NCBI RefSeq assembly: GCF_000373105.1
Contig: NZ_KB890433.1
Coordinates: forward strand, 16,286-80,285
Source: Neolewinella persica DSM 23188
GTDB taxonomy: Bacteria > Bacteroidota > Bacteroidia > Chitinophagales > Saprospiraceae
Direction of reading: 5' to 3'
Length of the DNA: 64,000 nucleotides
Below the pieces are notes generated by a model. That model was not told where the DNA came from and made no database searches. It worked only from the letters and a program-made list of their open reading frames with translations. Of this stretch, positions 1-64,000 are shown piece after piece; within the stretch, counting starts at the first letter, position 1; each line of letters begins with the position of its first letter. A program made the translations under genes and the position numbers.

Positions 1-52
1 AAAGGAAAGAGTAGCCATTGAAGGCATTCAGTCAGTAAGAGCCGTAGGGGTG

Positions 53-104
53 TTAACCACTTAACCACTAAGACATTAAGAACACTGAGGGCTACACTAA
101 GGGG
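53..104 (+). repeat. Class III dispersed repeat, copy 1
   Basis: Reads TTAACCACTTAACCACTAAG and then a CATTAAG and an ACACTAAG-like word. The same phrase, AACCACTAAGGCATTAAG followed by ACACTAAG, returns on either strand near 34024, 35640, 40627, 48818 and 59517, always between genes. No protein is encoded in 1-282 apart from this repeat and the rpsU promoter. Confidence 0.7.
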
Positions 105-222
105 AGACAAGCAAGATAAGGCACTGAAGGCTACATTCAGGTAAAGGTGGAAGAGGAACTAATGAGAGAATTTCGGGCGCGCATAGCAAATTTCCAGAAG
201 TAGTTATTTTTCTCCGTAGCTG

Positions 223-253
223 TTTGTATTATCAGTCGAAAATCTTATCTTTG
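223..253 (+). promoter_or_regulatory. rpsU promoter (Bacteroidota type)
   Basis: TTTG at 223-226, a 19-base spacer, then TATCTTTG at 246-253. This matches the known Bacteroidota housekeeping promoter (TTTG near -33, TANNTTTG near -7). The ATG of rpsU follows 29 bases downstream. Confidence 0.75.
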
Positions 254-282
254 CACTCCATTTCAAAAATAGATCCATCTAA

Positions 283-471
283 ATGCTGATCATCAACGTC
301 CGTGAAGGAGAAAACATCGACCGCGCACTAAAGCGGTACAAGCGTAAAAGCATCAACACCCGCGTCATTCGTGAACTGCGGAACCGTCGGGAATTCACCA
401 AGCCAAGCGTTCTGCGCCGCAAGGAGAAACTGAAGGCTGCTTACCGCCTGGATAAGTACGGCGAACGCTAG
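283..471 (+). CDS. rpsU: 30S ribosomal protein S21
   Basis: A 62-residue basic protein beginning MLIINVREGENIDRALKRYK, the typical Bacteroidota S21 opening. It continues with the arginine/lysine-rich helix (RELRNRREFTKPSVLRRKE) that lies on the small ribosomal subunit near the 3' end of 16S rRNA. Length is normal for the family. It has its own strong promoter immediately upstream and a hairpin downstream, so it is probably transcribed alone. In Bacteroidota S21 helps sequester the anti-Shine-Dalgarno sequence, in keeping with the weak ribosome-binding sites across this window. Confidence 0.97.
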   Translation: MLIINVREGENIDRALKRYKRKSINTRVIRELRNRREFTKPSVLRRKEKLKAAYRLDKYGER

Positions 472-523
472 TACTTTAATCGATTAATAATATAAGTGTG
501 CGTCAGGAGGCGTGCACGCCAGT

Positions 524-573
524 CGGAAGCGGCTATTCGGAATTGTATTCTGGATAGCCGCTTTCGCAGTTTA
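524..573 (+). terminator. Hairpin after rpsU, probable terminator
   Basis: The arms 524-536 and 554-566 pair over 13 positions with one G-T pair (core AAGCGGCTAT / ATAGCCGCTT), and CAGTTTATTT follows. The hairpin lies 50 bases after the rpsU stop and ends 20 bases before the next ATG, so it could also affect translation of that gene. The T-run is short, which limits confidence. Confidence 0.55.
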
Positions 574-585
574 TTTCCTCCATTT

Positions 586-972
586 ATGAAAGCAAACACG
601 CCGGACAATCTTGATGAATTGTATGAGCGACTTCCGGAAGAAGAAAGACTGGTTGCTTCGGTATTACGGGCACTCATTTTCGAAACACTGCCGGACATCA
701 GGGAGAAAAAATCTTACGGTGCTCCCTTCTACTTTGGTACTAAGGCAATTTGCTACGTGTGGCCAGCAAGTATCACCTGGGGCGGTAAGCGACAGGGGAA
801 AGGGGTGACATTAGGGTTCAACCAGGCCAAGAAACTCAATCATTCAGGGTTCCTGGACTTTGGATCCCGGAAGAATATTGGATCGCACGTTTTTCTTACG
901 GCAGAAGAAATCGACGTGAAAAGGGTTGTGGAACTTTTGAAGAGCGCCTGGGAGGTGGATCAGAGTAGTTAA
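586..972 (+). CDS. DUF1801 (YdhG-like) family protein
   Basis: A 128-residue protein of the DUF1801 family, small soluble alpha/beta proteins without a settled function. The family signature appears as REKKSYGAPFYFGTKAICYV followed by a GVTLGFNQAKKL segment, and length fits a one-domain member. An upstream in-frame ATG at 496 would add 30 residues encoded by the rpsU hairpin, so the ATG at 586 is preferred. The next gene is convergent and ends 41 bases away. Confidence 0.8.
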   Translation: MKANTPDNLDELYERLPEEERLVASVLRALIFETLPDIREKKSYGAPFYFGTKAICYVWPASITWGGKRQGKGVTLGFNQAKKLNHSGFLDFGSRKNIGSHVFLTAEEIDVKRVVELLKSAWEVDQSS

Positions 973-1012
973 AGGTAAAGGTGTTTTATTTGCGTATAAG
1001 TACACTCATACC

Positions 1013-1297
1013 TCAAATCCCCGCCTTAATATTCAAAAGAATCTTTCCCTCCTTGGCACTAACCTGCAATACCTCTATATCTAGTTTGGCCAACAAGGCC
1101 TTGGGGTCAGGCGCAGCCGCAGGTGCAGTGGAATTCTTTTTGGAAGCAGGGGGAGTTGGCGTGCTTTTCAGACCGCTGAGGAAATCCATGATGCCCAGGT
1201 TAATCAGTTCATCGCTTAAGGCAATGGTACCCTCTATCCTGGTACCCTCCAGGTCTTGGAAATTAGTGTCGAAGAGGTGTTTTTGTACTGGGTGCAT
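1013..1297 (-). CDS. Small hypothetical protein, paralogue-like to its upstream neighbour
   Basis: A 94-residue protein with no signal peptide and no family I recognise. It has an N-terminal segment around residues 14-38 (FQDLEGTRIEGTIALSDELI), an Ala/Pro-rich linker at about 46-65, and a C-terminal segment IEVLQVSAKEGKILLNI. Head and tail resemble the ends of the 173-residue protein encoded just upstream (HLEGTDVRIDLSLGRTLLNE and IKHLQLHSEANCLVIEL), so the pair probably shares ancestry and an operon (61-base gap). The linker contains a copy of the class I 18-base repeat, read as APAAAP. Function unknown. Confidence 0.7.
   Translation of the reverse strand: MHPVQKHLFDTNFQDLEGTRIEGTIALSDELINLGIMDFLSGLKSTPTPPASKKNSTAPAAAPDPKALLAKLDIEVLQVSAKEGKILLNIKAGI
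1110..1127 (+). repeat. Class I 18-mer, copy a (inside a CDS)
   Basis: GGCGCAGCCGCAGGTGCA, one mismatch to the consensus GGCGCGGNCGCAGGTGCA. It lies antisense in the 94-residue gene and supplies the linker residues APAAAP. Confidence 0.75.
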
Positions 1298-1358
1298 GAT
1301 AATTTATTTTTAGTTTGGTTGACGTGGAGAGGAGGGAGAATCAGACGGAGCTAAAACA

Positions 1359-1880
1359 CTAAGCTACCAGGTGTAGCTCGATCACCAGGCAGTTCGCTTC
1401 ACTGTGCAACTGTAAATGTTTAATCATCGGAACCAGCTTCTGGTAGCCGGCAGCAGTAAGCAGGGCAGGGACGTGGAGCCGCAGATGATCTGAAGTGAGC
1501 TCGATACCACGGGGCAATTTTTCCGCAATCTGGCCCTGCATCAGTTTTATGATGGGCTTGTCCATAAACCGAAAGCCATCGGTAATTTCGAGATGTAACC
1601 ACGGTTGGCTGGGGAAGACCACCGGCCCTCCGGGCCGGAAGGTAATCCTCCGTTTTACCAGACCAATAACCGGCGCCTTAACCTCAAGGTGGAGGTTAAC
1701 CGTATTATCGTTTTCCGGATCAAGGAATAATTCTTCCACCGGCGTATCGGCCGGCCGGGCGGCTAGTACCTCATTGAGCAATGTCCGGCCCAACGATAGG
1801 TCGATCCTTACGTCAGTACCCTCAAGATGAGCTTGAGGGTTATTCAGGAGCGTTTGTAGTGGTGGCGGAAGATCGGGCAT
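1359..1880 (-). CDS. Hypothetical protein, possible lipid-binding-like beta fold
   Basis: A 173-residue soluble protein without signal peptide. It has alternating beta-rich segments (VRIDLSLGRTLLNEVLA, NLHLEVKAPVIGLVKRRITF, IELTSDHLRLHVPALL). The recurring pattern of a strand followed by LNE or LL recalls the DUF2993/YceB-like group within the TULIP superfamily, but this is a weak resemblance and not an assignment. It precedes the 94-residue relative in the same orientation. The ATG at 1880 is the only reasonable start. Confidence 0.65.
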   Translation of the reverse strand: MPDLPPPLQTLLNNPQAHLEGTDVRIDLSLGRTLLNEVLAARPADTPVEELFLDPENDNTVNLHLEVKAPVIGLVKRRITFRPGGPVVFPSQPWLHLEITDGFRFMDKPIIKLMQGQIAEKLPRGIELTSDHLRLHVPALLTAAGYQKLVPMIKHLQLHSEANCLVIELHLVA

Positions 1881-2043
1881 TACAAGGTAGGTTTAAGTGG
1901 AAAACGATTGTCTTCCCCTGCTTGTTCAACGCTCATTGCATCCTGCGTTCGCGCCTTATACTGGACGCTCAGGAACCAGGTACTATAGCGAGATTGCGTA
2001 GTGGCGGGAAAAGCTTTTTATTGGCTACTTCCCCTTTCGCTCC

Positions 2044-3438
2044 TTACTTCTTAACCATTTTCTTGCCCGTAACGATCTTACGGCTGTCCTTGAGCCAGTT
2101 CTGCACTGAGGGGCAGGGCTGGTATCGGTCGTCTACCATCACAAAAGTAGAACCAATGGTCTTCTCTATCCAATCGCTGAGGAATTGTTGCTGCTTGGCA
2201 TTCTTGGTAGCGTCCTGAATTTTGGCATAGTCCTGCGTCAGGGAAGCCTTGTGTGGGCTGCTGCGCGATTGCAACTGAACGATGCGGAGCATGTCTTCTC
2301 CCCGCGGGCCTTTGTAATCCATCACTTCACTGACGGCGCCAATTTCCATTTCATCAATGGTGAAGTAAACGTCCGGGTCCAGGTCGCCGATTTCGAAGAA
2401 AGTGTTGCCCGAAACAGGGTTGGTCATCCGGCCGTCATTGTTGTAGCTCTGGGCTTTGTCAAATCCAAAACGCTTCACCGCATAGCTGAAGCTGAAGCTG
2501 TCAACCTGTACCAGGTTGCCGATACTGTCCAGAAACATACGGGATTTCTCAATGTCTTCTTCCGTGATCTTTGGCGTCAACAGAATGTGAGATACCCGGA
2601 TGGTGTTACCACGGCGTTCTTTCAGTTTGATGAGGTGGTAACCGAACTCAGAACGCACAATTTTGCTCATTTGGTCCGGCTCCAGGTTATAGGCTGCAGC
2701 TTCAAATTCTGGCACGAACTTTCCACGCTTGGTCCAGCCAAGGTCTCCACCGCCCTGGCCGGAGCCATCGACACTGTATTTCATCGCCGCTTCCTCAAAA
2801 GTGATTTTGCCCGCCTCGATGTCCTCACGTATCTCCGTTAGTTTAGCCACCGTAGCCAGGCGCGTTGCCTCATTGGCAACCGGCTGGGCTACAATCTCAC
2901 CAACTTCCACCTCCGCATTGAAGTAAGGAAGGCTGTCTGCCGGAATATTCGCAAAGAATTCTTTGACTTCCGCCGGGGTAACTTTAACACCACGCACCAC
3001 CGTACCACGGATCCTGTCCGTAGCGATCTGCTCCCGCAGGTCTTCCCGGAACTGCTCTTTAGTGGCCGTAATGCTTTGTCCGTAGTAGTCTTCAAACTGT
3101 TCGATACTTCCCTGCATGTAGCTAAGAATGCGGTCAATCCGGGCAGTCAGCTGAGATTCAACCTCAGCGTCGGTAACTTCGATACTGTCGAGCTTCGACT
3201 GGTTGAGGAGGAGCTTACCCACCAGTAATTGGTCCAGCATCTGGCAGCGGGCATCCGCAGGCAGCTCTTCGTTACTCTGGCTGGCAGCCAGGGCAAACTG
3301 TTCTTCCAGGTCAGACAGTAGAATATACTCACCACCCACACGGGCAATAACCTGATCAATCACGGTAGATTGAGCACTGAGGCCGACAGAAATGGTCAGT
3401 AGCAGTAGTAAAGAGAGGTGGGTTATAATCGTTTTCAT
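2044..3438 (-). CDS. surA: SurA-like periplasmic peptidyl-prolyl isomerase
   Basis: A 464-residue exported protein: signal peptide MKTIITHLSLLLLLTISVGLSA, a SurA N-terminal chaperone domain (about 25-165), a parvulin domain at about 170-270 (VGEIVAQP ... YSVDGSGQGGGDLGWTKRGK ... GYHLIKLKERRG) and a second, divergent parvulin-like region beginning IRVSHILLTPKI. Members of this family help outer-membrane proteins fold in the periplasm. It is the last of three consecutive genes of this kind, 42 bases after the previous stop, and the three are probably one transcript. The symbol is by architecture; orthology with E. coli surA is not proved. Confidence 0.88.
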   Translation of the reverse strand: MKTIITHLSLLLLLTISVGLSAQSTVIDQVIARVGGEYILLSDLEEQFALAASQSNEELPADARCQMLDQLLVGKLLLNQSKLDSIEVTDAEVESQLTARIDRILSYMQGSIEQFEDYYGQSITATKEQFREDLREQIATDRIRGTVVRGVKVTPAEVKEFFANIPADSLPYFNAEVEVGEIVAQPVANEATRLATVAKLTEIREDIEAGKITFEEAAMKYSVDGSGQGGGDLGWTKRGKFVPEFEAAAYNLEPDQMSKIVRSEFGYHLIKLKERRGNTIRVSHILLTPKITEEDIEKSRMFLDSIGNLVQVDSFSFSYAVKRFGFDKAQSYNNDGRMTNPVSGNTFFEIGDLDPDVYFTIDEMEIGAVSEVMDYKGPRGEDMLRIVQLQSRSSPHKASLTQDYAKIQDATKNAKQQQFLSDWIEKTIGSTFVMVDDRYQPCPSVQNWLKDSRKIVTGKKMVKK

Positions 3439-3480
3439 ACGGTAAAGTTATGGTATCCGTGGGTCGGATGTAGTATCAGT

Positions 3481-4326
3481 CTAAAACGTTTCAATATTAT
3501 TTCGGCGCAGTTCCCGTTCGAAAATCTCTTCACGAGCTTCTTCGATAACCTGCCGTTTGCGGCTGTGGAGGATGACTTTTCGGGCCTGGTCTTCCACGTA
3601 GCTGAGTGGAGCAATCTCCAGTCTCGGCTTTAGCTCCAACAAGCGGAAATAGTAGCGAAAACTACCATCTTGCTGGCTGAACTCCCGCTTGGAATTCACG
3701 TTAGCCGCCGTCAGGGTTCCTTCCGGTAGCTGCTTGGCAATATCATCGAGACTGTACCATGGTGTTGGATCCAGTAGCGAGACCTCCGCAAAGCGCTCGC
3801 AGTAGTTTTCCAATGCCATGGAATCGGTGATCTTACCATTATTCCATAGTTGCTGCAGCTGTTCTTCGTCCTGCGTAGGGTAGGGTACCCGGATGAATAA
3901 ACAACGGACAATCGGCCTTTCCAACAGGTACTGTCCCTTACTCTCTTCGTAGTAAGCTTCCAGTTCCGCCTGGGTGATCGTGCTGTCGAGTCGCAGGCTC
4001 ACCAATACTTCCTCGTAATGACTACTGACCAGGCTGGCCCGGTAGTCTCTTACCAGTCGGTCGATGTTCATGTCCGACGGAAGATTACGTTCCGCTTCCC
4101 ACTCCAAGACGGTTTCCCGGCTCCAGCGGCGCACGAAGGCTCCTTTGATCAGCGAGCTGTCTTCAGCCGTTGCGTCAGGCGGAAACATGCCGTCAAGCTC
4201 CGAAAGGCGGAGTACCTTTTGGTGTACCCTGGCGAGGATCGGATCATCGGCGTTGGTATCCGGCTCGCTGCAACGAGCAAAAGTCAGCAGTAGCAGGGCA
4301 GCCGTTGCTACCCGGAACAAATTCAT
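3481..4326 (-). CDS. SurA-family lipoprotein lacking a clear parvulin domain
   Basis: A 281-residue protein with an N-terminal hydrophobic segment ending in a lipobox-like FARC, so probably a lipoprotein on the periplasmic face of a membrane. The body has the SurA_N-like helical pattern (LRLDSTITQAELEAYYEESK). I see no complete parvulin core, so it may be a chaperone without isomerase activity. The ATG at 4326 shares its A with the TGA stop of the upstream isomerase (TGATG), indicating translational coupling. A TTG one codon earlier is possible but less likely. Confidence 0.82.
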   Translation of the reverse strand: MNLFRVATAALLLLTFARCSEPDTNADDPILARVHQKVLRLSELDGMFPPDATAEDSSLIKGAFVRRWSRETVLEWEAERNLPSDMNIDRLVRDYRASLVSSHYEEVLVSLRLDSTITQAELEAYYEESKGQYLLERPIVRCLFIRVPYPTQDEEQLQQLWNNGKITDSMALENYCERFAEVSLLDPTPWYSLDDIAKQLPEGTLTAANVNSKREFSQQDGSFRYYFRLLELKPRLEIAPLSYVEDQARKVILHSRKRQVIEEAREEIFERELRRNNIETF

Positions 4327-6305
4327 CAAGATTTAATCAATTTAGCGAGTACTTTCTTGTTGATTTTTACTGGAAACTGCTTGCGCAGTTCTTCGACCCA
4401 CTCGCGTTCGAGTTGGTCCTGGTAGTCTGCAATTACGTAACCCCGGGCTTCCCGCAATTCCTTTTGACGGGCGGGAAGGAGTGCTTCCACTTTAGAGAAA
4501 GTGGCTACTCCCTTACGCATATCATTGGACACCGGAGTGCGGCTGCCCGCTTTAGGCGTCAGGTTGCCGATTTCACTCAACCGGTTGAGTTCGAACTCAT
4601 CGGAGGAGGCGTCTATGTTGGCCCGACCGAATTTGTCCAGCGTAGCGTCCATATCATGGTCCGCCGCGTAGGCGTAAACTTCGTTGATGTCGGCGCCGGA
4701 ATTGGCCCTTACCACGTAGCGGGTAACGGTGGCCCGTTCCTCCCACTTGTAGTCATCGCGGTGCATAGCGAAGAATTGCTTCAAGCCGGTGGTGTCTTCA
4801 CTGGCCTTGTCCCAAACTTCAATTTTAGTAGCTTCGAACAACAGGATTCCTTCCCGGTACTCCCGCATCAAGGCAGCAAACTCCGGGAAGTCGACTTCCA
4901 GGCGGCTTTCCGCATAAGCCATCAACTGTTCGTCGATCCAGGTGTCGTATAAATTACTGGCAACGGTAGATGCATTACTGTTTCGCCCCATACTTACCCG
5001 TTGGCGACTGTTTTTGCGTAAGTATTCCTGGAACTGGTCCAGGCCTACCTTATAGTCGTCACCAACGGCCAATAAAGGCGTAGTGACGCCGGTTTTGGCC
5101 GGCTTCCAACGGAAGGAAAGAAAGGTGGAATCTACCAACTCAGCGGCATAACGGCCAAAGACCGCTTTGTTTTCTTGTACGTTCGCCTTGACTCTGATGT
5201 CTTTGAGCATCTGCTTTTTTGCGTCTTCGAAGCGGCCATCGGCCTTAACTTTCGTTTCCAAAAGAGGGCGTATATCGTCCAGCGGTTGTATTCCTTTGGC
5301 GGAAATACGCCGGATAAGGTGAAAACCCACACTGGATTCGATGATCTCGCTTACCTGCCCGTCTTTAGTAAGGCCAAAGGCAGCGTTCTCAAAGGCTGGT
5401 TCGTACCGGTTGATTCCAATAAAGCCGAGGTAACCAGCATTGTCTTTGGTTTTTCCGTCCTCGCTGATTCTGGCGGCTACCTTGGCGAAGTCATCGCCAT
5501 TGTTCAGCATTTTTTGTGCGCTTTGGAGTTGGGCCGGGATTGGCATCGAACCGGTCTTTGTTCCCTCTGGTTTACGGATCAAAATGTGGGCGATCTCTAC
5601 TTCGCCGCGCGCTGGGCGCTCGGCCGATTTAATGGCCAGGTGGTAACCGAGTTCTGTTTGTACCGGACCAACTACTTCATTCACTTTTGCCCGGTACAGG
5701 GCAGTTTCCAGCCGATGCATTCCTTTGGGGAAAGGGGCGGTGATGTAACCGATCTTACCACCTTTGGGTGCGCTGAAGTTGTCCTGGCTGTTCTTTTTTG
5801 CCTCGTCGGCGAAGTTGCTGGCAGTGAGACGAGCTTTGATGGCTTTAGCCTCGTTGAACAGTGCCGCGGTGTCGGCCGGGGAGGGGTTGCCCCTAAACTT
5901 AAGAAGGATGTGCGAAAACTCGATATCCTTTTGTGTGCGCTGGTAAAGTTCTTCCACTAAGCGATCAGTTACCTGCCGATCAATCAGGTAGTTGTCGGCC
6001 AACTGCCGGCGGTAGCCTTCCAGCTCGTTTTGCAAGGCAGTAATGGTGTCGAGGCCCATGGCTTTTGCCCGGGCTACCTTGAGCTTAAATCTTTCGTAAA
6101 GCTCCAGGTATTCGCGAACGCTTTCTTCGTTGTAGCCGGATTCGTCACCGTTAGTTTTGCCGAAAATATATTTAAACTCTCCCACCGTCACTGGTTTGTC
6201 CGCCACAGTAAAGAGAACATCACTGTCCTTTTGCGCTGAAAGCCCAGCGGCAGCCATTATAAGGACGAGGAACAAGAGGTGCTTAAAACTATTCATATTA
6301 TTCAT
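4326..6305 (-). CDS. Periplasmic peptidyl-prolyl isomerase with two parvulin domains
   Basis: A 659-residue protein with signal peptide (cleavage likely after GLSA) and an N-terminal segment typical of Bacteroidota PpiC/SurA proteins (VLFTVADKPVTVGEFKYIFG). Two parvulin domains follow: about 125-225 (IEFSHILLKFRG ... GKIGYITAPFPKGM ... LGYHLAIK) and about 230-335 (VEIAHILIRKPEG ... GYLGFIGINRYEPAFE ... VGFHLIRR). A long helical C-terminal region completes it. It is the first gene of a three-gene folding-factor operon. Its probable -7 element is CAAAAGTA (read TACTTTTG on the minus strand) at 6374-6381. Confidence 0.9.
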   Translation of the reverse strand: MNNMNSFKHLLFLVLIMAAAGLSAQKDSDVLFTVADKPVTVGEFKYIFGKTNGDESGYNEESVREYLELYERFKLKVARAKAMGLDTITALQNELEGYRRQLADNYLIDRQVTDRLVEELYQRTQKDIEFSHILLKFRGNPSPADTAALFNEAKAIKARLTASNFADEAKKNSQDNFSAPKGGKIGYITAPFPKGMHRLETALYRAKVNEVVGPVQTELGYHLAIKSAERPARGEVEIAHILIRKPEGTKTGSMPIPAQLQSAQKMLNNGDDFAKVAARISEDGKTKDNAGYLGFIGINRYEPAFENAAFGLTKDGQVSEIIESSVGFHLIRRISAKGIQPLDDIRPLLETKVKADGRFEDAKKQMLKDIRVKANVQENKAVFGRYAAELVDSTFLSFRWKPAKTGVTTPLLAVGDDYKVGLDQFQEYLRKNSRQRVSMGRNSNASTVASNLYDTWIDEQLMAYAESRLEVDFPEFAALMREYREGILLFEATKIEVWDKASEDTTGLKQFFAMHRDDYKWEERATVTRYVVRANSGADINEVYAYAADHDMDATLDKFGRANIDASSDEFELNRLSEIGNLTPKAGSRTPVSNDMRKGVATFSKVEALLPARQKELREARGYVIADYQDQLEREWVEELRKQFPVKINKKVLAKLIKS

Positions 6306-6373
6306 TCAGTTCATCGGTTCAGTCAGTTGAAGCAACGGCTGGATAACCCGCCAGTACTTCCCGATTGGGAGCG

Positions 6374-6381
6374 CAAAAGTA
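6374..6381 (-). promoter_or_regulatory. Probable -7 element of the isomerase operon
   Basis: TACTTTTG on the minus strand, 69 bases before the ATG at 6305, matching TANNTTTG. No convincing -33 TTG lies at the expected distance, so support is partial. Confidence 0.4.
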
Positions 6382-6443
6382 ACCATTTTTTTGATGGGGT
6401 TATTGTGGTAAGTGGTGGTTGTGAACCCGGAGCATCAAGGTCA

Positions 6444-6461
6444 GGCGCGGTCGCAGGTGCA
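6444..6461 (+). repeat. Class I 18-mer, copy b
   Basis: GGCGCGGTCGCAGGTGCA, exact at the 17 fixed positions, followed by GGGAAGG as in other intergenic copies. It lies between two divergent genes. Confidence 0.85.
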
Positions 6462-6739
6462 GGGAAGGTTGAAAAGCAGCGCACGGTGTGCCGGCTTACA
6501 TTCTATCCATTCATTACGAAGTGGTTTGGGGGGATCACATGGTGCTGAGCACCCGCAAACGCTACCAGTCGTAAGTTAACGGCACCCCAAATTTTTATGG
6601 TTTGGTTATAACTCTTGCTAATCGTCAGCCCGACAGGTATCGGAGACAAAAACGCTGCTTCGTCAGGTTCCGGAAACCCCAAAAAACATCATTCCTTCCT
6701 TTACACCTACCTTGTCCTCCACCAAGCTCAATTTTTTTC

Positions 6740-7549
6740 ATGTCCTCAACCTTCCTGATCTCCGCGCTAGTAGTCATTGCTGTTCTGGGCATCCTCCTGT
6801 ACTTCATTTTTAAGCCACGCGCTCTGCCGCCGCTGCCAGAATTTAAGCAGGAGTGGAGAAATATTCTCCTGGAGAACGTTGCCTTCTACCAGGCACTTGA
6901 GCCCGCCGAACGTCAAAGGTTCGAAGGGCGAATGCAATTGTTATTGCAGCGGGTAAAGATCACCGGTATAGAAACTGAAGTTAATGAGGTAGATAGGGTC
7001 TTTGTGGCCGCCAGCGGCGTCATTCCCACTTTCGGGTTCCCGCAGTGGAACCAATACCCGAAACTGAATGAGGTATTGCTCTACAAAACACACTTCAGGC
7101 AGGGAGACTTTGCCACGGAGGGCGCTGATCGCAGGGTGGCTGGTATGGTCGGTGGAGGCTTTATGAACGGAAAGCTGCTTTTGTCCAAACCTTCCCTCCG
7201 GCAGGGATTTCTGCAAGCTGGCCGCGGAAACACGGGCATCCATGAATTCGTCCATTTGCTGGACAAGGCCGATGGGGATACGAATGGTATCCCGGCGTAC
7301 TTCATGAAGAACGCCTACGTCGTCCCATGGCTCGAGATGGTCCGATCGGAAATGGAAGCCATTGAACGCGGGGAATCGGACATCGATGACTATGCCACGA
7401 CCAACAAGGCTGAGTTTTTTGCCGTTATCGCCGAATATTTCTTCAACCGCCCGGAAGCCTTTGCTGACAATCACCCCCGCTTATTCGCCTTGTTGGAGCA
7501 GGTCTTTCAGCAGGATATGGATGGAGATGGGATACCTCGTAGGAGATAG
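6740..7549 (+). CDS. mtfA: MtfA-like zinc metallopeptidase
   Basis: A 269-residue protein with an N-terminal membrane anchor (residues about 4-26) and an MtfA-type peptidase domain. The zinc motif is HEFVHLLDKADG, and the downstream EFFAVIAEYFFNRPEAF segment supplies the expected glutamate. MtfA in E. coli is a soluble aminopeptidase that binds the repressor Mlc; Bacteroidota members commonly carry an N-terminal helix as here, so the substrate need not be the same. The start at 6740 is chosen because upstream codons give no protein-like sequence. Confidence 0.85.
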   Translation: MSSTFLISALVVIAVLGILLYFIFKPRALPPLPEFKQEWRNILLENVAFYQALEPAERQRFEGRMQLLLQRVKITGIETEVNEVDRVFVAASGVIPTFGFPQWNQYPKLNEVLLYKTHFRQGDFATEGADRRVAGMVGGGFMNGKLLLSKPSLRQGFLQAGRGNTGIHEFVHLLDKADGDTNGIPAYFMKNAYVVPWLEMVRSEMEAIERGESDIDDYATTNKAEFFAVIAEYFFNRPEAFADNHPRLFALLEQVFQQDMDGDGIPRRR

Positions 7550-7630
7550 GTTGCTCCGTTCTTGTGCTCGTTTTCATTGGGAAGTACCCTGTATTACCTG
7601 TAAAAGTCCGGATGAGCCTTAACCTTTCTT

Positions 7631-7648
7631 TGCACCTGCGGCCGCGCC
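7631..7648 (-). repeat. Class I 18-mer, copy c
   Basis: Exact copy on the minus strand (GGCGCGGCCGCAGGTGCA followed by AAGAAAGG). It lies between mtfA and the next co-directional gene. Confidence 0.85.
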
Positions 7649-7781
7649 CCCAAAAGCTATTTAGGTGCTTTTATTCCCAGAATCTGAAGATTTAAACTCA
7701 AAAAACCTGCCGTCACCGTATTTTACTAACTCTGGCCAAACAAACCAATCTTGTGTGGGTTTTGTGAACAGATTACCCACT

Positions 7782-8975
7782 ATGATAAAAGAAATTCGCC
7801 GCCGCTTCAACGATACCTTTACCGAAGCCAATTATCAGGACATGCGTGCCTGGATGAAAGACCAGTACCAGCATGACCCTAAATTTCACGTAGCTGAAAC
7901 GCCCATTTTTATTCCCAAAAAGGTGAGCGATCGGCTCCATGCTGCCTGCGACGATGTGCTGAAGGTTGTGCTGCAGCCTGATTTCGCAGAACGGTCTAAA
8001 GCAGCCATTCCTCCCGGAGAAAACGTGCCGGGACAAAATGACCGACCGCTTTTTATGCAGTTCGATTTTGGCATGTGTGAGGATGAGAACGGAGAGGTTG
8101 TTCCTCAGTTAATCGAAGCTCAGGGCTTCCCGTCTCTGTATTTCTTCCAGTACCTGCTCGACAAAAGCTACCGGAAGTTTTACCCCATTCCTGAAGATTA
8201 TTCCTGTCGCTTCGGCGGCAAGTCAGAGGAAGAATACCTCGACCTGCTGGGGCGTTGCATCCTGGGCGACCATGCTCCGGAGAACGTCATTTTGCTGGAA
8301 GTAGACCCAACGGGGCAGACTACCCGCGTTGACTTCATCGTTTGCTGCGCCGAACTTGGTATTGCTGAAGTCTGTATCAGCGACGTTGAGCTGGAAGACG
8401 GGAAACTCTTCTACGACCTGAATGGCAAACGCACCCCGGTGCACCGGATCTACAATCGGGTCATTTTTGATGAGTTGAAATCCCGCCCTGACCTCAAACG
8501 TACCTTCAACATGATTGAGCAGGCGGAGGTAGAGTGGGCCGGCCATCCCAACTGGTTCTTTTTGCTGAGTAAGTTTACCCTTCCGTTTATCGACAGCCCA
8601 TACGTACCAGATACCCGGTTCCTGCACGAGGTGACGGAATTGCCCGAAGACCTGGAATCCTACGTGCTGAAACCCCTGTACAGCTTTGCCGGTGAGGGGG
8701 TAGACCTTCACCCGACGGCGGAGAAAATCGCCGCCATCGAACAGCCCGAGCACTTTATTCTACAAAAGAAAGTCAGGTACGCAGATCTAATCGAGACCCT
8801 CGATGGTCCCGCCCGAACCGAGGTGAGGATGATGTATGTCTGGCCCGATGATGCTGAAAAACCAATTTTGTTGAACAACCTCGTAAGGCTCTCCAAAGGT
8901 GAAATGATTGGTGTGCGCTATAACAAGGGAAAAACCTGGGTAGGTGGTTCACTTGGCTACTTTGCGCCATCATAG
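7782..8975 (+). CDS. ATP-grasp-like protein of unknown function
   Basis: A 397-residue cytosolic protein without signal or membrane segments. The C-terminal half looks like an ATP-grasp fold: YVLKPLYSFAGEGVDL (a lysine plus glycine-rich loop), ILQKKVRYADLI, RTEVRMMYVW and LLNNLVRLSKGEM would supply ATP and Mg ligands. The N-terminal half has VPQLIEAQGFPSLYFFQ. Such enzymes usually join a carboxylate to an amine or thiol, but the substrate cannot be read here and there is no biosynthetic neighbour. The ATG at 7782 is preferred over an ATG 39 codons upstream, because the extra stretch is repeat-derived and not protein-like. Confidence 0.7.
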   Translation: MIKEIRRRFNDTFTEANYQDMRAWMKDQYQHDPKFHVAETPIFIPKKVSDRLHAACDDVLKVVLQPDFAERSKAAIPPGENVPGQNDRPLFMQFDFGMCEDENGEVVPQLIEAQGFPSLYFFQYLLDKSYRKFYPIPEDYSCRFGGKSEEEYLDLLGRCILGDHAPENVILLEVDPTGQTTRVDFIVCCAELGIAEVCISDVELEDGKLFYDLNGKRTPVHRIYNRVIFDELKSRPDLKRTFNMIEQAEVEWAGHPNWFFLLSKFTLPFIDSPYVPDTRFLHEVTELPEDLESYVLKPLYSFAGEGVDLHPTAEKIAAIEQPEHFILQKKVRYADLIETLDGPARTEVRMMYVWPDDAEKPILLNNLVRLSKGEMIGVRYNKGKTWVGGSLGYFAPS

Positions 8976-9152
8976 GGTCTTTATCAGAGTTGCCGCTAAG
9001 CACCAACTGTGCTGCAAATAGCCCTCGGTACGCATCGTAAGGTGTTAAGATAATGGTAAAGCGTGGGCAGGTATTCAAAAACTGTCTTGGTGAAACAATA
9101 GACCGGGCTGGCTAAACATTAGATTTCTTTAGTTATGTTATCTCAGCCCCAT

Positions 9153-10865
9153 ATGAAACCGTTTCAACCCACCTTCTTTTTTCTGCTTATTTTATTGATG
9201 CTTACCTCCTCGCTTGATGCGCAACGTCGCAACAAGCGTTCTGATGAGCCCGTGTGGCCACCAGAACGTGCTTATGGCAGGACAACGCTGGGCAATGCCC
9301 TGCAAAACGTTTTTCAGCGGCACTATGACTTTTGTGGCTTTACCAAGCCAAGCGGTAAAAGAGATTATACACCACCCACCATTGATCGTTTTCTGGGTAA
9401 GCGGGACCTGCGTACCCGCGTGGAGCGTGCCGACATCAACGGAGGGAACCTGCTTAGTTACATATTTACCGACGAAGAAACTACTTTTCCACTTGATGTC
9501 ATTCACTACCGTGCCGATCAGCTGTTATTCAATAAAGCAGACGGGATTGAATTGATGCCGGCTCCCAGACCGGGATTCGATGCCTTTTTGTTGACTAAAA
9601 ACTGTAGCGGTTACCTTAAGGCGTCCCTCGATGCCGGTTTGAAACCGCCCTACGTTGCCTTTTCGGCGGCCCTGGACACGGATGCCCGTCGCAACAGTAC
9701 GGTGATGGCCCTTGCCGGAAGCTTCGTCAGTCCGTTGGGAGAAATCCTTGCCGCCAACGACGCCCGTACTACAGAGTTGATGGCCACCCTTTGGCGGTTT
9801 TACCAGGACCACCCGGATTATATCGGGCGGGCATACTACCTGACCCAATTTGAAGGTGTAATGGTTAAGCACCTCACCGACGCTACGGAGGTTACCCGGG
9901 CGGAACAGACCCTGGGCGTGAACGTGGCCGTTCCCCTGGCCGGCAAACTTAATGCTGGCTTAAATCGTCAAAGGACAAACGACAATAATTTTTCAGGTAC
10001 AGACTGGGAGACGATCGTTTACACCGATTTTGCCGGCCCTTACCAGCGTAACGGCTTATTCGCATCGCTGCCTACTCCGGCAGACATCGAGGCTTATTTT
10101 CGCTATACGCCCGTGATAGCTGCGGAGGGGAAACGAGCACCGCTGCGTGAAGGCGGAGCTCACCGGCATTCGGTAAACGTTGCAGGGTTGCCAGCCGGCA
10201 TGGCTGGCGCCGGTTGGCGAATCGATAACGTCAGAGGCGGCGCTTATCGGGGAACACCTTCCTTACAGGTAACGGCTTCCGGACCCGCCGGCCTTTCCTT
10301 TTCCATAGATGGGAATACTTCCCCCGAACTCTTTCTTCCAGAACATCCCGGCGCGATCGCAGAAGTGCCTTTATACTACGAATTGGTGCTTCCTGCGAGG
10401 GCTAACTTACCCGATCTGCGCATCCCGGTAAGTAACAGGATACCAACTTCTACCCATCCGCTGGTAGATATTGCCGGGGCCCGGTTCGAATTACAGCGTA
10501 AGAACAACGGGCAGTACGCTTTCCGCTGGTACCTGACGCTTAATGTAAATGATCGGGAGAATCCGCTGGATCCGAACGGGAAATTCGAGGTAACGGAAAT
10601 TACGGCCGGATATCCTGAATCTCCCATGGACCTGACGTTGGTTAATGCTACTTTTGACGCATTCCGCGCATCCATGACGGTGGTGCTGGAAACCGAAAGA
10701 ACCTGGCCACTGAACCTGGTCGATGATCGTAACATGCAAACTTTACCAGTAAGGGTGGAGGTTTGCCTGCCCGTCAAAGACGGTTACAGCCTTTGCCGAC
10801 GGCCATTGAGCACTCGCCTGGCGGTGCCCCGGATTAAGATTCAGGCCGTGAAGGGACTGGACTGA
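9153..10865 (+). CDS. Secreted protein of unknown family
   Basis: A 570-residue protein with signal peptide MKPFQPTFFFLLILLMLTSS ending near LDA-Q, then a mature part rich in predicted beta structure. I do not recognise the family. Residues from about 45 have a TLGNALQNVFQRHYDFCGF segment, and a later block (LGVNVAVPLAGKLNAGLNRQ) looks like an amphipathic repeat-forming strand region. No T9SS sorting tail is obvious. An in-frame ATG at 9135 would add six residues in front of the signal peptide; the ATG at 9153 gives the better signal sequence. Confidence 0.65.
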   Translation: MKPFQPTFFFLLILLMLTSSLDAQRRNKRSDEPVWPPERAYGRTTLGNALQNVFQRHYDFCGFTKPSGKRDYTPPTIDRFLGKRDLRTRVERADINGGNLLSYIFTDEETTFPLDVIHYRADQLLFNKADGIELMPAPRPGFDAFLLTKNCSGYLKASLDAGLKPPYVAFSAALDTDARRNSTVMALAGSFVSPLGEILAANDARTTELMATLWRFYQDHPDYIGRAYYLTQFEGVMVKHLTDATEVTRAEQTLGVNVAVPLAGKLNAGLNRQRTNDNNFSGTDWETIVYTDFAGPYQRNGLFASLPTPADIEAYFRYTPVIAAEGKRAPLREGGAHRHSVNVAGLPAGMAGAGWRIDNVRGGAYRGTPSLQVTASGPAGLSFSIDGNTSPELFLPEHPGAIAEVPLYYELVLPARANLPDLRIPVSNRIPTSTHPLVDIAGARFELQRKNNGQYAFRWYLTLNVNDRENPLDPNGKFEVTEITAGYPESPMDLTLVNATFDAFRASMTVVLETERTWPLNLVDDRNMQTLPVRVEVCLPVKDGYSLCRRPLSTRLAVPRIKIQAVKGLD

Positions 10866-11060
10866 TTGTCGCTTCGCGCCGTTGCAGAGGTCGCTTTGCT
10901 CCCGTTGCAGAGCGCCTGCGGCGCCTTGCAGCTACCGCATGGGGCAGCGCTCACTTCGTTCGTGAAACAAGGCGATTTTATCAGCCAGCCACGCACCCCC
11001 TGCAACCGGAGCGTAGCGACCCTGTATCCCCTGTTCCTCGAGCGCAGCGGATAAAAATTC
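10866..11060. repeat. Class II repeat block A
   Basis: Begins with GTCGCTTCGCG and GGTCGCTTTGCTCCCGTTGCAG, then GCGCCTGCGGCGC and TTGCAGCTACCGCA, and ends with CCTGCAACCGGAGCGTAGCGA in the opposite sense. The order of parts matches the block at 16425-16615, so both descend from one composite unit of roughly 190 bases. Confidence 0.7.
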
Positions 11061-11111
11061 GCCGATGATTCCCTAACTTTCGGACCTAATTCTTCCACCG
11101 ATTATTTACCC

Positions 11112-11699
11112 ATGTCGCCAACCACCGCTACCCGCAACGATAGAATTCAATTGCCTTTCAACTTTGACGTTGCCAAAATGCAGGCCGAGATCGAAGTGCT
11201 TCGGCCCCACAATTTTCTTTATTACGACGTAATGCCGCTGCGCTCCCCCGCGCATGAGATTGATCCCTCCATTCCTTTTCCGCCGCCGGCGGAAGATTAT
11301 GCCGACGGCACCTGGACCGAATGGCTGGATACTTCCTCGCTGAAAAAATCTCCTTACCTCAGCAGTGTAGTCGATGTCTTTAAGGCCAAAACCCGTGTTA
11401 CCCTGGTGCGGCTGCTTCGCTTAGCTCCGGGGGCGGTCGTTAAAGAACATACGGATCCTACGCTGGGCCTCGAGGTGCACAAATCAGTGATCCGGCTTAC
11501 GGTTCCCATCGTGACCAACGACAAGGTGGCGTTCTACCTGAATAATGAATTGGTGCCCATGCAGCCCGGAGAATGCTGGTACCTCCGGCTGACTGATCCG
11601 CATCGTATCGTGAATGGCAGTGATCAGGAACGCATCAACCTGACCATTGATATGGAGCCTAATGAATGGATTACTAAGACTATTCTTGCTGCGGAATAA
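11112..11699 (+). CDS. Aspartyl/asparaginyl beta-hydroxylase-like dioxygenase
   Basis: A 195-residue cytosolic protein of the Asp/Asn beta-hydroxylase (cupin-type 2-oxoglutarate and iron dependent) family. Iron ligands are visible as KEHTDPTLGLE (His-x-Asp) and DPHRIVN (distal His); the intervening strand SVIRLTVPIVTNDKVAFYLN is typical of the double-stranded beta-helix. These enzymes hydroxylate amino-acid or peptide side chains; the substrate is not predictable. It stands alone between repeat-rich gaps. Confidence 0.82.
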   Translation: MSPTTATRNDRIQLPFNFDVAKMQAEIEVLRPHNFLYYDVMPLRSPAHEIDPSIPFPPPAEDYADGTWTEWLDTSSLKKSPYLSSVVDVFKAKTRVTLVRLLRLAPGAVVKEHTDPTLGLEVHKSVIRLTVPIVTNDKVAFYLNNELVPMQPGECWYLRLTDPHRIVNGSDQERINLTIDMEPNEWITKTILAAE

Positions 11700-11972
11700 T
11701 AGTTGATAGTAAATAGTATGCAGTATTTAGTGGGTATTACCACCGCAGGGAGGCGCTCGCTACGCTTGTAAAGATTAGGAGTAGTGGGTAGTACATGGAG
11801 TGAATAGTGGTACCGCATTTGGGTGCTCGCTGTGCTCGTAAACCCCTTTGGTCAATCAGAAACGAGCGGAGAGAGTTGGCGTATGCTGTAACCTACCCAC
11901 TAAGGGCGAAGCCCGACTACCGAGAAAAGGAGCGCAGTGAGGTTTCATCTACCGAAGGCGCGAAGCGCCAGT
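11700..11972. repeat. Convergent gap filled with degenerate repeat words
   Basis: Holds words such as TAGTTGATAGTAAATAGTA, AGTAGTGGGTAGTA and class II fragments (GCTCGCTACGCTTGTAA, GAGCGCAGTGAGG, GGCGCGAAGCGCC). No gene is seen. Confidence 0.5.
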
Positions 11973-13601
11973 CTATTTTCTTGCAGCCGCCATCGGATCC
12001 GCCGCCTGCATCAGACGAAGTACTTCGAGTACGATGGGATCCTCTTCATTAATCACCTGAAAAAAGGCAGAGTTGTCGAACAACTGGCGCGCTAAGCGCG
12101 CGCGGAAGAACAGGGCCAACTCCGGGCGTAGCCGGGCAGGAAGTTGGCCGAGACCATCTTCGTAGACTTCCAACGTCCGACGAGTCAACTCTGGTAAGAT
12201 ATCGTCGAGGTTAACCTCGAAGTTTGTAAGGTAATCCTTGATCGTCTGGTAATTCTTCACTTCGGGATGTTGCCGGATGTAAGTGAACAGGTAGGCCGGG
12301 ATTTGTTGCCGCAGCCGGAGGAAAGTCTGGTTGTTCAGGGACGTATCAATCGGAACGAAATAATCGGGGGTAATGCCGCCTCCGCCAAAAACGGCGTGAC
12401 CGCTGTTGGTGTAATAAACGTTGGCGCTGTCCTGAACCGCCTCGGTGCCGCCGGTCAGTTCTCCACTGTTGTACCGCCGGCCAAGGTCATTACGGTAGGC
12501 ATCTTCGCCATCCTCGTAAGAGCGCTGGATACTCCGACCTGAAGGGGTGTAGTACCTGGCCACCGTCAGGCGAAGGGCGGAGCCATCGCTGAGTGGATAT
12601 TGTTCCTGAACGAGCCCCTTACCAAAGCTGCGACGACCAACAACAATGCCCCGGTCACGATCCTGTACCGCTCCCGCTACGATTTCACTGGCACTGGCGG
12701 AACCTTCGTCGATCAATACGGCAACGTTTTGGATGTTGTAAAAGGCCCGGCCGTTGGTTTTATACTCGACGCGGCGGGAATTCCGACCTTCGGTATAGAC
12801 CAGCAACTGTCCTTTTTGCGGGAAAAGCTGACTGAGAATTTTGGTGGCTTGCTGGAGGTAGCCTCCGGGGTTGTCCCGCAGGTCAATCACCAGGTTTCTG
12901 GTACCACCTTTCTCCATATTGACCTCCAGTGCCTTTACGAACTCATCATAAGTGGTGGCACTGAAGCGATTGATCTTTACGTAGGAGGTGTTTTCATTCA
13001 GGTTATAAGCGGCGTCTACGCTGAAAACCGGGATCGGTGCCCGCGTGATGGTGAAGCCAATGGTTTCTTTTTCACCGGGCCGACGCACAGTGATGTTTAC
13101 ATCCGAATCGCTGGCACCGCGCATCAGGCTGGCGGGGTCAATTCCGAATTTTTCAACGCCGGTAACGACACTGTCCTCGACCATGATGACCTGGTCGCCG
13201 GGCTGCACACCAGCATTCGCACTTGGGCCTCCTGATAAGGCGGAGACGACGGTAATGGTGTCGTCAACAACCAAAAATTCGATACCGATGCCTTCGAAGT
13301 TACCTTCCATTGACTCGGTCAGAGCCAGCAGTTCATCCGCAGGGATATAACTGCTGTGGGGGTCAAGTTCGTTGAGGACGGCACGGATGGCTACTTCGTG
13401 CAAGTTTTCGCTGTCGGCATCGTCGACGTAGCGGGCCTCAATGAAGCGCAATAACTCTTCCACCCGGCCGCCGGACGTCGATTCGGTGCCGCTCATGATG
13501 AGCGGGGCATTGCTTTGCAGGCGGAAGCCGATGAACAGGCCGATGGCCAGGGTCGCAGCAAAAAGCAGAGGGGTCCAGATGTTGGGAGTTGTTTTGGCCA
13601 T
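11973..13601 (-). CDS. C-terminal processing peptidase, S41 family
   Basis: A 542-residue periplasmic protease with an N-terminal membrane anchor (about residues 8-28). A PDZ domain at about 90-180 (ALSGGPSANAGVQPGDQVIM) is followed by an S41 catalytic domain. The catalytic serine lies in EGSASASEIVAGA and the lysine in RSFGKGLVQEQ, the CtpA/Prc Ser-Lys dyad. A helical C-terminal extension continues to the end. This type trims or degrades periplasmic proteins at their C termini. Its gene is convergent with the dioxygenase and separate from manA. Confidence 0.92.
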   Translation of the reverse strand: MAKTTPNIWTPLLFAATLAIGLFIGFRLQSNAPLIMSGTESTSGGRVEELLRFIEARYVDDADSENLHEVAIRAVLNELDPHSSYIPADELLALTESMEGNFEGIGIEFLVVDDTITVVSALSGGPSANAGVQPGDQVIMVEDSVVTGVEKFGIDPASLMRGASDSDVNITVRRPGEKETIGFTITRAPIPVFSVDAAYNLNENTSYVKINRFSATTYDEFVKALEVNMEKGGTRNLVIDLRDNPGGYLQQATKILSQLFPQKGQLLVYTEGRNSRRVEYKTNGRAFYNIQNVAVLIDEGSASASEIVAGAVQDRDRGIVVGRRSFGKGLVQEQYPLSDGSALRLTVARYYTPSGRSIQRSYEDGEDAYRNDLGRRYNSGELTGGTEAVQDSANVYYTNSGHAVFGGGGITPDYFVPIDTSLNNQTFLRLRQQIPAYLFTYIRQHPEVKNYQTIKDYLTNFEVNLDDILPELTRRTLEVYEDGLGQLPARLRPELALFFRARLARQLFDNSAFFQVINEEDPIVLEVLRLMQAADPMAAARK

Positions 13602-13712
13602 GGTGTTGAGGTTAAGACAAAGGTAAACACCCTGAGATTATGCTGGTGAGAATATGGGAACTACGCCCGAAGGCGCTAGGTTCATAATGGAGGCTACAAA
13701 AAAAATATTATA

Positions 13713-14969
13713 TCATCGGTCAGAAATATGGTGTCCGCCTACGGATCCGGTTAATGTGGAGGCATCGCGAACGCCGATACCTGCACGGTAAACAACGGTC
13801 CCTTTTTCGTAAGCAAGGAAATTTATTATTTGTCCGGCCGGTATAAATGCCGCCCGCCTGCGTTTCGTCAAGGTGATGGAAGGGCTGACCAATTTCCCCT
13901 CAAGCAAGAACAGGATCAGCGGCCCTCCTTCAGTGGTGTCAATTTCAAGGTCTTCACCGATGCGTAAGGCTGCCCGGTAAAGGGCGAAATCCGGAGATGG
14001 GGTGGGGTATCGCTCCCAGTTGTCGGTGCTAATGTTCGGGAGTAAAAGAGCGGGTTTCACCGGACGGGTAACGGTGTGGGCCAGCAGCTCTTCCACATCA
14101 ATATACTTGGGTGTCAGGCCGCCTCTAAGGACATTGTCGCTGTTGGCCATCACTTCGAGGCAAACACCTTCCAGGTAAGCATGAGGGATGCCGGCATCCT
14201 GGAAAATGGCTTCTCCGGGATGGAGGTGTACGATGTTCATCCACCAAATGCTGAAAATTCCCCGGTCGTGGTATTTGCCTTTGCTGTACTTCTCAATCGC
14301 ACGATGCGTCCAGTATGCCAAGCCTTCTTTACCGTCTTCGGATTTAGGGCCCAGGCTGTCGACCGCCCCCTGCGCCAACTCGTTAACAGTTTGCTGATCG
14401 GCGGACATAACGTGTTCGTAAAGACCGGCAACGCCTTGCTTTCTGAGGATAGGAATCAGGACATCCCAGCCGGGAATGACGCGCAGCAGACGTTGTATGT
14501 CTTTTTTAGATTTAAACCCATGGAGAAGGTAGAAATCGGTCAGGGCAACGCCCAGTTCGGGCTTGTGATTGTCGTCCCGGTAATTGCGGTTAGGGGCCAT
14601 GCGGTCAATTCCAGCAGCTTCCTCCCGGGCAAACCCCGTTTCTGCGGCGGCTTTGGTGGGATGAACCTGAATGGATAACATTTCCCGTACATCAAGCACC
14701 TTAAAAAGAAACGGAAGCTGGTTGTTGAACCGTTTGGCTACGTCTTCACCGAGCATCCCTTCGGGGTCGGCGGCGATGGCTTCTGCCAGGTTTAGTGGGG
14801 AGTCTATGATTTGAGCGGCTCCCTTGGGATGAGCGCCCAGCCACAATTCCGCAGTGGGCTTGCGGTCAGGATTTTGCCTGCCCAACAAACTGGCGATATA
14901 ATCGTACCCTCCCCAGTCGTAATGCTGAAGAACGCCAGAAATCAGAAAGGGCTGCGGAGGAGAAGCCAT
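13713..14969 (-). CDS. manA: Mannose-6-phosphate isomerase, class I
   Basis: A 418-residue enzyme interconverting mannose 6-phosphate and fructose 6-phosphate, feeding GDP-mannose and glycan synthesis. Type I features: PTAELWLGAHPKGAAQI near the N terminus, zinc-site segments QVHPTKAAAETGFAREEA, NHKPELGVAL and GIPHAYLEG. The start at 14969 is chosen because the upstream in-frame stretch to 15059 contains a class I repeat and no family sequence, and because a TATCTTTG promoter element lies between (14999-15006). Confidence 0.93.
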   Translation of the reverse strand: MASPPQPFLISGVLQHYDWGGYDYIASLLGRQNPDRKPTAELWLGAHPKGAAQIIDSPLNLAEAIAADPEGMLGEDVAKRFNNQLPFLFKVLDVREMLSIQVHPTKAAAETGFAREEAAGIDRMAPNRNYRDDNHKPELGVALTDFYLLHGFKSKKDIQRLLRVIPGWDVLIPILRKQGVAGLYEHVMSADQQTVNELAQGAVDSLGPKSEDGKEGLAYWTHRAIEKYSKGKYHDRGIFSIWWMNIVHLHPGEAIFQDAGIPHAYLEGVCLEVMANSDNVLRGGLTPKYIDVEELLAHTVTRPVKPALLLPNISTDNWERYPTPSPDFALYRAALRIGEDLEIDTTEGGPLILFLLEGKLVSPSITLTKRRRAAFIPAGQIINFLAYEKGTVVYRAGIGVRDASTLTGSVGGHHISDR

Positions 14970-14998
14970 AAGTGCCGTGAAAACGTTTTTGGGACCCG

Positions 14999-15006
14999 CA
15001 AAGATA
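14999..15006 (-). promoter_or_regulatory. -7 element of manA
   Basis: TATCTTTG on the minus strand, 30 bases before the manA ATG. It is a perfect match to TANNTTTG and identical to the rpsU element. No -33 TTG is seen at the right distance. Confidence 0.5.
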
Positions 15007-15054
15007 GGGCATTTGAACGGCAGTTTCGGACGCTGCTCTTTACCTCCTTCCCTT

Positions 15055-15072
15055 TGCACCTGCGACCGCGCC
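15055..15072 (-). repeat. Class I 18-mer, copy d
   Basis: Exact copy on the minus strand (GGCGCGGTCGCAGGTGCA, then AAGGGAAGG), in the divergent gap between manA and metK. Confidence 0.85.
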
Positions 15073-15165
15073 TACTCAAAATAAGTGCTAAAGAGACTAT
15101 TTGATCATTTGACTGAAAGACTACTTGCGGTTTTCCCTACCTTCGCGTCTCCAAAAGAAAACTAT

Positions 15166-16422
15166 ATGCCATATCTCTTTACTTCGGAGTCAGTTTCCGA
15201 AGGCCACCCAGATAAAGTTGCCGATCAAATCAGCGATAATCTTGTTGATCATTTCCTGGCTTTTGACCCTTCTTCCAAAGTAGCTTGCGAAACCATGGTG
15301 ACGACCGGACAGGTCATCCTCGCCGGAGAAGTTAAATCGAAAACCTACCTCGATGTCCAGCAATTGGCACGAGACGTGATCGAGCGGATTGGGTACACCA
15401 AGTCGGAGTACATGTTCGAAGCCAACAGCTGCGGTGTGTTATCTGCCATTCACGAGCAAAGCCCCGATATTAACCAGGGCGTTGAGCGGGTAAAGAAAGA
15501 AGATCAGGGTGCCGGAGACCAGGGCATGATGTTCGGCTATGCCACCGATGAGACGGACAATTACATGCCCTTAGCCCTCGATTTGAGCCACCGTATCCTG
15601 CAGGAACTCGCTGCAGTCCGCAAGGCCGGTAAGCAGATGAAGTACCTGCGCCCGGACTCAAAGAGCCAGGTAACCATAGAATACGATGATAACCACCAAC
15701 CCATTCGGATTGACTCGATCGTGGTTTCCACGCAGCACGATGACTTTGACAGCGACAAGAAAATGCTGGCCAAGATCAAAGAAGAAGTGATCGGACTGGT
15801 GATCCCCAAAGTGAAGAAAAGCCTGAAGAAGAATCTCCAGAAGCTTTTTACCAAAGACATCACCTACCACGTAAACCCAACCGGCAAGTTCGTGATTGGC
15901 GGACCGCACGGCGATACTGGGCTGACCGGTCGTAAGATCATCGTAGACACCTACGGTGGTAAAGGCGCCCACGGTGGTGGTGCTTTTTCGGGTAAAGACC
16001 CCAGTAAAGTGGATCGGAGTGCTGCCTACGCCACCCGCCATATTGCTAAGAACCTAGTTGCAGCTGGTGTAGCCGGCGAGATCCTGGTTCAGGTAAGTTA
16101 CGCCATTGGCGTAGCGAAGCCAACCAATATTTACGTCAATACCAACGGCTCCGCCAAGGTGAAAATGACCGATGCACAGATTGCCAAGAAGGTGATGCAG
16201 ATCTTCGATATGCGCCCTTACGCCATTGAAACCCGCCTGAAACTCCGTAAGCCGATCTACTCGGAAACGGCAGCTTATGGCCACATGGGACGTCCTTCTG
16301 AAAAGAAGAAGCTGACCTTTACCGACGGTTCGGGTAAAACCAAAACGATGAACGTGGAAACGTTTACCTGGGAGAAACTTGACTACGTGGATAAGGTTAA
16401 GAAGGCGTTTAAGATTAAATAA
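15166..16422 (+). CDS. metK: S-adenosylmethionine synthetase
   Basis: A 418-residue enzyme that makes S-adenosylmethionine from methionine and ATP. Hallmarks: [20 protein letters not shown] at the N terminus, [16 protein letters not shown] (the GAGDQG motif) and [19 protein letters not shown] (the phosphate-binding loop). Length is slightly above the bacterial norm because of a lysine-rich insertion around residues 200-235 ([14 protein letters not shown]), common in Bacteroidota. The ATG at 15166 begins exactly at the conserved N terminus. A TACCTTCG at 15138-15145 may be the -7 element. SAM from this enzyme would also be the amino donor for BioA encoded near 34 kb. Confidence 0.97.
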
Positions 16423-16424
16423 GG

Positions 16425-16615
16425 ACGCTTCGCATCTTGTTGCAGGCAGTCGCTTGCGCTCCTTGTTGCAGTGCGCCTGCGGCGCGTTGCAGCTACCGCA
16501 CCAGGCAGCTCGCTTTGTAATTTACAACCTGTAACACCTGCAACCCTTGCAACCGGAGCGAAGCGACCCTGCAACGTGAGCGAAGCGACCCTGCAACGTG
16601 AGCGCAGCGAACTCC
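16425..16615. repeat. Class II repeat block B
   Basis: Same architecture as block A: GTTGCAG, then GCGCCTGCGGCGC, then GTTGCAGCTACCGCA, followed by CCTGCAACC and three GAGCGNAGCGA words. It ends about 20 bases before the next start codon, so it probably forms part of that gene's upstream region. Confidence 0.75.
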
Positions 16616-16638
16616 CCGAAATAAACTATCTTGCCCAC

Positions 16639-17724
16639 ATGCAAATTTTGACGATCGTAATCGGTATCATTTTCGTGTTGTTGCTGCTTAGTTTGTTGGC
16701 GACCACGATGATGGAGTTGTTGTCTTCGGTGTTTAGCCTGCGTGGCCGTAACCTGGTGAAGGCATTGCGGAACATGTTGGCCAGTTCGGATAAGAACGAG
16801 GTGCTGGTCGATGCTTTTCAGCAAAATAGCATGTACCGTCACCTGACGCAACAGTACGGACGGGAGCAGAAAGGCTTCTCGGCTCCGAGTTACATGAGTG
16901 CGGAGACCTTTCAGAGCATCCTTCTCGATGTGATTCTGAAGGGGGAACCGATCGACAACCTGGAGGAGAAGATCAAAACACTTCCGGACGAGGATTTGAA
17001 AAATGTGTTGTCTCAGTTACTGCGTGAAAGTGGGGGGCAGCGGGATTTATTCCGGTTGGAAGTCCAGAACTGGTACAACAACGTGATGGACCGTGCGGCT
17101 GGCTGGTACAAACGTTACACCCAGAAAATATTATTGCTCATGGGGCTTGGCATTGCCGTATTGTTTAACGCCGACGTGGTGGCGCTCTACGACCGGCTGA
17201 GCAATGATCCTGAGACACTTGAGCAACTGGCGGACGCTGCTGAACGGTACGTGCAAGCGCGGGACCAGGCAGGTCCGATTAAGAATCAGGCGGGGCCGCA
17301 GGTGCAAACACCGCCCGTGGCCGTCCCTTCGGGCGGCGGACCGGCACCGGTGGATACGGCGAATATGTCGGCTGCGCCAACCACCGATGCCGCCCCGGCA
17401 CCGGGCGGCGGTTATCAGCCTGCGGAGCCCGTACCGGCCACTTACCTCTATTCGGGAGAAGACGCATCGGATCAGGACTTCCGCACTTCGCTGGAGGACT
17501 TAAAGGGGCTGCTCAACAATGAGATCGCTGAAATTAAGCGTCCTCTTGGCCTTGGCTGGGAAGGGGTGTCTATGCGGGACATGGAAGCCTATGACCTGAT
17601 GTCCAAGTTGCTGGGCTTTATCCTTACCGCCCTGGCCATAAGTATGGGCGCACCGTTCTGGTTTGACCTGTTGAAGAAACTGGTGAATATTCGGAGTTCG
17701 GGGTCTAGGCCGTATGAGAATTAG
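16639..17724 (+). CDS. Membrane protein of unknown function
   Basis: A 361-residue protein with an N-terminal helix (MQILTIVIGIIFVLLLLSLL), a central helix (ILLLMGLGIAVLFNADVVAL) and a C-terminal helix (LLGFILTALAISMGAPFWF). Between the last two lies a Pro/Ala/Gly-rich loop (about residues 215-275) that includes a class I repeat read as AGPQVQ. The first loop has a helical domain with LEEKIKTLPDEDLKNVLSQL. I do not recognise the family. The start at 16639 is favoured because upstream in-frame codons are repeat sequence. Confidence 0.72.
   Translation: MQILTIVIGIIFVLLLLSLLATTMMELLSSVFSLRGRNLVKALRNMLASSDKNEVLVDAFQQNSMYRHLTQQYGREQKGFSAPSYMSAETFQSILLDVILKGEPIDNLEEKIKTLPDEDLKNVLSQLLRESGGQRDLFRLEVQNWYNNVMDRAAGWYKRYTQKILLLMGLGIAVLFNADVVALYDRLSNDPETLEQLADAAERYVQARDQAGPIKNQAGPQVQTPPVAVPSGGGPAPVDTANMSAAPTTDAAPAPGGGYQPAEPVPATYLYSGEDASDQDFRTSLEDLKGLLNNEIAEIKRPLGLGWEGVSMRDMEAYDLMSKLLGFILTALAISMGAPFWFDLLKKLVNIRSSGSRPYEN
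17289..17306 (+). repeat. Class I 18-mer, copy e (inside a CDS)
   Basis: GGCGGGGCCGCAGGTGCA, one mismatch, in the low-complexity loop of the membrane protein and read as AGPQVQ. Confidence 0.75.
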
Positions 17725-17726
17725 GC

Positions 17727-17870
17727 AGGTATCAAGTTGCAGGTATCAAGTTGCAGGTATCAAGTTGCAAGTATCAAGTTGCAGGTTGCAGGATAGGCCC
17801 CGTTTTTGGTGGTGGAACCTGTCACCTGCAACAACTTGTAACCTACAACTTGAAACTTGCAACCTGAACC
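17727..17870. repeat. Class V tandem words with inverted counterpart
   Basis: Four tandem copies of a 14-base unit, ATCAAGTTGCAGGT, then after about 40 bases the inverse words CCTGCAACAACTTGTAACC and CAACTTGAAACTTGCAACC. The block could fold into an imperfect hairpin after the membrane-protein gene and ends directly at the tRNA promoter. Confidence 0.75.
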
Positions 17871-17872
17871 AC

Positions 17873-17903
17873 TTGCACACGTCAGAACCTTAGGCTACTT
17901 TTG
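17873..17903 (+). promoter_or_regulatory. tRNA-Arg promoter
   Basis: TTG at 17873-17875, 20-base spacer, TACTTTTG at 17896-17903. This matches the Bacteroidota consensus. The tRNA begins about 53 bases later. Confidence 0.65.
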
Positions 17904-17956
17904 CCCCGCTTCTGATGCAACCTATCCATCTGGTTCAGCGTTAGCGACATAAATCC

Positions 17957-18028
17957 GGTCTCGTAGTACAACGGATAGTATACAGGTTTCCGAAGCCTGC
18001 GATGATGGTTCGATTCCATCCGAGACCA
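17957..18028 (+). tRNA. tRNA-Arg (anticodon CCG)
   Basis: A 72-base cloverleaf. The acceptor stem is GGTCTCG with CGAGACC and discriminator A. The anticodon stem CAGGT / GCCTG encloses the loop TTCCGAA, giving anticodon CCG for the codon CGG. The T arm is GATGGTTCGATTCCATC. CCA is not encoded, so it must be added after transcription. The gene is directly followed by a decayed integrase and appears to be an old integration site. Confidence 0.95.
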
Positions 18029-18040
18029 CTTCCACCCTGT

Positions 18041-18427
18041 ATCGCGAAGAACACCGTTAAACAGTATAAGTCCCACTTAAAGCGTCTGCGCGGCTACGCC
18101 GCCATTACCCAGAAGGAAGATATTTCCTTCGACGACTTGCAACTGAACTATAACACTGACTTTAAGCAGTATATGATGGGGTCCGGTTGGGCGCCGGCCA
18201 GCATCAGCAAGCACATCCGAATTCTAAAGTAGTTCATGCGCCTGACACTGGAGCTCGGTCACCAAGAAAACACCGACTTTCAACTCAAAGCCTCCGCCGG
18301 CACCCGCGTACCGGCTAAAAAAAATCTACCTTTTACCTCAGAGTTTATGGTTGGATTAGCGGTGATTAATAGTCCAGAACTAGGTGCAACAAAAGTTGAA
18401 TTCCTGATACAGAGATATTGTCCGTAG
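18041..18427 (+). pseudogene. Tyrosine recombinase (phage integrase) N-terminal remnant
   Basis: Starting 13 bases after the tRNA, the frame reads NTVKQYKSHLKRLRGYA ... ISFDDLQLNYNTDFKQYM ... ASISKHIRILK, which resembles the SAM-like core-binding domain of Bacteroidota tyrosine recombinases. It is interrupted by TAG at 18230-18232 and continues in the same frame as FMRLTLELGHQENTDFQLKA. No start codon outside the tRNA, no catalytic domain (R..HxxR..Y) and no continuation after 18427 are seen. It is interpreted as the remains of an element integrated at tRNA-Arg. Confidence 0.75.
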
Positions 18428-18543
18428 ATGCCAGATACATTTATAACCAAAATAAAAAGAGTAGATACTTTGAGAATAATAACGGTAATACGATTAATAC
18501 GAAACTTCAAAATTAGTAATCTGAAAATTTACAGTCGTTTCAA

Positions 18544-19224
18544 CTATGATTGACACCAACCTACATAAAATAATCTAGATTCGTACAATTCTCTCGTCAA
18601 AGCCTTAAATTCATCATAGCTGTTATCGTCATTTTTATTCAGTATTTTTTCAAGTTGTCCTGCCCATAATTGTAATTCCTCTTTATCGTAAAATTGATCG
18701 TTGCCGTAAAAATTATAGTCGCAAATCCCACCATCGTATACTGAAAATAGTAACTCTATCTTAATTTTATTATACCAGTCGTAATTTTCACTTAACAATT
18801 CCTCAGAGAAAACTTCACCAGGAGAACCTTCACCGATTAACTTAGTAAATTCTAGCTTGTTTAAATCAAAATAGCTAGGTGAGACTATGTTTCGGTTGTC
18901 CAAGCGAAATAGAAGAGTTGGTAGTCTTTTTGCTTCATTTTCAAAATGAATCGAAGTTATTTTACTGTAGATTGGCAATTTTTCTTTAGCTATGAGATCC
19001 ATAATTTCAGAACTATTCAAACTTAGAGACTCCCTATTTTCACTAAAGTGAATACACAAAGATTCATCTATCATCGCATAATTTCCGTATAGAGAGTAAT
19101 ATTTATCACCTTCATACTCAAGTTCCAAGTAATATACTCGTCCAACATCAATATTTGTACATTGAGTGGTATTTGTCATCGACATAGAAACTGTAAGCAA
19201 ACATAATATTTTAGACAAGACCAT
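18544..19224 (-). CDS. AT-rich orphan hypothetical protein
   Basis: A 226-residue protein with a short hydrophobic N terminus (MVLSKILCLLTVSMSMT), possibly a signal peptide, then an acidic, Tyr- and Asn-rich body. No family is recognised. Base composition is much richer in A and T than that of nearly all other genes here, and codon use follows. Together with the adjacent integrase remnant this points to transfer. There is no neighbour that suggests a role. Confidence 0.65.
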   Translation of the reverse strand: MVLSKILCLLTVSMSMTNTTQCTNIDVGRVYYLELEYEGDKYYSLYGNYAMIDESLCIHFSENRESLSLNSSEIMDLIAKEKLPIYSKITSIHFENEAKRLPTLLFRLDNRNIVSPSYFDLNKLEFTKLIGEGSPGEVFSEELLSENYDWYNKIKIELLFSVYDGGICDYNFYGNDQFYDKEELQLWAGQLEKILNKNDDNSYDEFKALTRELYESRLFYVGWCQS

Positions 19225-19698
19225 TTTTAATATTTAAAAGCTAGTTCAAAGTTCTCAAAAAGTTAGTGTAACTCTAAAAAACTAGAGTGCTGATTTTAAA
19301 TTAATTATGAATCATGAGCGAAAATATAAGCCGGCCTGTTTTTGTTGCCTACTAACCAAGCTTATATACGTATTACGTAAACAATCCTATCAGCGCAATG
19401 TGTATACCCCCACAATATACTCCCACTTCCCAACAAGCCGCCCTCCCCAAGACCGGCGGGGCAAAAAGAAAAGGTTGCTAATATAAAGTAGTCTATGCCG
19501 CCTGGACAAGCAGTCAAGTACTCTACCCATCTTCCAGCCGGATAGTCGCTGATGGTCCCGGCTTAACTCGCTGCTTTCGACCAGAACTGTTTTGGCCTCC
19601 TCAATCCAAAATCTCTACCAATCCGTCGATTGATCTTGCCAATTCGGCGACGGTGCGATACATTGAGTTTAACCCCAACCACCAATTAAGCACCAACC
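19225..19698. other. Gene-free stretch within the putative island
   Basis: 474 bases. The left part is AT-rich like the orphan gene; the right part returns to the usual composition. I see no intact gene, no repeat of the tRNA 3' end (no attachment-site duplicate) and no class I-VII word array. Confidence 0.5.
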
Positions 19699-20088
19699 AT
19701 GGAAGCGGAACTACGCCAACAAGCCAAGAAAAAAGTATACGCCAAATTGGCCTTTTTTCAGTGCGTAATTATCTTTTCTGTCGCCGCAGTGGTACTGCTT
19801 ATGCTGAGTCTTTACCTTACCAGTGTAAGCTTTTGGTTAAGGTTACCGATCCCCGTGCTCTTCATGGTCCTGGGGGTGCTCTATGTTTCAGCTTATGGAC
19901 TGCCAACGGCGGACGGGCCTTCCGATAATTGGGAGGAAGAAGAAATCGAAAAGGAAATGAATAATCTTCGCCGACGGCAGAAGGTCCAGCTCCCACCACT
20001 ACAGGATTTGTCGGAATTAGATAGGTTGGAACTTAAAGAACTGGAGCGGCTTCAGGATAAGTGGGAAGTTGGAGAGGATTATGTCTAA
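19699..20088 (+). CDS. 2TM domain-containing protein
   Basis: A 129-residue membrane protein. Two hydrophobic helices (about residues 19-42 and 49-68) follow the basic motif KKKVYAKLAFFQCVIIF, which resembles the 2TM domain common in Bacteroidota. The C-terminal half is a charged helix (EEEEIEKEMNNLRRRQK), as usual for this family near histidine kinases and LytTR regulators. Function unknown. Confidence 0.75.
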   Translation: MEAELRQQAKKKVYAKLAFFQCVIIFSVAAVVLLMLSLYLTSVSFWLRLPIPVLFMVLGVLYVSAYGLPTADGPSDNWEEEEIEKEMNNLRRRQKVQLPPLQDLSELDRLELKELERLQDKWEVGEDYV

Positions 20089-20104
20089 GACACCCTAATA
20101 TGCT

Positions 20105-20722
20105 TTAATTGGGTTTAGCTACACCCCAGTAATTGAAACTTGCAGGTTTCCAACCTGGTATGTACCTTTTTTCAAGGTTATCCATTTTGAACCCATTCTC
20201 TTCAATGATCAACTGAATATCTTTATTCAGGTTACAACCGCCCCCAAGGCGTTTCCAAAGTGGATTAATCACATTCTGCCATTTTTGAACGGCCTTGTCA
20301 GGTGCCTTTCCGTGTTCACAAAATATCAATTTCCCTTTAGTTTTTAAAACTCTTCGTACTTCTTCAAGGGCCTTACTCGTATCAGGGATGGTACAAAGTG
20401 CATAGGTAATAACAACTGAATCAAAGCTGTTGTCTTCCTCGGGAATGTTTTCGGCATATGCCTTTACGAAGTCAAAATCAAATGATAGGTTATTCGTGTC
20501 GATTACGTTTTTGTCCCACATTTCTATTGATGGATCGATGGCGGTTAGGTGCTTTACATTTTCATTGTTATAGAGAGGCAGGTTTAGTCCTGAACCAATT
20601 CCAATTTCTAAAACATTCCCGGTAGCTAATGTAATTACTTTCATTCGTTGTTGCATATTAGGACTTTGCTTACAAGCATAGTCAACTACTTTTGGAAGAA
20701 TGTATTTATCGTAAATCGTCAT
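20105..20722 (-). CDS. Class I SAM-dependent methyltransferase
   Basis: A 205-residue cytosolic enzyme with the Rossmann-type motifs of small-molecule methyltransferases: VLEIGIGSGLNLPLY (SAM glycine loop), TAIDPSIEMWDKN (acidic end of strand 2), FDSVVITYALCTIPD and LKTKGKLIFCEHG. The substrate cannot be read; the layout resembles UbiE-like or phospholipid methyltransferases. Composition is richer in A and T than the neighbours, so it may belong to the same transferred segment as the orphan gene at 18.5 kb. Confidence 0.88.
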   Translation of the reverse strand: MTIYDKYILPKVVDYACKQSPNMQQRMKVITLATGNVLEIGIGSGLNLPLYNNENVKHLTAIDPSIEMWDKNVIDTNNLSFDFDFVKAYAENIPEEDNSFDSVVITYALCTIPDTSKALEEVRRVLKTKGKLIFCEHGKAPDKAVQKWQNVINPLWKRLGGGCNLNKDIQLIIEENGFKMDNLEKRYIPGWKPASFNYWGVAKPN

Positions 20723-21000
20723 CGGTTTTTTAGTTTCTGCTGAGATTATTCACAATGTAGTAAACTTCAGTGTTCCCTCATGGTCCAGTCACGCCATCTG
20801 GGCAGAGGATTCAAATGAAATAGGCTATTAGTCTGGCTACTCCCTGGACGCCCTGAATTTATCCAGGTTTTGGCGGGCGAAGATGTAAAGATAACCGGCC
20901 ACAATGAAGGCCCGAAAGCCACCTTCACTCGCTGGAAGACCTCGCCCTTAGGGACTACGGGTAAATAACCTGTCAAATATCCCATATCGCTTATCCCATA

Positions 21001-22074
21001 TCAGCCCTCCCGAAACCACTCAAACCCCTCCCCGTCATACTGACACACGCCTTCTACGGTTCCAAACCAGATATTCCCCGCTGTGTCTTCCGTAATTCCA
21101 AAAACCATGGAGTTTACCTGAAGAATCTGGGTGAAATTATCCTTGGTAAACGGTAGGGGGGCAGAATTGGCCGCAAATCGATAAAGCCCGGTTTTTTCAC
21201 TCCCTGGAGCCATAATTACGCTGACCCAGATGTCTCCGGCGCGGTCTTCGTAAAGGTAGCCGACGAAGTCTTCCAGTAGGGTAGTGAAGGTGCTGCCGTC
21301 GTAGCGGATCAGGCCGTCGCTACCGCCGAACCAGAGTTCACCGGACTTAAGCGGCAGGATGTTCCGGACGTTACTGAATGGTTGTCCATCGGCCTTCCTG
21401 AGGGGGAGGAATGACTGACCATCAAGGTAACTTAGCCCACCAGTGGAGGCGACCCATATTTTTCCGGATTGGTCCTGTGCAATGGAATGTATTTCGTTGT
21501 CCGGCAGTCCGTCAGCACTGGTGAAGTTTTGGAACATGGTCCCATCGTAGCGGCTCACTCCACCGTGCGTGCCAAACCAAAGATTACCAGCCTTGTCCTC
21601 CATTATGCATTCCACCATATTACTCGCCAGGCCATTGTCGGTCGTGAAGTTGGTGAAGTCTGATCCGTTGTAGCGATAAACGCCGGCACCAATGGTGCCG
21701 AACCAAAGATCATCACGCTTATCTTCCAACAGGGTGAATACACGGTGACGCCGCAACCCCGCTTTATTCGTGTAGTTGGTAAAGGCTGTCCCGTCATAGC
21801 AGACAATTCCATTCCAGGTCGCCAGCCATACTTTTCCGTCCTTCGTTTGCAAAACATTTCGGGTAATTGTTGCAGGCGCAGTCTTTGTTATTAAGTCAGT
21901 ATTCTCCGTGAAATACGGATCGTGATCGTGCTGGTTTTTTAAGGCCCGCCAGGGGACGGTGGCTTTTGGATCTTCTGTTTTCTTATTTGGGGCCTCCTTT
22001 TCAACCTGCGCGGTACAGCCGGTAATTCCGAAGATTAATAACAGAATGAAGAAGTGCTTGATATGTAGGAGCAT
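21001..22074 (-). CDS. Two-component-regulator propeller lipoprotein
   Basis: A 357-residue protein with a lipoprotein signal (LIFGITGCTAQ). About seven propeller repeats follow, each with a version of the motif DKAGNLWFGTHGGVSRYDG and a following FTNFTTDNGL-like segment. This Reg_prop beta-propeller is usually the periplasmic sensor of hybrid two-component systems or of LytS-type kinases. Here it is a stand-alone lipoprotein, downstream of and co-directional with the LytTR regulator and kinase, but separated by 574 bases of repeats, so a link is only suggested. Confidence 0.85.
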   Translation of the reverse strand: MLLHIKHFFILLLIFGITGCTAQVEKEAPNKKTEDPKATVPWRALKNQHDHDPYFTENTDLITKTAPATITRNVLQTKDGKVWLATWNGIVCYDGTAFTNYTNKAGLRRHRVFTLLEDKRDDLWFGTIGAGVYRYNGSDFTNFTTDNGLASNMVECIMEDKAGNLWFGTHGGVSRYDGTMFQNFTSADGLPDNEIHSIAQDQSGKIWVASTGGLSYLDGQSFLPLRKADGQPFSNVRNILPLKSGELWFGGSDGLIRYDGSTFTTLLEDFVGYLYEDRAGDIWVSVIMAPGSEKTGLYRFAANSAPLPFTKDNFTQILQVNSMVFGITEDTAGNIWFGTVEGVCQYDGEGFEWFREG

Positions 22075-22648
22075 GTTACTGAATTGGGAAGATGAAGCGC
22101 TAAACTAGGTACTGTAATCCCGAGCGCGGACTAAAAGTAGGTGGGGTAGACAGACATTTACATTGTTTTACAAACCAGCGGTAAATTATTGGGTGTAGGG
22201 TAATTAAAATCTTGTCTCTGTACTCTTAAAGTCGCCTCTCCCCCGGAGAGGGATGACCCAAGCATAGGTTTTTTAGGTAAAATGGAAGATATTACAGGGC
22301 CTCAAACTCAAGTAATAACTACAGTTTAAGCCAATTGATCAGATCCAGTAAGGCGGTAGCCGCAGCGTAGCTTAGTTCCCCTCTCCGGGGGAGAGGGGTT
22401 AGGGGAGAGGCGACTTAGGGCGGGCTGAAATTCAAATTTTAACCACCCTACATGGAGTGTATGTATTGGTCTGTAAGAAGTAGAAACTGACTTACCAACC
22501 TTGTCACCGACGGTAACTCCGCGCTCCTCCGCCTCTCCGCTTCTCCGCGCGAGAATGAAGGGTAAGTTTTCGCGCGGAGTAGAGGGAGAGGCGGAGAAGC
22601 GCGGAGAAAAAAGGTAATGGGTGGGGGAGCGCAAGTGCTTGCTACGAC
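22075..22648. other. Repeat-rich intergenic region
   Basis: No gene is seen. An element near 22228-22256 (AAGTCGCCTCTCCCCCGGAG) returns inverted at 22378-22420 (CCCCTCTCCGGGGGAGAGGG ... GAGAGGCGACTT), the second copy with an extra GGTTAGGGGAGAGG. A separate strong hairpin lies at 22518-22605. Confidence 0.6.
22518..22605. repeat. Class VI long hairpin
   Basis: The arm 22518-22555 (starting TCCGCGCTCCTCCGCCTCTC, ending CGCGCGAGAA) is the near-complete inverse of 22567-22605 (TTTTCGCGCGGAG ... GAGGCGGAGAAGCGCGGA). It lies just downstream of the LytTR regulator gene's stop on the minus strand. A related hairpin is at 35511-35576. Confidence 0.75.
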
Positions 22649-23347
22649 TTAATCAAACATCTTCCGCCAGACCCTTCCCCTGCTTTCCGAAACAGTAACC
22701 ACCTCCCCACCTGGTAGCGTCAGCGCATACCGGCCCCGGCTCAATTTACCGATGTTTTGAACGGCCTCCAGGCGAACAATCTCCGATCGATTGATCTGGA
22801 AGAAGGTGGTGTCCAGCTTCTTTGCAAAGGCGGACAGGCTTTGGTGAATCATATCACTTCCGGCGGAGTGATACAACCTCAGGTAATGATCATAAGTACG
22901 GATTAGGTGCACGTTTTCTAGTGATAGGAATTTGCCGCCACCGTCCTTGTCTGGTAAAAAGAGCTGGTGGAGTGGGGTAGCACGCACGGATAATCGTTCG
23001 CGGACCAAAGTTAGCGTAGCCGCCAGCCGCTGTGAGCGAACGGGTTTCATCAGATAATCCAGGGCATGCACTTCAAAGGCCTTGATGGCGTATTGGTCGT
23101 AGGCGGTGACGAAAACGACCAGCGGGCAGTAATTGAGCTGGGAAAGCAACTCAAATCCGTTAGTGCCGGGCATATTGATATCGAGAAACAGGAGGTCGGG
23201 GCGCAGGGAATCGATTAGCGGGATGGCGGCCCTTGCGGTGCCGCTCTCACCTATAATGCGGCAACCGCCGATCTCCGTAAGCAGGGAGGTTAGCTCTACC
23301 CGCGCCAGCCGTTCATCATCGACGATAACGCAACTTAGGTCTGTCAT
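22649..23347 (-). CDS. LytTR-family response regulator
   Basis: A 232-residue regulator: receiver domain at 1-120 with acidic pair VDDE at 9-12, phosphoacceptor Asp56 (LLFLDINMPG), TAYDQYA and LMKP. A LytTR DNA-binding domain follows at about 130-232 (FLSLENVHLIRTYDHYLRLY, FFQINRSEIVRLEAV). Its ATG overlaps the kinase stop by four bases (ATGA), so kinase and regulator are co-translated. Confidence 0.93.
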   Translation of the reverse strand: MTDLSCVIVDDERLARVELTSLLTEIGGCRIIGESGTARAAIPLIDSLRPDLLFLDINMPGTNGFELLSQLNYCPLVVFVTAYDQYAIKAFEVHALDYLMKPVRSQRLAATLTLVRERLSVRATPLHQLFLPDKDGGGKFLSLENVHLIRTYDHYLRLYHSAGSDMIHQSLSAFAKKLDTTFFQINRSEIVRLEAVQNIGKLSRGRYALTLPGGEVVTVSESRGRVWRKMFD

Positions 23348-24375
23348 TGGGCGATCGGGATTTTTAGGGTGGCAGTAGTTTGATGACGGCCGTTGGTAGA
23401 GGCTGTAAGATGAAGCAGATCGTTCGCTTCATATTGTAAGAGGAGGCGCTGACGCAGGTGCTTAAGTCCGGACCCAGAGGCAGTGGTGGGGCGATAGTCT
23501 CCATCGTTAGTTACGGTGAGGACCCAATAGTCGTTGTTCGAATTGATGCGGACGGATATAGCTCCGCCGGCTTCTAACTGGTTGATGCCGTGCTTAATGC
23601 CATTCTCTACTAAAGTATGTAGGCTCAATGGTGGGAGCCGGCAAGCTTCAGTTCCCGGCTCAATGTACCAGTTGACCTGTAACCGTTCTTCCAGCCGCAT
23701 CTGTTCCAACGCAACGTATTCCTGGGTGATATGTATTTCCTCGCAAAGGGGGACCACCTCCCGCTCACTTTGCCGGAGGGAATATCGAAGTAACTCCGCC
23801 AGCCGATCAATGGCCTGACGGGAACGGGCGGTATCCTCCCGGGTCAATGCCTTAATACCGTTGAGGGCATTGAATAGGAAATGCGGATTCAGCTCTGCGT
23901 TCAACTTGGCCAACTGGGCCTCGACGGCCAACTTAGCGCCGCGCGCAGCGGCGGCCTCGGCCCGGGCCGACTGGCGGGCAAAATGATACCCATGAAAGCC
24001 AAGTAACCAGATGGCATGGTACCGTAATCCGCCGGCCATCGCACCGAAGAAGATGTCCCAGTTGTAAACCCCATCATACCGTAGGTGAAAAACGAAGTAT
24101 CCCATAAGTTGATATTGACCGACCAGCAGGAACCAGGCTACCAGAACTACGGGGACCAGCTGCTTGGCAGACAACCGAACCCAACCGAACCGATGGGCAA
24201 GTCGGCGATAACCATCAGTAACGATGATTTGTGAAATCACTTGCCCGATAAGGAACAATACCGGTATCAGGTAAGAACCATTAACCGGCTGCTCAAAGTG
24301 CAGCCAATACGGAATCAATGACCCCCAGCCGAGGAATTGACACCACCAATAGAGGGAGGATTTAGTGTTCAGCAT
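23344..24375 (-). CDS. LytS/YehU-type sensor histidine kinase
   Basis: A 343-residue membrane kinase with four predicted transmembrane helices in the first 135 residues. Then comes the His_kinase dimerisation domain with the phosphorylated histidine in LNPHFLFNALNGIKAL, and a short ATPase domain (TLVENGIKHGINQ as N box; NDGDYRPTTASGSGLKHLRQ as G box). It lacks a periplasmic sensor, so the signal is probably sensed within the membrane or through a partner. First gene of a two-gene operon. Confidence 0.92.
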   Translation of the reverse strand: MLNTKSSLYWWCQFLGWGSLIPYWLHFEQPVNGSYLIPVLFLIGQVISQIIVTDGYRRLAHRFGWVRLSAKQLVPVVLVAWFLLVGQYQLMGYFVFHLRYDGVYNWDIFFGAMAGGLRYHAIWLLGFHGYHFARQSARAEAAAARGAKLAVEAQLAKLNAELNPHFLFNALNGIKALTREDTARSRQAIDRLAELLRYSLRQSEREVVPLCEEIHITQEYVALEQMRLEERLQVNWYIEPGTEACRLPPLSLHTLVENGIKHGINQLEAGGAISVRINSNNDYWVLTVTNDGDYRPTTASGSGLKHLRQRLLLQYEANDLLHLTASTNGRHQTTATLKIPIAQ

Positions 24376-24741
24376 TTAGTACGCAGTGATTAGGGTTTAG
24401 GATACAGCTGTCAGGATTCAGCGATCATTAATTAGTAATCATTCCAACAGCGGCAACTCTGTGCTTCCTCAGTGCCTCCCTTCGTGCTAACCTCAGTGAG
24501 AACAGTTAGCTGCGGAGCAGCCCAGAATGCTCTGCTCTTACCCCAAAGCTAAAGGCCAAATCACAAACTCCACCCAACTAATCCCTGAATCCTGAACACT
24601 GACGGCTAAAAACTGAAACCTGACCACTGAAACCTTTACCCTGCTTCCTGGATCCTCCCCTTGCACCCGCGTTCGCGCCCCCAAAACCCGCACTCACGAA
24701 AAATCCAGGTTTTACGCAAAATCTCCCGGCATCTTAGGCCC
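24376..24741. repeat. Divergent gap with class IV words and class I copy
   Basis: 366 bases with scattered words such as AGGATTCAGCGATC and, inverted, CTGAATCCTGAACACTGA and CTGAAACCTGACCACTGAAA. It also carries a weak class III relative near 24465-24510 and a class I repeat at 24662. No gene. Confidence 0.6.
24662..24679 (-). repeat. Class I 18-mer, copy f
   Basis: Minus-strand GGCGCGAACGCGGGTGCA, two mismatches, followed by AGGGGAGG. It lies 63 bases before the S41 peptidase start, between divergent genes. Confidence 0.65.
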
Positions 24742-26193
24742 ATGAAAGCAAATAACACGATATTTATTTATTTACTCATCCAGCTTTTTCTCAATAATTA
24801 TTTATTCGCTCAGTCCTGGGCGGAACTTAACCCTGAACCAGACGGGGTTGCCATGAAGAGCTGGAAAATGATGCGTATTCCTACCTCTTCCGGACCGGTT
24901 AAGCTCCCCTCCGGAGCCAATGCCATGTACTTTACCGGACCTTATTCTGCCTATAATAGTGGGGCGATCTATCAAACAGTAGCCTTTTCTTCAAATGTCC
25001 TGCGGCGCTACCGCGCTACGGCCCTGGTGAAAACAAAAGACGCTTCAGGCAATGGGGCGAGTTTATATGCTTACGGTAAAGCACAGGATCTTAAAATCGG
25101 TAGTTCTTCCTCCGTCAGTGTATCCGGTACAGAGGATTGGACAGAAGTTTCCCTGACTTTTATTGTCGACAGCCAGATGGATTCCGTCCGTTTAGGATAT
25201 TACATGGATGGGCAGGGGGAGGCCTGGTTCAAAGAGCTGAAGTGGGAGGAGTTGCCCCTGAATAATGTGGAAACTAAGGAGGAAGTCGTCCAGTATCTCG
25301 ATACTTTTTTCCAGATCGTCAGCAGCAACGCCTTATACCGTGAACGGATACATTGGGAGGCGCTCCGGATGGACGCTGACCGGCTTACCGCTGGTGCGCA
25401 AGAAACCGGTGAAGTGCATGATGCGCTTTTCTACCTGCTGCAGCGCGTCAATAAACACTCCTTCCTCCAAAAGCCGCAGGCAGCCGCTGCCTGGTCGGGG
25501 GCTGGTACTGAAACCGAGGAGCCGCAGCTGGTTGATTACCCGGTTGGTCGTAAGATCGACGAACGAATCAGCTATGTAACCGTACCTCATTTAGGCAGTG
25601 GTCACCAACCCACTCTGGTCTATTATGCCGACACGCTGCAAGCACTTATTGCCAGCCTGGACAGCCGGAAAACCACGGGTTGGATCGTTGACTTGCGCGG
25701 TAATACCGGCGGAAATTGCTGGCCAATGCTTGCAGGTGTCGGGCCGATATTGGGCAACGGAATTTGTGGTTACTTTATGGAACCTGACGGATCAAACGCC
25801 GTACAGTGGGCCTATGAAAAGGGTAGTAGTTTTCATGGTGATGCGCCAAGAGTAAAAGTAACCGGTAAACCCTATCAAATTAAACAAAAAACAGCCAGGA
25901 TAGCCGTATTGACCGACGCCCAAACTATGAGCTCCGGAGAAGTTACTACCCTGGCTTTCCGCGGCCGGCCCAATACCCGCAGTTTCGGTCAACCAACTGG
26001 TGGCTATTCAACCACCAATGCCAATTTTTACCTCCCGGATGGCGCGATGGTCCTCCTTACCGTTTCGGTTTACGGTGACCGGGACAAAAATCCTTACGGC
26101 GGCAGAATTACACCGGATGAAGTGGTGGAACCTAAGGAGGGAGAGGACGCTGCTTTGGCGGCGGCGATCCGGTGGTTGCGGAGTGGAAAGTAG
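24742..26193 (+). CDS. Secreted S41 family peptidase
   Basis: A 483-residue exported protein with a signal peptide ending near LFAQ-SW. The N-terminal 150 residues form a beta-rich, carbohydrate-binding-like module (VALV-type strands, TEDWTEVSLTFIVDSQMDSV). The C-terminal half is an S41 peptidase core with GWIVDLRGNTGGNCWPMLAG and the probable catalytic serine in QTMSSGEVTTLAF. It has no PDZ domain, unlike the CtpA-type protein at 12 kb, and no T9SS tail. The ATG at 24742 is preferred because the earlier frame is repeat sequence. Confidence 0.85.
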   Translation: MKANNTIFIYLLIQLFLNNYLFAQSWAELNPEPDGVAMKSWKMMRIPTSSGPVKLPSGANAMYFTGPYSAYNSGAIYQTVAFSSNVLRRYRATALVKTKDASGNGASLYAYGKAQDLKIGSSSSVSVSGTEDWTEVSLTFIVDSQMDSVRLGYYMDGQGEAWFKELKWEELPLNNVETKEEVVQYLDTFFQIVSSNALYRERIHWEALRMDADRLTAGAQETGEVHDALFYLLQRVNKHSFLQKPQAAAAWSGAGTETEEPQLVDYPVGRKIDERISYVTVPHLGSGHQPTLVYYADTLQALIASLDSRKTTGWIVDLRGNTGGNCWPMLAGVGPILGNGICGYFMEPDGSNAVQWAYEKGSSFHGDAPRVKVTGKPYQIKQKTARIAVLTDAQTMSSGEVTTLAFRGRPNTRSFGQPTGGYSTTNANFYLPDGAMVLLTVSVYGDRDKNPYGGRITPDEVVEPKEGEDAALAAAIRWLRSGK

Positions 26194-26197
26194 GGGA

Positions 26198-26360
26198 CAG
26201 GATTCAGGTCTAAGGGTACAGGATCCATCTATCAGTTTTCAGGGTACAGTACGCAGGACACCAACTGAGATTTGAATCTCAAGACATGCTCCTGAACCCT
26301 GAGTTCTGAATACTGAGTCCTGCATGCCGAGCCCTGAATCCTGAATCCTGACTACCTTTA
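26198..26360. repeat. Class IV word array
   Basis: Left part reads CAGGATTCAGGTC, GGGTACAGGATCC and TTTCAGGGTACAG; right part reads the inverse, CCTGAACCCTGAGTTCTGA, then GAGCCCTGAATCCTGAATCC. It fills the gap before the glycerophosphodiesterase start. Confidence 0.65.
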
Positions 26361-26364
26361 CCCC

Positions 26365-27300
26365 ATGCCATTCCATCGTTTCCCGCTGTTGTTCGTAGTT
26401 TGTACTTGCGTCCTCGCATGTAACGCTGCTGAACCAGCCCAAACTGCGCCTGCCACGACTATGACGGAACCCACCAAACAAATAGACTGGCAGGGCCACC
26501 GCGGCTGCCGCGGCCTGATGCCCGAGAACACCATTCCTGCTTTCTTAAGGGCCTTGTCCTACCCCGGGGTTCGAACCCTGGAGCTCGACGTAGTTATCTC
26601 TGCTGACGACCGGGTGATCGTTAGCCACGAGCCCTGGATGTCTCCGGAAATTTGCCAGACAAAGGAAGGGGAGGAACTGGCCGAAGGCGAAGAAAATCGC
26701 ATCAGCCTGCGCTCCCTCACGGCTGCTGAGATTGCGACCTACGACTGCGGCCAGCGGCCGCACCCCCGCTTCCCGCAACAGGCCAAACGCCCGGCAGAAA
26801 AGCCAACTTTACTGGCCGTTTTTGCTGCGGTAGATCGCTATTGCGTACAGAATAATCGCCCGTCGCCCCGCTACAACATCGAACTCAAATACGAGGAAAA
26901 GCTGGAGCCTGCATTTGTGCCGGACCGGGAAACCTTTGTCGAATTGGTCCTGAGGGATCTCTCCGCCTGGGGTAAACCGGAACTCGTTACGCTGCAGTGT
27001 TTCGACCCACCAACCCTGGTGGTTATCCGGGATAAAGCACCGGATATTCAGCTGGCTTACCTCGATGAGTTCCCTGGTGACCTAAAGGCCAAAATGGACG
27101 CCATCGGCTTTGTTCCACCCATCTACAGCCCCTACGAAATCCATACCGACGCCAAAATAATGGCTGAGGCACGGGCGTTGGACATGCAGGTTGTTCCCTG
27201 GACGGTTAATACCGTGGAGCGCATGCAAGCCATGCTCGATTTGGGGGTGGATGGCATCATCACGGACTATCCGGACCTTATTAAGTCGGTAGTTTATTAG
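26365..27300 (+). CDS. Glycerophosphodiester phosphodiesterase family lipoprotein
   Basis: A 311-residue protein with a lipoprotein-like signal (LLFVVCTCVLACNAAE) and a GDPD TIM barrel. Catalytic residues are visible in GHRGCRGLMPENTIPAF, LELDVVISADDRVIVSHEPW and YNIELKYEEK. The family cleaves glycerophosphodiesters such as deacylated phospholipids to glycerol 3-phosphate and an alcohol. A TACCTTTA at about 26351 lies only a few bases before the ATG, so the message may be nearly leaderless. The next gene is 75 bases downstream. Confidence 0.9.
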   Translation: MPFHRFPLLFVVCTCVLACNAAEPAQTAPATTMTEPTKQIDWQGHRGCRGLMPENTIPAFLRALSYPGVRTLELDVVISADDRVIVSHEPWMSPEICQTKEGEELAEGEENRISLRSLTAAEIATYDCGQRPHPRFPQQAKRPAEKPTLLAVFAAVDRYCVQNNRPSPRYNIELKYEEKLEPAFVPDRETFVELVLRDLSAWGKPELVTLQCFDPPTLVVIRDKAPDIQLAYLDEFPGDLKAKMDAIGFVPPIYSPYEIHTDAKIMAEARALDMQVVPWTVNTVERMQAMLDLGVDGIITDYPDLIKSVVY

Positions 27301-27303
27301 TTT

Positions 27304-27338
27304 ATAGTTCAGTAGTTCATAGTAAGCTACTGAACTAT
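27304..27338. repeat. Short hairpin of TAGTTCAGTAG words
   Basis: ATAGTTCAGTAG (27304-27315) pairs with CTACTGAACTAT (27327-27338), with nested TAGTTCATAG / CTATGAACTA. It sits between two co-directional genes. Confidence 0.6.
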
Positions 27339-27375
27339 GAACTAAACTACCCTATTTTGCAGTAAATACCCCTTA

Positions 27376-29679
27376 ATGAAGCTATTCAGATGCCTATTGC
27401 TACTGCTGGTATTAGCAGGCGCGGCCGCAGGTGCATGGTCCTGTTCAATGGCAATGAACGGTCATGCTGCGGAAACACCGGAGCCAAGTCGAAGGCAGGT
27501 ACAACGCCAGGCCATGCGGGCTTCCGTTTGGCGGTTCGTCTATTGTCTTGATGATGAAACAAAAGGGGAAGCCCTGATTAAATTACTGCACGAGGTGGCC
27601 AATACTCAGCCCTTCGAAAAGCGCATTGAAGTTCTGAGTTGTCATGACCTGAATGCAGATACGCTTGGTACCGGACCGATCACCATTTTCGGAGATCGCC
27701 TGCCAGCCGCAACTTCCGGCTTACCGTTTACCCGGACCGGAGACGGTTGGCAATTCGACCAGCGGCTCAATTTGGGTTACGACGACGTGATGTTCCTCCC
27801 ATATTACCGAAACCCCTGGAGTAAGGAAACCACCGTCACGGGCTTTTTTCTGTCCGATAACCCTGATAAGCTGGTGGAAACCTTTCGCCGGGAGTTTGAT
27901 GGTGAATGGAACCGGATGTTCCGGCCTAATTGGGCCTATGAACTCCACCGTGCCAACGGTGATAGGGTCTACGGAAATTTTGCCGATACCAGTTGGGCGT
28001 TCGACGCTACCGAGGAGGTCACGCTGGAGTCGCCCGACGTACCCATATACGACCAGGGAGGCCTGAAGATTTTCGCCTACGACGGCGCCGTAAGAAACGA
28101 GGAATTGGCCTATTCTGTCGCCGGCGTTGCCGGCGTCAGGCAACTGTTCGATTCTCTGACCGGTGTCACTACAGATTGGTACCCCGAAGTTAGGCTGTAC
28201 CCAACCCTGGAGCGCATCGGTCTTCGGAAGGGCAACATGAACCCCGTACAGTACGATGCCGCCGATGAAGTGCTGCATATCGTACCATGCTTTCTCGACG
28301 AAGCGGAGATTCTGGCGTCCTTCACCACCTGGCAGCCGTTTTTAGAACACTATATTGGAGGGGAGTTTCCCGGGCACAACCTGAAATACCTTACGGCAAT
28401 TCTGCAGGCACATTCCATCTCTGAATCAAAGGACCCATTCGACCGGGCCATGGATAATGCACTCCGCGTATGGGAGTCTGGCTTGCTGAAGGGTACTTCC
28501 GATTTAGATCGGGAACGTCCATCCGATTTCATAAATGAAAGCGTGGCCAGGGTATGGGCCAGAGGGGTGGACGCAAATAACCCCGCCAAGGTAAATTCAA
28601 TTATTACCAATTTACGGAAAGCAGAAGTTCCTGACCGGGAATTCGGAGTTTACAATGTTGCCGATTACGATCCACCAAAAATCAGCCATCGGGAAATACC
28701 GGCCGTTAACCTCGGTGGGATGACTTTCGCTCATGAAGGCTACCGCGTCCACAACGGTTATGGCGGGGAGAAAATTAAGCCTTCGCTCGATAGTTTGGGC
28801 GAGCTCAACGTCAATGCGCTGGCCATTGTACCCTACACTTTCATGCGGGATCCGAAAAAGCCGACCTCCCTTTTCATCCCTTCGGATGCTGGCGGCGAAA
28901 ATGATTGGGCGACCATCTGTTCTGCGCGCGAGGCCCAAAAGCGCGGTTGGTTCGTCTTGCTGAAACCACAAATCTGGATCGGCGGTGGACACTGGCCAGG
29001 CGACGTCGACTTCGCCACCGATGAAGAATGGGATACCTTCTTCGACAGCTACACCTACTGGATTATGCACTACGCCCTACTCGCCGAGCAGGAGAAAATT
29101 GGCGGTCTTTGCCTCGGTACAGAACTGGTAAAAACTACCCTGAAACACCCGGACCGCTGGCGGGAGATCATTCGCAAAGTCCGCAAAGTATACGGTGGGC
29201 AATTGACCTACGCCGCTAACTGGGGCGAAGAATTCGAAGGCTTTACCTTCTGGGAAGACCTGGATGCCATCGGCCTCAACTCTTATTACCCAATCAGCGA
29301 AAGTGATACGCCAACTGACGAAGAACTCCTCACCGGCGCCCGTCGCTGGATGAAACTTGCCGCCGAAGTAAGCAGGAAGACCGACCGTCCACTCTGGTTA
29401 ACCGAAGTAGGTTATCGCTCCGTCACCAATGCCTGGAAAAACCCACACGCTGATGGCGGTGACCGCGCTGAAGATGCAGAAACCCAGGCCCGTTGCTACC
29501 GCGCCATGCTCACCGCTGGCGGCGAAACGCCTGAACTGAAGGGGATGTTCTTGTGGAAATGGCCGAGTTACCTTGGCCGCGAAGGCGGCCGGCACCAGGG
29601 AAAAGAATTCTGTATTGGCGGGAAGCCTGCTGCACGGGAGCTGGCCCAGTTTTATGGTGATTGGGGTATTGGGAAATGA
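27376..29679 (+). CDS. GH113-like glycosidase with unknown N-terminal domain
   Basis: A 767-residue predicted lipoprotein (N terminus MKLFRCLLLLLVLAGAAAGA then WSC). Residues about 30-430 form a region I do not recognise (FGDRLPAATSGLPFTRTGDG, YDDVMFLPYYRNPWSKETT). Residues about 440-765 look like a GH113-type TIM barrel, a family known for endo-mannanases: FAHEGYRVHNGYGG, LLKPQIWIGGGHWPGDVDF, the probable acid/base Glu near 582 in GLCLGTELVK and the nucleophile Glu near 676 in LWLTEVGYRS. A class I repeat encodes GAAAGA in the signal peptide. Polysaccharide attack outside the cytoplasm is the likely role. Confidence 0.82.
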   Translation: MKLFRCLLLLLVLAGAAAGAWSCSMAMNGHAAETPEPSRRQVQRQAMRASVWRFVYCLDDETKGEALIKLLHEVANTQPFEKRIEVLSCHDLNADTLGTGPITIFGDRLPAATSGLPFTRTGDGWQFDQRLNLGYDDVMFLPYYRNPWSKETTVTGFFLSDNPDKLVETFRREFDGEWNRMFRPNWAYELHRANGDRVYGNFADTSWAFDATEEVTLESPDVPIYDQGGLKIFAYDGAVRNEELAYSVAGVAGVRQLFDSLTGVTTDWYPEVRLYPTLERIGLRKGNMNPVQYDAADEVLHIVPCFLDEAEILASFTTWQPFLEHYIGGEFPGHNLKYLTAILQAHSISESKDPFDRAMDNALRVWESGLLKGTSDLDRERPSDFINESVARVWARGVDANNPAKVNSIITNLRKAEVPDREFGVYNVADYDPPKISHREIPAVNLGGMTFAHEGYRVHNGYGGEKIKPSLDSLGELNVNALAIVPYTFMRDPKKPTSLFIPSDAGGENDWATICSAREAQKRGWFVLLKPQIWIGGGHWPGDVDFATDEEWDTFFDSYTYWIMHYALLAEQEKIGGLCLGTELVKTTLKHPDRWREIIRKVRKVYGGQLTYAANWGEEFEGFTFWEDLDAIGLNSYYPISESDTPTDEELLTGARRWMKLAAEVSRKTDRPLWLTEVGYRSVTNAWKNPHADGGDRAEDAETQARCYRAMLTAGGETPELKGMFLWKWPSYLGREGGRHQGKEFCIGGKPAARELAQFYGDWGIGK
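27418..27435 (+). repeat. Class I 18-mer, copy g (inside a signal peptide)
   Basis: Exact copy, read in frame as GAAAGA just before the lipobox cysteine of the GH113-like protein. Confidence 0.85.
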
Positions 29680-29836
29680 AAATTGTTGGAACCACCTTCT
29701 ATCACTTAGAACTATGCCCCGAGAGATCTCGGACCATAAACATCAATGGGATCGGGAAGCCCAAAACTTTGTTATTTTTAAAACCTGAACATTTAAGCCC
29801 TACGTACTATTTAAACCAATAACCAACCTACTGACT

Positions 29837-31579
29837 ATGCGCACACTAACTACTCTTCTTGTCCTGTTCTTTGCCTTGCACGGCATCGACGCTCAACCAG
29901 ATCTCCGCTTCGTGGAGCCAGTCTCCGGGTTCTCCAGCCCCGTAGACATCACTGGTGCCGGAGACGGCAGCGAACGCCTCTTCATTGTTGAACAGGATGG
30001 CACCATTAAAATCTACGACCAGAGTACCAATACTACGTTGGCCACCGACTTTCTCGACATCACCGATCGAGTACGGTTTGGAGGAGAGCGAGGTTTACTA
30101 GGATTGGCTTTTCACCCAGAATTTGCCACCAACGGCCATTTCTACGTCAACTACACTACGATCGCCCGTAACGGCCTGGTGAACGGTACGACGGTGATTG
30201 CCCGTTTCACCGCAGCAATCGGGGCAAATACCGTAGACCCCAATACAGAAGAGGTGGTACTCTCCATCAACCAGGTTGCCTCAAACCACAATGCCGGTGA
30301 CCTCGCCTTCGGGCCAGATGGTTATCTCTATATTCCAACCGGAGACGGCGGCGGCGGCGGAGACCCGGATCAGACGGGGCAGGACCCCATGGCACTTCTT
30401 GGTAAAATGCTGCGAATTGATGTAGACAACCCCGTAATCGGCGGCACTAACTACGGCATTCCTGCCGATAATCCCTTTGTGGGAAACGCTGGTGTCCGGG
30501 ACGAAATCTGGGCACTTGGTCTCCGTAACCCCTGGCGTATTTCATTTGACCGGCAAACGGGAGACCTTTGGATTGCTGACGTTGGTCAGGGACAGCGCGA
30601 AGAGGTGAACTTCGAAGCCGCTGGCAGTGCCGGAGGCATGAATTTTGGCTGGGATTGCCGCGAAGGGCTACTGGACTATCCCGCCGGAACTTCTGGCAGC
30701 CCTGGCACCAGCTCTCCAAACTGTGTTGAAGGCACTACCTACGATGAACCGGTTTTTGATTATCCGCGTAGCAGTTCCATAGGCGGTTTCTCGATCACCG
30801 GCGGCTTCCTGTACCGCGGTAGTGCCGACGATTTGGTCGGTTATTACATCTGTGCCGACTTTGCCTCCTCTAACTTTTTTCTATATCCTCCGGGTGGTGG
30901 CACCCTACTTGTCGATGGATCTTCCCCTGCTTTTAGTCCATCAACCTTCGGAGAAGATGATAACGGAGAATTGTATGTCTTTAGCTACGGCGGAACTTTC
31001 TATCGGGTAACCACCTTGCGCTCCATGCCAGTAGAACTTACTGCGTGGACGGCCGAAGTGCAAGATAAAGTGGTCGTGCTTTCCTGGCAAACGGGTGCCG
31101 AAGTAGGTGCCGCAGATTACGTCATCGAACGCAGTAGCAACGGTGTTGATTTTTCCACTTTAGCGACTGTTATAGCTGCCGGTACGACTTCTGAGGCTAC
31201 TGATTACACGTATACCGACGTCGAACCGTTGGGTGGTCGTTCCTACTACCGCTTGCGGCAGCGCGACCTCGACGGTGCGGAGGAACTGTTTCCTGTACGT
31301 AGCGTGATTTTCCGCTCCGGATCGGCTGCTGCGCCAACCATCACCCCGAATCCTACACAGCGTGATCTTAGTATCACCATTCCTGAATTGCAGGAGAATG
31401 GCCCGGTCAATGTGCAGATTTTTGCTACCGATGGCCGCAGGGTCTTTGAACACGTGCGCCTGGATGAAGCCGGTCGGCACCAGTACGATTACATTTTACC
31501 GGAGCTTCCGGCGGGTGTTTACCGGGTGGTTGTCCGCTTCGACGGTGAAGCGTTTCAGCAGAATTTAGTAATTCGTTAA
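29837..31579 (+). CDS. PQQ-dependent sugar dehydrogenase-like protein with T9SS tail
   Basis: A 580-residue secreted protein. After the signal peptide (ends GIDA-Q) comes a GSDH beta-propeller (about 20-395) with VASNHNAGDLAFGPDGYLYI, TGDGGGGGDPD, LGKMLRID and EIWALGLRNPWRISFD, matching soluble aldose sugar dehydrogenases that use PQQ. A fibronectin-like segment follows (VELTAWTAEVQDKVVVLSWQ). The tail ITPNPTQRDLSITIPELQ to LVIR is a type A T9SS sorting domain, so the enzyme is sent to the cell surface or medium. PQQ must come from elsewhere; no pqq genes are in the window. Confidence 0.9.
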   Translation: MRTLTTLLVLFFALHGIDAQPDLRFVEPVSGFSSPVDITGAGDGSERLFIVEQDGTIKIYDQSTNTTLATDFLDITDRVRFGGERGLLGLAFHPEFATNGHFYVNYTTIARNGLVNGTTVIARFTAAIGANTVDPNTEEVVLSINQVASNHNAGDLAFGPDGYLYIPTGDGGGGGDPDQTGQDPMALLGKMLRIDVDNPVIGGTNYGIPADNPFVGNAGVRDEIWALGLRNPWRISFDRQTGDLWIADVGQGQREEVNFEAAGSAGGMNFGWDCREGLLDYPAGTSGSPGTSSPNCVEGTTYDEPVFDYPRSSSIGGFSITGGFLYRGSADDLVGYYICADFASSNFFLYPPGGGTLLVDGSSPAFSPSTFGEDDNGELYVFSYGGTFYRVTTLRSMPVELTAWTAEVQDKVVVLSWQTGAEVGAADYVIERSSNGVDFSTLATVIAAGTTSEATDYTYTDVEPLGGRSYYRLRQRDLDGAEELFPVRSVIFRSGSAAAPTITPNPTQRDLSITIPELQENGPVNVQIFATDGRRVFEHVRLDEAGRHQYDYILPELPAGVYRVVVRFDGEAFQQNLVIR

Positions 31580-31624
31580 GAGACTTTTTTCGGGATGGAA
31601 GGTCATCTGAAGCCTTCTTGATCT

Positions 31625-31737
31625 TCAGGGCGCGGCCGCAGGTGCAAAGAAAGGAACAACGGAAGCAAGGTGAGCGCTCGGCTAAAGTCGGGGCGCTGCC
31701 TCCAAAACCTCCTTTTGCACCTGCGGCCGCGCCCTGA
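31625..31737. repeat. Class I inverted pair, copies h and i
   Basis: Copy h (31629-31646, plus) and copy i (31716-31733, minus) are both exact. The perfect pairing extends to 24 bases, 31625-31648 with 31714-31737 (from TCAGGGCGCGG to GGTGCAAA), around a 65-base centre. It lies after the sugar dehydrogenase gene. The rest of 31580-31903 has no gene. Confidence 0.88.
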
Positions 31738-31903
31738 TTTTTTTGAATTTAAAGCGTTTTTAATAACCGCTTAGTGTACATATTTCCTTAACAAACCTTA
31801 ATTCCCCTTAACCCCGCCATAAGCAACCCACAAGGGGTAAATGCCGTGTTTTACAGTATACAAAAGGAGGTCATTTTGCCTCCGGAACGTAAAGCATTGT
31901 ATT

Positions 31904-33097
31904 ATGAAACGTCTGACCCACACCCCCGCTTTTTTCGTTATTGCCATGTTCTTTATGGTACTCACTTCCTGTACCTCCGTAGAAACGCTGGTAGAAAGTG
32001 GGAACTACGAAGAAACGATCCGCCTGGCCCAAAAGCGCCTTACGGGCAAGCAAAAGAAAAACCCCAAATTTGTCCTTGCGCTGGAGACGGCCTTCAATAG
32101 AATAACGGAGGCCGATATGGACCGTGCCCGCCGTAAAGCCAATAGCGGTAATCCTGACTGGGCCAGTATTCAGTCCATTTACAAAAAGATTCAGCGTCGT
32201 CAGGATGCACTTAGTCCTTTGCTTCCTTTGGTCGATAAACGCGGTTACCAGGCCGAGTTTCGTTTTGCCCGCGTAGATGGACTGATCGCCGACGCTGGCG
32301 AGAACGCCGCCGCCCAAATCTATCAGGAGGGTGTTAATCTGCTGGCGCTAGCGCGCCAGGGAGAAAGATCCGCTGGCCGAAGTGCCTTCGCCGCCTTTGA
32401 TCGGGTGGGTAATTACCGCGCGAATTACCGTGATGCAAACAGCCTGATGGCCGAAGCCCGTGAACTTGGCAAGGTGTATGTGGCCGTGGAGATGGTCAAC
32501 CGTAGCGGCGGTTTCCTCCCCGCTGGTTTTGAAAGAGAGCTCCTTCGCCCGGGTGTGCGTAACCTCGACGACAACTGGCGCTTCTATGACTTCACGCCCG
32601 TTCCCGGTAAGACCTACGATTACAACGCCCGGATCCTCATCGATGCCATCGACGTCAGCCCCGAACGCATCAGCCAGCGTAATTACATCGACGAAAAAGA
32701 AATCACGGACGGTACGGAGTATGTCCTCGATATCAACGGCAACGTAGCTAAGGACACGCTGGGTAACGATATAACCCGTCCACGCCAGATCCTGGTCCGG
32801 GCCAACGTGATCGAAATCCTGCAAACCAAAACGGCCGTCGTCTCCGGTAGCCTCGTGCTTTACGATAACCGGGAACGCCGGGTAGTGGACGAAGAGCGAC
32901 TGACCGCCGAAGCCCGCTTCGAAAACTACGCCAGTACCTTCCTTGGTGATCGCCGGGCCCTCAGCTCCAACACCCGCAGGAACCTCGGTACGCGCCCCGT
33001 TGGCTTTCCTTCCGATGAAGCGCTTATTCTTGATGCCGCCGATGTGTTGAAGCCGCAGCTGCAGGAACGGCTGGCTTATAGTTCAAGGGTGATTTAG
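31904..33097 (+). CDS. Lipoprotein of unknown function
   Basis: A 397-residue protein with lipoprotein signal (MFFMVLTSCTSVE). The region 25-200 is helical and tetratricopeptide-like (YEETIRLAQKRLTGKQKKNP, GVNLLALARQGERSAGRSAF); the C-terminal part is beta-rich (YDYNARILIDAIDVSPERIS, VVSGSLVLYDNRERRVVDEE). I do not recognise a named family, though similar lipoproteins are widespread in Saprospiria. The ATG at 31904 is chosen for the signal peptide; 21 earlier codons are in frame but not protein-like. Confidence 0.78.
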   Translation: MKRLTHTPAFFVIAMFFMVLTSCTSVETLVESGNYEETIRLAQKRLTGKQKKNPKFVLALETAFNRITEADMDRARRKANSGNPDWASIQSIYKKIQRRQDALSPLLPLVDKRGYQAEFRFARVDGLIADAGENAAAQIYQEGVNLLALARQGERSAGRSAFAAFDRVGNYRANYRDANSLMAEARELGKVYVAVEMVNRSGGFLPAGFERELLRPGVRNLDDNWRFYDFTPVPGKTYDYNARILIDAIDVSPERISQRNYIDEKEITDGTEYVLDINGNVAKDTLGNDITRPRQILVRANVIEILQTKTAVVSGSLVLYDNRERRVVDEERLTAEARFENYASTFLGDRRALSSNTRRNLGTRPVGFPSDEALILDAADVLKPQLQERLAYSSRVI

Positions 33098-33200
33098 GTT
33101 GCAGGTTGCAGGTTACAGGTTACAGGTTGCAGGTTACAGGTTGCAAGTTGCAGGTTGCAAGTTCAAATAATAGGCGGGAACCCTGTAACCTGTAGGGCAA
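33096..33200. repeat. Class V words GTTGCAGGTTACAGG
   Basis: Eight or so tandem 7-base words alternating GGTTGCA and GGTTACA, then after AATAATAGGCGGGAA the inverse CCCTGTAACCTGTAGG. It starts at the lipoprotein stop codon. Confidence 0.75.
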
Positions 33201-33210
33201 CCATAAGCTC

Positions 33211-33327
33211 GCTTCGACAAGCTCAGCGACCGATAGAACAGGTCGTTCGACCGTCAATAATTCGCCTCAGGCGAATTATTGACGGTTATTACCAAAGATT
33301 GGATTGTTGGTTGAGCCTGTCGAAACC
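33211..33327. repeat. REP-like pair flanking a perfect palindrome
   Basis: GCTTCGACAAGCTCAG at 33211-33226 faces TTGAGCCTGTCGAAACC at 33311-33327. This TTCGACA..GCTCA word is a known kind of bacterial REP sequence. Between them ACCGTCAATAATTCGCCT (33250-33267) and its exact inverse (33269-33286) form an 18-base palindrome with a one-base centre. It lies in a convergent gap and could act as a terminator for both sides. Confidence 0.75.
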
Positions 33328-33367
33328 ACTTCCAGGGCTTCTTGCGGTTGCCCTGCTTGCAACCTGA

Positions 33368-33973
33368 TTACTGAATCCTAAAAACTCCCCAAACCCCCGT
33401 CCGCACCGGCGCCGGCGAACTTCCTCCGTGCCACGGTCCGACGGATAATTGACGGTTGGCACTTTCAAAATCGGTGAAAGAGACCTCGGTGGTTTTACCA
33501 TTGTGAAGTAAGGTGTAGTGGGCGGTGGTTGCTTCCAGGTGGTAGTTGACCAGCACTGTGTCACCAACGGCTGCATTTACGACCCCATCAAAACGATGTC
33601 CTCCTGAAAGGTCGTTTACGTAAGCACAAACTTCGAACCGTTGATCGGATTTCATCCGAAAACCGACCAGCGCAGAAAGGTGATTTTTAGGCCAGGTAGA
33701 GGCGCGGAACCAGGCAAAGTAGCTGACACCGGCTGCCTTCAACCAGTCATTCGCTTCGCGTCCCAGAACTTTGGGATCATACCAATCTTCAGGCTTAATG
33801 GTGAAGCCAAATTGGTAACCCGATGCCTTGCGTTGCTGCGCTAATGGATGGCCATCGTTGTAATCTTTATCGCCGGCTTCGCATTCATGGTAGGTCCAGT
33901 TGTCTCCGGTCTGGGCTTGCACCGGTGTTTGTAGGAGCGTTATTAAGAGGAATAGAAATAAGGGATACTTCAT
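33368..33973 (-). CDS. Secreted protein of unknown function
   Basis: A 201-residue protein with a clear signal peptide (ending PVQA-Q). The mature part is beta-rich with many aromatic residues (GYQFGFTIKPEDWYDP, YFAWFRASTWPKNHLSALVG, VLVNYHLEATTAHYTLLHNG), as in lectin- or jelly-roll-like folds. No catalytic motif, no sorting tail and no recognised family. It is the leftward member of a divergent pair with bioA. Confidence 0.7.
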   Translation of the reverse strand: MKYPLFLFLLITLLQTPVQAQTGDNWTYHECEAGDKDYNDGHPLAQQRKASGYQFGFTIKPEDWYDPKVLGREANDWLKAAGVSYFAWFRASTWPKNHLSALVGFRMKSDQRFEVCAYVNDLSGGHRFDGVVNAAVGDTVLVNYHLEATTAHYTLLHNGKTTEVSFTDFESANRQLSVGPWHGGSSPAPVRTGVWGVFRIQ

Positions 33974-34023
33974 AGCGGCAAATTACCGGTTTTGTCCCTA
34001 TCTGAATAATCTCTTAATCTAAC

Positions 34024-34103
34024 TTTTTAATGCCTTAATGGTTATTCACCCCATTCTACTTAATGTAGATGCTTAATGCCCTTAGTGTCTTAGTGGTTAT
34101 TCA
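34024..34103 (-). repeat. Class III repeat, copies 2 and 3
   Basis: On the plus strand it reads TTTTTAATGCCTTAATGGTT and later CCCTTAGTGTCTTAGTGGTT, the inverse of AACCACTAAGGCATTAAG and AACCACTAAGACACTAAGGG. The last word ends directly at the probable bioA -7 element (CATCTTTG, 34105-34112). Confidence 0.7.
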
Positions 34104-34133
34104 CCATCTTTGCCCCAACCAATCCCTTAAGCC

Positions 34134-35423
34134 ATTACCTCAGCTCAACTAGCCTTTGACCGCCAACACCTGTGGCACCCCTATACTTCCCTGGTCAATC
34201 CGTTGCCGGTATACCCCGTTGCATCTGCTTCAGGCTGTACCATTACCCTGGCCGACGGACGAACGCTGATCGATGGAATGGCCTCCTGGTGGGCAGCTAT
34301 TCATGGTTACAATGTTCCTGAGCTGAACGCAGCCGCCCAGGCACAGCTCAAACAAATGAGCCACGTCATGTTCGGAGGGTTTACCCACGAGCCAGCTGTT
34401 GAACTTGGGAAACGATTGGTGGATCTCACGCCAGCAGGACTTAACCGGGTCTTTCTGGCCGACAGCGGTTCCGTAAGCGTGGAAGTAGCCATGAAGATGG
34501 CCGTACAGTATCAGTACGCCAGGGGAGAGCGGGGGAGAGGTAAATTCCTTACTTTTCGGGGAGGCTACCACGGCGATACTACGGCGCCAATGTCGGTATG
34601 TGATCCGGAGACGGGCATGCATTCGCTATTTGGCGGGTTCTTGCCCCGGCATCACTTTATCCGTAAACCTCCTCCGGGTTTTGTGGCGGAAGTGGACTCC
34701 GGCTACGTGGCGGAACTGGCTGCCTTCTTTGCCGCACACGCACATGAAGCTGCAGCATTTATCTGTGAGCCCGTAGTTCAGGGAGCGGGGGGCATGTACT
34801 TCTATAACCCGGGCTACCTCAACGTGGTCGCTGAACTATGCCAACGGCACAGCCTCTTGCTGATCTATGACGAGATCGCCACCGGCTTCGGCCGAACGGG
34901 GACCATGTTTGCCGCCGAACATGCGGGCTTTACGCCCGATATCCTCTGTATTGGTAAAGCACTAACCGGAGGATACCTGACCCTCGCAGCTACGCTTTGT
35001 ACCGACGAGGTGGCCGATACCATTGGCCGCAGCGAGGTCTCCGTGCTGATGCACGGGCCTACGTTTATGGGCAATCCATTAGCCTGCGCGGTGGCAGTGG
35101 CCAGTATTGATTTATTGCTGCAATCTGCATGGAAAGCCACCATCGGACGGCTCTCCGAAAACCTTTCCCTGCACCTGCGCGCCGCCGCCCAAATTCCGAC
35201 CGTAAAGGACGTGCGGGTTTTGGGAGGAATCGGCGTAATCGAGACCCGCCAACCGGTAAATGTGGCTAAAATACAGGCTTTTTTCGTTGCTCAAGGCGTT
35301 TGGGTCCGACCATTCGGAACCCGCGTTTACGTGATGCCTCCGTACGTGATGACGGATGCGGAGATAAAGAAAGTCTGCACAGCTATGGTGGCTGCAGTAG
35401 CACAAAATGAGCACTTTCAGTAA
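34134..35423 (+). CDS. bioA: Adenosylmethionine-8-amino-7-oxononanoate aminotransferase, probable ATT start
   Basis: A 429-residue PLP enzyme of biotin synthesis, moving an amino group from SAM to 7-keto-8-aminopelargonate. It matches E. coli BioA throughout: GMASWWAAIHGYNVPELNAA, MSHVMFGGFTH, FLADSGSVSVEVAMKMA, the PLP lysine in LCIGKALTGG and MHGPTFMGNPLACAVA. The conserved N terminus (LAFDRQHLWHPYTS) lies upstream of every ATG, GTG or TTG in frame; after the stop TAA at 34128 the frame runs GCC ATT ACC TCA. ATT at 34134 aligns with the E. coli initiator Met. A TTG at 34203 would delete the WHPYT segment. No other bio gene is nearby. Confidence 0.9.
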   Translation: MTSAQLAFDRQHLWHPYTSLVNPLPVYPVASASGCTITLADGRTLIDGMASWWAAIHGYNVPELNAAAQAQLKQMSHVMFGGFTHEPAVELGKRLVDLTPAGLNRVFLADSGSVSVEVAMKMAVQYQYARGERGRGKFLTFRGGYHGDTTAPMSVCDPETGMHSLFGGFLPRHHFIRKPPPGFVAEVDSGYVAELAAFFAAHAHEAAAFICEPVVQGAGGMYFYNPGYLNVVAELCQRHSLLLIYDEIATGFGRTGTMFAAEHAGFTPDILCIGKALTGGYLTLAATLCTDEVADTIGRSEVSVLMHGPTFMGNPLACAVAVASIDLLLQSAWKATIGRLSENLSLHLRAAAQIPTVKDVRVLGGIGVIETRQPVNVAKIQAFFVAQGVWVRPFGTRVYVMPPYVMTDAEIKKVCTAMVAAVAQNEHFQ

Positions 35424-35510
35424 ACGTATTCCGCCGTCCGACAAATCCTTTTGGCCTGGCGAAGCCGGAGAAAAGTTTGTCTGACGGCTATGAAAATTAC
35501 TCCGCGTTTT

Positions 35511-35576
35511 TCCTCTTCTCCTTTCCTTCGCGCGAGAATTGTTCGGTGTTTTCTCGCGGAGAGAAAGAGTAGAGGA
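35511..35576. repeat. Class VI hairpin, second copy
   Basis: TCCTCTTCTCCTTTCC and CGCGAGAA face TTCTCGCG and GAGAGAAAGAGTAGAGGA across an 11-base loop. The CGCGCGAGAA core is shared with the hairpin at 22518-22605. It lies after bioA. Confidence 0.6.
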
Positions 35577-35639
35577 GCTGGGCGAAGGCAAAGGGAATAT
35601 GGGACTCTTTGGCCTCCTTAACCTTAGGATGAAATTTAA

Positions 35640-35725
35640 TTGCCTGAATGCCCTTAATGGTTATTCTAACATTTCTTCCCTTAGTGTAGCTTCTTATTGC
35701 CCTTAGTGTCTTAGTGGTTATTTTA
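35640..35725 (-). repeat. Class III repeat, copies 4 and 5
   Basis: CCCTTAATGGTTATTC and CCCTTAGTGTCTTAGTGGTT, in the same order as at 34024. The two blocks thus flank bioA on both sides in the same orientation. Confidence 0.7.
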
Positions 35726-35757
35726 GACCTCGAAAGTCTGCCATTAACCCCTAAGCC

Positions 35758-38700
35758 CTACTTCCCTCCGCCAGGCTTTTTCTTCTTAAACGGATTAAAT
35801 TTCTCCAGCTCTTCCTTGACCTTGTTCGCGCCAGGGATATTTCTCAGCAGAGAGTCGGCCCGTAGAGAATCCAGTTTAAGTCGGTTACGCAGTTCTTTCG
35901 CCGCTTCGGCTTTCAACCGGGCGGTTTCTGCGTCGAGTGCCCGACGGATGCTGTCTTGCGCCAATCGGGCCCGGTCGGTGGTTACATTCTTTAAGCTGTC
36001 AATACGACGCTGCGCGTCGTTCCGAACAGCGTCTACCCGGGTCTGAACTTCCTGCTCCGCCTGTTGGCGGCGGATATCAGCTTCTTCCTTAACCCGATCG
36101 GTAACTGCACCAACTACGGCATCCTGAATGGAGGTGGGTCCTCCATCCTTACTACCCAACAGGTTAAATTTAACCTGCGGGTCGCTGATGCTGCCCAGTA
36201 GGTTGATGTTTACGTTCAGGGTATCTCCGGGAGAGATGTTCAGGCCGAGTTTACTGGCCTGGCCGGCCAACTGATCCAATGCACTCAGGGCGGTGCCGGT
36301 GACGATGTTGCCCTTGATCTTTTCCCGGGGGATGGCGGCCCGGATGGTGTAATCCATGTCCAGGTCAAGGCCATGCTGGCCCTGAAGCCGCATCGGAATG
36401 CCGACCAGGTTAAAATTAAACGGTTCGATGTTGACCTTACCATCCTGAATCTGGAAGATGGTGGTAAGATTCTTGAACGTGGTGTTTTCCTTGAGCTCCT
36501 CGATATTGAGCGCCTGGCCAATCTTCATTACCGGCTTGAAGCCCGCAAGTCTTGCTTCGGCAGTTTTGAAGAGTCCCTTGGCGTCCAGGGTGTTCAGTTT
36601 TGGGAAAAGATCTGGTCCCAGTTTTCCTTCTACCACGAGGTCGGTACTGAATTGCCCCTGTAGAAATTTACCTACGGGAGCCAGTGCCGCAAAGCTGTTA
36701 AGGACACTGAAGGCGGATTTGAAATCCAGGGATTCCAGGTCGTAGTGGAAGCGGAACCCAGGGTCGCCGGGCTCCGAGGTATCGTAGGCACCGGCAAAGT
36801 TCATCCGGCCGCCCAGCAGGGCGGCGCTGCCGTCTTCGATGACCGCCTGCCCGCCTTGCATAACGAGTTTACCCAACACCTGATTGAGGTCGATGTTGTC
36901 GTATTTGATTCGGTCGGCGTTCAGGTTCACATTGAGGTTAATATTGTCGGGAATGGGGACAGCCGCCATGGCCTCTTCCGGGGAAGTGGCGGCAGCGGTT
37001 GCCTCCGCTGCTTCGTCGCTCATGAAATCCGCCAGGTCGATAAAGGCGGAACGGACCGACAGGTTGCCACCCAGCACGCCTTCGCCGAAGGTATAATCGA
37101 ATAAATCTGTTACCGTTCCTGACCCGGAAAAGGTGCTTTGGCCAAGGGTGCCATTGGCCGTGGCAATTTCCATCCGATTCGGTTTTACGTTACCAACAGC
37201 CTTCAGGTTGGTTGGTCGGTAGCCAGCGTAGTTCAGGCTTTTGATCTCTGCGTCTACGTTGAAATCGAAGCGGTCGAAAATTTCTGAGGTGGTGGCTGTT
37301 TCTGAAGTACTGTTTTGGAGTTCTGCAGGACTTAATCCCGTAGCTGTTGCGTCTTCGGCAGGCATCCACTCATCGGCGTCGAAGTAATTTGAGCGGATGA
37401 GGAAGTCTCCCTGCATTGTCTGATCCGAAGTGAAGTAAGCCAGTGGATTATTGATCTTGCCGGTGGCCGTCAGGTCACTACGCCCAAGGGTACCATTAAA
37501 AGTATTGATGGAAACGGCCTGTGGGTTGAAGTCCGCAGCAGCATTGTTAATGCGTACGGGAGGTAAACCATCTGCAGCGTAAACAAAATCGGTGATGGAG
37601 GCAATACCGCTGAGGTTGAGGTCGCCATATCGCCCGGCATCAAGGAGACTCTGACGGACGCGTTCCATCGTGATGTCGGCAACAATGACGCCAGCCAGCT
37701 CACGAACACCTTCTAATGGGATCGCCTGGCTCCACTTGGCCAGATCGAGTTTACCGTCTATCCGGGCATCAACCTGTGGGTCACTGAGCGGAGTGGATAG
37801 TTTAAACCTGCCCCGGAAAGGGTCTCCCCCCAGGTCGAAATCGAAGCGTGGAATATCGATGACCATTTTATTGAGGTCGGCGCTTGGGCTGTTAATGGAG
37901 AGTTTCGCGTCTATACCGGTAATGCCAACCGGGCGTCCGGGATACTGGACGCTGCCGCTGGTGATGTTGGTATTGACAGTAAAAGCAGGGTAAACTTCTT
38001 TTTCTCCGTTGTACGGGCCATCCACTGTGCCGTTCAGCGTAAAATTGCCTTTTGTCTGCACCTGCTCGTAGCCCTGCGTGTAGGCGGAAGGAATCAGGCT
38101 CCAAAGCTGGCGGAAATCGTTGACCGGGGCGCTGTATTCCAGGTCGAAAATGATGTCGTCATTATCTTCAAGGTCAATGTTGCCACCAAAAACGAGACTT
38201 AGGGCATTGAGTGTTATCTCGTTGTCCTTAAAGGTATAAATGTTCTGGTTCAGGTCAATGTTGACCAGTGCGTCAGCCTTGGTCTTTACTTTATTGAGGT
38301 AAGTGACACCGGACTGTTTCAGGGTAAGCGTTTCAGCATCAGAGTGCGTGTCGAGGTCAAAGACGGTACTGGTGAAATCTCCATCTCCGGTAGTGTTCAG
38401 ACCGGTTATTTCCAGGTAAGTTTCGGTTGTTTTGTCATCATAAATAAAATGACCGTTGTTGACTTCGTAGCGGGACAGGTTTATCTGTGCGGTGCCCGAG
38501 GTGGATTCTGGTGCTGGTGCATCTGATTCAGATTCGGGAACAATGAGGTAGTTGGCCAATTCAGGCGTTAGCACCTTAAGGTTGATAAATGGTTCGTCGA
38601 GTACGACTTCATCAATATTGTAGTTACCGTCTCCGCCTACCACGGACCAGAAACCTACGTCGACTCTTGCTTTTTTTGCCGTCAGGAGAGGCATGCCGGC

Positions 38701-38940
38701 AAAAGTGTCGATACCGATAACTTCCAGGTCGTCGATGGTTAGGGAAACATCCGGAAAGCTTTTAAGAAAGCTTAGATTGATGTCGCGAAAATCAATTTTA
38801 GCTTCTACTACACCGTTCGCGCTCGATTTGACGTTGGCCACAATTTGGTCCTTGAACAATATCGGCGCTGCCAATAAAAATCCAACACAAAGTATCAGTA
38901 ATACGACGATGACAGTAAGGAAGCGTTTGATAAATTTCAT
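35758..38940 (-). CDS. AsmA-like family protein, very large
   Basis: A 1060-residue protein anchored by one N-terminal helix (about 5-27) with the rest periplasmic and beta-rich. AsmA features: IDFRDINLSFLKSFPDVSLT and IDDLEVIGIDTF at the start, and an AsmA_2-like C-terminal region (LNTLDAKGLFKTAEARLAGF, GTALSALDQLAGQASKLGLN). The last 130 residues form a charged coiled coil (IRRQQAEQEVQTRVDAVRND) ending in FNPFKKKKPGGGK. Related AsmA/TamB-type proteins are thought to form bridges for lipid movement to the outer membrane. The start at 38940 is the first Met that gives the membrane anchor. Confidence 0.87.
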   Translation of the reverse strand: MKFIKRFLTVIVVLLILCVGFLLAAPILFKDQIVANVKSSANGVVEAKIDFRDINLSFLKSFPDVSLTIDDLEVIGIDTFAGMPLLTAKKARVDVGFWSVVGGDGNYNIDEVVLDEPFINLKVLTPELANYLIVPESESDAPAPESTSGTAQINLSRYEVNNGHFIYDDKTTETYLEITGLNTTGDGDFTSTVFDLDTHSDAETLTLKQSGVTYLNKVKTKADALVNIDLNQNIYTFKDNEITLNALSLVFGGNIDLEDNDDIIFDLEYSAPVNDFRQLWSLIPSAYTQGYEQVQTKGNFTLNGTVDGPYNGEKEVYPAFTVNTNITSGSVQYPGRPVGITGIDAKLSINSPSADLNKMVIDIPRFDFDLGGDPFRGRFKLSTPLSDPQVDARIDGKLDLAKWSQAIPLEGVRELAGVIVADITMERVRQSLLDAGRYGDLNLSGIASITDFVYAADGLPPVRINNAAADFNPQAVSINTFNGTLGRSDLTATGKINNPLAYFTSDQTMQGDFLIRSNYFDADEWMPAEDATATGLSPAELQNSTSETATTSEIFDRFDFNVDAEIKSLNYAGYRPTNLKAVGNVKPNRMEIATANGTLGQSTFSGSGTVTDLFDYTFGEGVLGGNLSVRSAFIDLADFMSDEAAEATAAATSPEEAMAAVPIPDNINLNVNLNADRIKYDNIDLNQVLGKLVMQGGQAVIEDGSAALLGGRMNFAGAYDTSEPGDPGFRFHYDLESLDFKSAFSVLNSFAALAPVGKFLQGQFSTDLVVEGKLGPDLFPKLNTLDAKGLFKTAEARLAGFKPVMKIGQALNIEELKENTTFKNLTTIFQIQDGKVNIEPFNFNLVGIPMRLQGQHGLDLDMDYTIRAAIPREKIKGNIVTGTALSALDQLAGQASKLGLNISPGDTLNVNINLLGSISDPQVKFNLLGSKDGGPTSIQDAVVGAVTDRVKEEADIRRQQAEQEVQTRVDAVRNDAQRRIDSLKNVTTDRARLAQDSIRRALDAETARLKAEAAKELRNRLKLDSLRADSLLRNIPGANKVKEELEKFNPFKKKKPGGGK

Positions 38941-39120
38941 AGTTGGTTGGTTTGGAGACTTATGCAATATGCTCCGGAGATGTAGAATAGTATAACAATG
39001 CACACGACTGGATATAAACGAAGCCTGTATGCCATTAATTTTAATAAAGCCTTAACGATGGCCCCAATGTTTAACAACTGTTTTGGCGGTGTGTTCTCCG
39101 GTTAGGGGTAAGTTTGATTT

Positions 39121-39195
39121 GGCGGGGCCGCAGGTGCAGGGAAAGGACTTTGAGCAAGGGGGGCAGTTACGGTTCTCTGCACCTGCGGCCCCGCC
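39121..39195. repeat. Class I inverted pair, copies j and k
   Basis: Copy j (39121-39138, plus) and copy k (39178-39195, minus) both carry the same deviation, GGCGGGGCCGCAGGTGCA, and pair perfectly over 19 bases around a 37-base centre. They lie in the divergent gap between the AsmA-like gene and rnd; the remainder of 38941-39386 shows no gene. Confidence 0.85.
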
Positions 39196-39386
39196 CGATT
39201 ATTTCCTGTTTTCTTTAACCTGATAAAGAAAAGCAATGGCCAAATCAGGTTGGAGGAATTGTATTCTGACCTTCAATACCCCGCAAACACTTGGATTGCA
39301 TCATCGTAAGCAACAGTACAGCTCCATCTTTGACCTGTACATCATGGCGGGTTAACGATGGCTCCGGAACATCTAAACTAATACAC

Positions 39387-39416
39387 TTGTAGTACCCGAC
39401 AATTTAGGTACCTTCG
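39387..39416 (+). promoter_or_regulatory. rnd promoter
   Basis: TTG at 39387-39389, 19-base spacer, TACCTTCG at 39409-39416 (one deviation from TANNTTTG). The ATG is 20 bases downstream. Confidence 0.55.
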
Positions 39417-39435
39417 CCCTCAAATAAGCGAACCT

Positions 39436-40614
39436 ATGAGCCAAGGTATTCCGGATTACACTTTTATTACCACTTTTGAGGGACTGGAACAATTTGCTGA
39501 AGAATGTAAAGACATCAAATGGATGGGTTTCGACACGGAATTCATCGGCGAAAAGCGCTACCATACGCTACTTTGTCTGATCCAGATCAGTTGTGAGCAC
39601 GGTTACTACCTCCTGGACCCCATCGCCGTTGAAAACCTGGATCCTTTTCTCGATATTCTGGAGGATCCCAACATCGTTAAAATTACCCATGCCGGAGACA
39701 ATGACTACCGGTTGCTTAACAAGCAATTTGCAGACTTTGTCCCCAAAAATGTATTCGATACCCAGGTTGCCGCCGGCTTTGTCGGGCATCGCTACCCAAT
39801 GAGCTTCGCTAAACTGGTTGATGCCGAAACCGGAGACATGCTTGGGAAAGGCTCCGCAGTGACCGACTGGTCTCAGCGCCCGATGAGCCCCAAGCAGATC
39901 AAATACGCCTTGAATGACGTGATCTACCTCAAAGAGCTCTACGAAAAGATCACCGCTAAACTGGAAGCCAACGGCCGCCTGACCTGGGCCACCGAAGAGT
40001 GCAACCAAATGGCCTCACCCGATTACTATTACCGGGATCCCAACCACGAATTCCTCAACAGCAACATCGCCCGCTCCAGCCGTTTACGCGAGCGGATTTT
40101 CCTCATTCGTTTGTACGAATGGCGGCGCGATACTGCCGAACAGAAGAACTACAGCAAGGAGATGATCCTGCAGAGCAAACTGATCTCCCAGCTGGTACGA
40201 GGCGTAAAAGGAGGGCTCGATTCGATGCTCGAGAACCGTCGTTTGCCCCAAAGCACCATCAAGCGCTACGGAAAAATGTTCGTTGAGATGTACAACGAAC
40301 AACCGACCGAAGAAGAGACGACTATTGCCAACAGCATTCAGCGCGGTTCCCAGGAAGAAGAGGAGGACGATATGCTCATTGAGCTGCTGTACCTGATCAT
40401 GAAGTACCGCGCTAATGAGTCGGAGATCAGCCACGCCCTGGTGATGCCCCGCAACGCCATTAAGCGAATGAAGCAGGACCCTTCGACCCGCGAATCTATT
40501 CTGGGCAGCGGCTGGCGTAAGGACCTCCTCGGCCCGGATTTCGTCTCCTGGCTGAAGAATTTCGATAAGCTGAAGCTTAAGATTGAGGGGGGGAAGATTT
40601 CTTTGGAGGCTTAG
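39436..40614 (+). CDS. rnd: Ribonuclease D
   Basis: A 392-residue 3'-to-5' exoribonuclease of the DEDD family, acting in tRNA 3' maturation and RNA turnover. Catalytic residues are visible: MGFDTEFIGEKRYHTLLCLI (Asp-x-Glu), THAGDNDYRLL and YALNDVIYLKEL (Tyr and last Asp). HRDC-like helices follow (REWR-like SSRLRERIFLIRLYEWRRDT, and NESEISHALVMPRNAIKRMK). Length and order fit RNase D. Confidence 0.94.
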   Translation: MSQGIPDYTFITTFEGLEQFAEECKDIKWMGFDTEFIGEKRYHTLLCLIQISCEHGYYLLDPIAVENLDPFLDILEDPNIVKITHAGDNDYRLLNKQFADFVPKNVFDTQVAAGFVGHRYPMSFAKLVDAETGDMLGKGSAVTDWSQRPMSPKQIKYALNDVIYLKELYEKITAKLEANGRLTWATEECNQMASPDYYYRDPNHEFLNSNIARSSRLRERIFLIRLYEWRRDTAEQKNYSKEMILQSKLISQLVRGVKGGLDSMLENRRLPQSTIKRYGKMFVEMYNEQPTEEETTIANSIQRGSQEEEEDDMLIELLYLIMKYRANESEISHALVMPRNAIKRMKQDPSTRESILGSGWRKDLLGPDFVSWLKNFDKLKLKIEGGKISLEA

Positions 40615-40626
40615 GGGAGAAAGAAT

Positions 40627-40668
40627 AACCACTAAGGCATTAAGAGACACTAAGTTCTACACTAAGAA
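40627..40668 (+). repeat. Class III repeat, copy 6
   Basis: AACCACTAAGGCATTAAGAG, then ACACTAAG and TACACTAAG, starting 12 bases after the rnd stop. Confidence 0.75.
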
Positions 40669-40783
40669 AGTAGCGTTGGAACGAATATTGTACATGCTCA
40701 AGTAGTAAAATGTGTAGGAGCACAGTGAGCTGGGACTTTTCCTCTGTGAGGGGAGAGGGGCCGAGCTAAGGCGTACCGAGCAC

Positions 40784-43700
40784 CTACCGAACCACCACCC
40801 TCCGAATCACCGTCCCCTTAGCCAAAGGCACCGCAATGAAGTAACTCCCCTGCGCCAAATGGCCTAGGGATATGGTTTGCGTTCCGGCAAGGTTGCTGGA
40901 GGCGGCTACCTGACGTCCCGCCATGTCGAGTACCTGAATGGGGCCGTTGATCCGGGTGGTGCCAGTCTCTACAGTAACCATGTCAGCGGTGAGGGTAGGG
41001 TAGACCAGCAGTTGGTCATCTTCCGCTACCGGACTTTCAAGGCCGGTGTTCAGATCGCGTTCGCCGTTGGCGAAGAAATACCCCCAGTGTCCACCTTCAA
41101 TGAGGCCGGCGGCATTTCCGCTGGCGGATATTTTGTCTGCAGCCAACGGAATGATTGCCAGGATATCGACATCTGCATCGGTTTGGGCGTCAAAGACCAG
41201 GCGATCATCGGAAAGGCCATAATTTGGGTAGTTGACTTTTCTGTTCCGGAAAATGGTGCTACTGGCGCCAGTTTCAATATTGGCACCGATGATGCTGAAG
41301 GTGCCGGCGTCAAAGTCTACTTCCTCGTAAGCAATGATGTAAGGGGAGTTTTTGGAGAAAGTAGGGTTGCCCGTGCTGCTGCCTTCGGGCAGGTCGGTGG
41401 ATAGTTTGAAAATTGCTCCGTCGCCGAAACGGGCCTGACTTGCATCCCAGGCGCGTAGAAACCCGATGTCCCAGAACTCAAGGCCATCGTCGAGCCGGCT
41501 GAGGGCATCGTACATCAGGAACTGACCACCGGGTTCCCATTCCAATGCATCGGCGTACTGCACATCTCCGGTAGAGATGCCGCTGGCGGAGGTTGGGTTG
41601 GAAAGATTAAGGAACTCACCTTGCTGCGTAACGAAGTCGAAGATGAGGATACGATTATCATTGTCCGTAGTAGTTACGGCAATCCGGTCTCCGTCTTTAC
41701 TAATGGCGATGTTACGCCAAATGGTTTGTGGGTCTCCTTCGATGAAGTCTAACTCATTGGTGCCGAAATAGAAGGCGCGCAACCGCCCCTGGTCATCGAC
41801 AAACACAGCGGTGCTGCCATCGTCGGTTATGCTCGGCTTACTGCCCAAGCCTACTGTAACCAACGGGTTCTCAATCAGGGTTCCGTCTTCCTGAGCGAGA
41901 AATAAGGCACTCGCTCCGGTATTCGCCAGGAGTAAAAAACGATCTCCTTCATTATCATCCAGGTCTACGGTATAATCTCCGGCCTCTCCGCCAATGCCTA
42001 CGCCAGCAAAGGCGTTCTCTGCCGCAGCTACTACGTTAGCTCCGAACATCCCGGCTGCCTCCACCACCGCAAGGCGTAGATCTGCAAACCGGCTGGAACG
42101 GGTGAGGCCCTCGGTAAGTGCTTTGTAGTACACCCTTCCGGCGATATCATCGCCAACGGCGGGGTCACTACTGAAAAGATAGAACGCCCGGTTAGGAATG
42201 CCACTGTTTACGTGTACACCTCCCCGGTCACCTTCTTCGGTGTTGGGCAAGGTGACGTATTCATCCATGTGCGCGGGCTGCCAGCCTCTTTGACCGAAAC
42301 GGTTAGCGCCATTGTTCGGGTTGCGCATATCACGCAACGCACCGCTCGGGAAAGCGGAGGTTACGACGTCTTCACCGACACGGTAATCGCCCGTTTCTCC
42401 TTCGATGAGGTAGCCGAAGATGTCGGCAAATGATTCGTTCATGGCTCCGGGCTGCTCTTCGTAAATCAGGTCAGCAGAGTTTTGTATCACCCCGTGAGAC
42501 ATTTCATGGCCGGCAACGTCCAGACCACGAGGGAGCCGTTGGAAGGCATCGACGCCATTACCATAAAAGAGTGCACGACCATTCCAGAAGGCATTATCCA
42601 TTTGGGTACCATCCGTTTCATTGATGTTCATGAATGAAAGGACGTTGCCTCCTGATCCGTCGATAGAATTGCGTTGGTGCTTGTCCAGAAAGTACTGATA
42701 GGCACTACCTGCGTTGGCGTGAACGCTGGCTTCGGTCTTACTCCAGCCAGTATTATTGAGGGAAAACCGCAGACCTGGCTCAAAGTCTTCGCGCAGTGGA
42801 GTAGAGCCACCACCATCGTAGGTAAGGATGAAACCATTGAGTCGGCCGCCGGCAGTACTGAACATTGGCTTTGTTCCATCAAGAAGATAAAAAGTGTCCT
42901 GAAGCGAAAAGGTGTTGAGGGTGATGTTCCGGTCGTAAAGGTCTTGTACTACCACGGTAGCGGGACCATCCATTATTAGCGTTGCAGGGGTTGCAGTTGT
43001 TGCAGGGGGGGCAAGTGTGGCAGTTGTTGCAGCACGATGGTGGCCATCTGCAAATCCGCAGGTATGGGTGTATTCGGCAAGTACTTCGCCGGTGTGCGCG
43101 TCGAGGTAAAGACTGGTATGTTCCAGTAAATTGGGGCGTACATGAGCTTGCCACGCAAGTTTGGCTTCCGATCCGGTAGGGTAGAAGATGACCAGTTCCA
43201 GGGATAGTTGGGGACCAGAAATCCAGTCCAGTTGCTTAGGGCTCAGGTCGGTCCACTGCTCCAAAAACCTGTTTTGCACCTGCGCCCGCGCCGCTACTTC
43301 GCTAAGGTCCGGTACTGTATTGGTAAGTTGGGGCGTTGGCTGGAGGCGTCCGGTATAAAGGTCAAAACCCCCGCCATGACTATGTAGACGGGCATCAGCT
43401 GGCAGCACTGGAATGCCGGCATAAACTTGCGCTATCCTGAGGTGCTTATAACCTTGTGCATCAACGATTTCGTCGGTAATTTTTAGCTCCAGGTACGGAT
43501 CTTCAATACCCAGATCTGCACTGACAGCGGCCAGATAGGCCTGGGCGTCTTCCTTGTCGGGTCGGGCATCTGGGAGGTTCGTTGGGCGACCGCGGAGTGC
43601 ATAAACCTGGCCATTATCCGGGTCCGTACTAATCTTAACTCCCGGTGTACCTGTTCTGTTAATCGGGCGGATGTTTGCGGGATTCAGGCGCGGCCGCAGG

Positions 43701-43876
43701 TGCGAAAGATGGGTGGCAGGAGCAATGGCCGGCGTACGTCGAAGGCTGAAGTCCAGCGCATCCGGGTCGACCTCAGCAGGTATTGCCGGCTTCTGCAGGA
43801 CTTGTTTGAAGGGCTGCTGTGCAGATAAACTGAAAGAAGCAAATAAGGTGGCAATTAAAAAGGAGAATCGTAACAT
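40784..43876 (-). CDS. Secreted M4 (thermolysin-like) metallopeptidase with T9SS tail
   Basis: A 1030-residue exported protease: signal peptide (ends SLSA-Q), an FTP/PepSY-type propeptide to about residue 270, then the M4 catalytic domain. The zinc motif GHEMSHG lies near residue 457 and the third ligand in NESFADIFGYLIEG; HVNSGIPNRAFYLF is the typical C-terminal helix with the proton-donor His. About 250 residues of WD/TolB-like repeats follow (DRIAVTTTDNDNRILIFDFV), and the tail (VYPTLTADMVTVETGTTR to IRRVVVR) is a T9SS sorting domain. Two class I repeats lie in the propeptide. Likely role: extracellular protein digestion. Confidence 0.92.
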   Translation of the reverse strand: MLRFSFLIATLFASFSLSAQQPFKQVLQKPAIPAEVDPDALDFSLRRTPAIAPATHLSHLRPRLNPANIRPINRTGTPGVKISTDPDNGQVYALRGRPTNLPDARPDKEDAQAYLAAVSADLGIEDPYLELKITDEIVDAQGYKHLRIAQVYAGIPVLPADARLHSHGGGFDLYTGRLQPTPQLTNTVPDLSEVAARAQVQNRFLEQWTDLSPKQLDWISGPQLSLELVIFYPTGSEAKLAWQAHVRPNLLEHTSLYLDAHTGEVLAEYTHTCGFADGHHRAATTATLAPPATTATPATLIMDGPATVVVQDLYDRNITLNTFSLQDTFYLLDGTKPMFSTAGGRLNGFILTYDGGGSTPLREDFEPGLRFSLNNTGWSKTEASVHANAGSAYQYFLDKHQRNSIDGSGGNVLSFMNINETDGTQMDNAFWNGRALFYGNGVDAFQRLPRGLDVAGHEMSHGVIQNSADLIYEEQPGAMNESFADIFGYLIEGETGDYRVGEDVVTSAFPSGALRDMRNPNNGANRFGQRGWQPAHMDEYVTLPNTEEGDRGGVHVNSGIPNRAFYLFSSDPAVGDDIAGRVYYKALTEGLTRSSRFADLRLAVVEAAGMFGANVVAAAENAFAGVGIGGEAGDYTVDLDDNEGDRFLLLANTGASALFLAQEDGTLIENPLVTVGLGSKPSITDDGSTAVFVDDQGRLRAFYFGTNELDFIEGDPQTIWRNIAISKDGDRIAVTTTDNDNRILIFDFVTQQGEFLNLSNPTSASGISTGDVQYADALEWEPGGQFLMYDALSRLDDGLEFWDIGFLRAWDASQARFGDGAIFKLSTDLPEGSSTGNPTFSKNSPYIIAYEEVDFDAGTFSIIGANIETGASSTIFRNRKVNYPNYGLSDDRLVFDAQTDADVDILAIIPLAADKISASGNAAGLIEGGHWGYFFANGERDLNTGLESPVAEDDQLLVYPTLTADMVTVETGTTRINGPIQVLDMAGRQVAASSNLAGTQTISLGHLAQGSYFIAVPLAKGTVIRRVVVR
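43275..43292 (-). repeat. Class I 18-mer, copy l (inside a CDS)
   Basis: Exact copy (GGCGCGGGCGCAGGTGCA), read as ARAQVQ in the propeptide of the M4 protease. Confidence 0.85.
43687..43704 (+). repeat. Class I 18-mer, copy m (inside a CDS)
   Basis: GGCGCGGCCGCAGGTGCG, one mismatch, antisense in the M4 protease gene and read as SHLRPRL. Two copies in one gene, in opposite orientation, 394 bases apart. Confidence 0.8.
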
Positions 43877-44113
43877 GTAGATGACTTAACGCTTGTACGA
43901 ACTTATTTGGAAAAATGACCCCTGACCTGGAGTGGACAATTTTAAAGTCTGATCTATAGTCAGTTAAAGGACCTACAACGGGTTATTAGTTCACTTTTAC
44001 CGGATGCAGAGCAGATAGGCAACTGAGGGTTACAGGTCGGGAATGGAATCCTAAATAAGCCCTAAAGCACGAAAGGTACGGCATGTTGCCCTACCGCCTC
44101 AAAGAAATGACCA

Positions 44114-44121
44114 TATCTTTG
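44114..44121 (+). promoter_or_regulatory. -7 element of the ECF sigma operon
   Basis: TATCTTTG, a perfect Bacteroidota -7 element, 48 bases before the sigma-factor ATG. The nearest TTG (44086-44088) gives a 25-base spacer, longer than usual. Confidence 0.45.
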
Positions 44122-44169
44122 TCCAATCAAACAGGTTTATTCTTTATTAATCTCTTAGCAACGTAAGGC

Positions 44170-44760
44170 ATGTTTTCAGAAAATGGAAGATCATCAAAGG
44201 AGATCAATAGTGGCCTGTCGGATGAAGAATTAGTGGCTAGTATACAGGGAGGTAAGGGGCACTTATTCAGCGAATTATACGAGCGTTATGCCACCAAGGT
44301 TTTTTACAGATGCCTGGGTGTCGTCAAAGACAAGAATTTAGCACAGGACCTTGCACACGATGTTTTCGTCAAGGTTTTCTCGAACCTGAGCAAGTATAGG
44401 GCAACATCGGACTTTTCCTTTTGGATCAACGCCATTACCTATAACCACTGCATCTCCTACTTGAGGAGTGCTAAGCGATTACGTTTTGAAGCAATCGATG
44501 AAACGAATAACCAGGAAGATGATGGTGATATCTTACTACATGAAAAACTGGTTCGGGAGTTACAGATCTCTCAATTGGACCGATTATTAAAAAAGTTGAA
44601 GCCGGAAGAGGAAGTTATCCTGATGATGCGTTATCAAGATGGGATGCAGGTTCGCCAAATCGCTACCATTCTTGGGATCGGGGAAAGCGCGGTTAAAATG
44701 CGACTCAAACGTGGACGACAGCGCCTTGCTGAGCTGTACAAAACCATCAGTTATGAATGA
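44170..44760 (+). CDS. ECF-type RNA polymerase sigma factor
   Basis: A 196-residue sigma-70 family protein with region 2 at about 30-100 (LFSELYERYATKVFYRCLGV, AQDLAHDVFVKVFSNLSKYR, FSFWINAITYNHCISYLR) and region 4 at about 135-190 (LDRLLKKLKPEEEVILMMRY, MQVRQIATILGIGESAVKMR). No FecI-type neighbour (FecR, SusC/SusD) is present. The next reading frame overlaps it by eight bases, so the small partner is probably co-translated. Confidence 0.92.
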   Translation: MFSENGRSSKEINSGLSDEELVASIQGGKGHLFSELYERYATKVFYRCLGVVKDKNLAQDLAHDVFVKVFSNLSKYRATSDFSFWINAITYNHCISYLRSAKRLRFEAIDETNNQEDDGDILLHEKLVRELQISQLDRLLKKLKPEEEVILMMRYQDGMQVRQIATILGIGESAVKMRLKRGRQRLAELYKTISYE

Positions 44761-44998
44761 TCGGAAAGAGTTGATTTCTCTATTAGAATATAAATTTCAA
44801 CGTCTTGCCAGCCAGCGAAAGGCTGCGCTTGATCTGCCGGACGAACTTGGTGAAGGCATTTTAGAAGCACTCGAAGAAGTGGAAGACAATGACGATTTAA
44901 CGCTCAACCATGGAGAAGATGTAACGCTTCCTTCCGGTTTTATTGACTTCATGAATGAGTCTTCTGCTGAACCTCCCGTTCAAAAAAATAAAAAATAG
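44753..44998 (+). CDS. Small acidic protein overlapping the sigma factor gene
   Basis: An 81-residue protein starting MNDRKELISLLEYKFQRLAS, with a helical N-terminal half, an acidic centre (EALEEVEDNDDLTLNHGEDV) and a Lys-rich end. It has no membrane helix, unlike most anti-sigma factors. Its ATG lies inside the sigma-factor gene (overlap 44753-44760), indicating coupling, so a role in controlling that sigma factor is plausible but unproved. No family recognised. Confidence 0.75.
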   Translation: MNDRKELISLLEYKFQRLASQRKAALDLPDELGEGILEALEEVEDNDDLTLNHGEDVTLPSGFIDFMNESSAEPPVQKNKK

Positions 44999-45092
44999 CA
45001 CGGTAGGTGACGAATGCCTGAAACAGAGTCTATTAATTGCAACTACCAATTACATTGGTCAGATTTCTATTAAGGTTTTGAACTAAGTGTTG

Positions 45093-45127
45093 GGGACAAT
45101 TCTGGCAGACCGGAGTTGTCCCTTTCC
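45093..45127 (+). terminator. Hairpin after the sigma operon
   Basis: GGGACAATTCTGG (45093-45105) pairs with CCGGAGTTGTCCC (45110-45122) over 13 positions with two G-T pairs and a CAGA loop, followed by TTTCC. It also lies at the 3' end of the convergent lipoprotein gene and may serve both. Confidence 0.55.
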
Positions 45128-45579
45128 TATTTGGGTGTTTTTGCCTTACTCGTTCCCGCTTCGCGCATGGCCCTTACGGTACCCATCAGCTCCTGAAAGC
45201 AATGTCCTGCAGCTTCGCTTGGGGCATTTTTCGGACCAGACCACTGTAACCGCTGAATGTTGCCACCAGAATGGAGGGTCAACAGGGTATTCATGTTGCC
45301 AGGCTTATTTTTTGGGCCAGCAAAATCAACGCTGGCCAACTCCGCTTTCAGAGCCGCCAACCCTTCCTTTTTCATTTTGCCAATTGTTTCTAATTCTCCC
45401 GTCGCCTGGTTGTCGAAAAGGATGCGGCCGTTTTTCATTAACAGGATGTATTCCCTAATTTCTCCGGTGATGCCGCCGGCATTTCCGAAGTGGAGACGCT
45501 CTTCCGGGAGCTTATCTATGGTATATTTTTGGCAGCTGGTCAGCAGTAGTAATGGAACGAGGTAAGTGAGGAGGCGCAA
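45127..45579 (-). CDS. Small lipoprotein with FGNxGG motif
   Basis: A protein of about 150 residues with lipoprotein signal (RLLTYLVPLLLLTSCQKY) and a domain beginning LHFGNAGGITGEIREYIL and NKPGNMNTLLTLHSGGN. Lipoproteins with an FGxGGGxTG start are common in Bacteroidota, function unknown. The gene often found in this position, lptE, is not supported by the sequence. The frame has no ATG before the signal peptide. TTG at 45579 is the best start, with ATT codons at 45588 and 45594 and TTG at 45627 as alternatives. Last gene of the miaB cluster. Confidence 0.72.
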   Translation of the reverse strand: MRLLTYLVPLLLLTSCQKYTIDKLPEERLHFGNAGGITGEIREYILLMKNGRILFDNQATGELETIGKMKKEGLAALKAELASVDFAGPKNKPGNMNTLLTLHSGGNIQRLQWSGPKNAPSEAAGHCFQELMGTVRAMREAGTSKAKTPK

Positions 45580-45627
45580 GGTGAAAATGGTAATGGTTAG
45601 GTCGCAAGGTAGGATTTCAAAAGGCAA

Positions 45628-47022
45628 CTACTCCATCACGTCATATTCTTTAATCTTCCGGTACAAAGTCCGCTCACTGATGCCAAGCTCGGCAGCGGCT
45701 TCTTTCCGGCGCCCTTTGTGCTTACGCAGGGCTTTACGGATGAGCTCTTTTTCAGCGTTGGCGAGGCTGAGGTCTTCGTCCACTACTTCACTTTCATCGT
45801 AGGAACGTTGCATACGGGAATCCACGATGATGGGGTCCACGTTACCAGTTGACGGGTGATAGACCTGCTGACCTCCATTGCTCACTGGTCTGCCTCCTGC
45901 ACCTGCGTACCCGCCCCCTGAAGAAGCTGAGGTGGAAGTAATGTCCAGGTCGCGCAAGTCATAAGCTTCGGTCGCAATATTGCCGGCATCTGCTGCAAAC
46001 CGGTTGATCTCTTCTGCCGCTGCAGGGTAATTGCCTGGCAAGGACAACGACTGTACCCTCGCTACATCCCGGACCCTGAGATCGTTACTTCTGATCAGGT
46101 CCGCAATCAGGTTCTTGAGTTGTGTCATGTCCTCCTTCATGTCGAAGAGGACTTTGTATAAAATTTCCCGCTCTTGAAAGCTGTTGCCGGATCCTTCCCC
46201 GAGGTCTTGCTGACGAATGGCCGGAAGGTTTCGTTTCATCAACTGTGGCATCAACTCTGCCAGGTCAACGGCTGTCAGGTCCCGCTTTTCAGAGAGTATG
46301 CTCAGGCGCTCAGCAGCATTTTTCAGTTCACGGATATTACCTGGCCAGGCGTAATTCTCCAAGAGCCATCGGGCTTCTTCATCAAGCTGGATTGGCTCGA
46401 TACTTTGCTTCTCCGCAAAGTTGTTGGCAAAATAGCGGAATAGGAGGTAAATGTCCTCAGACCGTTCCCTTAAACTCGGCATCTCTATCGGCACCGTACT
46501 TAACCGGAAATACAGGTCCTCCCGAAATTTCCCGTCGCGTACCCGCTCCATCAGCTTGCGATTGGTCGCTGCAACGACGCGTACATCTGTTTTCTGGACC
46601 TTATTTGAGCCCATCCGAATGAAATCTCCGTTCTCCAGTACCCGTAAGAGAAAAGTTTGGGTCTGAAGGGGCATTTCTCCGATTTCATCCAGGAAGATGG
46701 TCCCACCGTCCAGGGTTTCAAAATACCCCTTTCTGGCACCGTCAGAGCTGGTGTAGGCACCTTTGACGTGGCCAAACAGTTCAGAATTAATGGTGCCCTC
46801 TGGCAACGCACCGCAGTTAATGGCAATAAAGCCCTGGTGCTTCCGGGCACTGTTGTCGTGGATAATCCGACTGATGACCTCTTTGCCCACGCCGGATTCT
46901 CCGGTAATGAGTACGGATAGATCCGAGGGGGCAACCCGTAAAGCTGTGTTAAGTGCATTCTCCAGGGCTGGAGAGCGACCTACGATACCGTATCGGCGTT
47001 TTATGGAGTCAATATTAGCCAT
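45628..47022 (-). CDS. Sigma-54-dependent Fis-family activator without receiver domain
   Basis: A 464-residue enhancer-binding protein: AAA+ domain at about 10-250 with Walker A ITGESGVGKEVI, Walker B GGTIFLDEIGEMP and arginine-finger segment FREDLYFRLSTVPI. A Fis-type helix-turn-helix ends the protein (KHKGRRKEAAAELGISERTL). There is no N-terminal regulatory domain. The sigma-54 contact loop, normally GAFTGA, reads GAYTSS. The linker between AAA+ and HTH is low in complexity and contains a class I repeat (YAGAGG). Such a gene follows miaB in many Bacteroidota. Confidence 0.9.
   Translation of the reverse strand: MANIDSIKRRYGIVGRSPALENALNTALRVAPSDLSVLITGESGVGKEVISRIIHDNSARKHQGFIAINCGALPEGTINSELFGHVKGAYTSSDGARKGYFETLDGGTIFLDEIGEMPLQTQTFLLRVLENGDFIRMGSNKVQKTDVRVVAATNRKLMERVRDGKFREDLYFRLSTVPIEMPSLRERSEDIYLLFRYFANNFAEKQSIEPIQLDEEARWLLENYAWPGNIRELKNAAERLSILSEKRDLTAVDLAELMPQLMKRNLPAIRQQDLGEGSGNSFQEREILYKVLFDMKEDMTQLKNLIADLIRSNDLRVRDVARVQSLSLPGNYPAAAEEINRFAADAGNIATEAYDLRDLDITSTSASSGGGYAGAGGRPVSNGGQQVYHPSTGNVDPIIVDSRMQRSYDESEVVDEDLSLANAEKELIRKALRKHKGRRKEAAAELGISERTLYRKIKEYDVME
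45898..45915 (-). repeat. Class I 18-mer, copy n (inside a CDS)
   Basis: GGCGGGTACGCAGGTGCA in gene sense, two mismatches, read as GGYAGA in the linker of the sigma-54 activator. Confidence 0.6.
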
Positions 47023-47072
47023 AGAGTTTGAGACAAGAGGTTAGAGAAGAGACAAGAGTCAAGACCCGATTA

Positions 47073-47216
47073 TTATGTTGGTGGGTTACTTTTTCTTCTA
47101 CGTAATTGATCCTGAAAAGCCATTAGCATTTTTTGCACTTCGTTAATGGTGGCAACTGCATCGTCCATGCCCTTGGACCAGACTTTCAAGTTTTTAAAAT
47201 TATGTCTTCTTGCCAT
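47073..47216 (-). pseudogene. Internally deleted four-helix-bundle protein
   Basis: A 47-codon frame starting MARRHNFKNLKVWSKGMDDA, which resembles the first helix of four-helix-bundle proteins (the 23S rRNA intervening-sequence protein / bAvd-like group, usually about 120 residues). It runs straight into INEVQKMLMAFQDQLRRRK, which resembles the last helix. The two middle helices are missing, so it is probably a deletion derivative. It is inserted between miaB and the sigma-54 activator, flanked by GAGACAAGAGTCAAGA words (47040-47062) and inverted words (CTCTTCTCCTCTCGCCTCTT, near 47277). Confidence 0.6.
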
Positions 47217-47297
47217 TACTTTTGGGGTGGATAACTGGTAGAACGAAAATCGTGAGGTAAAGCGATCAATCAAAGACTCTTCTCCTCTCGCCTCTTC

Positions 47298-48728
47298 TTA
47301 TCTTTCTCCAAATAAGGTGGCACTCGTAGAGTCTATGATTTTCACCGTAACATAATCCCCTGGCTTTTCACCTTCCCGCTTAGGGAAAACGACCATCCGG
47401 TTTTGAGTAGTTCGCCCTTTCCAGTCCTGGTCAGACTTCTTGGAATCACCTTCAATCAAGACTTTAAAGGTCTTACCGACTTCGCCTGCATTCAACTCCC
47501 GGCTGATATCGGTCTGCAGTTCGATGATTTCCGTGAGGCGGCGTTTTTTTACTTCCAGTGGAACGTCATCTTCCAGTTTACGTGCTGCGGGTGTACCTGG
47601 TCGCTCGCTGTAGAAGAACATATAGCTCATACTGTACCGGGCATAGTTAACCATGCTTAAGGTTTCCGCATGATCCTCTTCCGTCTCCGTGCAGAAGCCG
47701 GTTATGATGTCGGAGCTAATGGCACAGTCCGGCATGATCTCATAGATGCGGTCTACTTTCTCTTTGTACCATTCCCTGGTATAGGTACGGTTCATCAGAT
47801 CCAGAATGCGGGTGTTGCCCGACTGTACGGGAAGGTGGATGTATTTACAGACGTTCTCGTTGTCACGCATAGCGTAGAGGACGTCGTCGGTGATGTCTTT
47901 GGGGTGGCTGGTGCTGAAACGGATGCGCAACTTAGGATCGACACCAGCGGTCATGGTCAGTAATTCTGCGAAGTTGACAACTGCACCGCTTTCGGGGTTT
48001 TCCCATTTGTAGCTGTCCACGTTTTGACCAAGCAGGGTTACTTCCCGGAAACCTTTGTCGAACAGATCAGTAGCTTCCGCGATGATGCTGAAGGCAGAGC
48101 GGCTACGCTCCCGCCCACGGGTGTAGGGTACCACACAGAACGAGCACATGTTATCACAACCCCGCATAATGCTGATAAAGGCGGTAACGCCGTTGGATTG
48201 CAGGCGGACAGGGCTGATGTCAGCGTAAGTTTCTTCCCGGCTGAGAAAGACATTGACGCCTTTCTCTCCTTCTTCTGCACCGGCAACGAGCCCGGGCAGG
48301 TCCCGGTAAGCATCCGGGCCAACTACAATGTCTACCAGTTTTTCCTCATCGAGGAATTTAGCCTTCAATCGCTCGGCCATACAGCCAAGCACACCGACCA
48401 TGGTACCGGGATGGCGTTGTTTAACCTTGTCGAAAACCCTGAGTCGCTTACGTACGGTATCCTCCGCTTTTTCACGGATGGAGCAGGTATTGATCAGAAT
48501 CAGATCAGCAGTCTCCATTTCACGGGTAGGACCATAACCAGCTTCTCCGAGAATGGATGCCACGATTTCAGAGTCACTGAAGTTCATCTGGCAACCGTAG
48601 CTCTCGATGTAATACCGTTTTTCACCCGGTTGTTTCGGCGTGAATTCAGTACCAAAAACCTGGCCTTGGGCCGACTCATCAATAGTCTTGGCATTAAGGT
48701 CCTTTAGGGTAGGATTGTCATTGTACAT
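47298..48728 (-). CDS. miaB: tRNA-2-methylthio-N6-dimethylallyladenosine synthase
   Basis: A 476-residue radical-SAM methylthiotransferase that adds a methylthio group to i6A37 of tRNAs. The N-terminal MTTase domain begins [20 protein letters not shown]. The radical-SAM cluster is in [20 protein letters not shown] (CxxxCxxC), and a C-terminal TRAM domain follows ([15 protein letters not shown]). First gene of a leftward cluster with the sigma-54 activator and the FGNxGG lipoprotein. Confidence 0.96.
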
Positions 48729-48817
48729 AGGGTAGCCCGTTGAAACGGCAAAGGTACGATGCTCGGGGTGACAAATTGGCAGACTTGGCTATGTTTTTTG
48801 AGGAAGAGGCTGTAAGG

Positions 48818-48855
48818 AACCACTAAGGCAATGAGGTACTTGGTACTACACTAAG
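48818..48855 (+). repeat. Class III repeat, copy 7
   Basis: AACCACTAAGGCAATGAGG, then TACTACACTAAG, upstream of miaB. Confidence 0.65.
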
Positions 48856-48930
48856 CAAGAGGTTGTTGTAGCAAGCATTAAGGGATTAGGGTTTGTCGGT
48901 TAGAACTTTAAGCTAGCCGACAGGTTTCAG

Positions 48931-49034
48931 CACACTACTGGACATTTTTGGTTTGCAACCTCACCACTCCGCCCTCTACGGTGCGTATCGCCTAAGGCTC
49001 AACGGAGAGGGAGCCAAAAATGTCCAGTAGTGTG
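48931..49034. mobile_element. 104-bp MITE-like element with 21-bp terminal inverted repeats
   Basis: CACACTACTGGACATTTTTG plus G (48931-48951) is the perfect inverse of 49014-49034. The 62-base centre contains the partial inverse pair CCTCTACGG ... CGGAGAGG. It is too short to encode a transposase. No flanking target duplication is obvious, so it could instead be a large hairpin at the 3' end of the DUF2891 gene. Confidence 0.55.
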
Positions 49035-49059
49035 GGGGTTTTCCTAATTTCACGATTTC

Positions 49060-50178
49060 CTAATTCTCCAATTCACTCAAAGCGTAAATGGCAAAGGACC
49101 CCAGCCAATGCCCGCCTTCATAGCTGTCACCAACCAGGTTTGGTAAGGAGTAGTTGGTATGTTGGTTGGCGAGGTTCTTTAGGTGGCCGTATTGGGAAGG
49201 GTACTGTTGGGCTAATCCGTACAGGACCCAGGCGCGACTAAAGTTGAGTCCGTCGAGGTGAACGAGTTTGCCGTCGGATCGGTCAGATACTTCACCAACG
49301 GGCAGCGTGTAATCCGACTTGGTAATCGCGGGTAGGAAATCGGTTAGCCAGGGATGAAAGTCATTAGCTGGAAGAATTCGGCGCATGATGTCGATTTCCT
49401 CCAGGCAGGGACTGAGGAAATCGTAGCCACCGGGCTCCCAGGAAATTGGGCAGTCCTGATCGTTAAGGTAAAACCGACGCGCAGTACGGTCGATCTCCGC
49501 TAGGAATGTAGCATCATCAGTGGCCTCGGCGTAGTCGTAGGCGAAGGTGAGTCCAAAGGCGGTATTGGGATGTTCCCCGGTGCGAATCGCATAATTTAGC
49601 CGGGGTAAAAAGTCGAGGTAGCGGGCAACGATCAGCTCAGAAAGTGGGCGGAGGTTTGCGCGTAATTCCTTTGCGATCGGGTCTTCCCAACGCAGTAATT
49701 CCTCGTCGAGTTTCAATATCCATGCCCAGCCGTAGGTACGTTCGTAGCTCTTATTGTGGGTGCCGTTGAAGTAGGCAACCTCTGCGTTGATATTGTCTGC
49801 TGAGAGGTTGGTTTGCAGCATTTTTCGGGCCTGCTCTGCGCGCTTTAGGTTGGGGAATTTACGCAGTAGGGCAACTAAAGACCAATGACCATGGACGGCG
49901 CTGTGCCAGTCGAAACACCCATAAAATGCCGGATGTAACGTACTGGGTTCTCCCAAATCTTCCTTACTGCCGATCGTCTGACCTAACTTATTTGGGTACT
50001 CATGCTGAATACAGGCCAGTGGTAAATCTGCCAGCCGATCAGCTTGCGCCAACGTCAGTTCAGGAGTAGGGTAGGTCATGGCGGAAGGATTGGTAGCGCT
50101 TGTTTCATTCTCAGGCGCGGACGCAGGTTCCGTGCAAGTGGTAAGGAGCAGGGGGAGGGCAAACAGCAGGTATCTCAT
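49060..50178 (-). CDS. DUF2891 family lipoprotein
   Basis: A 372-residue lipoprotein (lipobox LTTC, mature N terminus CTEPASAPEN). It follows the DUF2891 pattern closely: HPAFYGCFDWHSAVHGHWSL, ERTYGWAWILKLDEELLRWE, NTAFGLTFAYDYAEA, WEPGGYDFLSPCLEE, DGKLVHLDGLNFSRAWVLYG and EGGHWLGSFAIYAL. The fold is probably an alpha/alpha barrel resembling glycosidases, but no activity is established. The class I repeat at 50114 supplies the lipobox cysteine codon and the first residues of the linker. Confidence 0.88.
   Translation of the reverse strand: MRYLLFALPLLLTTCTEPASAPENETSATNPSAMTYPTPELTLAQADRLADLPLACIQHEYPNKLGQTIGSKEDLGEPSTLHPAFYGCFDWHSAVHGHWSLVALLRKFPNLKRAEQARKMLQTNLSADNINAEVAYFNGTHNKSYERTYGWAWILKLDEELLRWEDPIAKELRANLRPLSELIVARYLDFLPRLNYAIRTGEHPNTAFGLTFAYDYAEATDDATFLAEIDRTARRFYLNDQDCPISWEPGGYDFLSPCLEEIDIMRRILPANDFHPWLTDFLPAITKSDYTLPVGEVSDRSDGKLVHLDGLNFSRAWVLYGLAQQYPSQYGHLKNLANQHTNYSLPNLVGDSYEGGHWLGSFAIYALSELEN
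50114..50136 (+). repeat. Class I repeat, copy o, with 5-base insertion (inside a CDS)
   Basis: GGCGCGGACGCAGGT, then TCCG, then TGCA. In gene sense (minus) it reads CTEPASAP and its TGC is the lipobox cysteine codon of the DUF2891 protein. Confidence 0.6.
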
Positions 50179-50290
50179 GGGGGGAAGTTACGTAGACTGT
50201 TTCAGATAGCCCCAAAGCTAAGCCTGGGGTTCCGATGACTGACTCGCCGACCCGCAGGATCAAACGAACCTCTCGCACAGAACCTTCCCC

Positions 50291-50308
50291 TGCACCTGCG
50301 ACCCCGCA
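50291..50308 (-). repeat. Class I 18-mer, copy p
   Basis: TGCACCTGCGACCCCGCA on the plus strand, two mismatches, preceded by CCTTCCCC as in other intergenic copies. It lies between two leftward genes. Confidence 0.65.
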
Positions 50309-50365
50309 AAAAAGGCCCCACGACCAAAAGGAAGTGAGAGCACCCAAAATGTACAAAATAGACCA

Positions 50366-51808
50366 TTAGTGTTTGATGATGCTTCGGCTTAGCTGGGTGC
50401 CATCCCGATCAGTCAGCAGCAGATAGTAAGTACCAGAAGGCTGATCATGCAGCGAAATACGTGTTCGTTTACTACGGATTTCCGCACTTTGCAACTGGAC
50501 TTCCTGCCCGAGCGAATTGAACATCCGAGTACGGACCAAACCACCCGGAATGCTATTGATAGGAAGCTCTAACCACACCTCGTTCGTGGTGGGGTTGGGG
50601 TAGAGGAGCAATTCCTTCCCCCAGACTGCCGCCCGGATTCCGGTTGTGAAAATGTCTGGCAACCCACAAGGAGAGTTCGCCATCGTATCGGGTAGTTCAC
50701 CTAGAGCGATGTAATCAATGTAAAGCTCATTCCCAGGGAAGTTGTTATTGTCCCGGTCTAGGTAAATCCAGAGGTCTATCAGGTTCGTTGGGTCAAAGCC
50801 CGCCAGGGCGTCTCCGGTGAAAACGTAAATCAGGTTACTCCATCCATTAAGGTCACCCTGAACGTACTGCGTCTGGGTCGCAGTTCTGAAGTTGACGGAT
50901 CCATCTCCAGACCGGAGCAAAACGGAAATCGGCACAACTTCCGCTGCACGCGCCCGAAGGAAGACCGTCACAATACCTTCAATATTCGTAATGGAAACCC
51001 CGTTAGCATTGACCGGATCAATCACGATCGGCCGGAAAGCCTGGTAAGGAGCACCCATTGTATCCGTTACCGAGACGCTCAATTCCTCACAATCAGTGAC
51101 GCCCAGGGTCAGCTTCCTAATTTCTGCTCCTCCAAGTATGTTTGTTGAGGAAGTAGCCGTAAACTGTTCGATGAAATTAGCTGGTACCTCCTCCTGGCTG
51201 CAGTCTGAATTCAGTGCAGCGTCTGGTGTTGCCCCGACTACGATGTGGTCGATGTCGAGGAAGTTACCCGCAAAATTTTCTACCCCTCGGTCCAGATAGA
51301 CCCACATGTCCACGAAATCCGCGGGCACGAAACCATCCAGGTCTCCGGCTTCCCAGGTCAGCATAAATTCGGTCCATTCCGTCAGTCCTCCAGGAACGTC
51401 AATATCCTTGCGCAAGGTACGTTCTGCAATTGTCCCGCCTCCGGAGCGGAAAAGCACGCTTATGTTGATACCCTCTACGGATCGGACCCGCATGGTAAGG
51501 TTGAGGTTACCGGTCAGGTCAGTGATCTCTACGCCATTTACGTCGAAAGGATTGAACTGGATGGCATTGAAGGGAGGCAAGGGATCCCCCGTCGGATCGG
51601 TTACGGAGATGTTCAAAGACTCACATTCGGTGTCCTGTAGAAAGGTGAGCCGACTTCCTGCTGCATTGGTCTGGCTAATGTTGCCAGGAACGGTGTCACC
51701 CACGAAATACTCAAAGTAGGAAGGAGCTACTTGCCCTGAAAGCGGTGGGACAATAATCGCTGGTAGTAAAAGTATGAAAAGGGCAGATAGGTGTTTTTTT
51801 GTTGACAT
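50366..51808 (-). CDS. T9SS-secreted protein with two repeated beta domains
   Basis: A 480-residue exported protein. After the signal peptide two homologous domains of about 170 residues follow (residues about 30-195 and 205-385). Each has a LNISVTD / LSVSVTD strand, a VNGVEITDLTGNLNL / ANGVSITNIEGIVTV segment, an ISVLFRSGGG / ISVLLRSGDG segment and an MWVYLDRGVENFAGNFLDID / LWIYLDRDNNNFPGNELYID end. They look like carbohydrate-binding-type jelly rolls. The C terminus (LLLYPNPTTNEVWLELPINS to SRSIIKH) is a T9SS sorting domain. Probably an adhesin or binding protein on the cell surface. Confidence 0.82.
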   Translation of the reverse strand: MSTKKHLSALFILLLPAIIVPPLSGQVAPSYFEYFVGDTVPGNISQTNAAGSRLTFLQDTECESLNISVTDPTGDPLPPFNAIQFNPFDVNGVEITDLTGNLNLTMRVRSVEGINISVLFRSGGGTIAERTLRKDIDVPGGLTEWTEFMLTWEAGDLDGFVPADFVDMWVYLDRGVENFAGNFLDIDHIVVGATPDAALNSDCSQEEVPANFIEQFTATSSTNILGGAEIRKLTLGVTDCEELSVSVTDTMGAPYQAFRPIVIDPVNANGVSITNIEGIVTVFLRARAAEVVPISVLLRSGDGSVNFRTATQTQYVQGDLNGWSNLIYVFTGDALAGFDPTNLIDLWIYLDRDNNNFPGNELYIDYIALGELPDTMANSPCGLPDIFTTGIRAAVWGKELLLYPNPTTNEVWLELPINSIPGGLVRTRMFNSLGQEVQLQSAEIRSKRTRISLHDQPSGTYYLLLTDRDGTQLSRSIIKH

Positions 51809-51886
51809 ATCAACTTGTTTTTTTAGTGTTTACAGGAGCTTGAAGGGCTTGTAATGTCTAGCCAGACAGGAAAAATAATGGTCGTG

Positions 51887-53977
51887 CTATTGCTTGATCA
51901 CTCGAGAAGAAAGGATTTCTCCATTATTGGTTTCTATTCGCAATAGGTATAGGCCTGGAGACCAATCAGCGCTATTTATCCGGAGGCTGTTAATGGTATC
52001 AGTCACTAATCTGCCTTCTACATTATAGACCTGGACTCTGCTGATCCGCTGTTCGGATTGGATGGTGAGTAGATCCCCAACGGGGTTAGGCAGCACGATG
52101 AGGTCCTCTTGTCTGGCTTCTCGGACGTTATCGACAAAGTCCACTGTCAGCTGATTAGAGAAAGGAGAGGGACAAGAAGCCCCAAGGGCAAAGACCCTGT
52201 ACCTCAGGGTATTCCCAATGGCTTCCACATTTTCATGGTAGTATTCCGACGTATTGGCGGGTAGGTTGGCTACAATTGTAAACTCGTTTTCTCCTTCCTG
52301 GTAGGCAGCTACGGCATAGCCGGTTTCCCTGCTGGCAATGTCCGTCCAGGCCAAATCTACTCCACCGGCGCGCCGGCTTGCAGCGGTCAATACGGGCGCA
52401 TCCGGGCCAATCCCCTTGGTCAGTCGCTCGGCCAGTTGGGCGTCGTAGAGCGATGGAATCGCGAGGTCCTGACCGGTCAACTCAATGTATCCGGCTGGTT
52501 TTGGGAAAGGACCTGTTCCCGTCACATTGCCGAAGCAACCAATGGCGAAATTCTGCCGTCCGGGAGGTCGTTGTACGGAGAGCGTCCTGTCGTTAGGCAT
52601 CCGTACATTCCAGGCGACACTATTGGTCAAAGACCAACCGTGGCCCGTCCCAAAGTCTCCCCGATTATACAGGCCCATTAAACGACTTGTTTGAGGATCC
52701 TGGAAGGTGAGCTGGTCAAACAGAAGGCCCTGACTCCAGCGCCGGTGGCCCTCCGAGCTGTTCAGGTCCCCAGTTGTAATACTGTTATGAAAAACGATGC
52801 CAGCGGCACTGCTTGTCCCATTGGATACAAAGGAGTGTCGGCCGTTACTGGCCGTACAGCCGGTAAACAGAATATTGCTGGTGAACCGGCTTACATTAAA
52901 ATTATACCGGCGTGAACCAGTAACCATAGAGTGAGGCTCGAGGGCATTACAGCCCGTAACCGTAACCCGGCTGGCGGCCGTCATATCTACCAGGGCATAG
53001 CCAAAGTGGAGTGCTGTTACGCCCCGTACCCATGCGTCTTCGACGCCTGCCAGGAGAATCCCCGTCCAGGCATGATTTTCATCTTCTACTCCGCTGGTTT
53101 CAATGACAATTCGTAAGCTTTCTACCCCAACTTCACGGAGCGTATTGGGCTCGTTGAGGACATAAATTTCGGCCTGCGCCAGCGAGCGCCGGAAGTGATC
53201 GTAGATCGGGGCATCCAAAGTGATTTTTTGCTCCGGGATGTTGACATCCGTGATGTACCTGTTGTAGTAAATATCGATTTCACCCGGTGCCCAGCGTGAA
53301 TCACCACCGGTGGAACCGAACTCTACGGTTCTCAGCCAATCATTGGTGCTAGGGTGGTAAACAATAACATTGTCTCCTACATTGTACAGCTCTGCTGCGG
53401 CAACCTCCAGGGAGCGGGAACCTGCGGGAAGGAATTCACTGGTTACTTGTTCACGGGTGCCAGGAACTTCCCCGTTCCAATCGGGCGAACTGCTTTTGCC
53501 CACCCTGATGAGGTCCCGTTGTTCGGGGGTGTTGCCCGTTCCCCGAATGATGGTGTTGGTAGCGGGGTCTTCCCCATTTCCTACGCCACGAAGCACCACC
53601 CCGGAGGCTTCAATGCGCAGGACACCACTTACCGGGTAGGTGCCGGCACCAAGGACGACTGCCCCCCGGATACCGTCTGCCGAAGGCGTAAGGGCTTCTA
53701 CCTGGTTGATGGCAGCTTGTATATGTGCGGTATTATCACCGGCTACCGGATCGATGGTAAGCGCAGCAGCAATTTCCGGAATAGCAACGCCTCCATTGCG
53801 GTAACCAGCATAACTGAAATTAGCAATATGATTGCTGTTGTCGTCCGAAACATACCGCAGGCAACCGTCAGCATCCTCATAAAGAATGGTGGAATTGACC
53901 TGTGCCTGAAGGATGGTCTGGACTGGAAGTAAAAGCAGTAGGAGCAGATATGTAAATCTGATGGAGGAATTGGTCAT
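51887..53977 (-). CDS. Pectate-lyase-like beta-helix protein with T9SS tail
   Basis: A 696-residue exported protein with signal peptide (ends ILQA-Q). A right-handed beta-helix region follows, with the pectate-lyase-superfamily opening DNTAHIQAAINQVEALTPSA and GAVVLGAGTYPVSGVLRIEA. Later turns include GVTALHFGYALVDMTAASRV and NILFTGCTASNGRHSFVSNG. A fibronectin-like segment (APVLTAASRRAGGVDLAWTD) precedes a T9SS sorting tail (IVLPNPVGDLLTIQSEQRIS to SRVIKQ). Polysaccharide lyase activity is possible but no calcium site can be read. The ATG at 53977 gives the signal peptide. Confidence 0.85.
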   Translation of the reverse strand: MTNSSIRFTYLLLLLLLPVQTILQAQVNSTILYEDADGCLRYVSDDNSNHIANFSYAGYRNGGVAIPEIAAALTIDPVAGDNTAHIQAAINQVEALTPSADGIRGAVVLGAGTYPVSGVLRIEASGVVLRGVGNGEDPATNTIIRGTGNTPEQRDLIRVGKSSSPDWNGEVPGTREQVTSEFLPAGSRSLEVAAAELYNVGDNVIVYHPSTNDWLRTVEFGSTGGDSRWAPGEIDIYYNRYITDVNIPEQKITLDAPIYDHFRRSLAQAEIYVLNEPNTLREVGVESLRIVIETSGVEDENHAWTGILLAGVEDAWVRGVTALHFGYALVDMTAASRVTVTGCNALEPHSMVTGSRRYNFNVSRFTSNILFTGCTASNGRHSFVSNGTSSAAGIVFHNSITTGDLNSSEGHRRWSQGLLFDQLTFQDPQTSRLMGLYNRGDFGTGHGWSLTNSVAWNVRMPNDRTLSVQRPPGRQNFAIGCFGNVTGTGPFPKPAGYIELTGQDLAIPSLYDAQLAERLTKGIGPDAPVLTAASRRAGGVDLAWTDIASRETGYAVAAYQEGENEFTIVANLPANTSEYYHENVEAIGNTLRYRVFALGASCPSPFSNQLTVDFVDNVREARQEDLIVLPNPVGDLLTIQSEQRISRVQVYNVEGRLVTDTINSLRINSADWSPGLYLLRIETNNGEILSSRVIKQ

Positions 53978-54112
53978 AAGACTTTGTGCAATTAGTGGCT
54001 GTGGGACGTAGAATTTAGGCTCTAAAGTTACCGTGTGCAATTGACATGGTTAAAGGAAAATGCAAGGAATTTATAATTCCGCTACCGTGGCTTCCGTAAA
54101 GTCAGAAAATTA

Positions 54113-54130
54113 GGCGCGGCCGCAGGTGCA
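54113..54130 (+). repeat. Class I 18-mer, copy q
   Basis: Exact copy in the divergent 365-base gap between the beta-helix gene and the NIPSNAP gene. The rest of the gap (53978-54342) shows no gene. Confidence 0.85.
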
Positions 54131-54342
54131 GTGCAAGTACTAGGAGAGCAGAATGGGAGACTGGCGACCAGGGGAATCTGAAGTTTGGCTCCCCCTCTTT
54201 CCAGCCCCAATGGGGAGGGCTCTTGAAAATTAATATGAAGGGTTGAGTATGCAATTGTCCTTAGCTAAGGGAGGTATTTTATCGCTACGAAATATGTTCA
54301 GCGTAATTTGTCGGATCTCCTAACCTTAAAAATAAACTAAGT

Positions 54343-54648
54343 ATGGTCACCTGCTACGTACGCTACATTATCGATCCTTATCAACTGACCGAGTTCGAAC
54401 ACTACGCTAAGTTGTGGATTCCCTTGGTTAATAAATTTGGTGGCACTCATCATGGCTATTTCCTTCCATACGAAGGGGCCAATAACGTGGCATCCTGCCT
54501 TTTTAGCTTTGCGTCTTTAGCGGCTTATGAGCGCTATCGGACGGACAGTATGCAGGATGAAGCATGCCTCGCTGCTTACGATTACGCCGTAAGAACCCGC
54601 TGTATTGTAAGCTATGAACGCCTGTTTATGCGCCCGGTATTCGAGTAG
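54343..54648 (+). CDS. NIPSNAP family protein
   Basis: A 101-residue single-domain protein of the NIPSNAP / dimeric alpha-beta barrel type: VTCYVRYIIDPYQLTEFEHY, WIPLVNKFGGTHHGYFLP and LFSFASLAAYERYRTDSMQD. Function is not defined for this group. It is alone in its transcription unit. Confidence 0.87.
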   Translation: MVTCYVRYIIDPYQLTEFEHYAKLWIPLVNKFGGTHHGYFLPYEGANNVASCLFSFASLAAYERYRTDSMQDEACLAAYDYAVRTRCIVSYERLFMRPVFE

Positions 54649-54657
54649 TCAGGCCCC

Positions 54658-54689
54658 AAAAAAGCCTTCTGCTAGCAAAAGCAGAAGGC
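54658..54689 (-). terminator. Rho-independent terminator for cutC
   Basis: GCCTTCTGCT (54664-54673) and AGCAGAAGGC (54680-54689) form a perfect 10-base stem. On the minus strand it is followed by TTTTTT, so it ends leftward transcripts coming from cutC, about 210 bases after its stop. It lies only 16 bases after the convergent NIPSNAP gene. Confidence 0.75.
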
Positions 54690-54901
54690 AAAAAAGTATT
54701 GTTCAAAGTGTATATAATTCTTACCTGACAGACTACTGGGCAGGTTTTCAGGTTTGTAAACTTGTAATTTTTATCGGGGACATAGTGCTGTAAGACTAAA
54801 GGGCAGCCTCGTGGTGTTGTGTCTCCGACTCACCTACGGTGAAACGTCTTCGCTGGTTTTACGATCAGCAAAAAAAATGTACCTACACGTAAAATTACTG
54901 G

Positions 54902-55657
54902 TTAAGCCTGTCTTGCGGCCATTACGAAACGGCGCACTTCGGCTTCACTGGTTACCTGACGTTCATATTCTGGCAAGCCGGGAATCCCCATATAAACTGC
55001 CGGGTTTTGGTGCTGCATTCGGCTGGTTAGGGTCCCGAAGGCAGTAGCGTGAAACTCCGTCACGCCAGTTTGAGCAATGACCTCCGCCACATTTTCCGGA
55101 AAAATACCACAACCGGGAAGGATGCCGATTCGGCCTGCCGCCTGTTCCACCAGTCGCCTGAGTTGTTTGGTTCCTTGTGGCACCGTCGCGGCTTGTCCAG
55201 AGGTCAGTATCCGGTCCACACCCAGTTCAATGAGGGTTTCCAGTGCGGTAAAGGGATCAAGACAAACATCAAACGCCCGGTGGAAGCAAACGGAGAGTTC
55301 TTTCCCTGCTTCTTCCACCAGTCTTTGCACCTGCGTCCGCGCCACCGTACCATCCTGTTTCAACATTCCGAACACCACGCCAGTAACGCCGATGCCGTGC
55401 AAATTTCGAATATCTTGCACCATCACGTCCAGCTCCCGATCAGTATAATCAAAGTCTCCGCCCCTGGGCCTTATCATGACCATTATGTCGATATCAACGG
55501 CATCCCGGCAAGCCTTCACGGTGCCCAGGCTTGGGGTAATGCCCCCTTCTACCAGCGCCGCACACAGTTCCACCCGGTCGGCACCACCCCGTTCGGCGGC
55601 AACTGCCCCGTCAACGGATTGGAGGCAAACTTCAAATTTTGGATTAGCAGAAGTCAT
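54902..55657 (-). CDS. cutC: CutC family protein
   Basis: A 251-residue TIM-barrel protein. Family motifs: FEVCLQSVDGAVAAERGGAD, VELCAALVEGGITPSLGTVK, IMVMIRPRGGDFDYTDRELD, GVTGVVFGMLKQDGTV, LSVCFHRAFDVCLDPFTALE and RILTSGQAATVPQG. CutC was first linked to copper homeostasis; its enzymatic role remains uncertain. An exact class I repeat encodes residues ARTQVQ at about 106-111, without changing the spacing expected from E. coli CutC. Confidence 0.93.
   Translation of the reverse strand: MTSANPKFEVCLQSVDGAVAAERGGADRVELCAALVEGGITPSLGTVKACRDAVDIDIMVMIRPRGGDFDYTDRELDVMVQDIRNLHGIGVTGVVFGMLKQDGTVARTQVQRLVEEAGKELSVCFHRAFDVCLDPFTALETLIELGVDRILTSGQAATVPQGTKQLRRLVEQAAGRIGILPGCGIFPENVAEVIAQTGVTEFHATAFGTLTSRMQHQNPAVYMGIPGLPEYERQVTSEAEVRRFVMAARQA
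55326..55343 (-). repeat. Class I 18-mer, copy r (inside cutC)
   Basis: Exact copy in gene sense (GGCGCGGACGCAGGTGCA), read as ARTQVQ in a helix of CutC. Confidence 0.8.
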
Positions 55658-55660
55658 TTT

Positions 55661-55763
55661 GTCAAGTTGTCAAGTTGTCGAGTTGTTGAGTTGTCCGGGT
55701 GTCGGGTTGTCTCGTTATCAAGTGGTCGGGCGATGAGGTGACAACCCGACACCCGGACAACTC
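55661..55763. repeat. Class VII words with perfect 24-base hairpin
   Basis: Tandem GTTGTCAAGTTGTCGAGTT words lead into a perfect inverted repeat, 55688-55711 (GAGTTGTCCGGGTGTCGGGT...) with 55740-55763, around a 28-base centre. It fills the whole gap between the asparaginase-family stop and the cutC start. The same words recur at 62092-62135. Confidence 0.85.
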
Positions 55764-55767
55764 GATC

Positions 55768-56766
55768 TTACTGCTTTGGTGCTTCAATCTTAAACTCCGG
55801 TACCAACATTTCGTTAGCGACAGCTTCGGTTTGTAAGGCGTAATCGAATCCCGACTGAATACAGTAGCTGCCGGTTTGACCGGCCTTGTTCAGGGCAATG
55901 AAACCGACCTGGATCTCCTTCCAGTCGGGGTTTTTACTGATCACCCGCTCTACCGCTAACCGGCAGGCGTCTGTAGGTGAATACCCTTGACGCATAAATT
56001 CAACGACTAAAAAGCAACCACAGGCACGAATCACTGCCTCGCCCCATCCGGTCGCAGTGGCGCCGCCAATTTCATTGTCGACGTACAGACCTGCGCCAAT
56101 CAGCGGAGAGTCTCCCACCCGGCCGTGGTACTTAAATGACGCACCGCTGGTGGTACATGCACCGGCCAGGTCTCCGTTTTTATCAAGCGTCAGCAATCCG
56201 ATGGTGTCATGGTTTTCTACATTGATGGGCGGGCGGTAATCCGGGTTTCTTGTCTTCCAGTTTTCCAGCGCTTTGCGGCTGAAGTCGGTCATCAGGTCAG
56301 TTTCTTTCATACCCTGGCTGAGGGCGAAATCCTTAGCTCCCTGCCCGACGATCATAACGTGCGGTGTTTTTTCCATCACCATGCGTGCCAGGCTGATGGG
56401 GTGGAGAATGTCCTGTACTGCCGCGACACTGCCGCAGTCTCCTGCGGAGTTCATGATGCAGGCGTCGAGGGTGATTATCCCGTCCCGGTCCGGGTAGGAG
56501 CCAATGCCTACGGTATGGACTTCCGGATCAGCCTCTGTAACCATCACGCCTTGCTCCGCGGCGTCTAGCGCTGTACCTCCTGCTGACAAAATCTCCCACG
56601 CTTTTGCGTTGGCCATCATGCCGTGCTGCCAGGTAGAAATGACTACGGGGCGGATAGGAACGACGGTTGGTGTGGTTGTTTCTGTGCAGGCGGTTAACAA
56701 CGGCGCGGCTGCAACAGCGGCAGGTAGGGTCCGAAGGAAAGATCTGCGGTTAGTTAAGGTTGAAAT
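55768..56766 (-). CDS. Tat-exported N4-glycosylasparaginase-like (Ntn) hydrolase, probable ATT start
   Basis: A 332-residue enzyme of the glycosylasparaginase / isoaspartyl peptidase family (N-terminal nucleophile hydrolases that self-cleave). The cleavage Thr is in ENHDTIGLLTLD; other motifs are GGTALDAAEQGVMVTEADPE, ACTTSGASFKYHGRVGDSPL and GATATGWGEAVIRACG. In-frame codons before the first TTG (56700) encode STLTNRRSFLRTLPAAVAAA and then PLLTAC, a Tat signal with a lipobox. No ATG, GTG or TTG precedes it; ATT at 56766 is the only near-cognate start after the in-frame stop. Predicted to be a periplasmic or surface lipoprotein acting on glycopeptide asparagine. Confidence 0.87.
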   Translation of the reverse strand: MSTLTNRRSFLRTLPAAVAAAPLLTACTETTTPTVVPIRPVVISTWQHGMMANAKAWEILSAGGTALDAAEQGVMVTEADPEVHTVGIGSYPDRDGIITLDACIMNSAGDCGSVAAVQDILHPISLARMVMEKTPHVMIVGQGAKDFALSQGMKETDLMTDFSRKALENWKTRNPDYRPPINVENHDTIGLLTLDKNGDLAGACTTSGASFKYHGRVGDSPLIGAGLYVDNEIGGATATGWGEAVIRACGCFLVVEFMRQGYSPTDACRLAVERVISKNPDWKEIQVGFIALNKAGQTGSYCIQSGFDYALQTEAVANEMLVPEFKIEAPKQ

Positions 56767-56977
56767 GGGAGCGTTATTTTATCGTGTTAGTGATTTGACT
56801 TACTGCAAAATGAGGCAAATGATTCGAAAATCGAACCACCTAAAAGTATAATAAATTTCTTGATCTGTGTTACCCGATACTAATGCTTCCAAATGAGATA
56901 GATTGGTTGCTCAGTTCTCATGCTGAATTGACAAGCTTACGGATTAACTCATCAACTCAAGTGCTGGTGACCCAGCC

Positions 56978-57997
56978 CTAAGCGGGTATTTGCATTGTAA
57001 GGCAATGCAGCGATCCATGCTGCTCAATGAACGGCCGGCAATCAACCGGAACGACCTTATACTTACCGTAGGATTCCATGATGCTGATCGCATTGGCGTC
57101 GGCAAGTCTGCCCGGAGAGCCAGCGGGGGCCGATGAAAAATAGGTGGGAAGAAACAGGGTGCCGTTGCTGATCAGGAAATTGGCGTAGGTTGCAGGTAGG
57201 CGGTGACCGTCGGCGGCAAATATGGCCGGCGGCAGTGGCAATGCAATTAGTTTGAATGGCTTATGGTGGCGCGTGTAGATGAAACGCAGATCTTTGCGCA
57301 TTTCCTGCAAGGATTCAAAGTGTTCGTCTGTCGGATCATCACAGGAAACATAAGCGATGGTCCGCTCGTCGAGCAAACGCGCCAGCGTGTCTACGTGTGC
57401 GTCAGTATCGTCCCCGACAAGTTCTCCGTCTGTGAGCCAGAAGACATCAGTTTTTTTGCCAAAATATTTACGCAAAATCTGTGAGGCAGCCTCCGGGTTC
57501 CGCCAGTCGTTGCGCCCTTCACTCAGCAAACAGGTCGTCGTTGTGAGCATGGTGCCGAAGCCGTCTGATTCAATGGAGCCTCCCTCCAGTACTAAATCTA
57601 CCCGCTGGTAGCCATGGTTGGGGAAGAGGGTCTTTTGTAACTGCTTGGGGATCTCATTGTCCGCCGTCGCTTCAAATTTTCCACCCCAGCCATTGAAGGT
57701 AAAATCCAGCATGATGTGCTTACCGTCTTTATCGATTACCGTGATCGGGCCGTAGTCCCGTATCCAGCAATCATCAGTTGGCAGGCTGATTTTTTTTCCC
57801 TGGTAAACTTCAGCATAGTTGTCGAAATGTTCCCGATCACTTACGATCAGCAGTACTGGGGTTACTTCGTTGACAGCATTGGCCGCAGCAATCATTGCAG
57901 CCGAAGCAGCATGAAGGTTCTCTCCCCAGTCTCCAGCGGTGCGGGGAAAGGTAAAGATGACCAGGCGTTGGGGTTCCCATTCGGCGGGTAGACGCAT
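56978..57997 (-). CDS. aguA: Agmatine deiminase family protein
   Basis: A 339-residue enzyme of the guanidino-modifying (PPAD) fold, converting agmatine to N-carbamoylputrescine. Motifs: RLPAEWEPQRLVIFTFPRTA, DDCWIRDYGPITVIDKDGKH, LEGGSIESDG, GDDTDAHVDTLARLLD (catalytic His and Asp) and the nucleophilic Cys in GSLHCLTMQIPA. The following carbamoylase gene (aguB) is not in the window. The start is directly preceded by a class II repeat array. Confidence 0.9.
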   Translation of the reverse strand: MRLPAEWEPQRLVIFTFPRTAGDWGENLHAASAAMIAAANAVNEVTPVLLIVSDREHFDNYAEVYQGKKISLPTDDCWIRDYGPITVIDKDGKHIMLDFTFNGWGGKFEATADNEIPKQLQKTLFPNHGYQRVDLVLEGGSIESDGFGTMLTTTTCLLSEGRNDWRNPEAASQILRKYFGKKTDVFWLTDGELVGDDTDAHVDTLARLLDERTIAYVSCDDPTDEHFESLQEMRKDLRFIYTRHHKPFKLIALPLPPAIFAADGHRLPATYANFLISNGTLFLPTYFSSAPAGSPGRLADANAISIMESYGKYKVVPVDCRPFIEQHGSLHCLTMQIPA

Positions 57998-57998
57998 T

Positions 57999-58366
57999 GT
58001 TCAGGGGTTACTGGGTTCGCTATGCTCAGGTTGCAGGGTTCGCTACGCTCAGGTTGCAGGGGTTGCAGGGTTCGCTGCGCTCAGGTTGCAGGGGTTGCAG
58101 GTCGCTGCGCTCAGGTTGCAGGGGGTGCAGGTCGCTGCGCTCAGGATGCAGGGGTTGCAGGTCGCTGCGTACAGGTTGCAGGGGTTGCAGGGTTCGCTAC
58201 GCTCAGGTTGCAAGGGTTGCAGGTCGCTACGCTCAGGTTGCAGGAGGCACGATGTCTTGCAACTTCTGCAACCTGAGCGAAGCGACCCTGCAACCTGAGC
58301 GAAGCGCCCCCTGCAACCTGAGCGAAGCGACCCCTGCAACCTGAGCGTAGCGACTCCTGCAACGCT
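57999..58366. repeat. Class II array C, a giant inverted repeat
   Basis: The left side has eight copies of TCGCTNCGCTC-type words (one degenerate, TCGCTGCGTAC) joined by AGGTTGCAGG and GGGTTGCAGG. The right side from 58265 has four inverse copies, CCTGCAACCTGAGCGAAGCG and variants. The centre is about 20 bases around 58250 (GGCACGATGTCTTGCAACTT). It fills the entire gap between the aldolase stop and the deiminase start, both genes leftward. No gene in it is credible. Confidence 0.85.
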
Positions 58367-58368
58367 TA

Positions 58369-59445
58369 CTAAGCAAGTACGTCCACACAGTTCAAGTCCT
58401 CAAACGCCTGCTTCAGGCGAGTGCTGAAGGATACTTCAGCTTTGCGGACCCAATTGCGGGGGTCGTAGTGCTTTTTGTTTGGAGAATCCGGACCATCGGG
58501 GTTACCAATTTGACCTTGCAGGTACTCCTTCTTCTCAGCTTCGAAGGCACGGACACCATCCCAGTAAGCCCACTGAAGATCGGTATCAATGTTCATCTTG
58601 ATCGCACCGTAGTCGATGGCTTCCCGGATTTCTGCCTGGCTGGAACCAGAACCGCCGTGGAAGACGAAGTTGATGGGATTATCGGTCTCAATGGAGAGTT
58701 TCTCCTTGAGGTACTCCTGGCTGTTCTTCAGGATCTTGGGCGTCAGTTCAACGTTACCTGGCTTGTACACACCGTGCACGTTACCGAAGGCAGCAGCGAT
58801 GGTGAAGCGGGGGCTGATTTTGTTCAGGGCCTGGTAGCTTTCAAAAACTTCCTCGGGCTGGGTGTACAGCTTACTGGAGTCTACGCCGGTATTGTCCACA
58901 CCATCTTCTTCGCCGCCAGTCACACCAAGTTCGATCTCGATCGTCATTCCGATCTTGGCCATTCGCTTGAAGTACTTGGCACAGATTTCCAGGTTTTCTT
59001 CCAAAGGCTCTTCGCTGAGGTCAAGCATGTGGCTGGAGTACAGCGGGAAACCACGCTTTTCGTAGAATTTCTCACCTGCGTCGAGCAGACCGTCGATCCA
59101 GGGAAGTAGACTTTTAGCACAGTGGTCGGTGTGCAGGATTACGGGAACACCGTAAGCCTCGGCCATAGTGTGTACGTGCATAGCACCGGAAAGGCCACCC
59201 ATGATGGCTCCTTTCTGGTCTTCGTTACCTAAGCCTTTGCCGGCGAAAAACTGAGCGCCGCCATTAGAGAACTGAACGATGACGGGGCTGTTGAGGGCCT
59301 TGGCTGTTTCCAGTACGGCATTTACCGTGCTGCTGCTAGTTACGTTGACCGCCGGGATAGCGAATTTGTTTTCGTTGGCGTAGCGGAACAGTTCACTAAC
59401 CTCATCTCCGTGAAGGACGCCGGCGCGGAAGGATTTCTTTGACAT
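58369..59445 (-). CDS. fbaA: Fructose-bisphosphate aldolase, class II
   Basis: A 358-residue zinc aldolase of glycolysis and gluconeogenesis, cleaving fructose 1,6-bisphosphate. It resembles E. coli FbaA in length and motifs: FAIPAVNVTSSSTVNAVLET, VILHTDHCAKSLLPW (catalytic Asp and zinc His), IEIELGVTGGEEDGVDNTG, FGNVHGVYKPGNVELTPKIL, NFVFHGGSGSSQAEI and KMNIDTDLQWAYWDGV. The ATG at 59445 is preferred over a TTG four codons upstream. A TATCTTCG element lies 30 bases before it. Confidence 0.96.
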   Translation of the reverse strand: MSKKSFRAGVLHGDEVSELFRYANENKFAIPAVNVTSSSTVNAVLETAKALNSPVIVQFSNGGAQFFAGKGLGNEDQKGAIMGGLSGAMHVHTMAEAYGVPVILHTDHCAKSLLPWIDGLLDAGEKFYEKRGFPLYSSHMLDLSEEPLEENLEICAKYFKRMAKIGMTIEIELGVTGGEEDGVDNTGVDSSKLYTQPEEVFESYQALNKISPRFTIAAAFGNVHGVYKPGNVELTPKILKNSQEYLKEKLSIETDNPINFVFHGGSGSSQAEIREAIDYGAIKMNIDTDLQWAYWDGVRAFEAEKKEYLQGQIGNPDGPDSPNKKHYDPRNWVRKAEVSFSTRLKQAFEDLNCVDVLA

Positions 59446-59474
59446 AGTTGTTTTCAATTTTTTGGGTTGCGGCG

Positions 59475-59482
59475 CGAAGATA
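59475..59482 (-). promoter_or_regulatory. -7 element of the aldolase gene
   Basis: TATCTTCG on the minus strand, one deviation from TANNTTTG, about 30 bases before the ATG. No -33 TTG is evident. Confidence 0.4.
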
Positions 59483-59516
59483 GTGAACGTCTGGTAGAGT
59501 CTCGTTGGAGAAGAAT

Positions 59517-59716
59517 AACCACTTAGGCATTAAGCGCACTAAATTGTGCACTGAGAAAATCTGGATTGTAGGCGTAATCGTTAGGAGTATTCAGACAGTA
59601 AAGGAATTACCGGTTACCCCCACTTATGCTGGGAATGGGCGCTGCTACGCAACCGATTTTCTCACAGAGGATGGCGCAGAGGGAGGCGCAGAGGGAGCAC
59701 AGAGAGGCGGTGTGAG
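59517..59716. repeat. Class III copy 8 and a class VI relative in a divergent gap
   Basis: AACCACTTAGGCATTAAGCG, then CACTAAATTGTGCACTGAG (59517-59555). At 59659-59716 TTCTCACAGAGGATGGCGCA and GAGGCGCAGAGGGAGCACAG repeat, ending with GTGTGAG, the inverse of the opening CTCACA. The full gap 59446-59852 contains no gene. Confidence 0.6.
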
Positions 59717-59852
59717 ATAAAAGAGCAGCCAGTAATTTAATGGAAGGCCTCTCACTGCCCCGACCTTAATCGAGTAATATCAGGTAGGTGCCAGATCGTA
59801 TCAGGACTAGGATTTAGGTAGGCCAAAATGCTACCTTTAGCCACCAAAACCA

Positions 59853-60284
59853 ATGCCCGTGTCAAAAACTTACCTCGACCCCACCCAGGAATCCGGCCGC
59901 GATTTCTACCTGAACGATATGTCCGGCCCCATCGTGATGCTCAACCTGCTCCGATTCAGGGAGGTAGCCGATTACAGTGCCAGTCCGGAACTGGCCCCGG
60001 CTGAACCCATCTCCGGAGCAAAGGCTTACGAGCATTACATGAAACACACGCAGCCCTTCCTGCAGGCTTCCGGAGGGGAGGTGCTTTTCATGGGCAAGGG
60101 AGGTAGTTTTCTCATTGGTCCGACGGACGAAAAATGGGACGCCGTAATGTTAGTAAAACAGCAGAGTAAGGACAGCTTCATGGCCTTCGCTCAAAATGAA
60201 GGATACCTTAAGGGTATTGGTCATCGGACGGCTGCGTTGGCGGATTCTAGGCTGCTGCCGATACAGGAGGGGAAGATGTGGTAG
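59853..60284 (+). CDS. DUF1330 family protein
   Basis: A 143-residue protein related to DUF1330 (ABM/dimeric alpha-beta barrel superfamily): GPIVMLNLLRFREVADYSAS, SGAKAYEHYMKHTQPFLQAS, GKGGSFLIGPTDEKWDAVML and FMAFAQNEGYLKGIGHRTAA. No catalytic activity is established. TACCTTTA at 59832-59839 is a likely -7 element, close to the ATG. The convergent gene ends two bases after its stop. Confidence 0.87.
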   Translation: MPVSKTYLDPTQESGRDFYLNDMSGPIVMLNLLRFREVADYSASPELAPAEPISGAKAYEHYMKHTQPFLQASGGEVLFMGKGGSFLIGPTDEKWDAVMLVKQQSKDSFMAFAQNEGYLKGIGHRTAALADSRLLPIQEGKMW

Positions 60285-60286
60285 CA

Positions 60287-60484
60287 TCACTCTAAGAAGT
60301 GATCCAACTCCTCCTTCTTGACCTCCCTGTTCCAGGCTTCTCGCAGGACCGGTTGTATCCACCAGATGCCAACTGGCCAGGCCAAAAGCGATAAGAACCA
60401 ACTGAAATACCTGTCCTTTCCTTCAAGTTTACCTAATAGCCAGGTTATTCTTATGAAGCACAGTAGGCACATTACGCCCCCCAA
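60287..60484 (-). CDS. Small membrane protein overlapping the GMC oxidoreductase gene
   Basis: A 65-residue protein with two short hydrophobic segments (MCLLCFIRITWLLG, and FSWFLSLLAWPVGIWWI) and a charged end (REVKKEELDHFLE). Its ATG lies inside the 3' end of the oxidoreductase gene (13-base overlap). A start five codons later (60472) would sit exactly at that gene's stop. It is judged real from the overlap, orientation and protein-like content; no family recognised. Confidence 0.5.
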   Translation of the reverse strand: MGGVMCLLCFIRITWLLGKLEGKDRYFSWFLSLLAWPVGIWWIQPVLREAWNREVKKEELDHFLE

Positions 60485-62094
60485 CTATCCTCATCTCCCC
60501 GATCATAGTCAGGAACCCGCGCCGAAGCCCCCGCATTATCCGCCATATATCCATCGGACAAAGGATAATCATCGGTTGTCACCCCACCAGCATTGAACCA
60601 TTCCTTCCGAATGTGTTCCGCTACCCGGATGGCGTTAGCGATGATCGTCAGTGTAGGGTTCGTCGCACCCTGCGAAGGTTGGAAGCTGGCGTCGACAACG
60701 TAAAGATTGTCCAGGTCCCAGGCCTTACAATTGGGGTCGAGGACGCTGGTTTTCGGGTTCGTTCCGAACTGCGCCGTCCCGGCCTGGTGCCAGGTGAACT
60801 CGAGTTCCTTGGTGGATCGGTAAAACTCACTGAATCCTGCTTTCTCCAAATAGTTCTGCTGGAAGTAATCCAGGAACTCGAAGTGGCTCTCCCGGTTGTT
60901 TGGCCGGTAGTTGAACTTGATGCCTTTACCTGTCCATTCGATTCGGTTGTGGCGGTCGGGGAGGTCTTCTGAGGTGAACCAAAAGTCGACGGCCAGGCGC
61001 TGCATTCGTCTGGCTTCTTCTTCCGTCAGGCCGAGGTGGCCATAGTCGCCCAGGATGCGGGTGTAGTGCGCCTTGCCGGTCAGCTGAATAGTACCGAGTG
61101 GGTAGGGGTGTTCGGGGCTGCCGTGGTAGAAATCGTGGCAACCGAGGGTCTTCTGGAAGACGACGTCGTTGTCCTTATCCGGGTTAATGGCAGAAATACC
61201 GCTCTGGTTATGCTTGGTGAAATTACGGCCGACCTGGTCGGAGGAGTTCGCTACTTTGGATTTTAGCAGCAGCGCTGCTGAGTTAATGGCCCCGCAGGAA
61301 ACGACGATGATGTCGGCGCTCAACTCCATCTTTTCTCCGTCACGCTCCAATTCAATTCTGGTGATTTTTCCATTTTCTTCCACCAGCCGATCAACGCGGG
61401 AGTTGGTCCACAGCGTCACGTTTTTGTGCTTCAGGGCGGGGCGGATCAGGGCGGTTTCTGCGTCTGATTTCGCGTGGAGCATGCACGGGAAGGGGTCGCA
61501 GGTATTACAGGCGATGCAGGGCCGCTTCCAGGGTTCGTTAATGTCGCGGTTGAGGGCCAGATTAGAGTGATGAATATTAAGGCCCAGCTTACCGAGGTCT
61601 GCGGCGACCTCCGCAATCCGCCCTTCATGTGGGAAGGCGGGGAAAGGGAATGGGCCACTTGCGGGGCCTTCTGTCGGATCTTCTCCCCGGTTGCCATGAA
61701 TTTTCATCACGTGCTCTGCCATCATATAATAAGGCTCGAACTCGTCGTACCCGATGCACCAGCCGGGAGAAATACCGCCCTTATGTTGCTGCTCAGTAAA
61801 ATCCTCCGGCCGTTGACGGTGCAGAAGTGCTCCGTACATTTTGGTGTTGCCCCCTACACGGTGATAAACAATGGGCTTCACCGTTTGTCCGTCGGGGCCC
61901 TCCCATTCCACCGGTGCTTTGTAGCCGTCTTTTCCGAAGATGAAGTGCGGATCCCAGTTTCGTTTTTCGCGGGGGAGGAAGCTGCCTTGTTCAAGGATCA
62001 GTATTTTCTTACCGGTGTCGGCCAGCGTGTAGGCCATAGTACCGCCGCCTGCGCCGGAGCCGATGATGATAACGTCGTAGTTGGATGTAGTCAA
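60472..62094 (-). CDS. GMC family oxidoreductase
   Basis: A 540-residue FAD enzyme. The FAD-binding motif is at the N terminus (YDVIIIGSGAGGGTMAYTLA ... ILILEQG). The GMC C-terminal domain has the active-site His in TWHQAGTAQFGTNPKTSVLD and NLYVVDASFQPSQGATNPTL. Four cysteines in PCIACNTCDPFPCMLHAKSD are typical of Bacteroidota GMC relatives of gluconate/glucoside 3-dehydrogenases. No signal peptide is seen. The start is a TTG at 62094 in the sequence AACTTGACT, right where a class VII repeat ends, so the repeat forms the immediate 5' flank. Confidence 0.9.
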   Translation of the reverse strand: MTTSNYDVIIIGSGAGGGTMAYTLADTGKKILILEQGSFLPREKRNWDPHFIFGKDGYKAPVEWEGPDGQTVKPIVYHRVGGNTKMYGALLHRQRPEDFTEQQHKGGISPGWCIGYDEFEPYYMMAEHVMKIHGNRGEDPTEGPASGPFPFPAFPHEGRIAEVAADLGKLGLNIHHSNLALNRDINEPWKRPCIACNTCDPFPCMLHAKSDAETALIRPALKHKNVTLWTNSRVDRLVEENGKITRIELERDGEKMELSADIIVVSCGAINSAALLLKSKVANSSDQVGRNFTKHNQSGISAINPDKDNDVVFQKTLGCHDFYHGSPEHPYPLGTIQLTGKAHYTRILGDYGHLGLTEEEARRMQRLAVDFWFTSEDLPDRHNRIEWTGKGIKFNYRPNNRESHFEFLDYFQQNYLEKAGFSEFYRSTKELEFTWHQAGTAQFGTNPKTSVLDPNCKAWDLDNLYVVDASFQPSQGATNPTLTIIANAIRVAEHIRKEWFNAGGVTTDDYPLSDGYMADNAGASARVPDYDRGDEDSWGA

Positions 62095-62135
62095 GTTGTC
62101 GGGTTGTCGAGTTGTCGGGTTGTCGAGATCCCGAA
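62092..62135. repeat. Class VII words at the GMC gene start
   Basis: CAAGTTGTCGGGTTGTCGAG, then TTGTCGGGTTGTCGAG. These are the same 8-base alternating words as at 55661-55711, and they touch the TTG start codon of the oxidoreductase. Confidence 0.75.
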
Positions 62136-62237
62136 TTGGTTAATTAGCTGGTGTCGAGAACATCAACTTTCGTGCTTGCTTAAGCGTGAAAGGACCAGGA
62201 TGGTTCATCTTTAGGAGTAGTTAATTATTCAGGTTTG

Positions 62238-62255
62238 GGCGCGGTCGCAGGTGCA
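62238..62255 (+). repeat. Class I 18-mer, copy s
   Basis: Exact copy (GGCGCGGTCGCAGGTGCA, followed by GAGGAAGG) in the divergent gap between the GMC gene and the DUF1573 gene. Confidence 0.85.
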
Positions 62256-62261
62256 GAGGAA

Positions 62262-62405
62262 GGATGAGAAAGCAGTATTCAGAATTCAGGGATCAGTGTT
62301 TAGGCTTTAGGATTCAGTGATCAGGGTTCAGAAATACAGGCAAGCCCCTTGCAACCTGTAACCTGCAACCTGTAACCTGTAACCTGCAACCTGTAACCTG
62401 CGACC
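62262..62405. repeat. Class IV and class V words side by side
   Basis: Class IV words (ATTCAGAATTCAGGGATC, AGGATTCAGTGATCAGGG) are followed at 62340-62405 by CTTGCAACCTGTAACCTG and further alternating CCTGCAA and CCTGTAA words, the inverse of the class V array at 33096. No gene in 62095-62539. Confidence 0.75.
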
Positions 62406-62469
62406 ATTGACAATCCGTTAACAACAATTCAATATCCATTGGCCGGAATCCCGCGTTGCTTGTATGATC

Positions 62470-62502
62470 TTTGTACGGACAACGAAAAAACCCGTATTTT
62501 CG
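62470..62502 (+). promoter_or_regulatory. Promoter of the DUF1573 lipoprotein gene
   Basis: TTTG at 62470-62473, 21-base spacer, TATTTTCG at 62495-62502 (one deviation). The ATG is 38 bases further on. Confidence 0.55.
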
Positions 62503-62539
62503 CGGTCAAATTTTAATAACCGGATCAAATTTATCCATT

Positions 62540-63055
62540 ATGTTTAAGCAACTCCTCTCTTTCGCTGCCGTGCTCGCACTGGCCTTTACTGTTTCTAGCT
62601 GCCAGTCTGGTGGTAACGACGCTGTTCGTGACGCTGCGCGTCAGACCGTTGAAACGGTAACTCCTCCTGCTGCTCCTGCAACTCCAAACCAACCAAGTGT
62701 TGCCGTTCCTTCCGGACCGATCACCACCGTTGCCTTCAACGACAACGGCACTTTTGACTTCGGTACTGTTACCGAAGGCGAGATCGTAAGCCACACTTTC
62801 TCTTTCACTAACACTGGTTCTGAGCCCCTCATCATTTCTGACGCTAAGGGTTCTTGCGGTTGTACCGTTCCTTCTAAGCCAACTGCTCCAATCGCTCCAG
62901 GCGAAGATGGCGAAATCACCGTTCAGTTCAACTCTAAGAACAAGAAAGGTGCCCGTAACCAGAAGGTAACGATCACGGCTAACACCAACCCTGCACAGAG
63001 CTTCATCTACCTTACCGGTACGGTGAACCCCGACCCTAACGCTGTAACTCAGTAA
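62540..63055 (+). CDS. DUF1573 domain lipoprotein
   Basis: A 171-residue lipoprotein (signal MFKQLLSFAAVLALAFTVSS with the lipobox Cys next). An Ala/Pro/Thr-rich linker (about 35-65) leads to a DUF1573 immunoglobulin-like domain: TFDFGTVTEGEIVSHTFSFT, GSEPLIISDAKGSCGCTVPS and GEDGEITVQFNSKNKKGARN. The GSCGCT cysteine pair is characteristic. It has its own promoter and terminator and regular, strongly biased codons, suggesting high expression. The role is structural or unknown. Confidence 0.92.
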   Translation: MFKQLLSFAAVLALAFTVSSCQSGGNDAVRDAARQTVETVTPPAAPATPNQPSVAVPSGPITTVAFNDNGTFDFGTVTEGEIVSHTFSFTNTGSEPLIISDAKGSCGCTVPSKPTAPIAPGEDGEITVQFNSKNKKGARNQKVTITANTNPAQSFIYLTGTVNPDPNAVTQ

Positions 63056-63087
63056 TTGGCAAGTTGCAAGTTGCAAGTTGCACACGG

Positions 63088-63123
63088 ACGCCCCGCTCAT
63101 TGGTTTGAGTGGGGCGTTTTTTG
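63088..63123 (+). terminator. Rho-independent terminator of the DUF1573 gene
   Basis: ACGCCCCGCTCA (63088-63099), loop TTGGTT, TGAGTGGGGCGT (63106-63117), one G-T pair, then TTTTTT. A textbook terminator 33 bases after the stop. Confidence 0.9.
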
Positions 63124-63470
63124 TGTTCGCTTCGCTCATGTTGCGGTTGTTCGCTTCGCTCACGTTGCAAAAGATTCGCTTCGCTCATGTTGCGGTTGTT
63201 CGCTTCGCTCACGTTGCAAAAGATTCGCTTCGCTCATGTTGCAGTTGTTCGCTTCGCTCACGTTACAGTTGTTCGCTTCGCTCATGTTGCAGTTGTTGCA
63301 GCCCTGTAACAGGAGCGCAGCGACCTGCAACCCCTGTAACCGGAGCGAAGCGACCCTGCAACCAGCGCGCAGCGCCCTGCAACCCCTGCAACCAGCGCGC
63401 AGCGCCCCTGCAACCCTTGCAACCAGCGCGCAGCGCCCTGCAACCAGCCCGCAGCGCCCCTGCAACCTTT
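63124..63470. repeat. Class II array D, upstream of ubiA
   Basis: The left side has seven copies of TTCGCTTCGCTCA separated by TGTTGCGGTTG, CGTTGCAAAAGA or CGTTACAGTTG, giving a higher-order period near 52 bases. The right side from 63300 has inverse words: GGAGCGCAGCGACCTGCAAC, GGAGCGAAGCGACC, then four CCAGCGCGCAGCGCCC-type units joined by CTGCAACC. It ends about 45 bases before the ubiA ATG. Reading frames through it give only repetitive peptides. Confidence 0.85.
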
Positions 63471-63514
63471 CCCCCTCCCGACTGTCTACCTCTTAAACCA
63501 CCTTTCACAACTAC

Positions 63515-64000
63515 ATGGCCGTTCTGCACCGCGTCAACGATTTTCTTTCCCTGGTCAAGTTCTCTCACACGATCTTCGCCTTGCCTTTTGCCTTGCTGGG
63601 CTTTTTCCTGGCGGTGCTTGATCATGGTGTGCTGCCCTGGCAAAAACTGGCACTCGTGGTGCTGTGCATGATCTTTGCCCGCTCTGCTGCTATGGCCTTC
63701 AATCGTTGGCAAGACCGGGATATTGATGGTAAGAACCCCCGAACAGCAGTACGGGAGATCCCCGCAGGGGTAATTTCCAGCAAGTCAGCCTTAGGCTTTA
63801 TCCTGCTCAACTCGACCTTGTTTATTTTGTGCGCGGGCATGTTGAATACCCTGTGCCTGGTGCTTTCTCCGATCGCGTTGCTGGTTATTCTGGGGTACAG
63901 CTATACCAAACGGTTTACTTACCTCTGCCACTTCATTTTAGGACTCGGATTAGCGCTTGCTCCGATCGGGGCCTATCTGGCAGTTACCGCCGAGTGGGCA
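63515..64000 (+). CDS. ubiA: UbiA-type prenyltransferase, cut by the window edge
   Basis: The first 162 codons of an integral membrane prenyltransferase, open at the window end. It begins MAVLHRVNDFLSLVKFSHTI; helices follow at about 20-37, 45-60, 95-110 and 112-128. The first Asp-rich motif, AFNRWQDRDIDGKNPRTAVR, matches the NRxxDxxxDxxNPRT signature of UbiA/MenA-type enzymes that attach an isoprenoid chain to an aromatic ring. Without the second Asp motif the acceptor (4-hydroxybenzoate or a menaquinone precursor) cannot be chosen; the NPRT form is closest to 4-hydroxybenzoate polyprenyltransferase-like proteins. Confidence 0.85.
   Translation, partial: MAVLHRVNDFLSLVKFSHTIFALPFALLGFFLAVLDHGVLPWQKLALVVLCMIFARSAAMAFNRWQDRDIDGKNPRTAVREIPAGVISSKSALGFILLNSTLFILCAGMLNTLCLVLSPIALLVILGYSYTKRFTYLCHFILGLGLALAPIGAYLAVTAEWA

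Follow-up and report, generated by a model that had tools for sequence, protein, structure and literature searches.

In several Neolewinella species, a sequence tag recurs roughly every six kilobases on each strand separately. Copies on the same strand are about five times rarer within 3 kb of each other than expected (35 pairs against 172 over five species). Since same-strand copies are excluded while opposite-strand copies are free, each strand carries a copy every 5–10 kb. We interpret the tag as the core of a mark of self DNA, akin to uptake sequences but read one strand at a time, an interpretation to which we assign a probability of roughly 0.45. Should it be a mark of this type, it would be the first for the Bacteroidota as far as our literature searches reach, apparently operating without a type IV pilus, and the strand-specific spacing would hint at the physical process of its reading, one strand at a time and over ~3 kb.

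The window, by which we mean the whole 64,000-nucleotide stretch analyzed here, holds 20 matches to GGCGCGGNCGCAGGTGCA at up to three mismatches, 10 of them exact, against an expectation of 0.24 (100 shuffles, largest count 1). An initial annotation of this DNA had listed 19 copies; every coordinate and strand in it (10 plus, 9 minus) is right, as are its ten exact copies; the twentieth, at 23445, was absent from that list. The copies recorded simply as word matches are exact at 6444..6461 (+), 7631..7648 (−), 15055..15072 (−) and 54113..54130 (+), carry one mismatch at 1110..1127 (+) and 17289..17306 (+), and carry two at 23445..23462 (+) and 24662..24679 (−). Inward-facing pairs are formed by the exact copies at 31629..31646 (+, left half) and 31716..31733 (−, right half), by the one-mismatch copies at 39121..39138 (+, left half) and 39178..39195 (−, right half), and by the two-mismatch copies at 50114..50131 (+), which sits at a signal-peptide-like gene start, and 50291..50308 (−). 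An exact copy at 27418..27435 (+) lies near the predicted signal-peptide-like start of the gene at 27376–29679. Within coding sequence, an M4-type peptidase gene holds an exact copy at 43275..43292 (−) and, on the other strand, a one-mismatch copy at 43687..43704 (+); in a sigma-54 activator gene, a two-mismatch copy at 45898..45915 (−) falls in the linker, and cutC contains an exact copy at 55326..55343 (−). The exact copy at 62238..62255 (+) lies between genes, and three congeners (G003, G007 and G014) have a plus-strand copy of their own near the same gene, at other positions but at most about 330 bases away. Rfam models at gathering scores found one tRNA only over the window.

Among 105 copies that deviate from the core at no more than one base, information reaches from roughly −5 to roughly +41 relative to it. 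The site is thus ~40 bp long and asymmetric, comprising a T-rich flank, GGCG, a 4- or 6-base spacer, CGCAGGTGCA and a purine tail; the looser A/G-rich flank described earlier is real, and longer than had been described. As the initial annotation held for the word, there is no palindrome: neither a hairpin nor fixed boundaries are present in these 105 copies. Its statement that the word encodes nothing constant needs correction, in that the reverse orientation encodes the end of some predicted signal peptides (..LLxCTCGRAQ). Copy scores are bimodal, with few degenerate copies.

The excess extends to the whole genome (G000, 7,080,844 bases), where 869 + 875 copies, 1,744 in all, occur at up to two mismatches against 2 + 1, or 3, for the reversed pattern, as would befit an uptake sequence, a high-copy non-palindromic word on both strands. 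The strand balance noted in the window likewise holds genome-wide and along contigs (56 plus and 56 minus on 360 kb; replichores unmapped), giving no sign of a leading-strand signal. The word, or a dialect of it with a 6-base spacer, is found in 19 of 20 congeners and is confined to the genus Neolewinella (Saprospiraceae), all 39 genomes from outside the genus having just 0–16 matches. The twentieth congener, G010, uses a word that is for the most part different but occurs as densely and with the same spacing. Dialects among related species are again a feature of uptake sequences. The G010 strand counts are 42 and 29. An exact-word scan of genome contigs gave at least 100 stretches; among the 80 listed, 58 were from Neolewinella, Lewinella or Saprospiraceae/Bacteroidia bins and 22 from scattered other taxa. 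A de novo word search, for which a Neisseria-type DUS, G010 and G013 served as positive controls, found nothing comparable in 100 kb of G021 and 60 kb of G025, which belong to other genera, or in 100 kb of E. coli. Low densities escape this search, since 40-kb samples of the copy-bearing congeners G004 and G015 also gave nothing. A single nhmmer model for all dialects was dominated by G000 and G014 and was left unused.

Intergenic regions and gene starts, as defined by a home-made gene caller, are rich in copies, a placement that might suggest a transcription terminator or promoter element. However, convergent gaps are poor in copies (5 in 9.3 kb, against 29 in 17.9 kb of divergent gaps), gene-body copies run sense and antisense about equally (21 and 23), and the hairpin is lacking; location and orientation counts rule out such an element for practical purposes.

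The presence in genes that was noted earlier is borne out by the peptidase, sigma-54 activator and cutC copies, and bears on whether the site is a mobile element (a MITE, REP/RAYT or other insertion), as its many near-identical copies and bimodal scores might suggest. The 43275 site is also found in G003, G007, G014 and G018 in gap-free alignment, and the 43687 site in the same four despite different encoded residues. Apart from a single mismatch at most, the cutC core is conserved in all 5 congeners aligned, and no gap interrupts either the core or the 22 bases that follow; the CutC domain bearing it matches over its length (199 residues on 198 profile positions). Signal peptides that contain copies are of ordinary length. 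Orthologues could be compared for 22 of 73 coding sites in G000 and G014, a small number, scored with a G000-type matrix that can miss dialect copies in congeners. At the 8 sites outside the sigma-54 linker where a congener lacks the site, none looks inserted: 6 are gap-free, 1 has a one-residue gap, and at 1 the congener without the site is 7 residues longer. The sigma-54 linker differs, as its site occurs in 5 of 20 congeners and the linker is 10–15 residues shorter in 9 of the 15 without it, which fits either insertion or linker loss. That linker aside, the orthologue comparison gives a mobile element no support; we regard one as highly improbable, and the REP elements once suggested for the word are likewise unsupported. 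Gain by substitution, also inside genes, is instead what the 8 informative sites indicate, as in uptake sequences.

The strand rule itself was measured in samples of five species. Same-strand pairs closer than 3 kb number 18 against 71.6 expected in 464 of the 7,081 kb of G000, 3 against 27.3 in 260 kb of G014, 5 against 19.6 in 146 kb of G005, 1 against 18.4 in 240 kb of G013 and 8 against 35.5 in 220 kb of G010, whereas opposite-strand pairs are as frequent as expected (69 against 70 in G000; 7 against 7.4 in phage records). These expectations assume uniform placement; in strand shuffles, done for G000 and G014, the observed value was never reached in 5,000. Spacing per strand is regular, with a CV of 0.43–0.62 in the five species, and in the low-density G017 the plus strand alone is regular (CV 0.58 and 0.93; contig C1, the minus-strand place 222664, presumably matched by chance, was dropped, and a place read with both spacers was counted once). 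Close pairs mostly point inward in G000 (21 against 3 outward below 300 bp) and among the places listed for G002 on contigs C19–C21 (8 to 2), the tendency being weak in G014 (5 to 3), G005 (2 to 1) and G013 (2 to 2). Sites with a near same-strand neighbor score no lower than others, which lends no support to a decay of redundant copies.

Regular spacing under selection would also be expected of a chromosome-architecture site, bound directionally by a nucleoid or loop-forming protein, and the per-strand regularity, the close inward pairs and the phage carriage described below are in its favor. Against it, in some congeners the words we searched for reach only ~0.15–0.3 of the density seen in G000 (copies in further dialects could escape such a search), G010 would need its whole site set changed, and phages would need the site too; we consider such a role improbable. 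Lower still we place a strand-specific nick or processing site of a putative relaxase- or HUH-like transfer system moving single-stranded segments between same-strand sites, with which the strand-specific exclusion and the asymmetry of the site would be consistent.

The main rival, although an unlikely one in our estimate, is a putative Chi-like site that, when met from one side, switches a helicase-nuclease of the RecBCD/AddAB type from degradation to repair. With such a directional switch, copies would have to cover the two strands regularly and independently, and temperate phages would keep the site in order to survive; exclusion on one strand with a free opposite strand fits this coverage. 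All 30 genomes searched, G010 among them, encode a protein with the PF12705 nuclease domain; in the one such protein examined, from G012, this domain is combined with a helicase domain of the UvrD type. The core also contains GCAGGTG, which resembles E. coli Chi, GCTGGTGG. However, Chi is leading-strand biased, whereas the site has no such bias on 360 kb, and E. coli Chi as measured here has no same-strand exclusion (17 against 16.4 below 3 kb) and is irregular (CV 1.38, inflated by pooling four regions of different density). If the site were Chi-like after all, it would tie self/non-self discrimination to phage carriage.

The same spacing rule holds in two temperate phages and in one phage-like record, with 0 same-strand pairs below 3 kb against 6.7 expected, and an integrase is encoded in two of the three. 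Accumulation in temperate phages is thus seen in the two integrase records, whose host would be Neolewinella, and is a further feature of uptake sequences: USS-bearing temperate phages of Pasteurellaceae are known, according to a passage in PMC6776037. A putative phage record, G065, has weaker copies.

Returning to the self-DNA mark, we envision that the ~40-bp asymmetric site marks the DNA of Neolewinella and of temperate phages as self, and that a putative sequence-specific receptor or DNA-processing protein would favor acquisition, protection or recombination of the strand that bears a correctly oriented site. If a single strand with a site is favored, site-bearing alleles would spread by biased transfer (molecular drive), as uptake sequences are held to do; biased DNA acquisition would be the force, and the process would read one strand. 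If one site per strand per ~3 kb suffices, a second same-strand site within that distance would be undriven, whereas a site on the opposite strand would represent an independent chance; ~3 kb may then be the length of the acquired tract. More tentatively, we suggest that this mark is genus-wide, a ~30–40-bp site tiling each strand of chromosome and resident phages every ~5–10 kb with ~3-kb same-strand exclusion and serving a pilus-free acquisition or processing system, its word almost wholly changed in G010 with the spacing kept.

The uptake signal proposed in the initial annotation thus gains from density, strand balance, dialects, genic copies and temperate phages, but not from the strand-specific spacing or the machinery. 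PF00437, the secretion/pilus ATPase family and sole pilus family searched, gave no convincing match in 21 genus genomes (one 55% complete), the matches being partial and at most ~25.5 bits against a cut-off of 24.9. All 19 genus genomes searched have the competence gene ComEC, but so do genomes without the word; with both ComEC and the PF12705 protein in all 19, these genes are uninformative about co-variation with the word. The words differ among G000, G001/G006 and G010, a ready comparison for finding the receptor by co-variation. Our literature searches found no report of Neolewinella transformation; for another member of the phylum, Riemerella columbina, PMC7965970 reports a preference for self DNA in transformation.

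Among known dispersed signals, REP/RAYT and MITE elements likewise have many dispersed copies; unlike these inserted, usually palindromic units, the Neolewinella site has no palindrome, no fixed boundaries and no insertion at informative coding sites outside one linker. Chi sites are likewise dispersed and species-specific, and they are directional, which the strand-specific spacing suggests for this site as well; Neolewinella also has a nuclease-helicase protein of broadly the kind that acts with Chi. At 5–8 bases, however, known Chi sites are far shorter than this site, which also differs in its lack of strand bias and in its same-strand exclusion. To our knowledge, no dispersed signal with this strand grammar has been described. 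The DUS of Neisseriaceae and the USS of Pasteurellaceae resemble the site in copy number (on the order of a thousand or above, both strands included), in a non-palindromic word, in presence in and between genes, and in dialects among relatives, although their core is 9–12 bases against ~40 bp here. A passage in PMC1939737 credits the even spacing of USS to Karlin and colleagues, and its author holds there that it is not even enough for compaction. For Bacteroidota, PMC7965970 lists just A/T-rich k-mers, their function untested, unlike the long Neolewinella site. Our DUS yardstick shares the close inward pairs; below 3 kb its same-strand pairs stand at 0.83 and its opposite-strand pairs (beyond 50 bp) at 0.85 of expectation, a figure not matched in scale as the yardstick is denser (per-strand mean 2.3–2.4 kb), and below 300 bp at 0.45 and 0.57. 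A DUS-bearing genome without strand-specific exclusion indicates that the rule is no general property of uptake sequences: spacing there is strand-blind, whereas in the five Neolewinella species same-strand pairs fall to 0.05–0.26 of expectation.

The 18-base core word, for which the initial annotation had listed 19 positions in the window (1110–62255), is part of a longer, genome-wide mark. Those positions were right: the window holds 20 copies with at most three mismatches, 10 of them exact, where 0.24 are expected. The whole Neolewinella persica genome (G000; 7.08 Mb, 84 contigs) carries 869 + 875 copies with at most two mismatches on the two strands, against 2 + 1 matches for the core word read backwards, which served as the control. 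Across 105 aligned copies, a T-rich 5′ flank precedes the 18-base core, followed by a purine tail, a T-rich step and a second purine stretch; the A/G-rich flank first described (RRGRAAGG) is present, but the mark extends further, to about +41. A weight matrix run over 464 kb of G000 sets the copies cleanly apart from background: a 6-bit threshold gives 162 matches and a 20-bit threshold 139, as against 6 and 0 on the same sequence reversed. The balance of strands noted initially also holds, at 56 plus and 56 minus copies on the longest stretch (360 kb).

Successive copies alternate in strand (108/145 in G000, and 48/65 and 50/70 in the congeners G014 and G010) because same-strand copies within 3 kb of each other are rare. 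Observed over expected, such pairs number 18/71.6 in G000, 3/27.3 in G014, 5/19.6 in G005, 1/18.4 in G013 and 8/35.5 in G010 (counted by the different word it uses), or 35 against 172 for the five species pooled, and counts are back at expectation by 3–4 kb in G000 and G014. Shuffling the strands 5,000 times, with the positions kept in place, never brought the count down to that observed, the lowest shuffle being 26 in G000 and 5 in G014. There is no overall deficit of opposite-strand copies: G000 has 69 such pairs within 3 kb for 70 expected (inward-facing 45/35, outward-facing 24/35), with an inward excess below 300 bp (21 inward versus 3 outward) that is weak in other species. The coefficient of variation (CV) of per-strand spacing is 0.43–0.62 in the same five genomes and 0.58–0.65 in part of G002; in the low-density G017, regular spacing is limited to the plus strand (CV 0.58 versus 0.93).

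Two known words served as yardsticks. For DUS we used a genome with 1,437 DUS12 words, from a search of 399 genomes of another order; its 336 copies in 400 kb are denser than the Neolewinella mark, include many inward pairs under 50 bp, and have per-strand CVs of 0.87 and 0.78, with same-strand pairs below 300 bp at 0.45 and opposite-strand pairs at 0.57 of expectation. Within 3 kb, its two classes of pair do not differ: same-strand pairs reach 0.83 of expectation (350/424), and opposite-strand pairs more than 50 bp apart reach 0.85 (353/414). Nor is there any exclusion among the 41 Chi copies found in 200 kb of E. coli (same strand 17/16.4, opposite 15/15), whose CV, with regions pooled, is 1.38. 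The spacing rule is therefore not general to such words. The strongest rival explanation, that the mark is a Chi-like directional site, would give the same strand geometry; the mark's lack of strand bias, its length and the E. coli yardstick speak against it.

In 464 kb of G000, mark density per kb is 0.16 in genes (62 copies), 0.93 in tandem gaps (40), 1.6 in divergent gaps (29) and 0.54 in convergent gaps (5). Many copies lie near gene starts, within signal-peptide-like stretches of ordinary length. Reverse orientation prevails there, with 15 copies versus 3 forward at 25–75 bases past the predicted start, and 16/17 (G000) and 8/9 (G014) in the first 100 bases; in gene bodies the orientations are near equal (same/opposite 21/23 and 10/13, respectively). 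Separately, an intergenic element of about 100 bases (window ~48924–49045) has copies, mostly 77–85% identical, in three congeners: G014 holds them at more than ten places, and G018 and G003 each have some. Rfam gave no match to the element at gathering score.

Outside one linker, the coding copies that could be compared appear to have been gained without the ~13-residue insertion expected from a jumping element. Orthologues were comparable for 22 of 73 coding copies sampled from G000 and G014. Leaving out a sigma-54 activator, eight sites had a site-less congener, and none showed such an insertion: six alignments were gap-free, one had a one-residue gap, and in the other the site-less congener was 7 residues longer. 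The sigma-54 activator linker carries its site in 5 of 20 congeners; of the 15 without, nine miss 10–15 linker residues, as either an insertion or a linker loss would leave, and six differ by 0–4. In cutC, the core copy is conserved to within one mismatch in 5/5 congeners, the next 22 bases being included in the gap-free alignment, within a CutC domain of no added length. Both copies in the M4 peptidase gene recur in G003, G007, G014 and G018; the one at 43687 keeps its DNA word despite differing encoded residues. The same gene contains a stretch (42981–43032) that matches many places of the G000 genome, in tandem copies spaced by about 27 bases. By the gene near 62238, three congeners carry a plus-strand copy that is differently placed, which points to turnover of sites. 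Nearby, ~56 bases of short CAACCTGTAACCTG-like tandem units (62348–62405) have many matches in G003 and some in G002.

Among the matches listed, the exact core occurs in N. agarilytica, aurantiaca, lacunae, antarctica and litorea, and in Lewinella or Saprospiraceae/Bacteroidia bins; these groups account for 58 of 80 stretches, the other 22 being scattered over other taxa. In the 60 genomes searched, core copies number 10 to 1,744 in G000 and its 20 congeners, and 0 to 16 in 39 other genomes of the family and order (0 to 3 in 36 of them). The genus bearing the mark is probably Neolewinella. Congeners poor in the G000-type core are G001 (10), G010 (10) and G006 (60). G001 and G006 use a dialect with a 6-base spacer, GGGCGNCGGRGCGCAGGT, in 428 and 299 copies with at most one mismatch, compared with 41 in G000 and 0 or 1 per genome in 19 genomes outside the genus; G002 has spacers of 4, 5 and 6 bases side by side. 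In G010, neither the G000-type core nor GGGCGNCGGRGCGCAGGT exceeds controls, and a fresh k-mer search gave RRCAYTGCTACTTTGNNAGCCAAAA, with clearly bimodal scores; over 220 kb its 71 copies, 42 on the plus and 29 on the minus strand, amount to 0.32 per kb. The opposite strand of RRCAYTGCTACTTTGNNAGCCAAAA, TTTTGGCTNNCAAAGTAGCARTG, is superposable on the G000 site (T-tract, GGC, spacer, ..GT.GCA), and the two are probably homologous dialects. Low-density congeners carry the mark near 0.03–0.15 per kb, in small samples and with a search model favouring G000-type words.

Phage records carry the mark as well. A set of 59 exact-match stretches included IMG/VR records in which strong copies recur: G060 (38.7 kb) has 8 copies and G061 (44.6 kb) 11, and in the phage-like G065 (30.9 kb) the copies are weaker. 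We take G060 and G061 for temperate phages because, among 10 proteins scanned per record, both encode an integrase and a terminase, and G060 also repressor-like proteins. Since the word is shared, these phages probably infect Neolewinella; together the three records have 0 same-strand pairs within 3 kb (6.7 expected) and 7 opposite-strand pairs (7.4 expected). Two groups of related viral records, about 91–100% identical within each (L236, L239, L240, L243, L244; L223, L230, L245, L250, L266), retain copies at corresponding places.

A molecular drive like that of uptake sequences, which would spread mark-bearing alleles, fits four features: the gain of sites without insertion, the dialects, the placing of copies where they are tolerated, and carriage by temperate phages. 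If acquired DNA were read one strand at a time, a strand-specific spacing rule would follow: a second same-strand site inside the acquired length would add nothing, while an opposite-strand site would. Every genus genome searched encodes ComEC and a PF12705 nuclease protein, neither of which decides between mechanisms; their genes lie within about 10 kb on one contig in 8 of these 19 genomes (G001, G004, G006, G008, G011, G012, G016, G017).

Published observations support the comparison with uptake sequences: USS are evenly spaced (cited from Karlin and colleagues; PMC1939737) and present in Pasteurellaceae temperate phages (PMC6776037), uptake-type words show orientation bias within genes (PMC2346458), and Riemerella columbina prefers self DNA, with no established word (PMC7965970). 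Searches of openly available papers on uptake sequences, transformation or competence in Bacteroidota, Saprospiraceae or Lewinella/Neolewinella, and on repeats or motifs in Lewinella, gave no report of a comparable word. The uptake-sequence comparison does not fit in two respects, the strand rule and the pilus ATPase, no convincing example of which was found with PF00437 in 21 genus genomes. The initial likeness to uptake sequences would therefore hold as to kind, a putative self-mark, but not as to identity with DUS/USS, since two tested features do not hold; we file the mark as a variant of that kind, whose same-strand exclusion within 3 kb sets it apart from the DUS yardstick.
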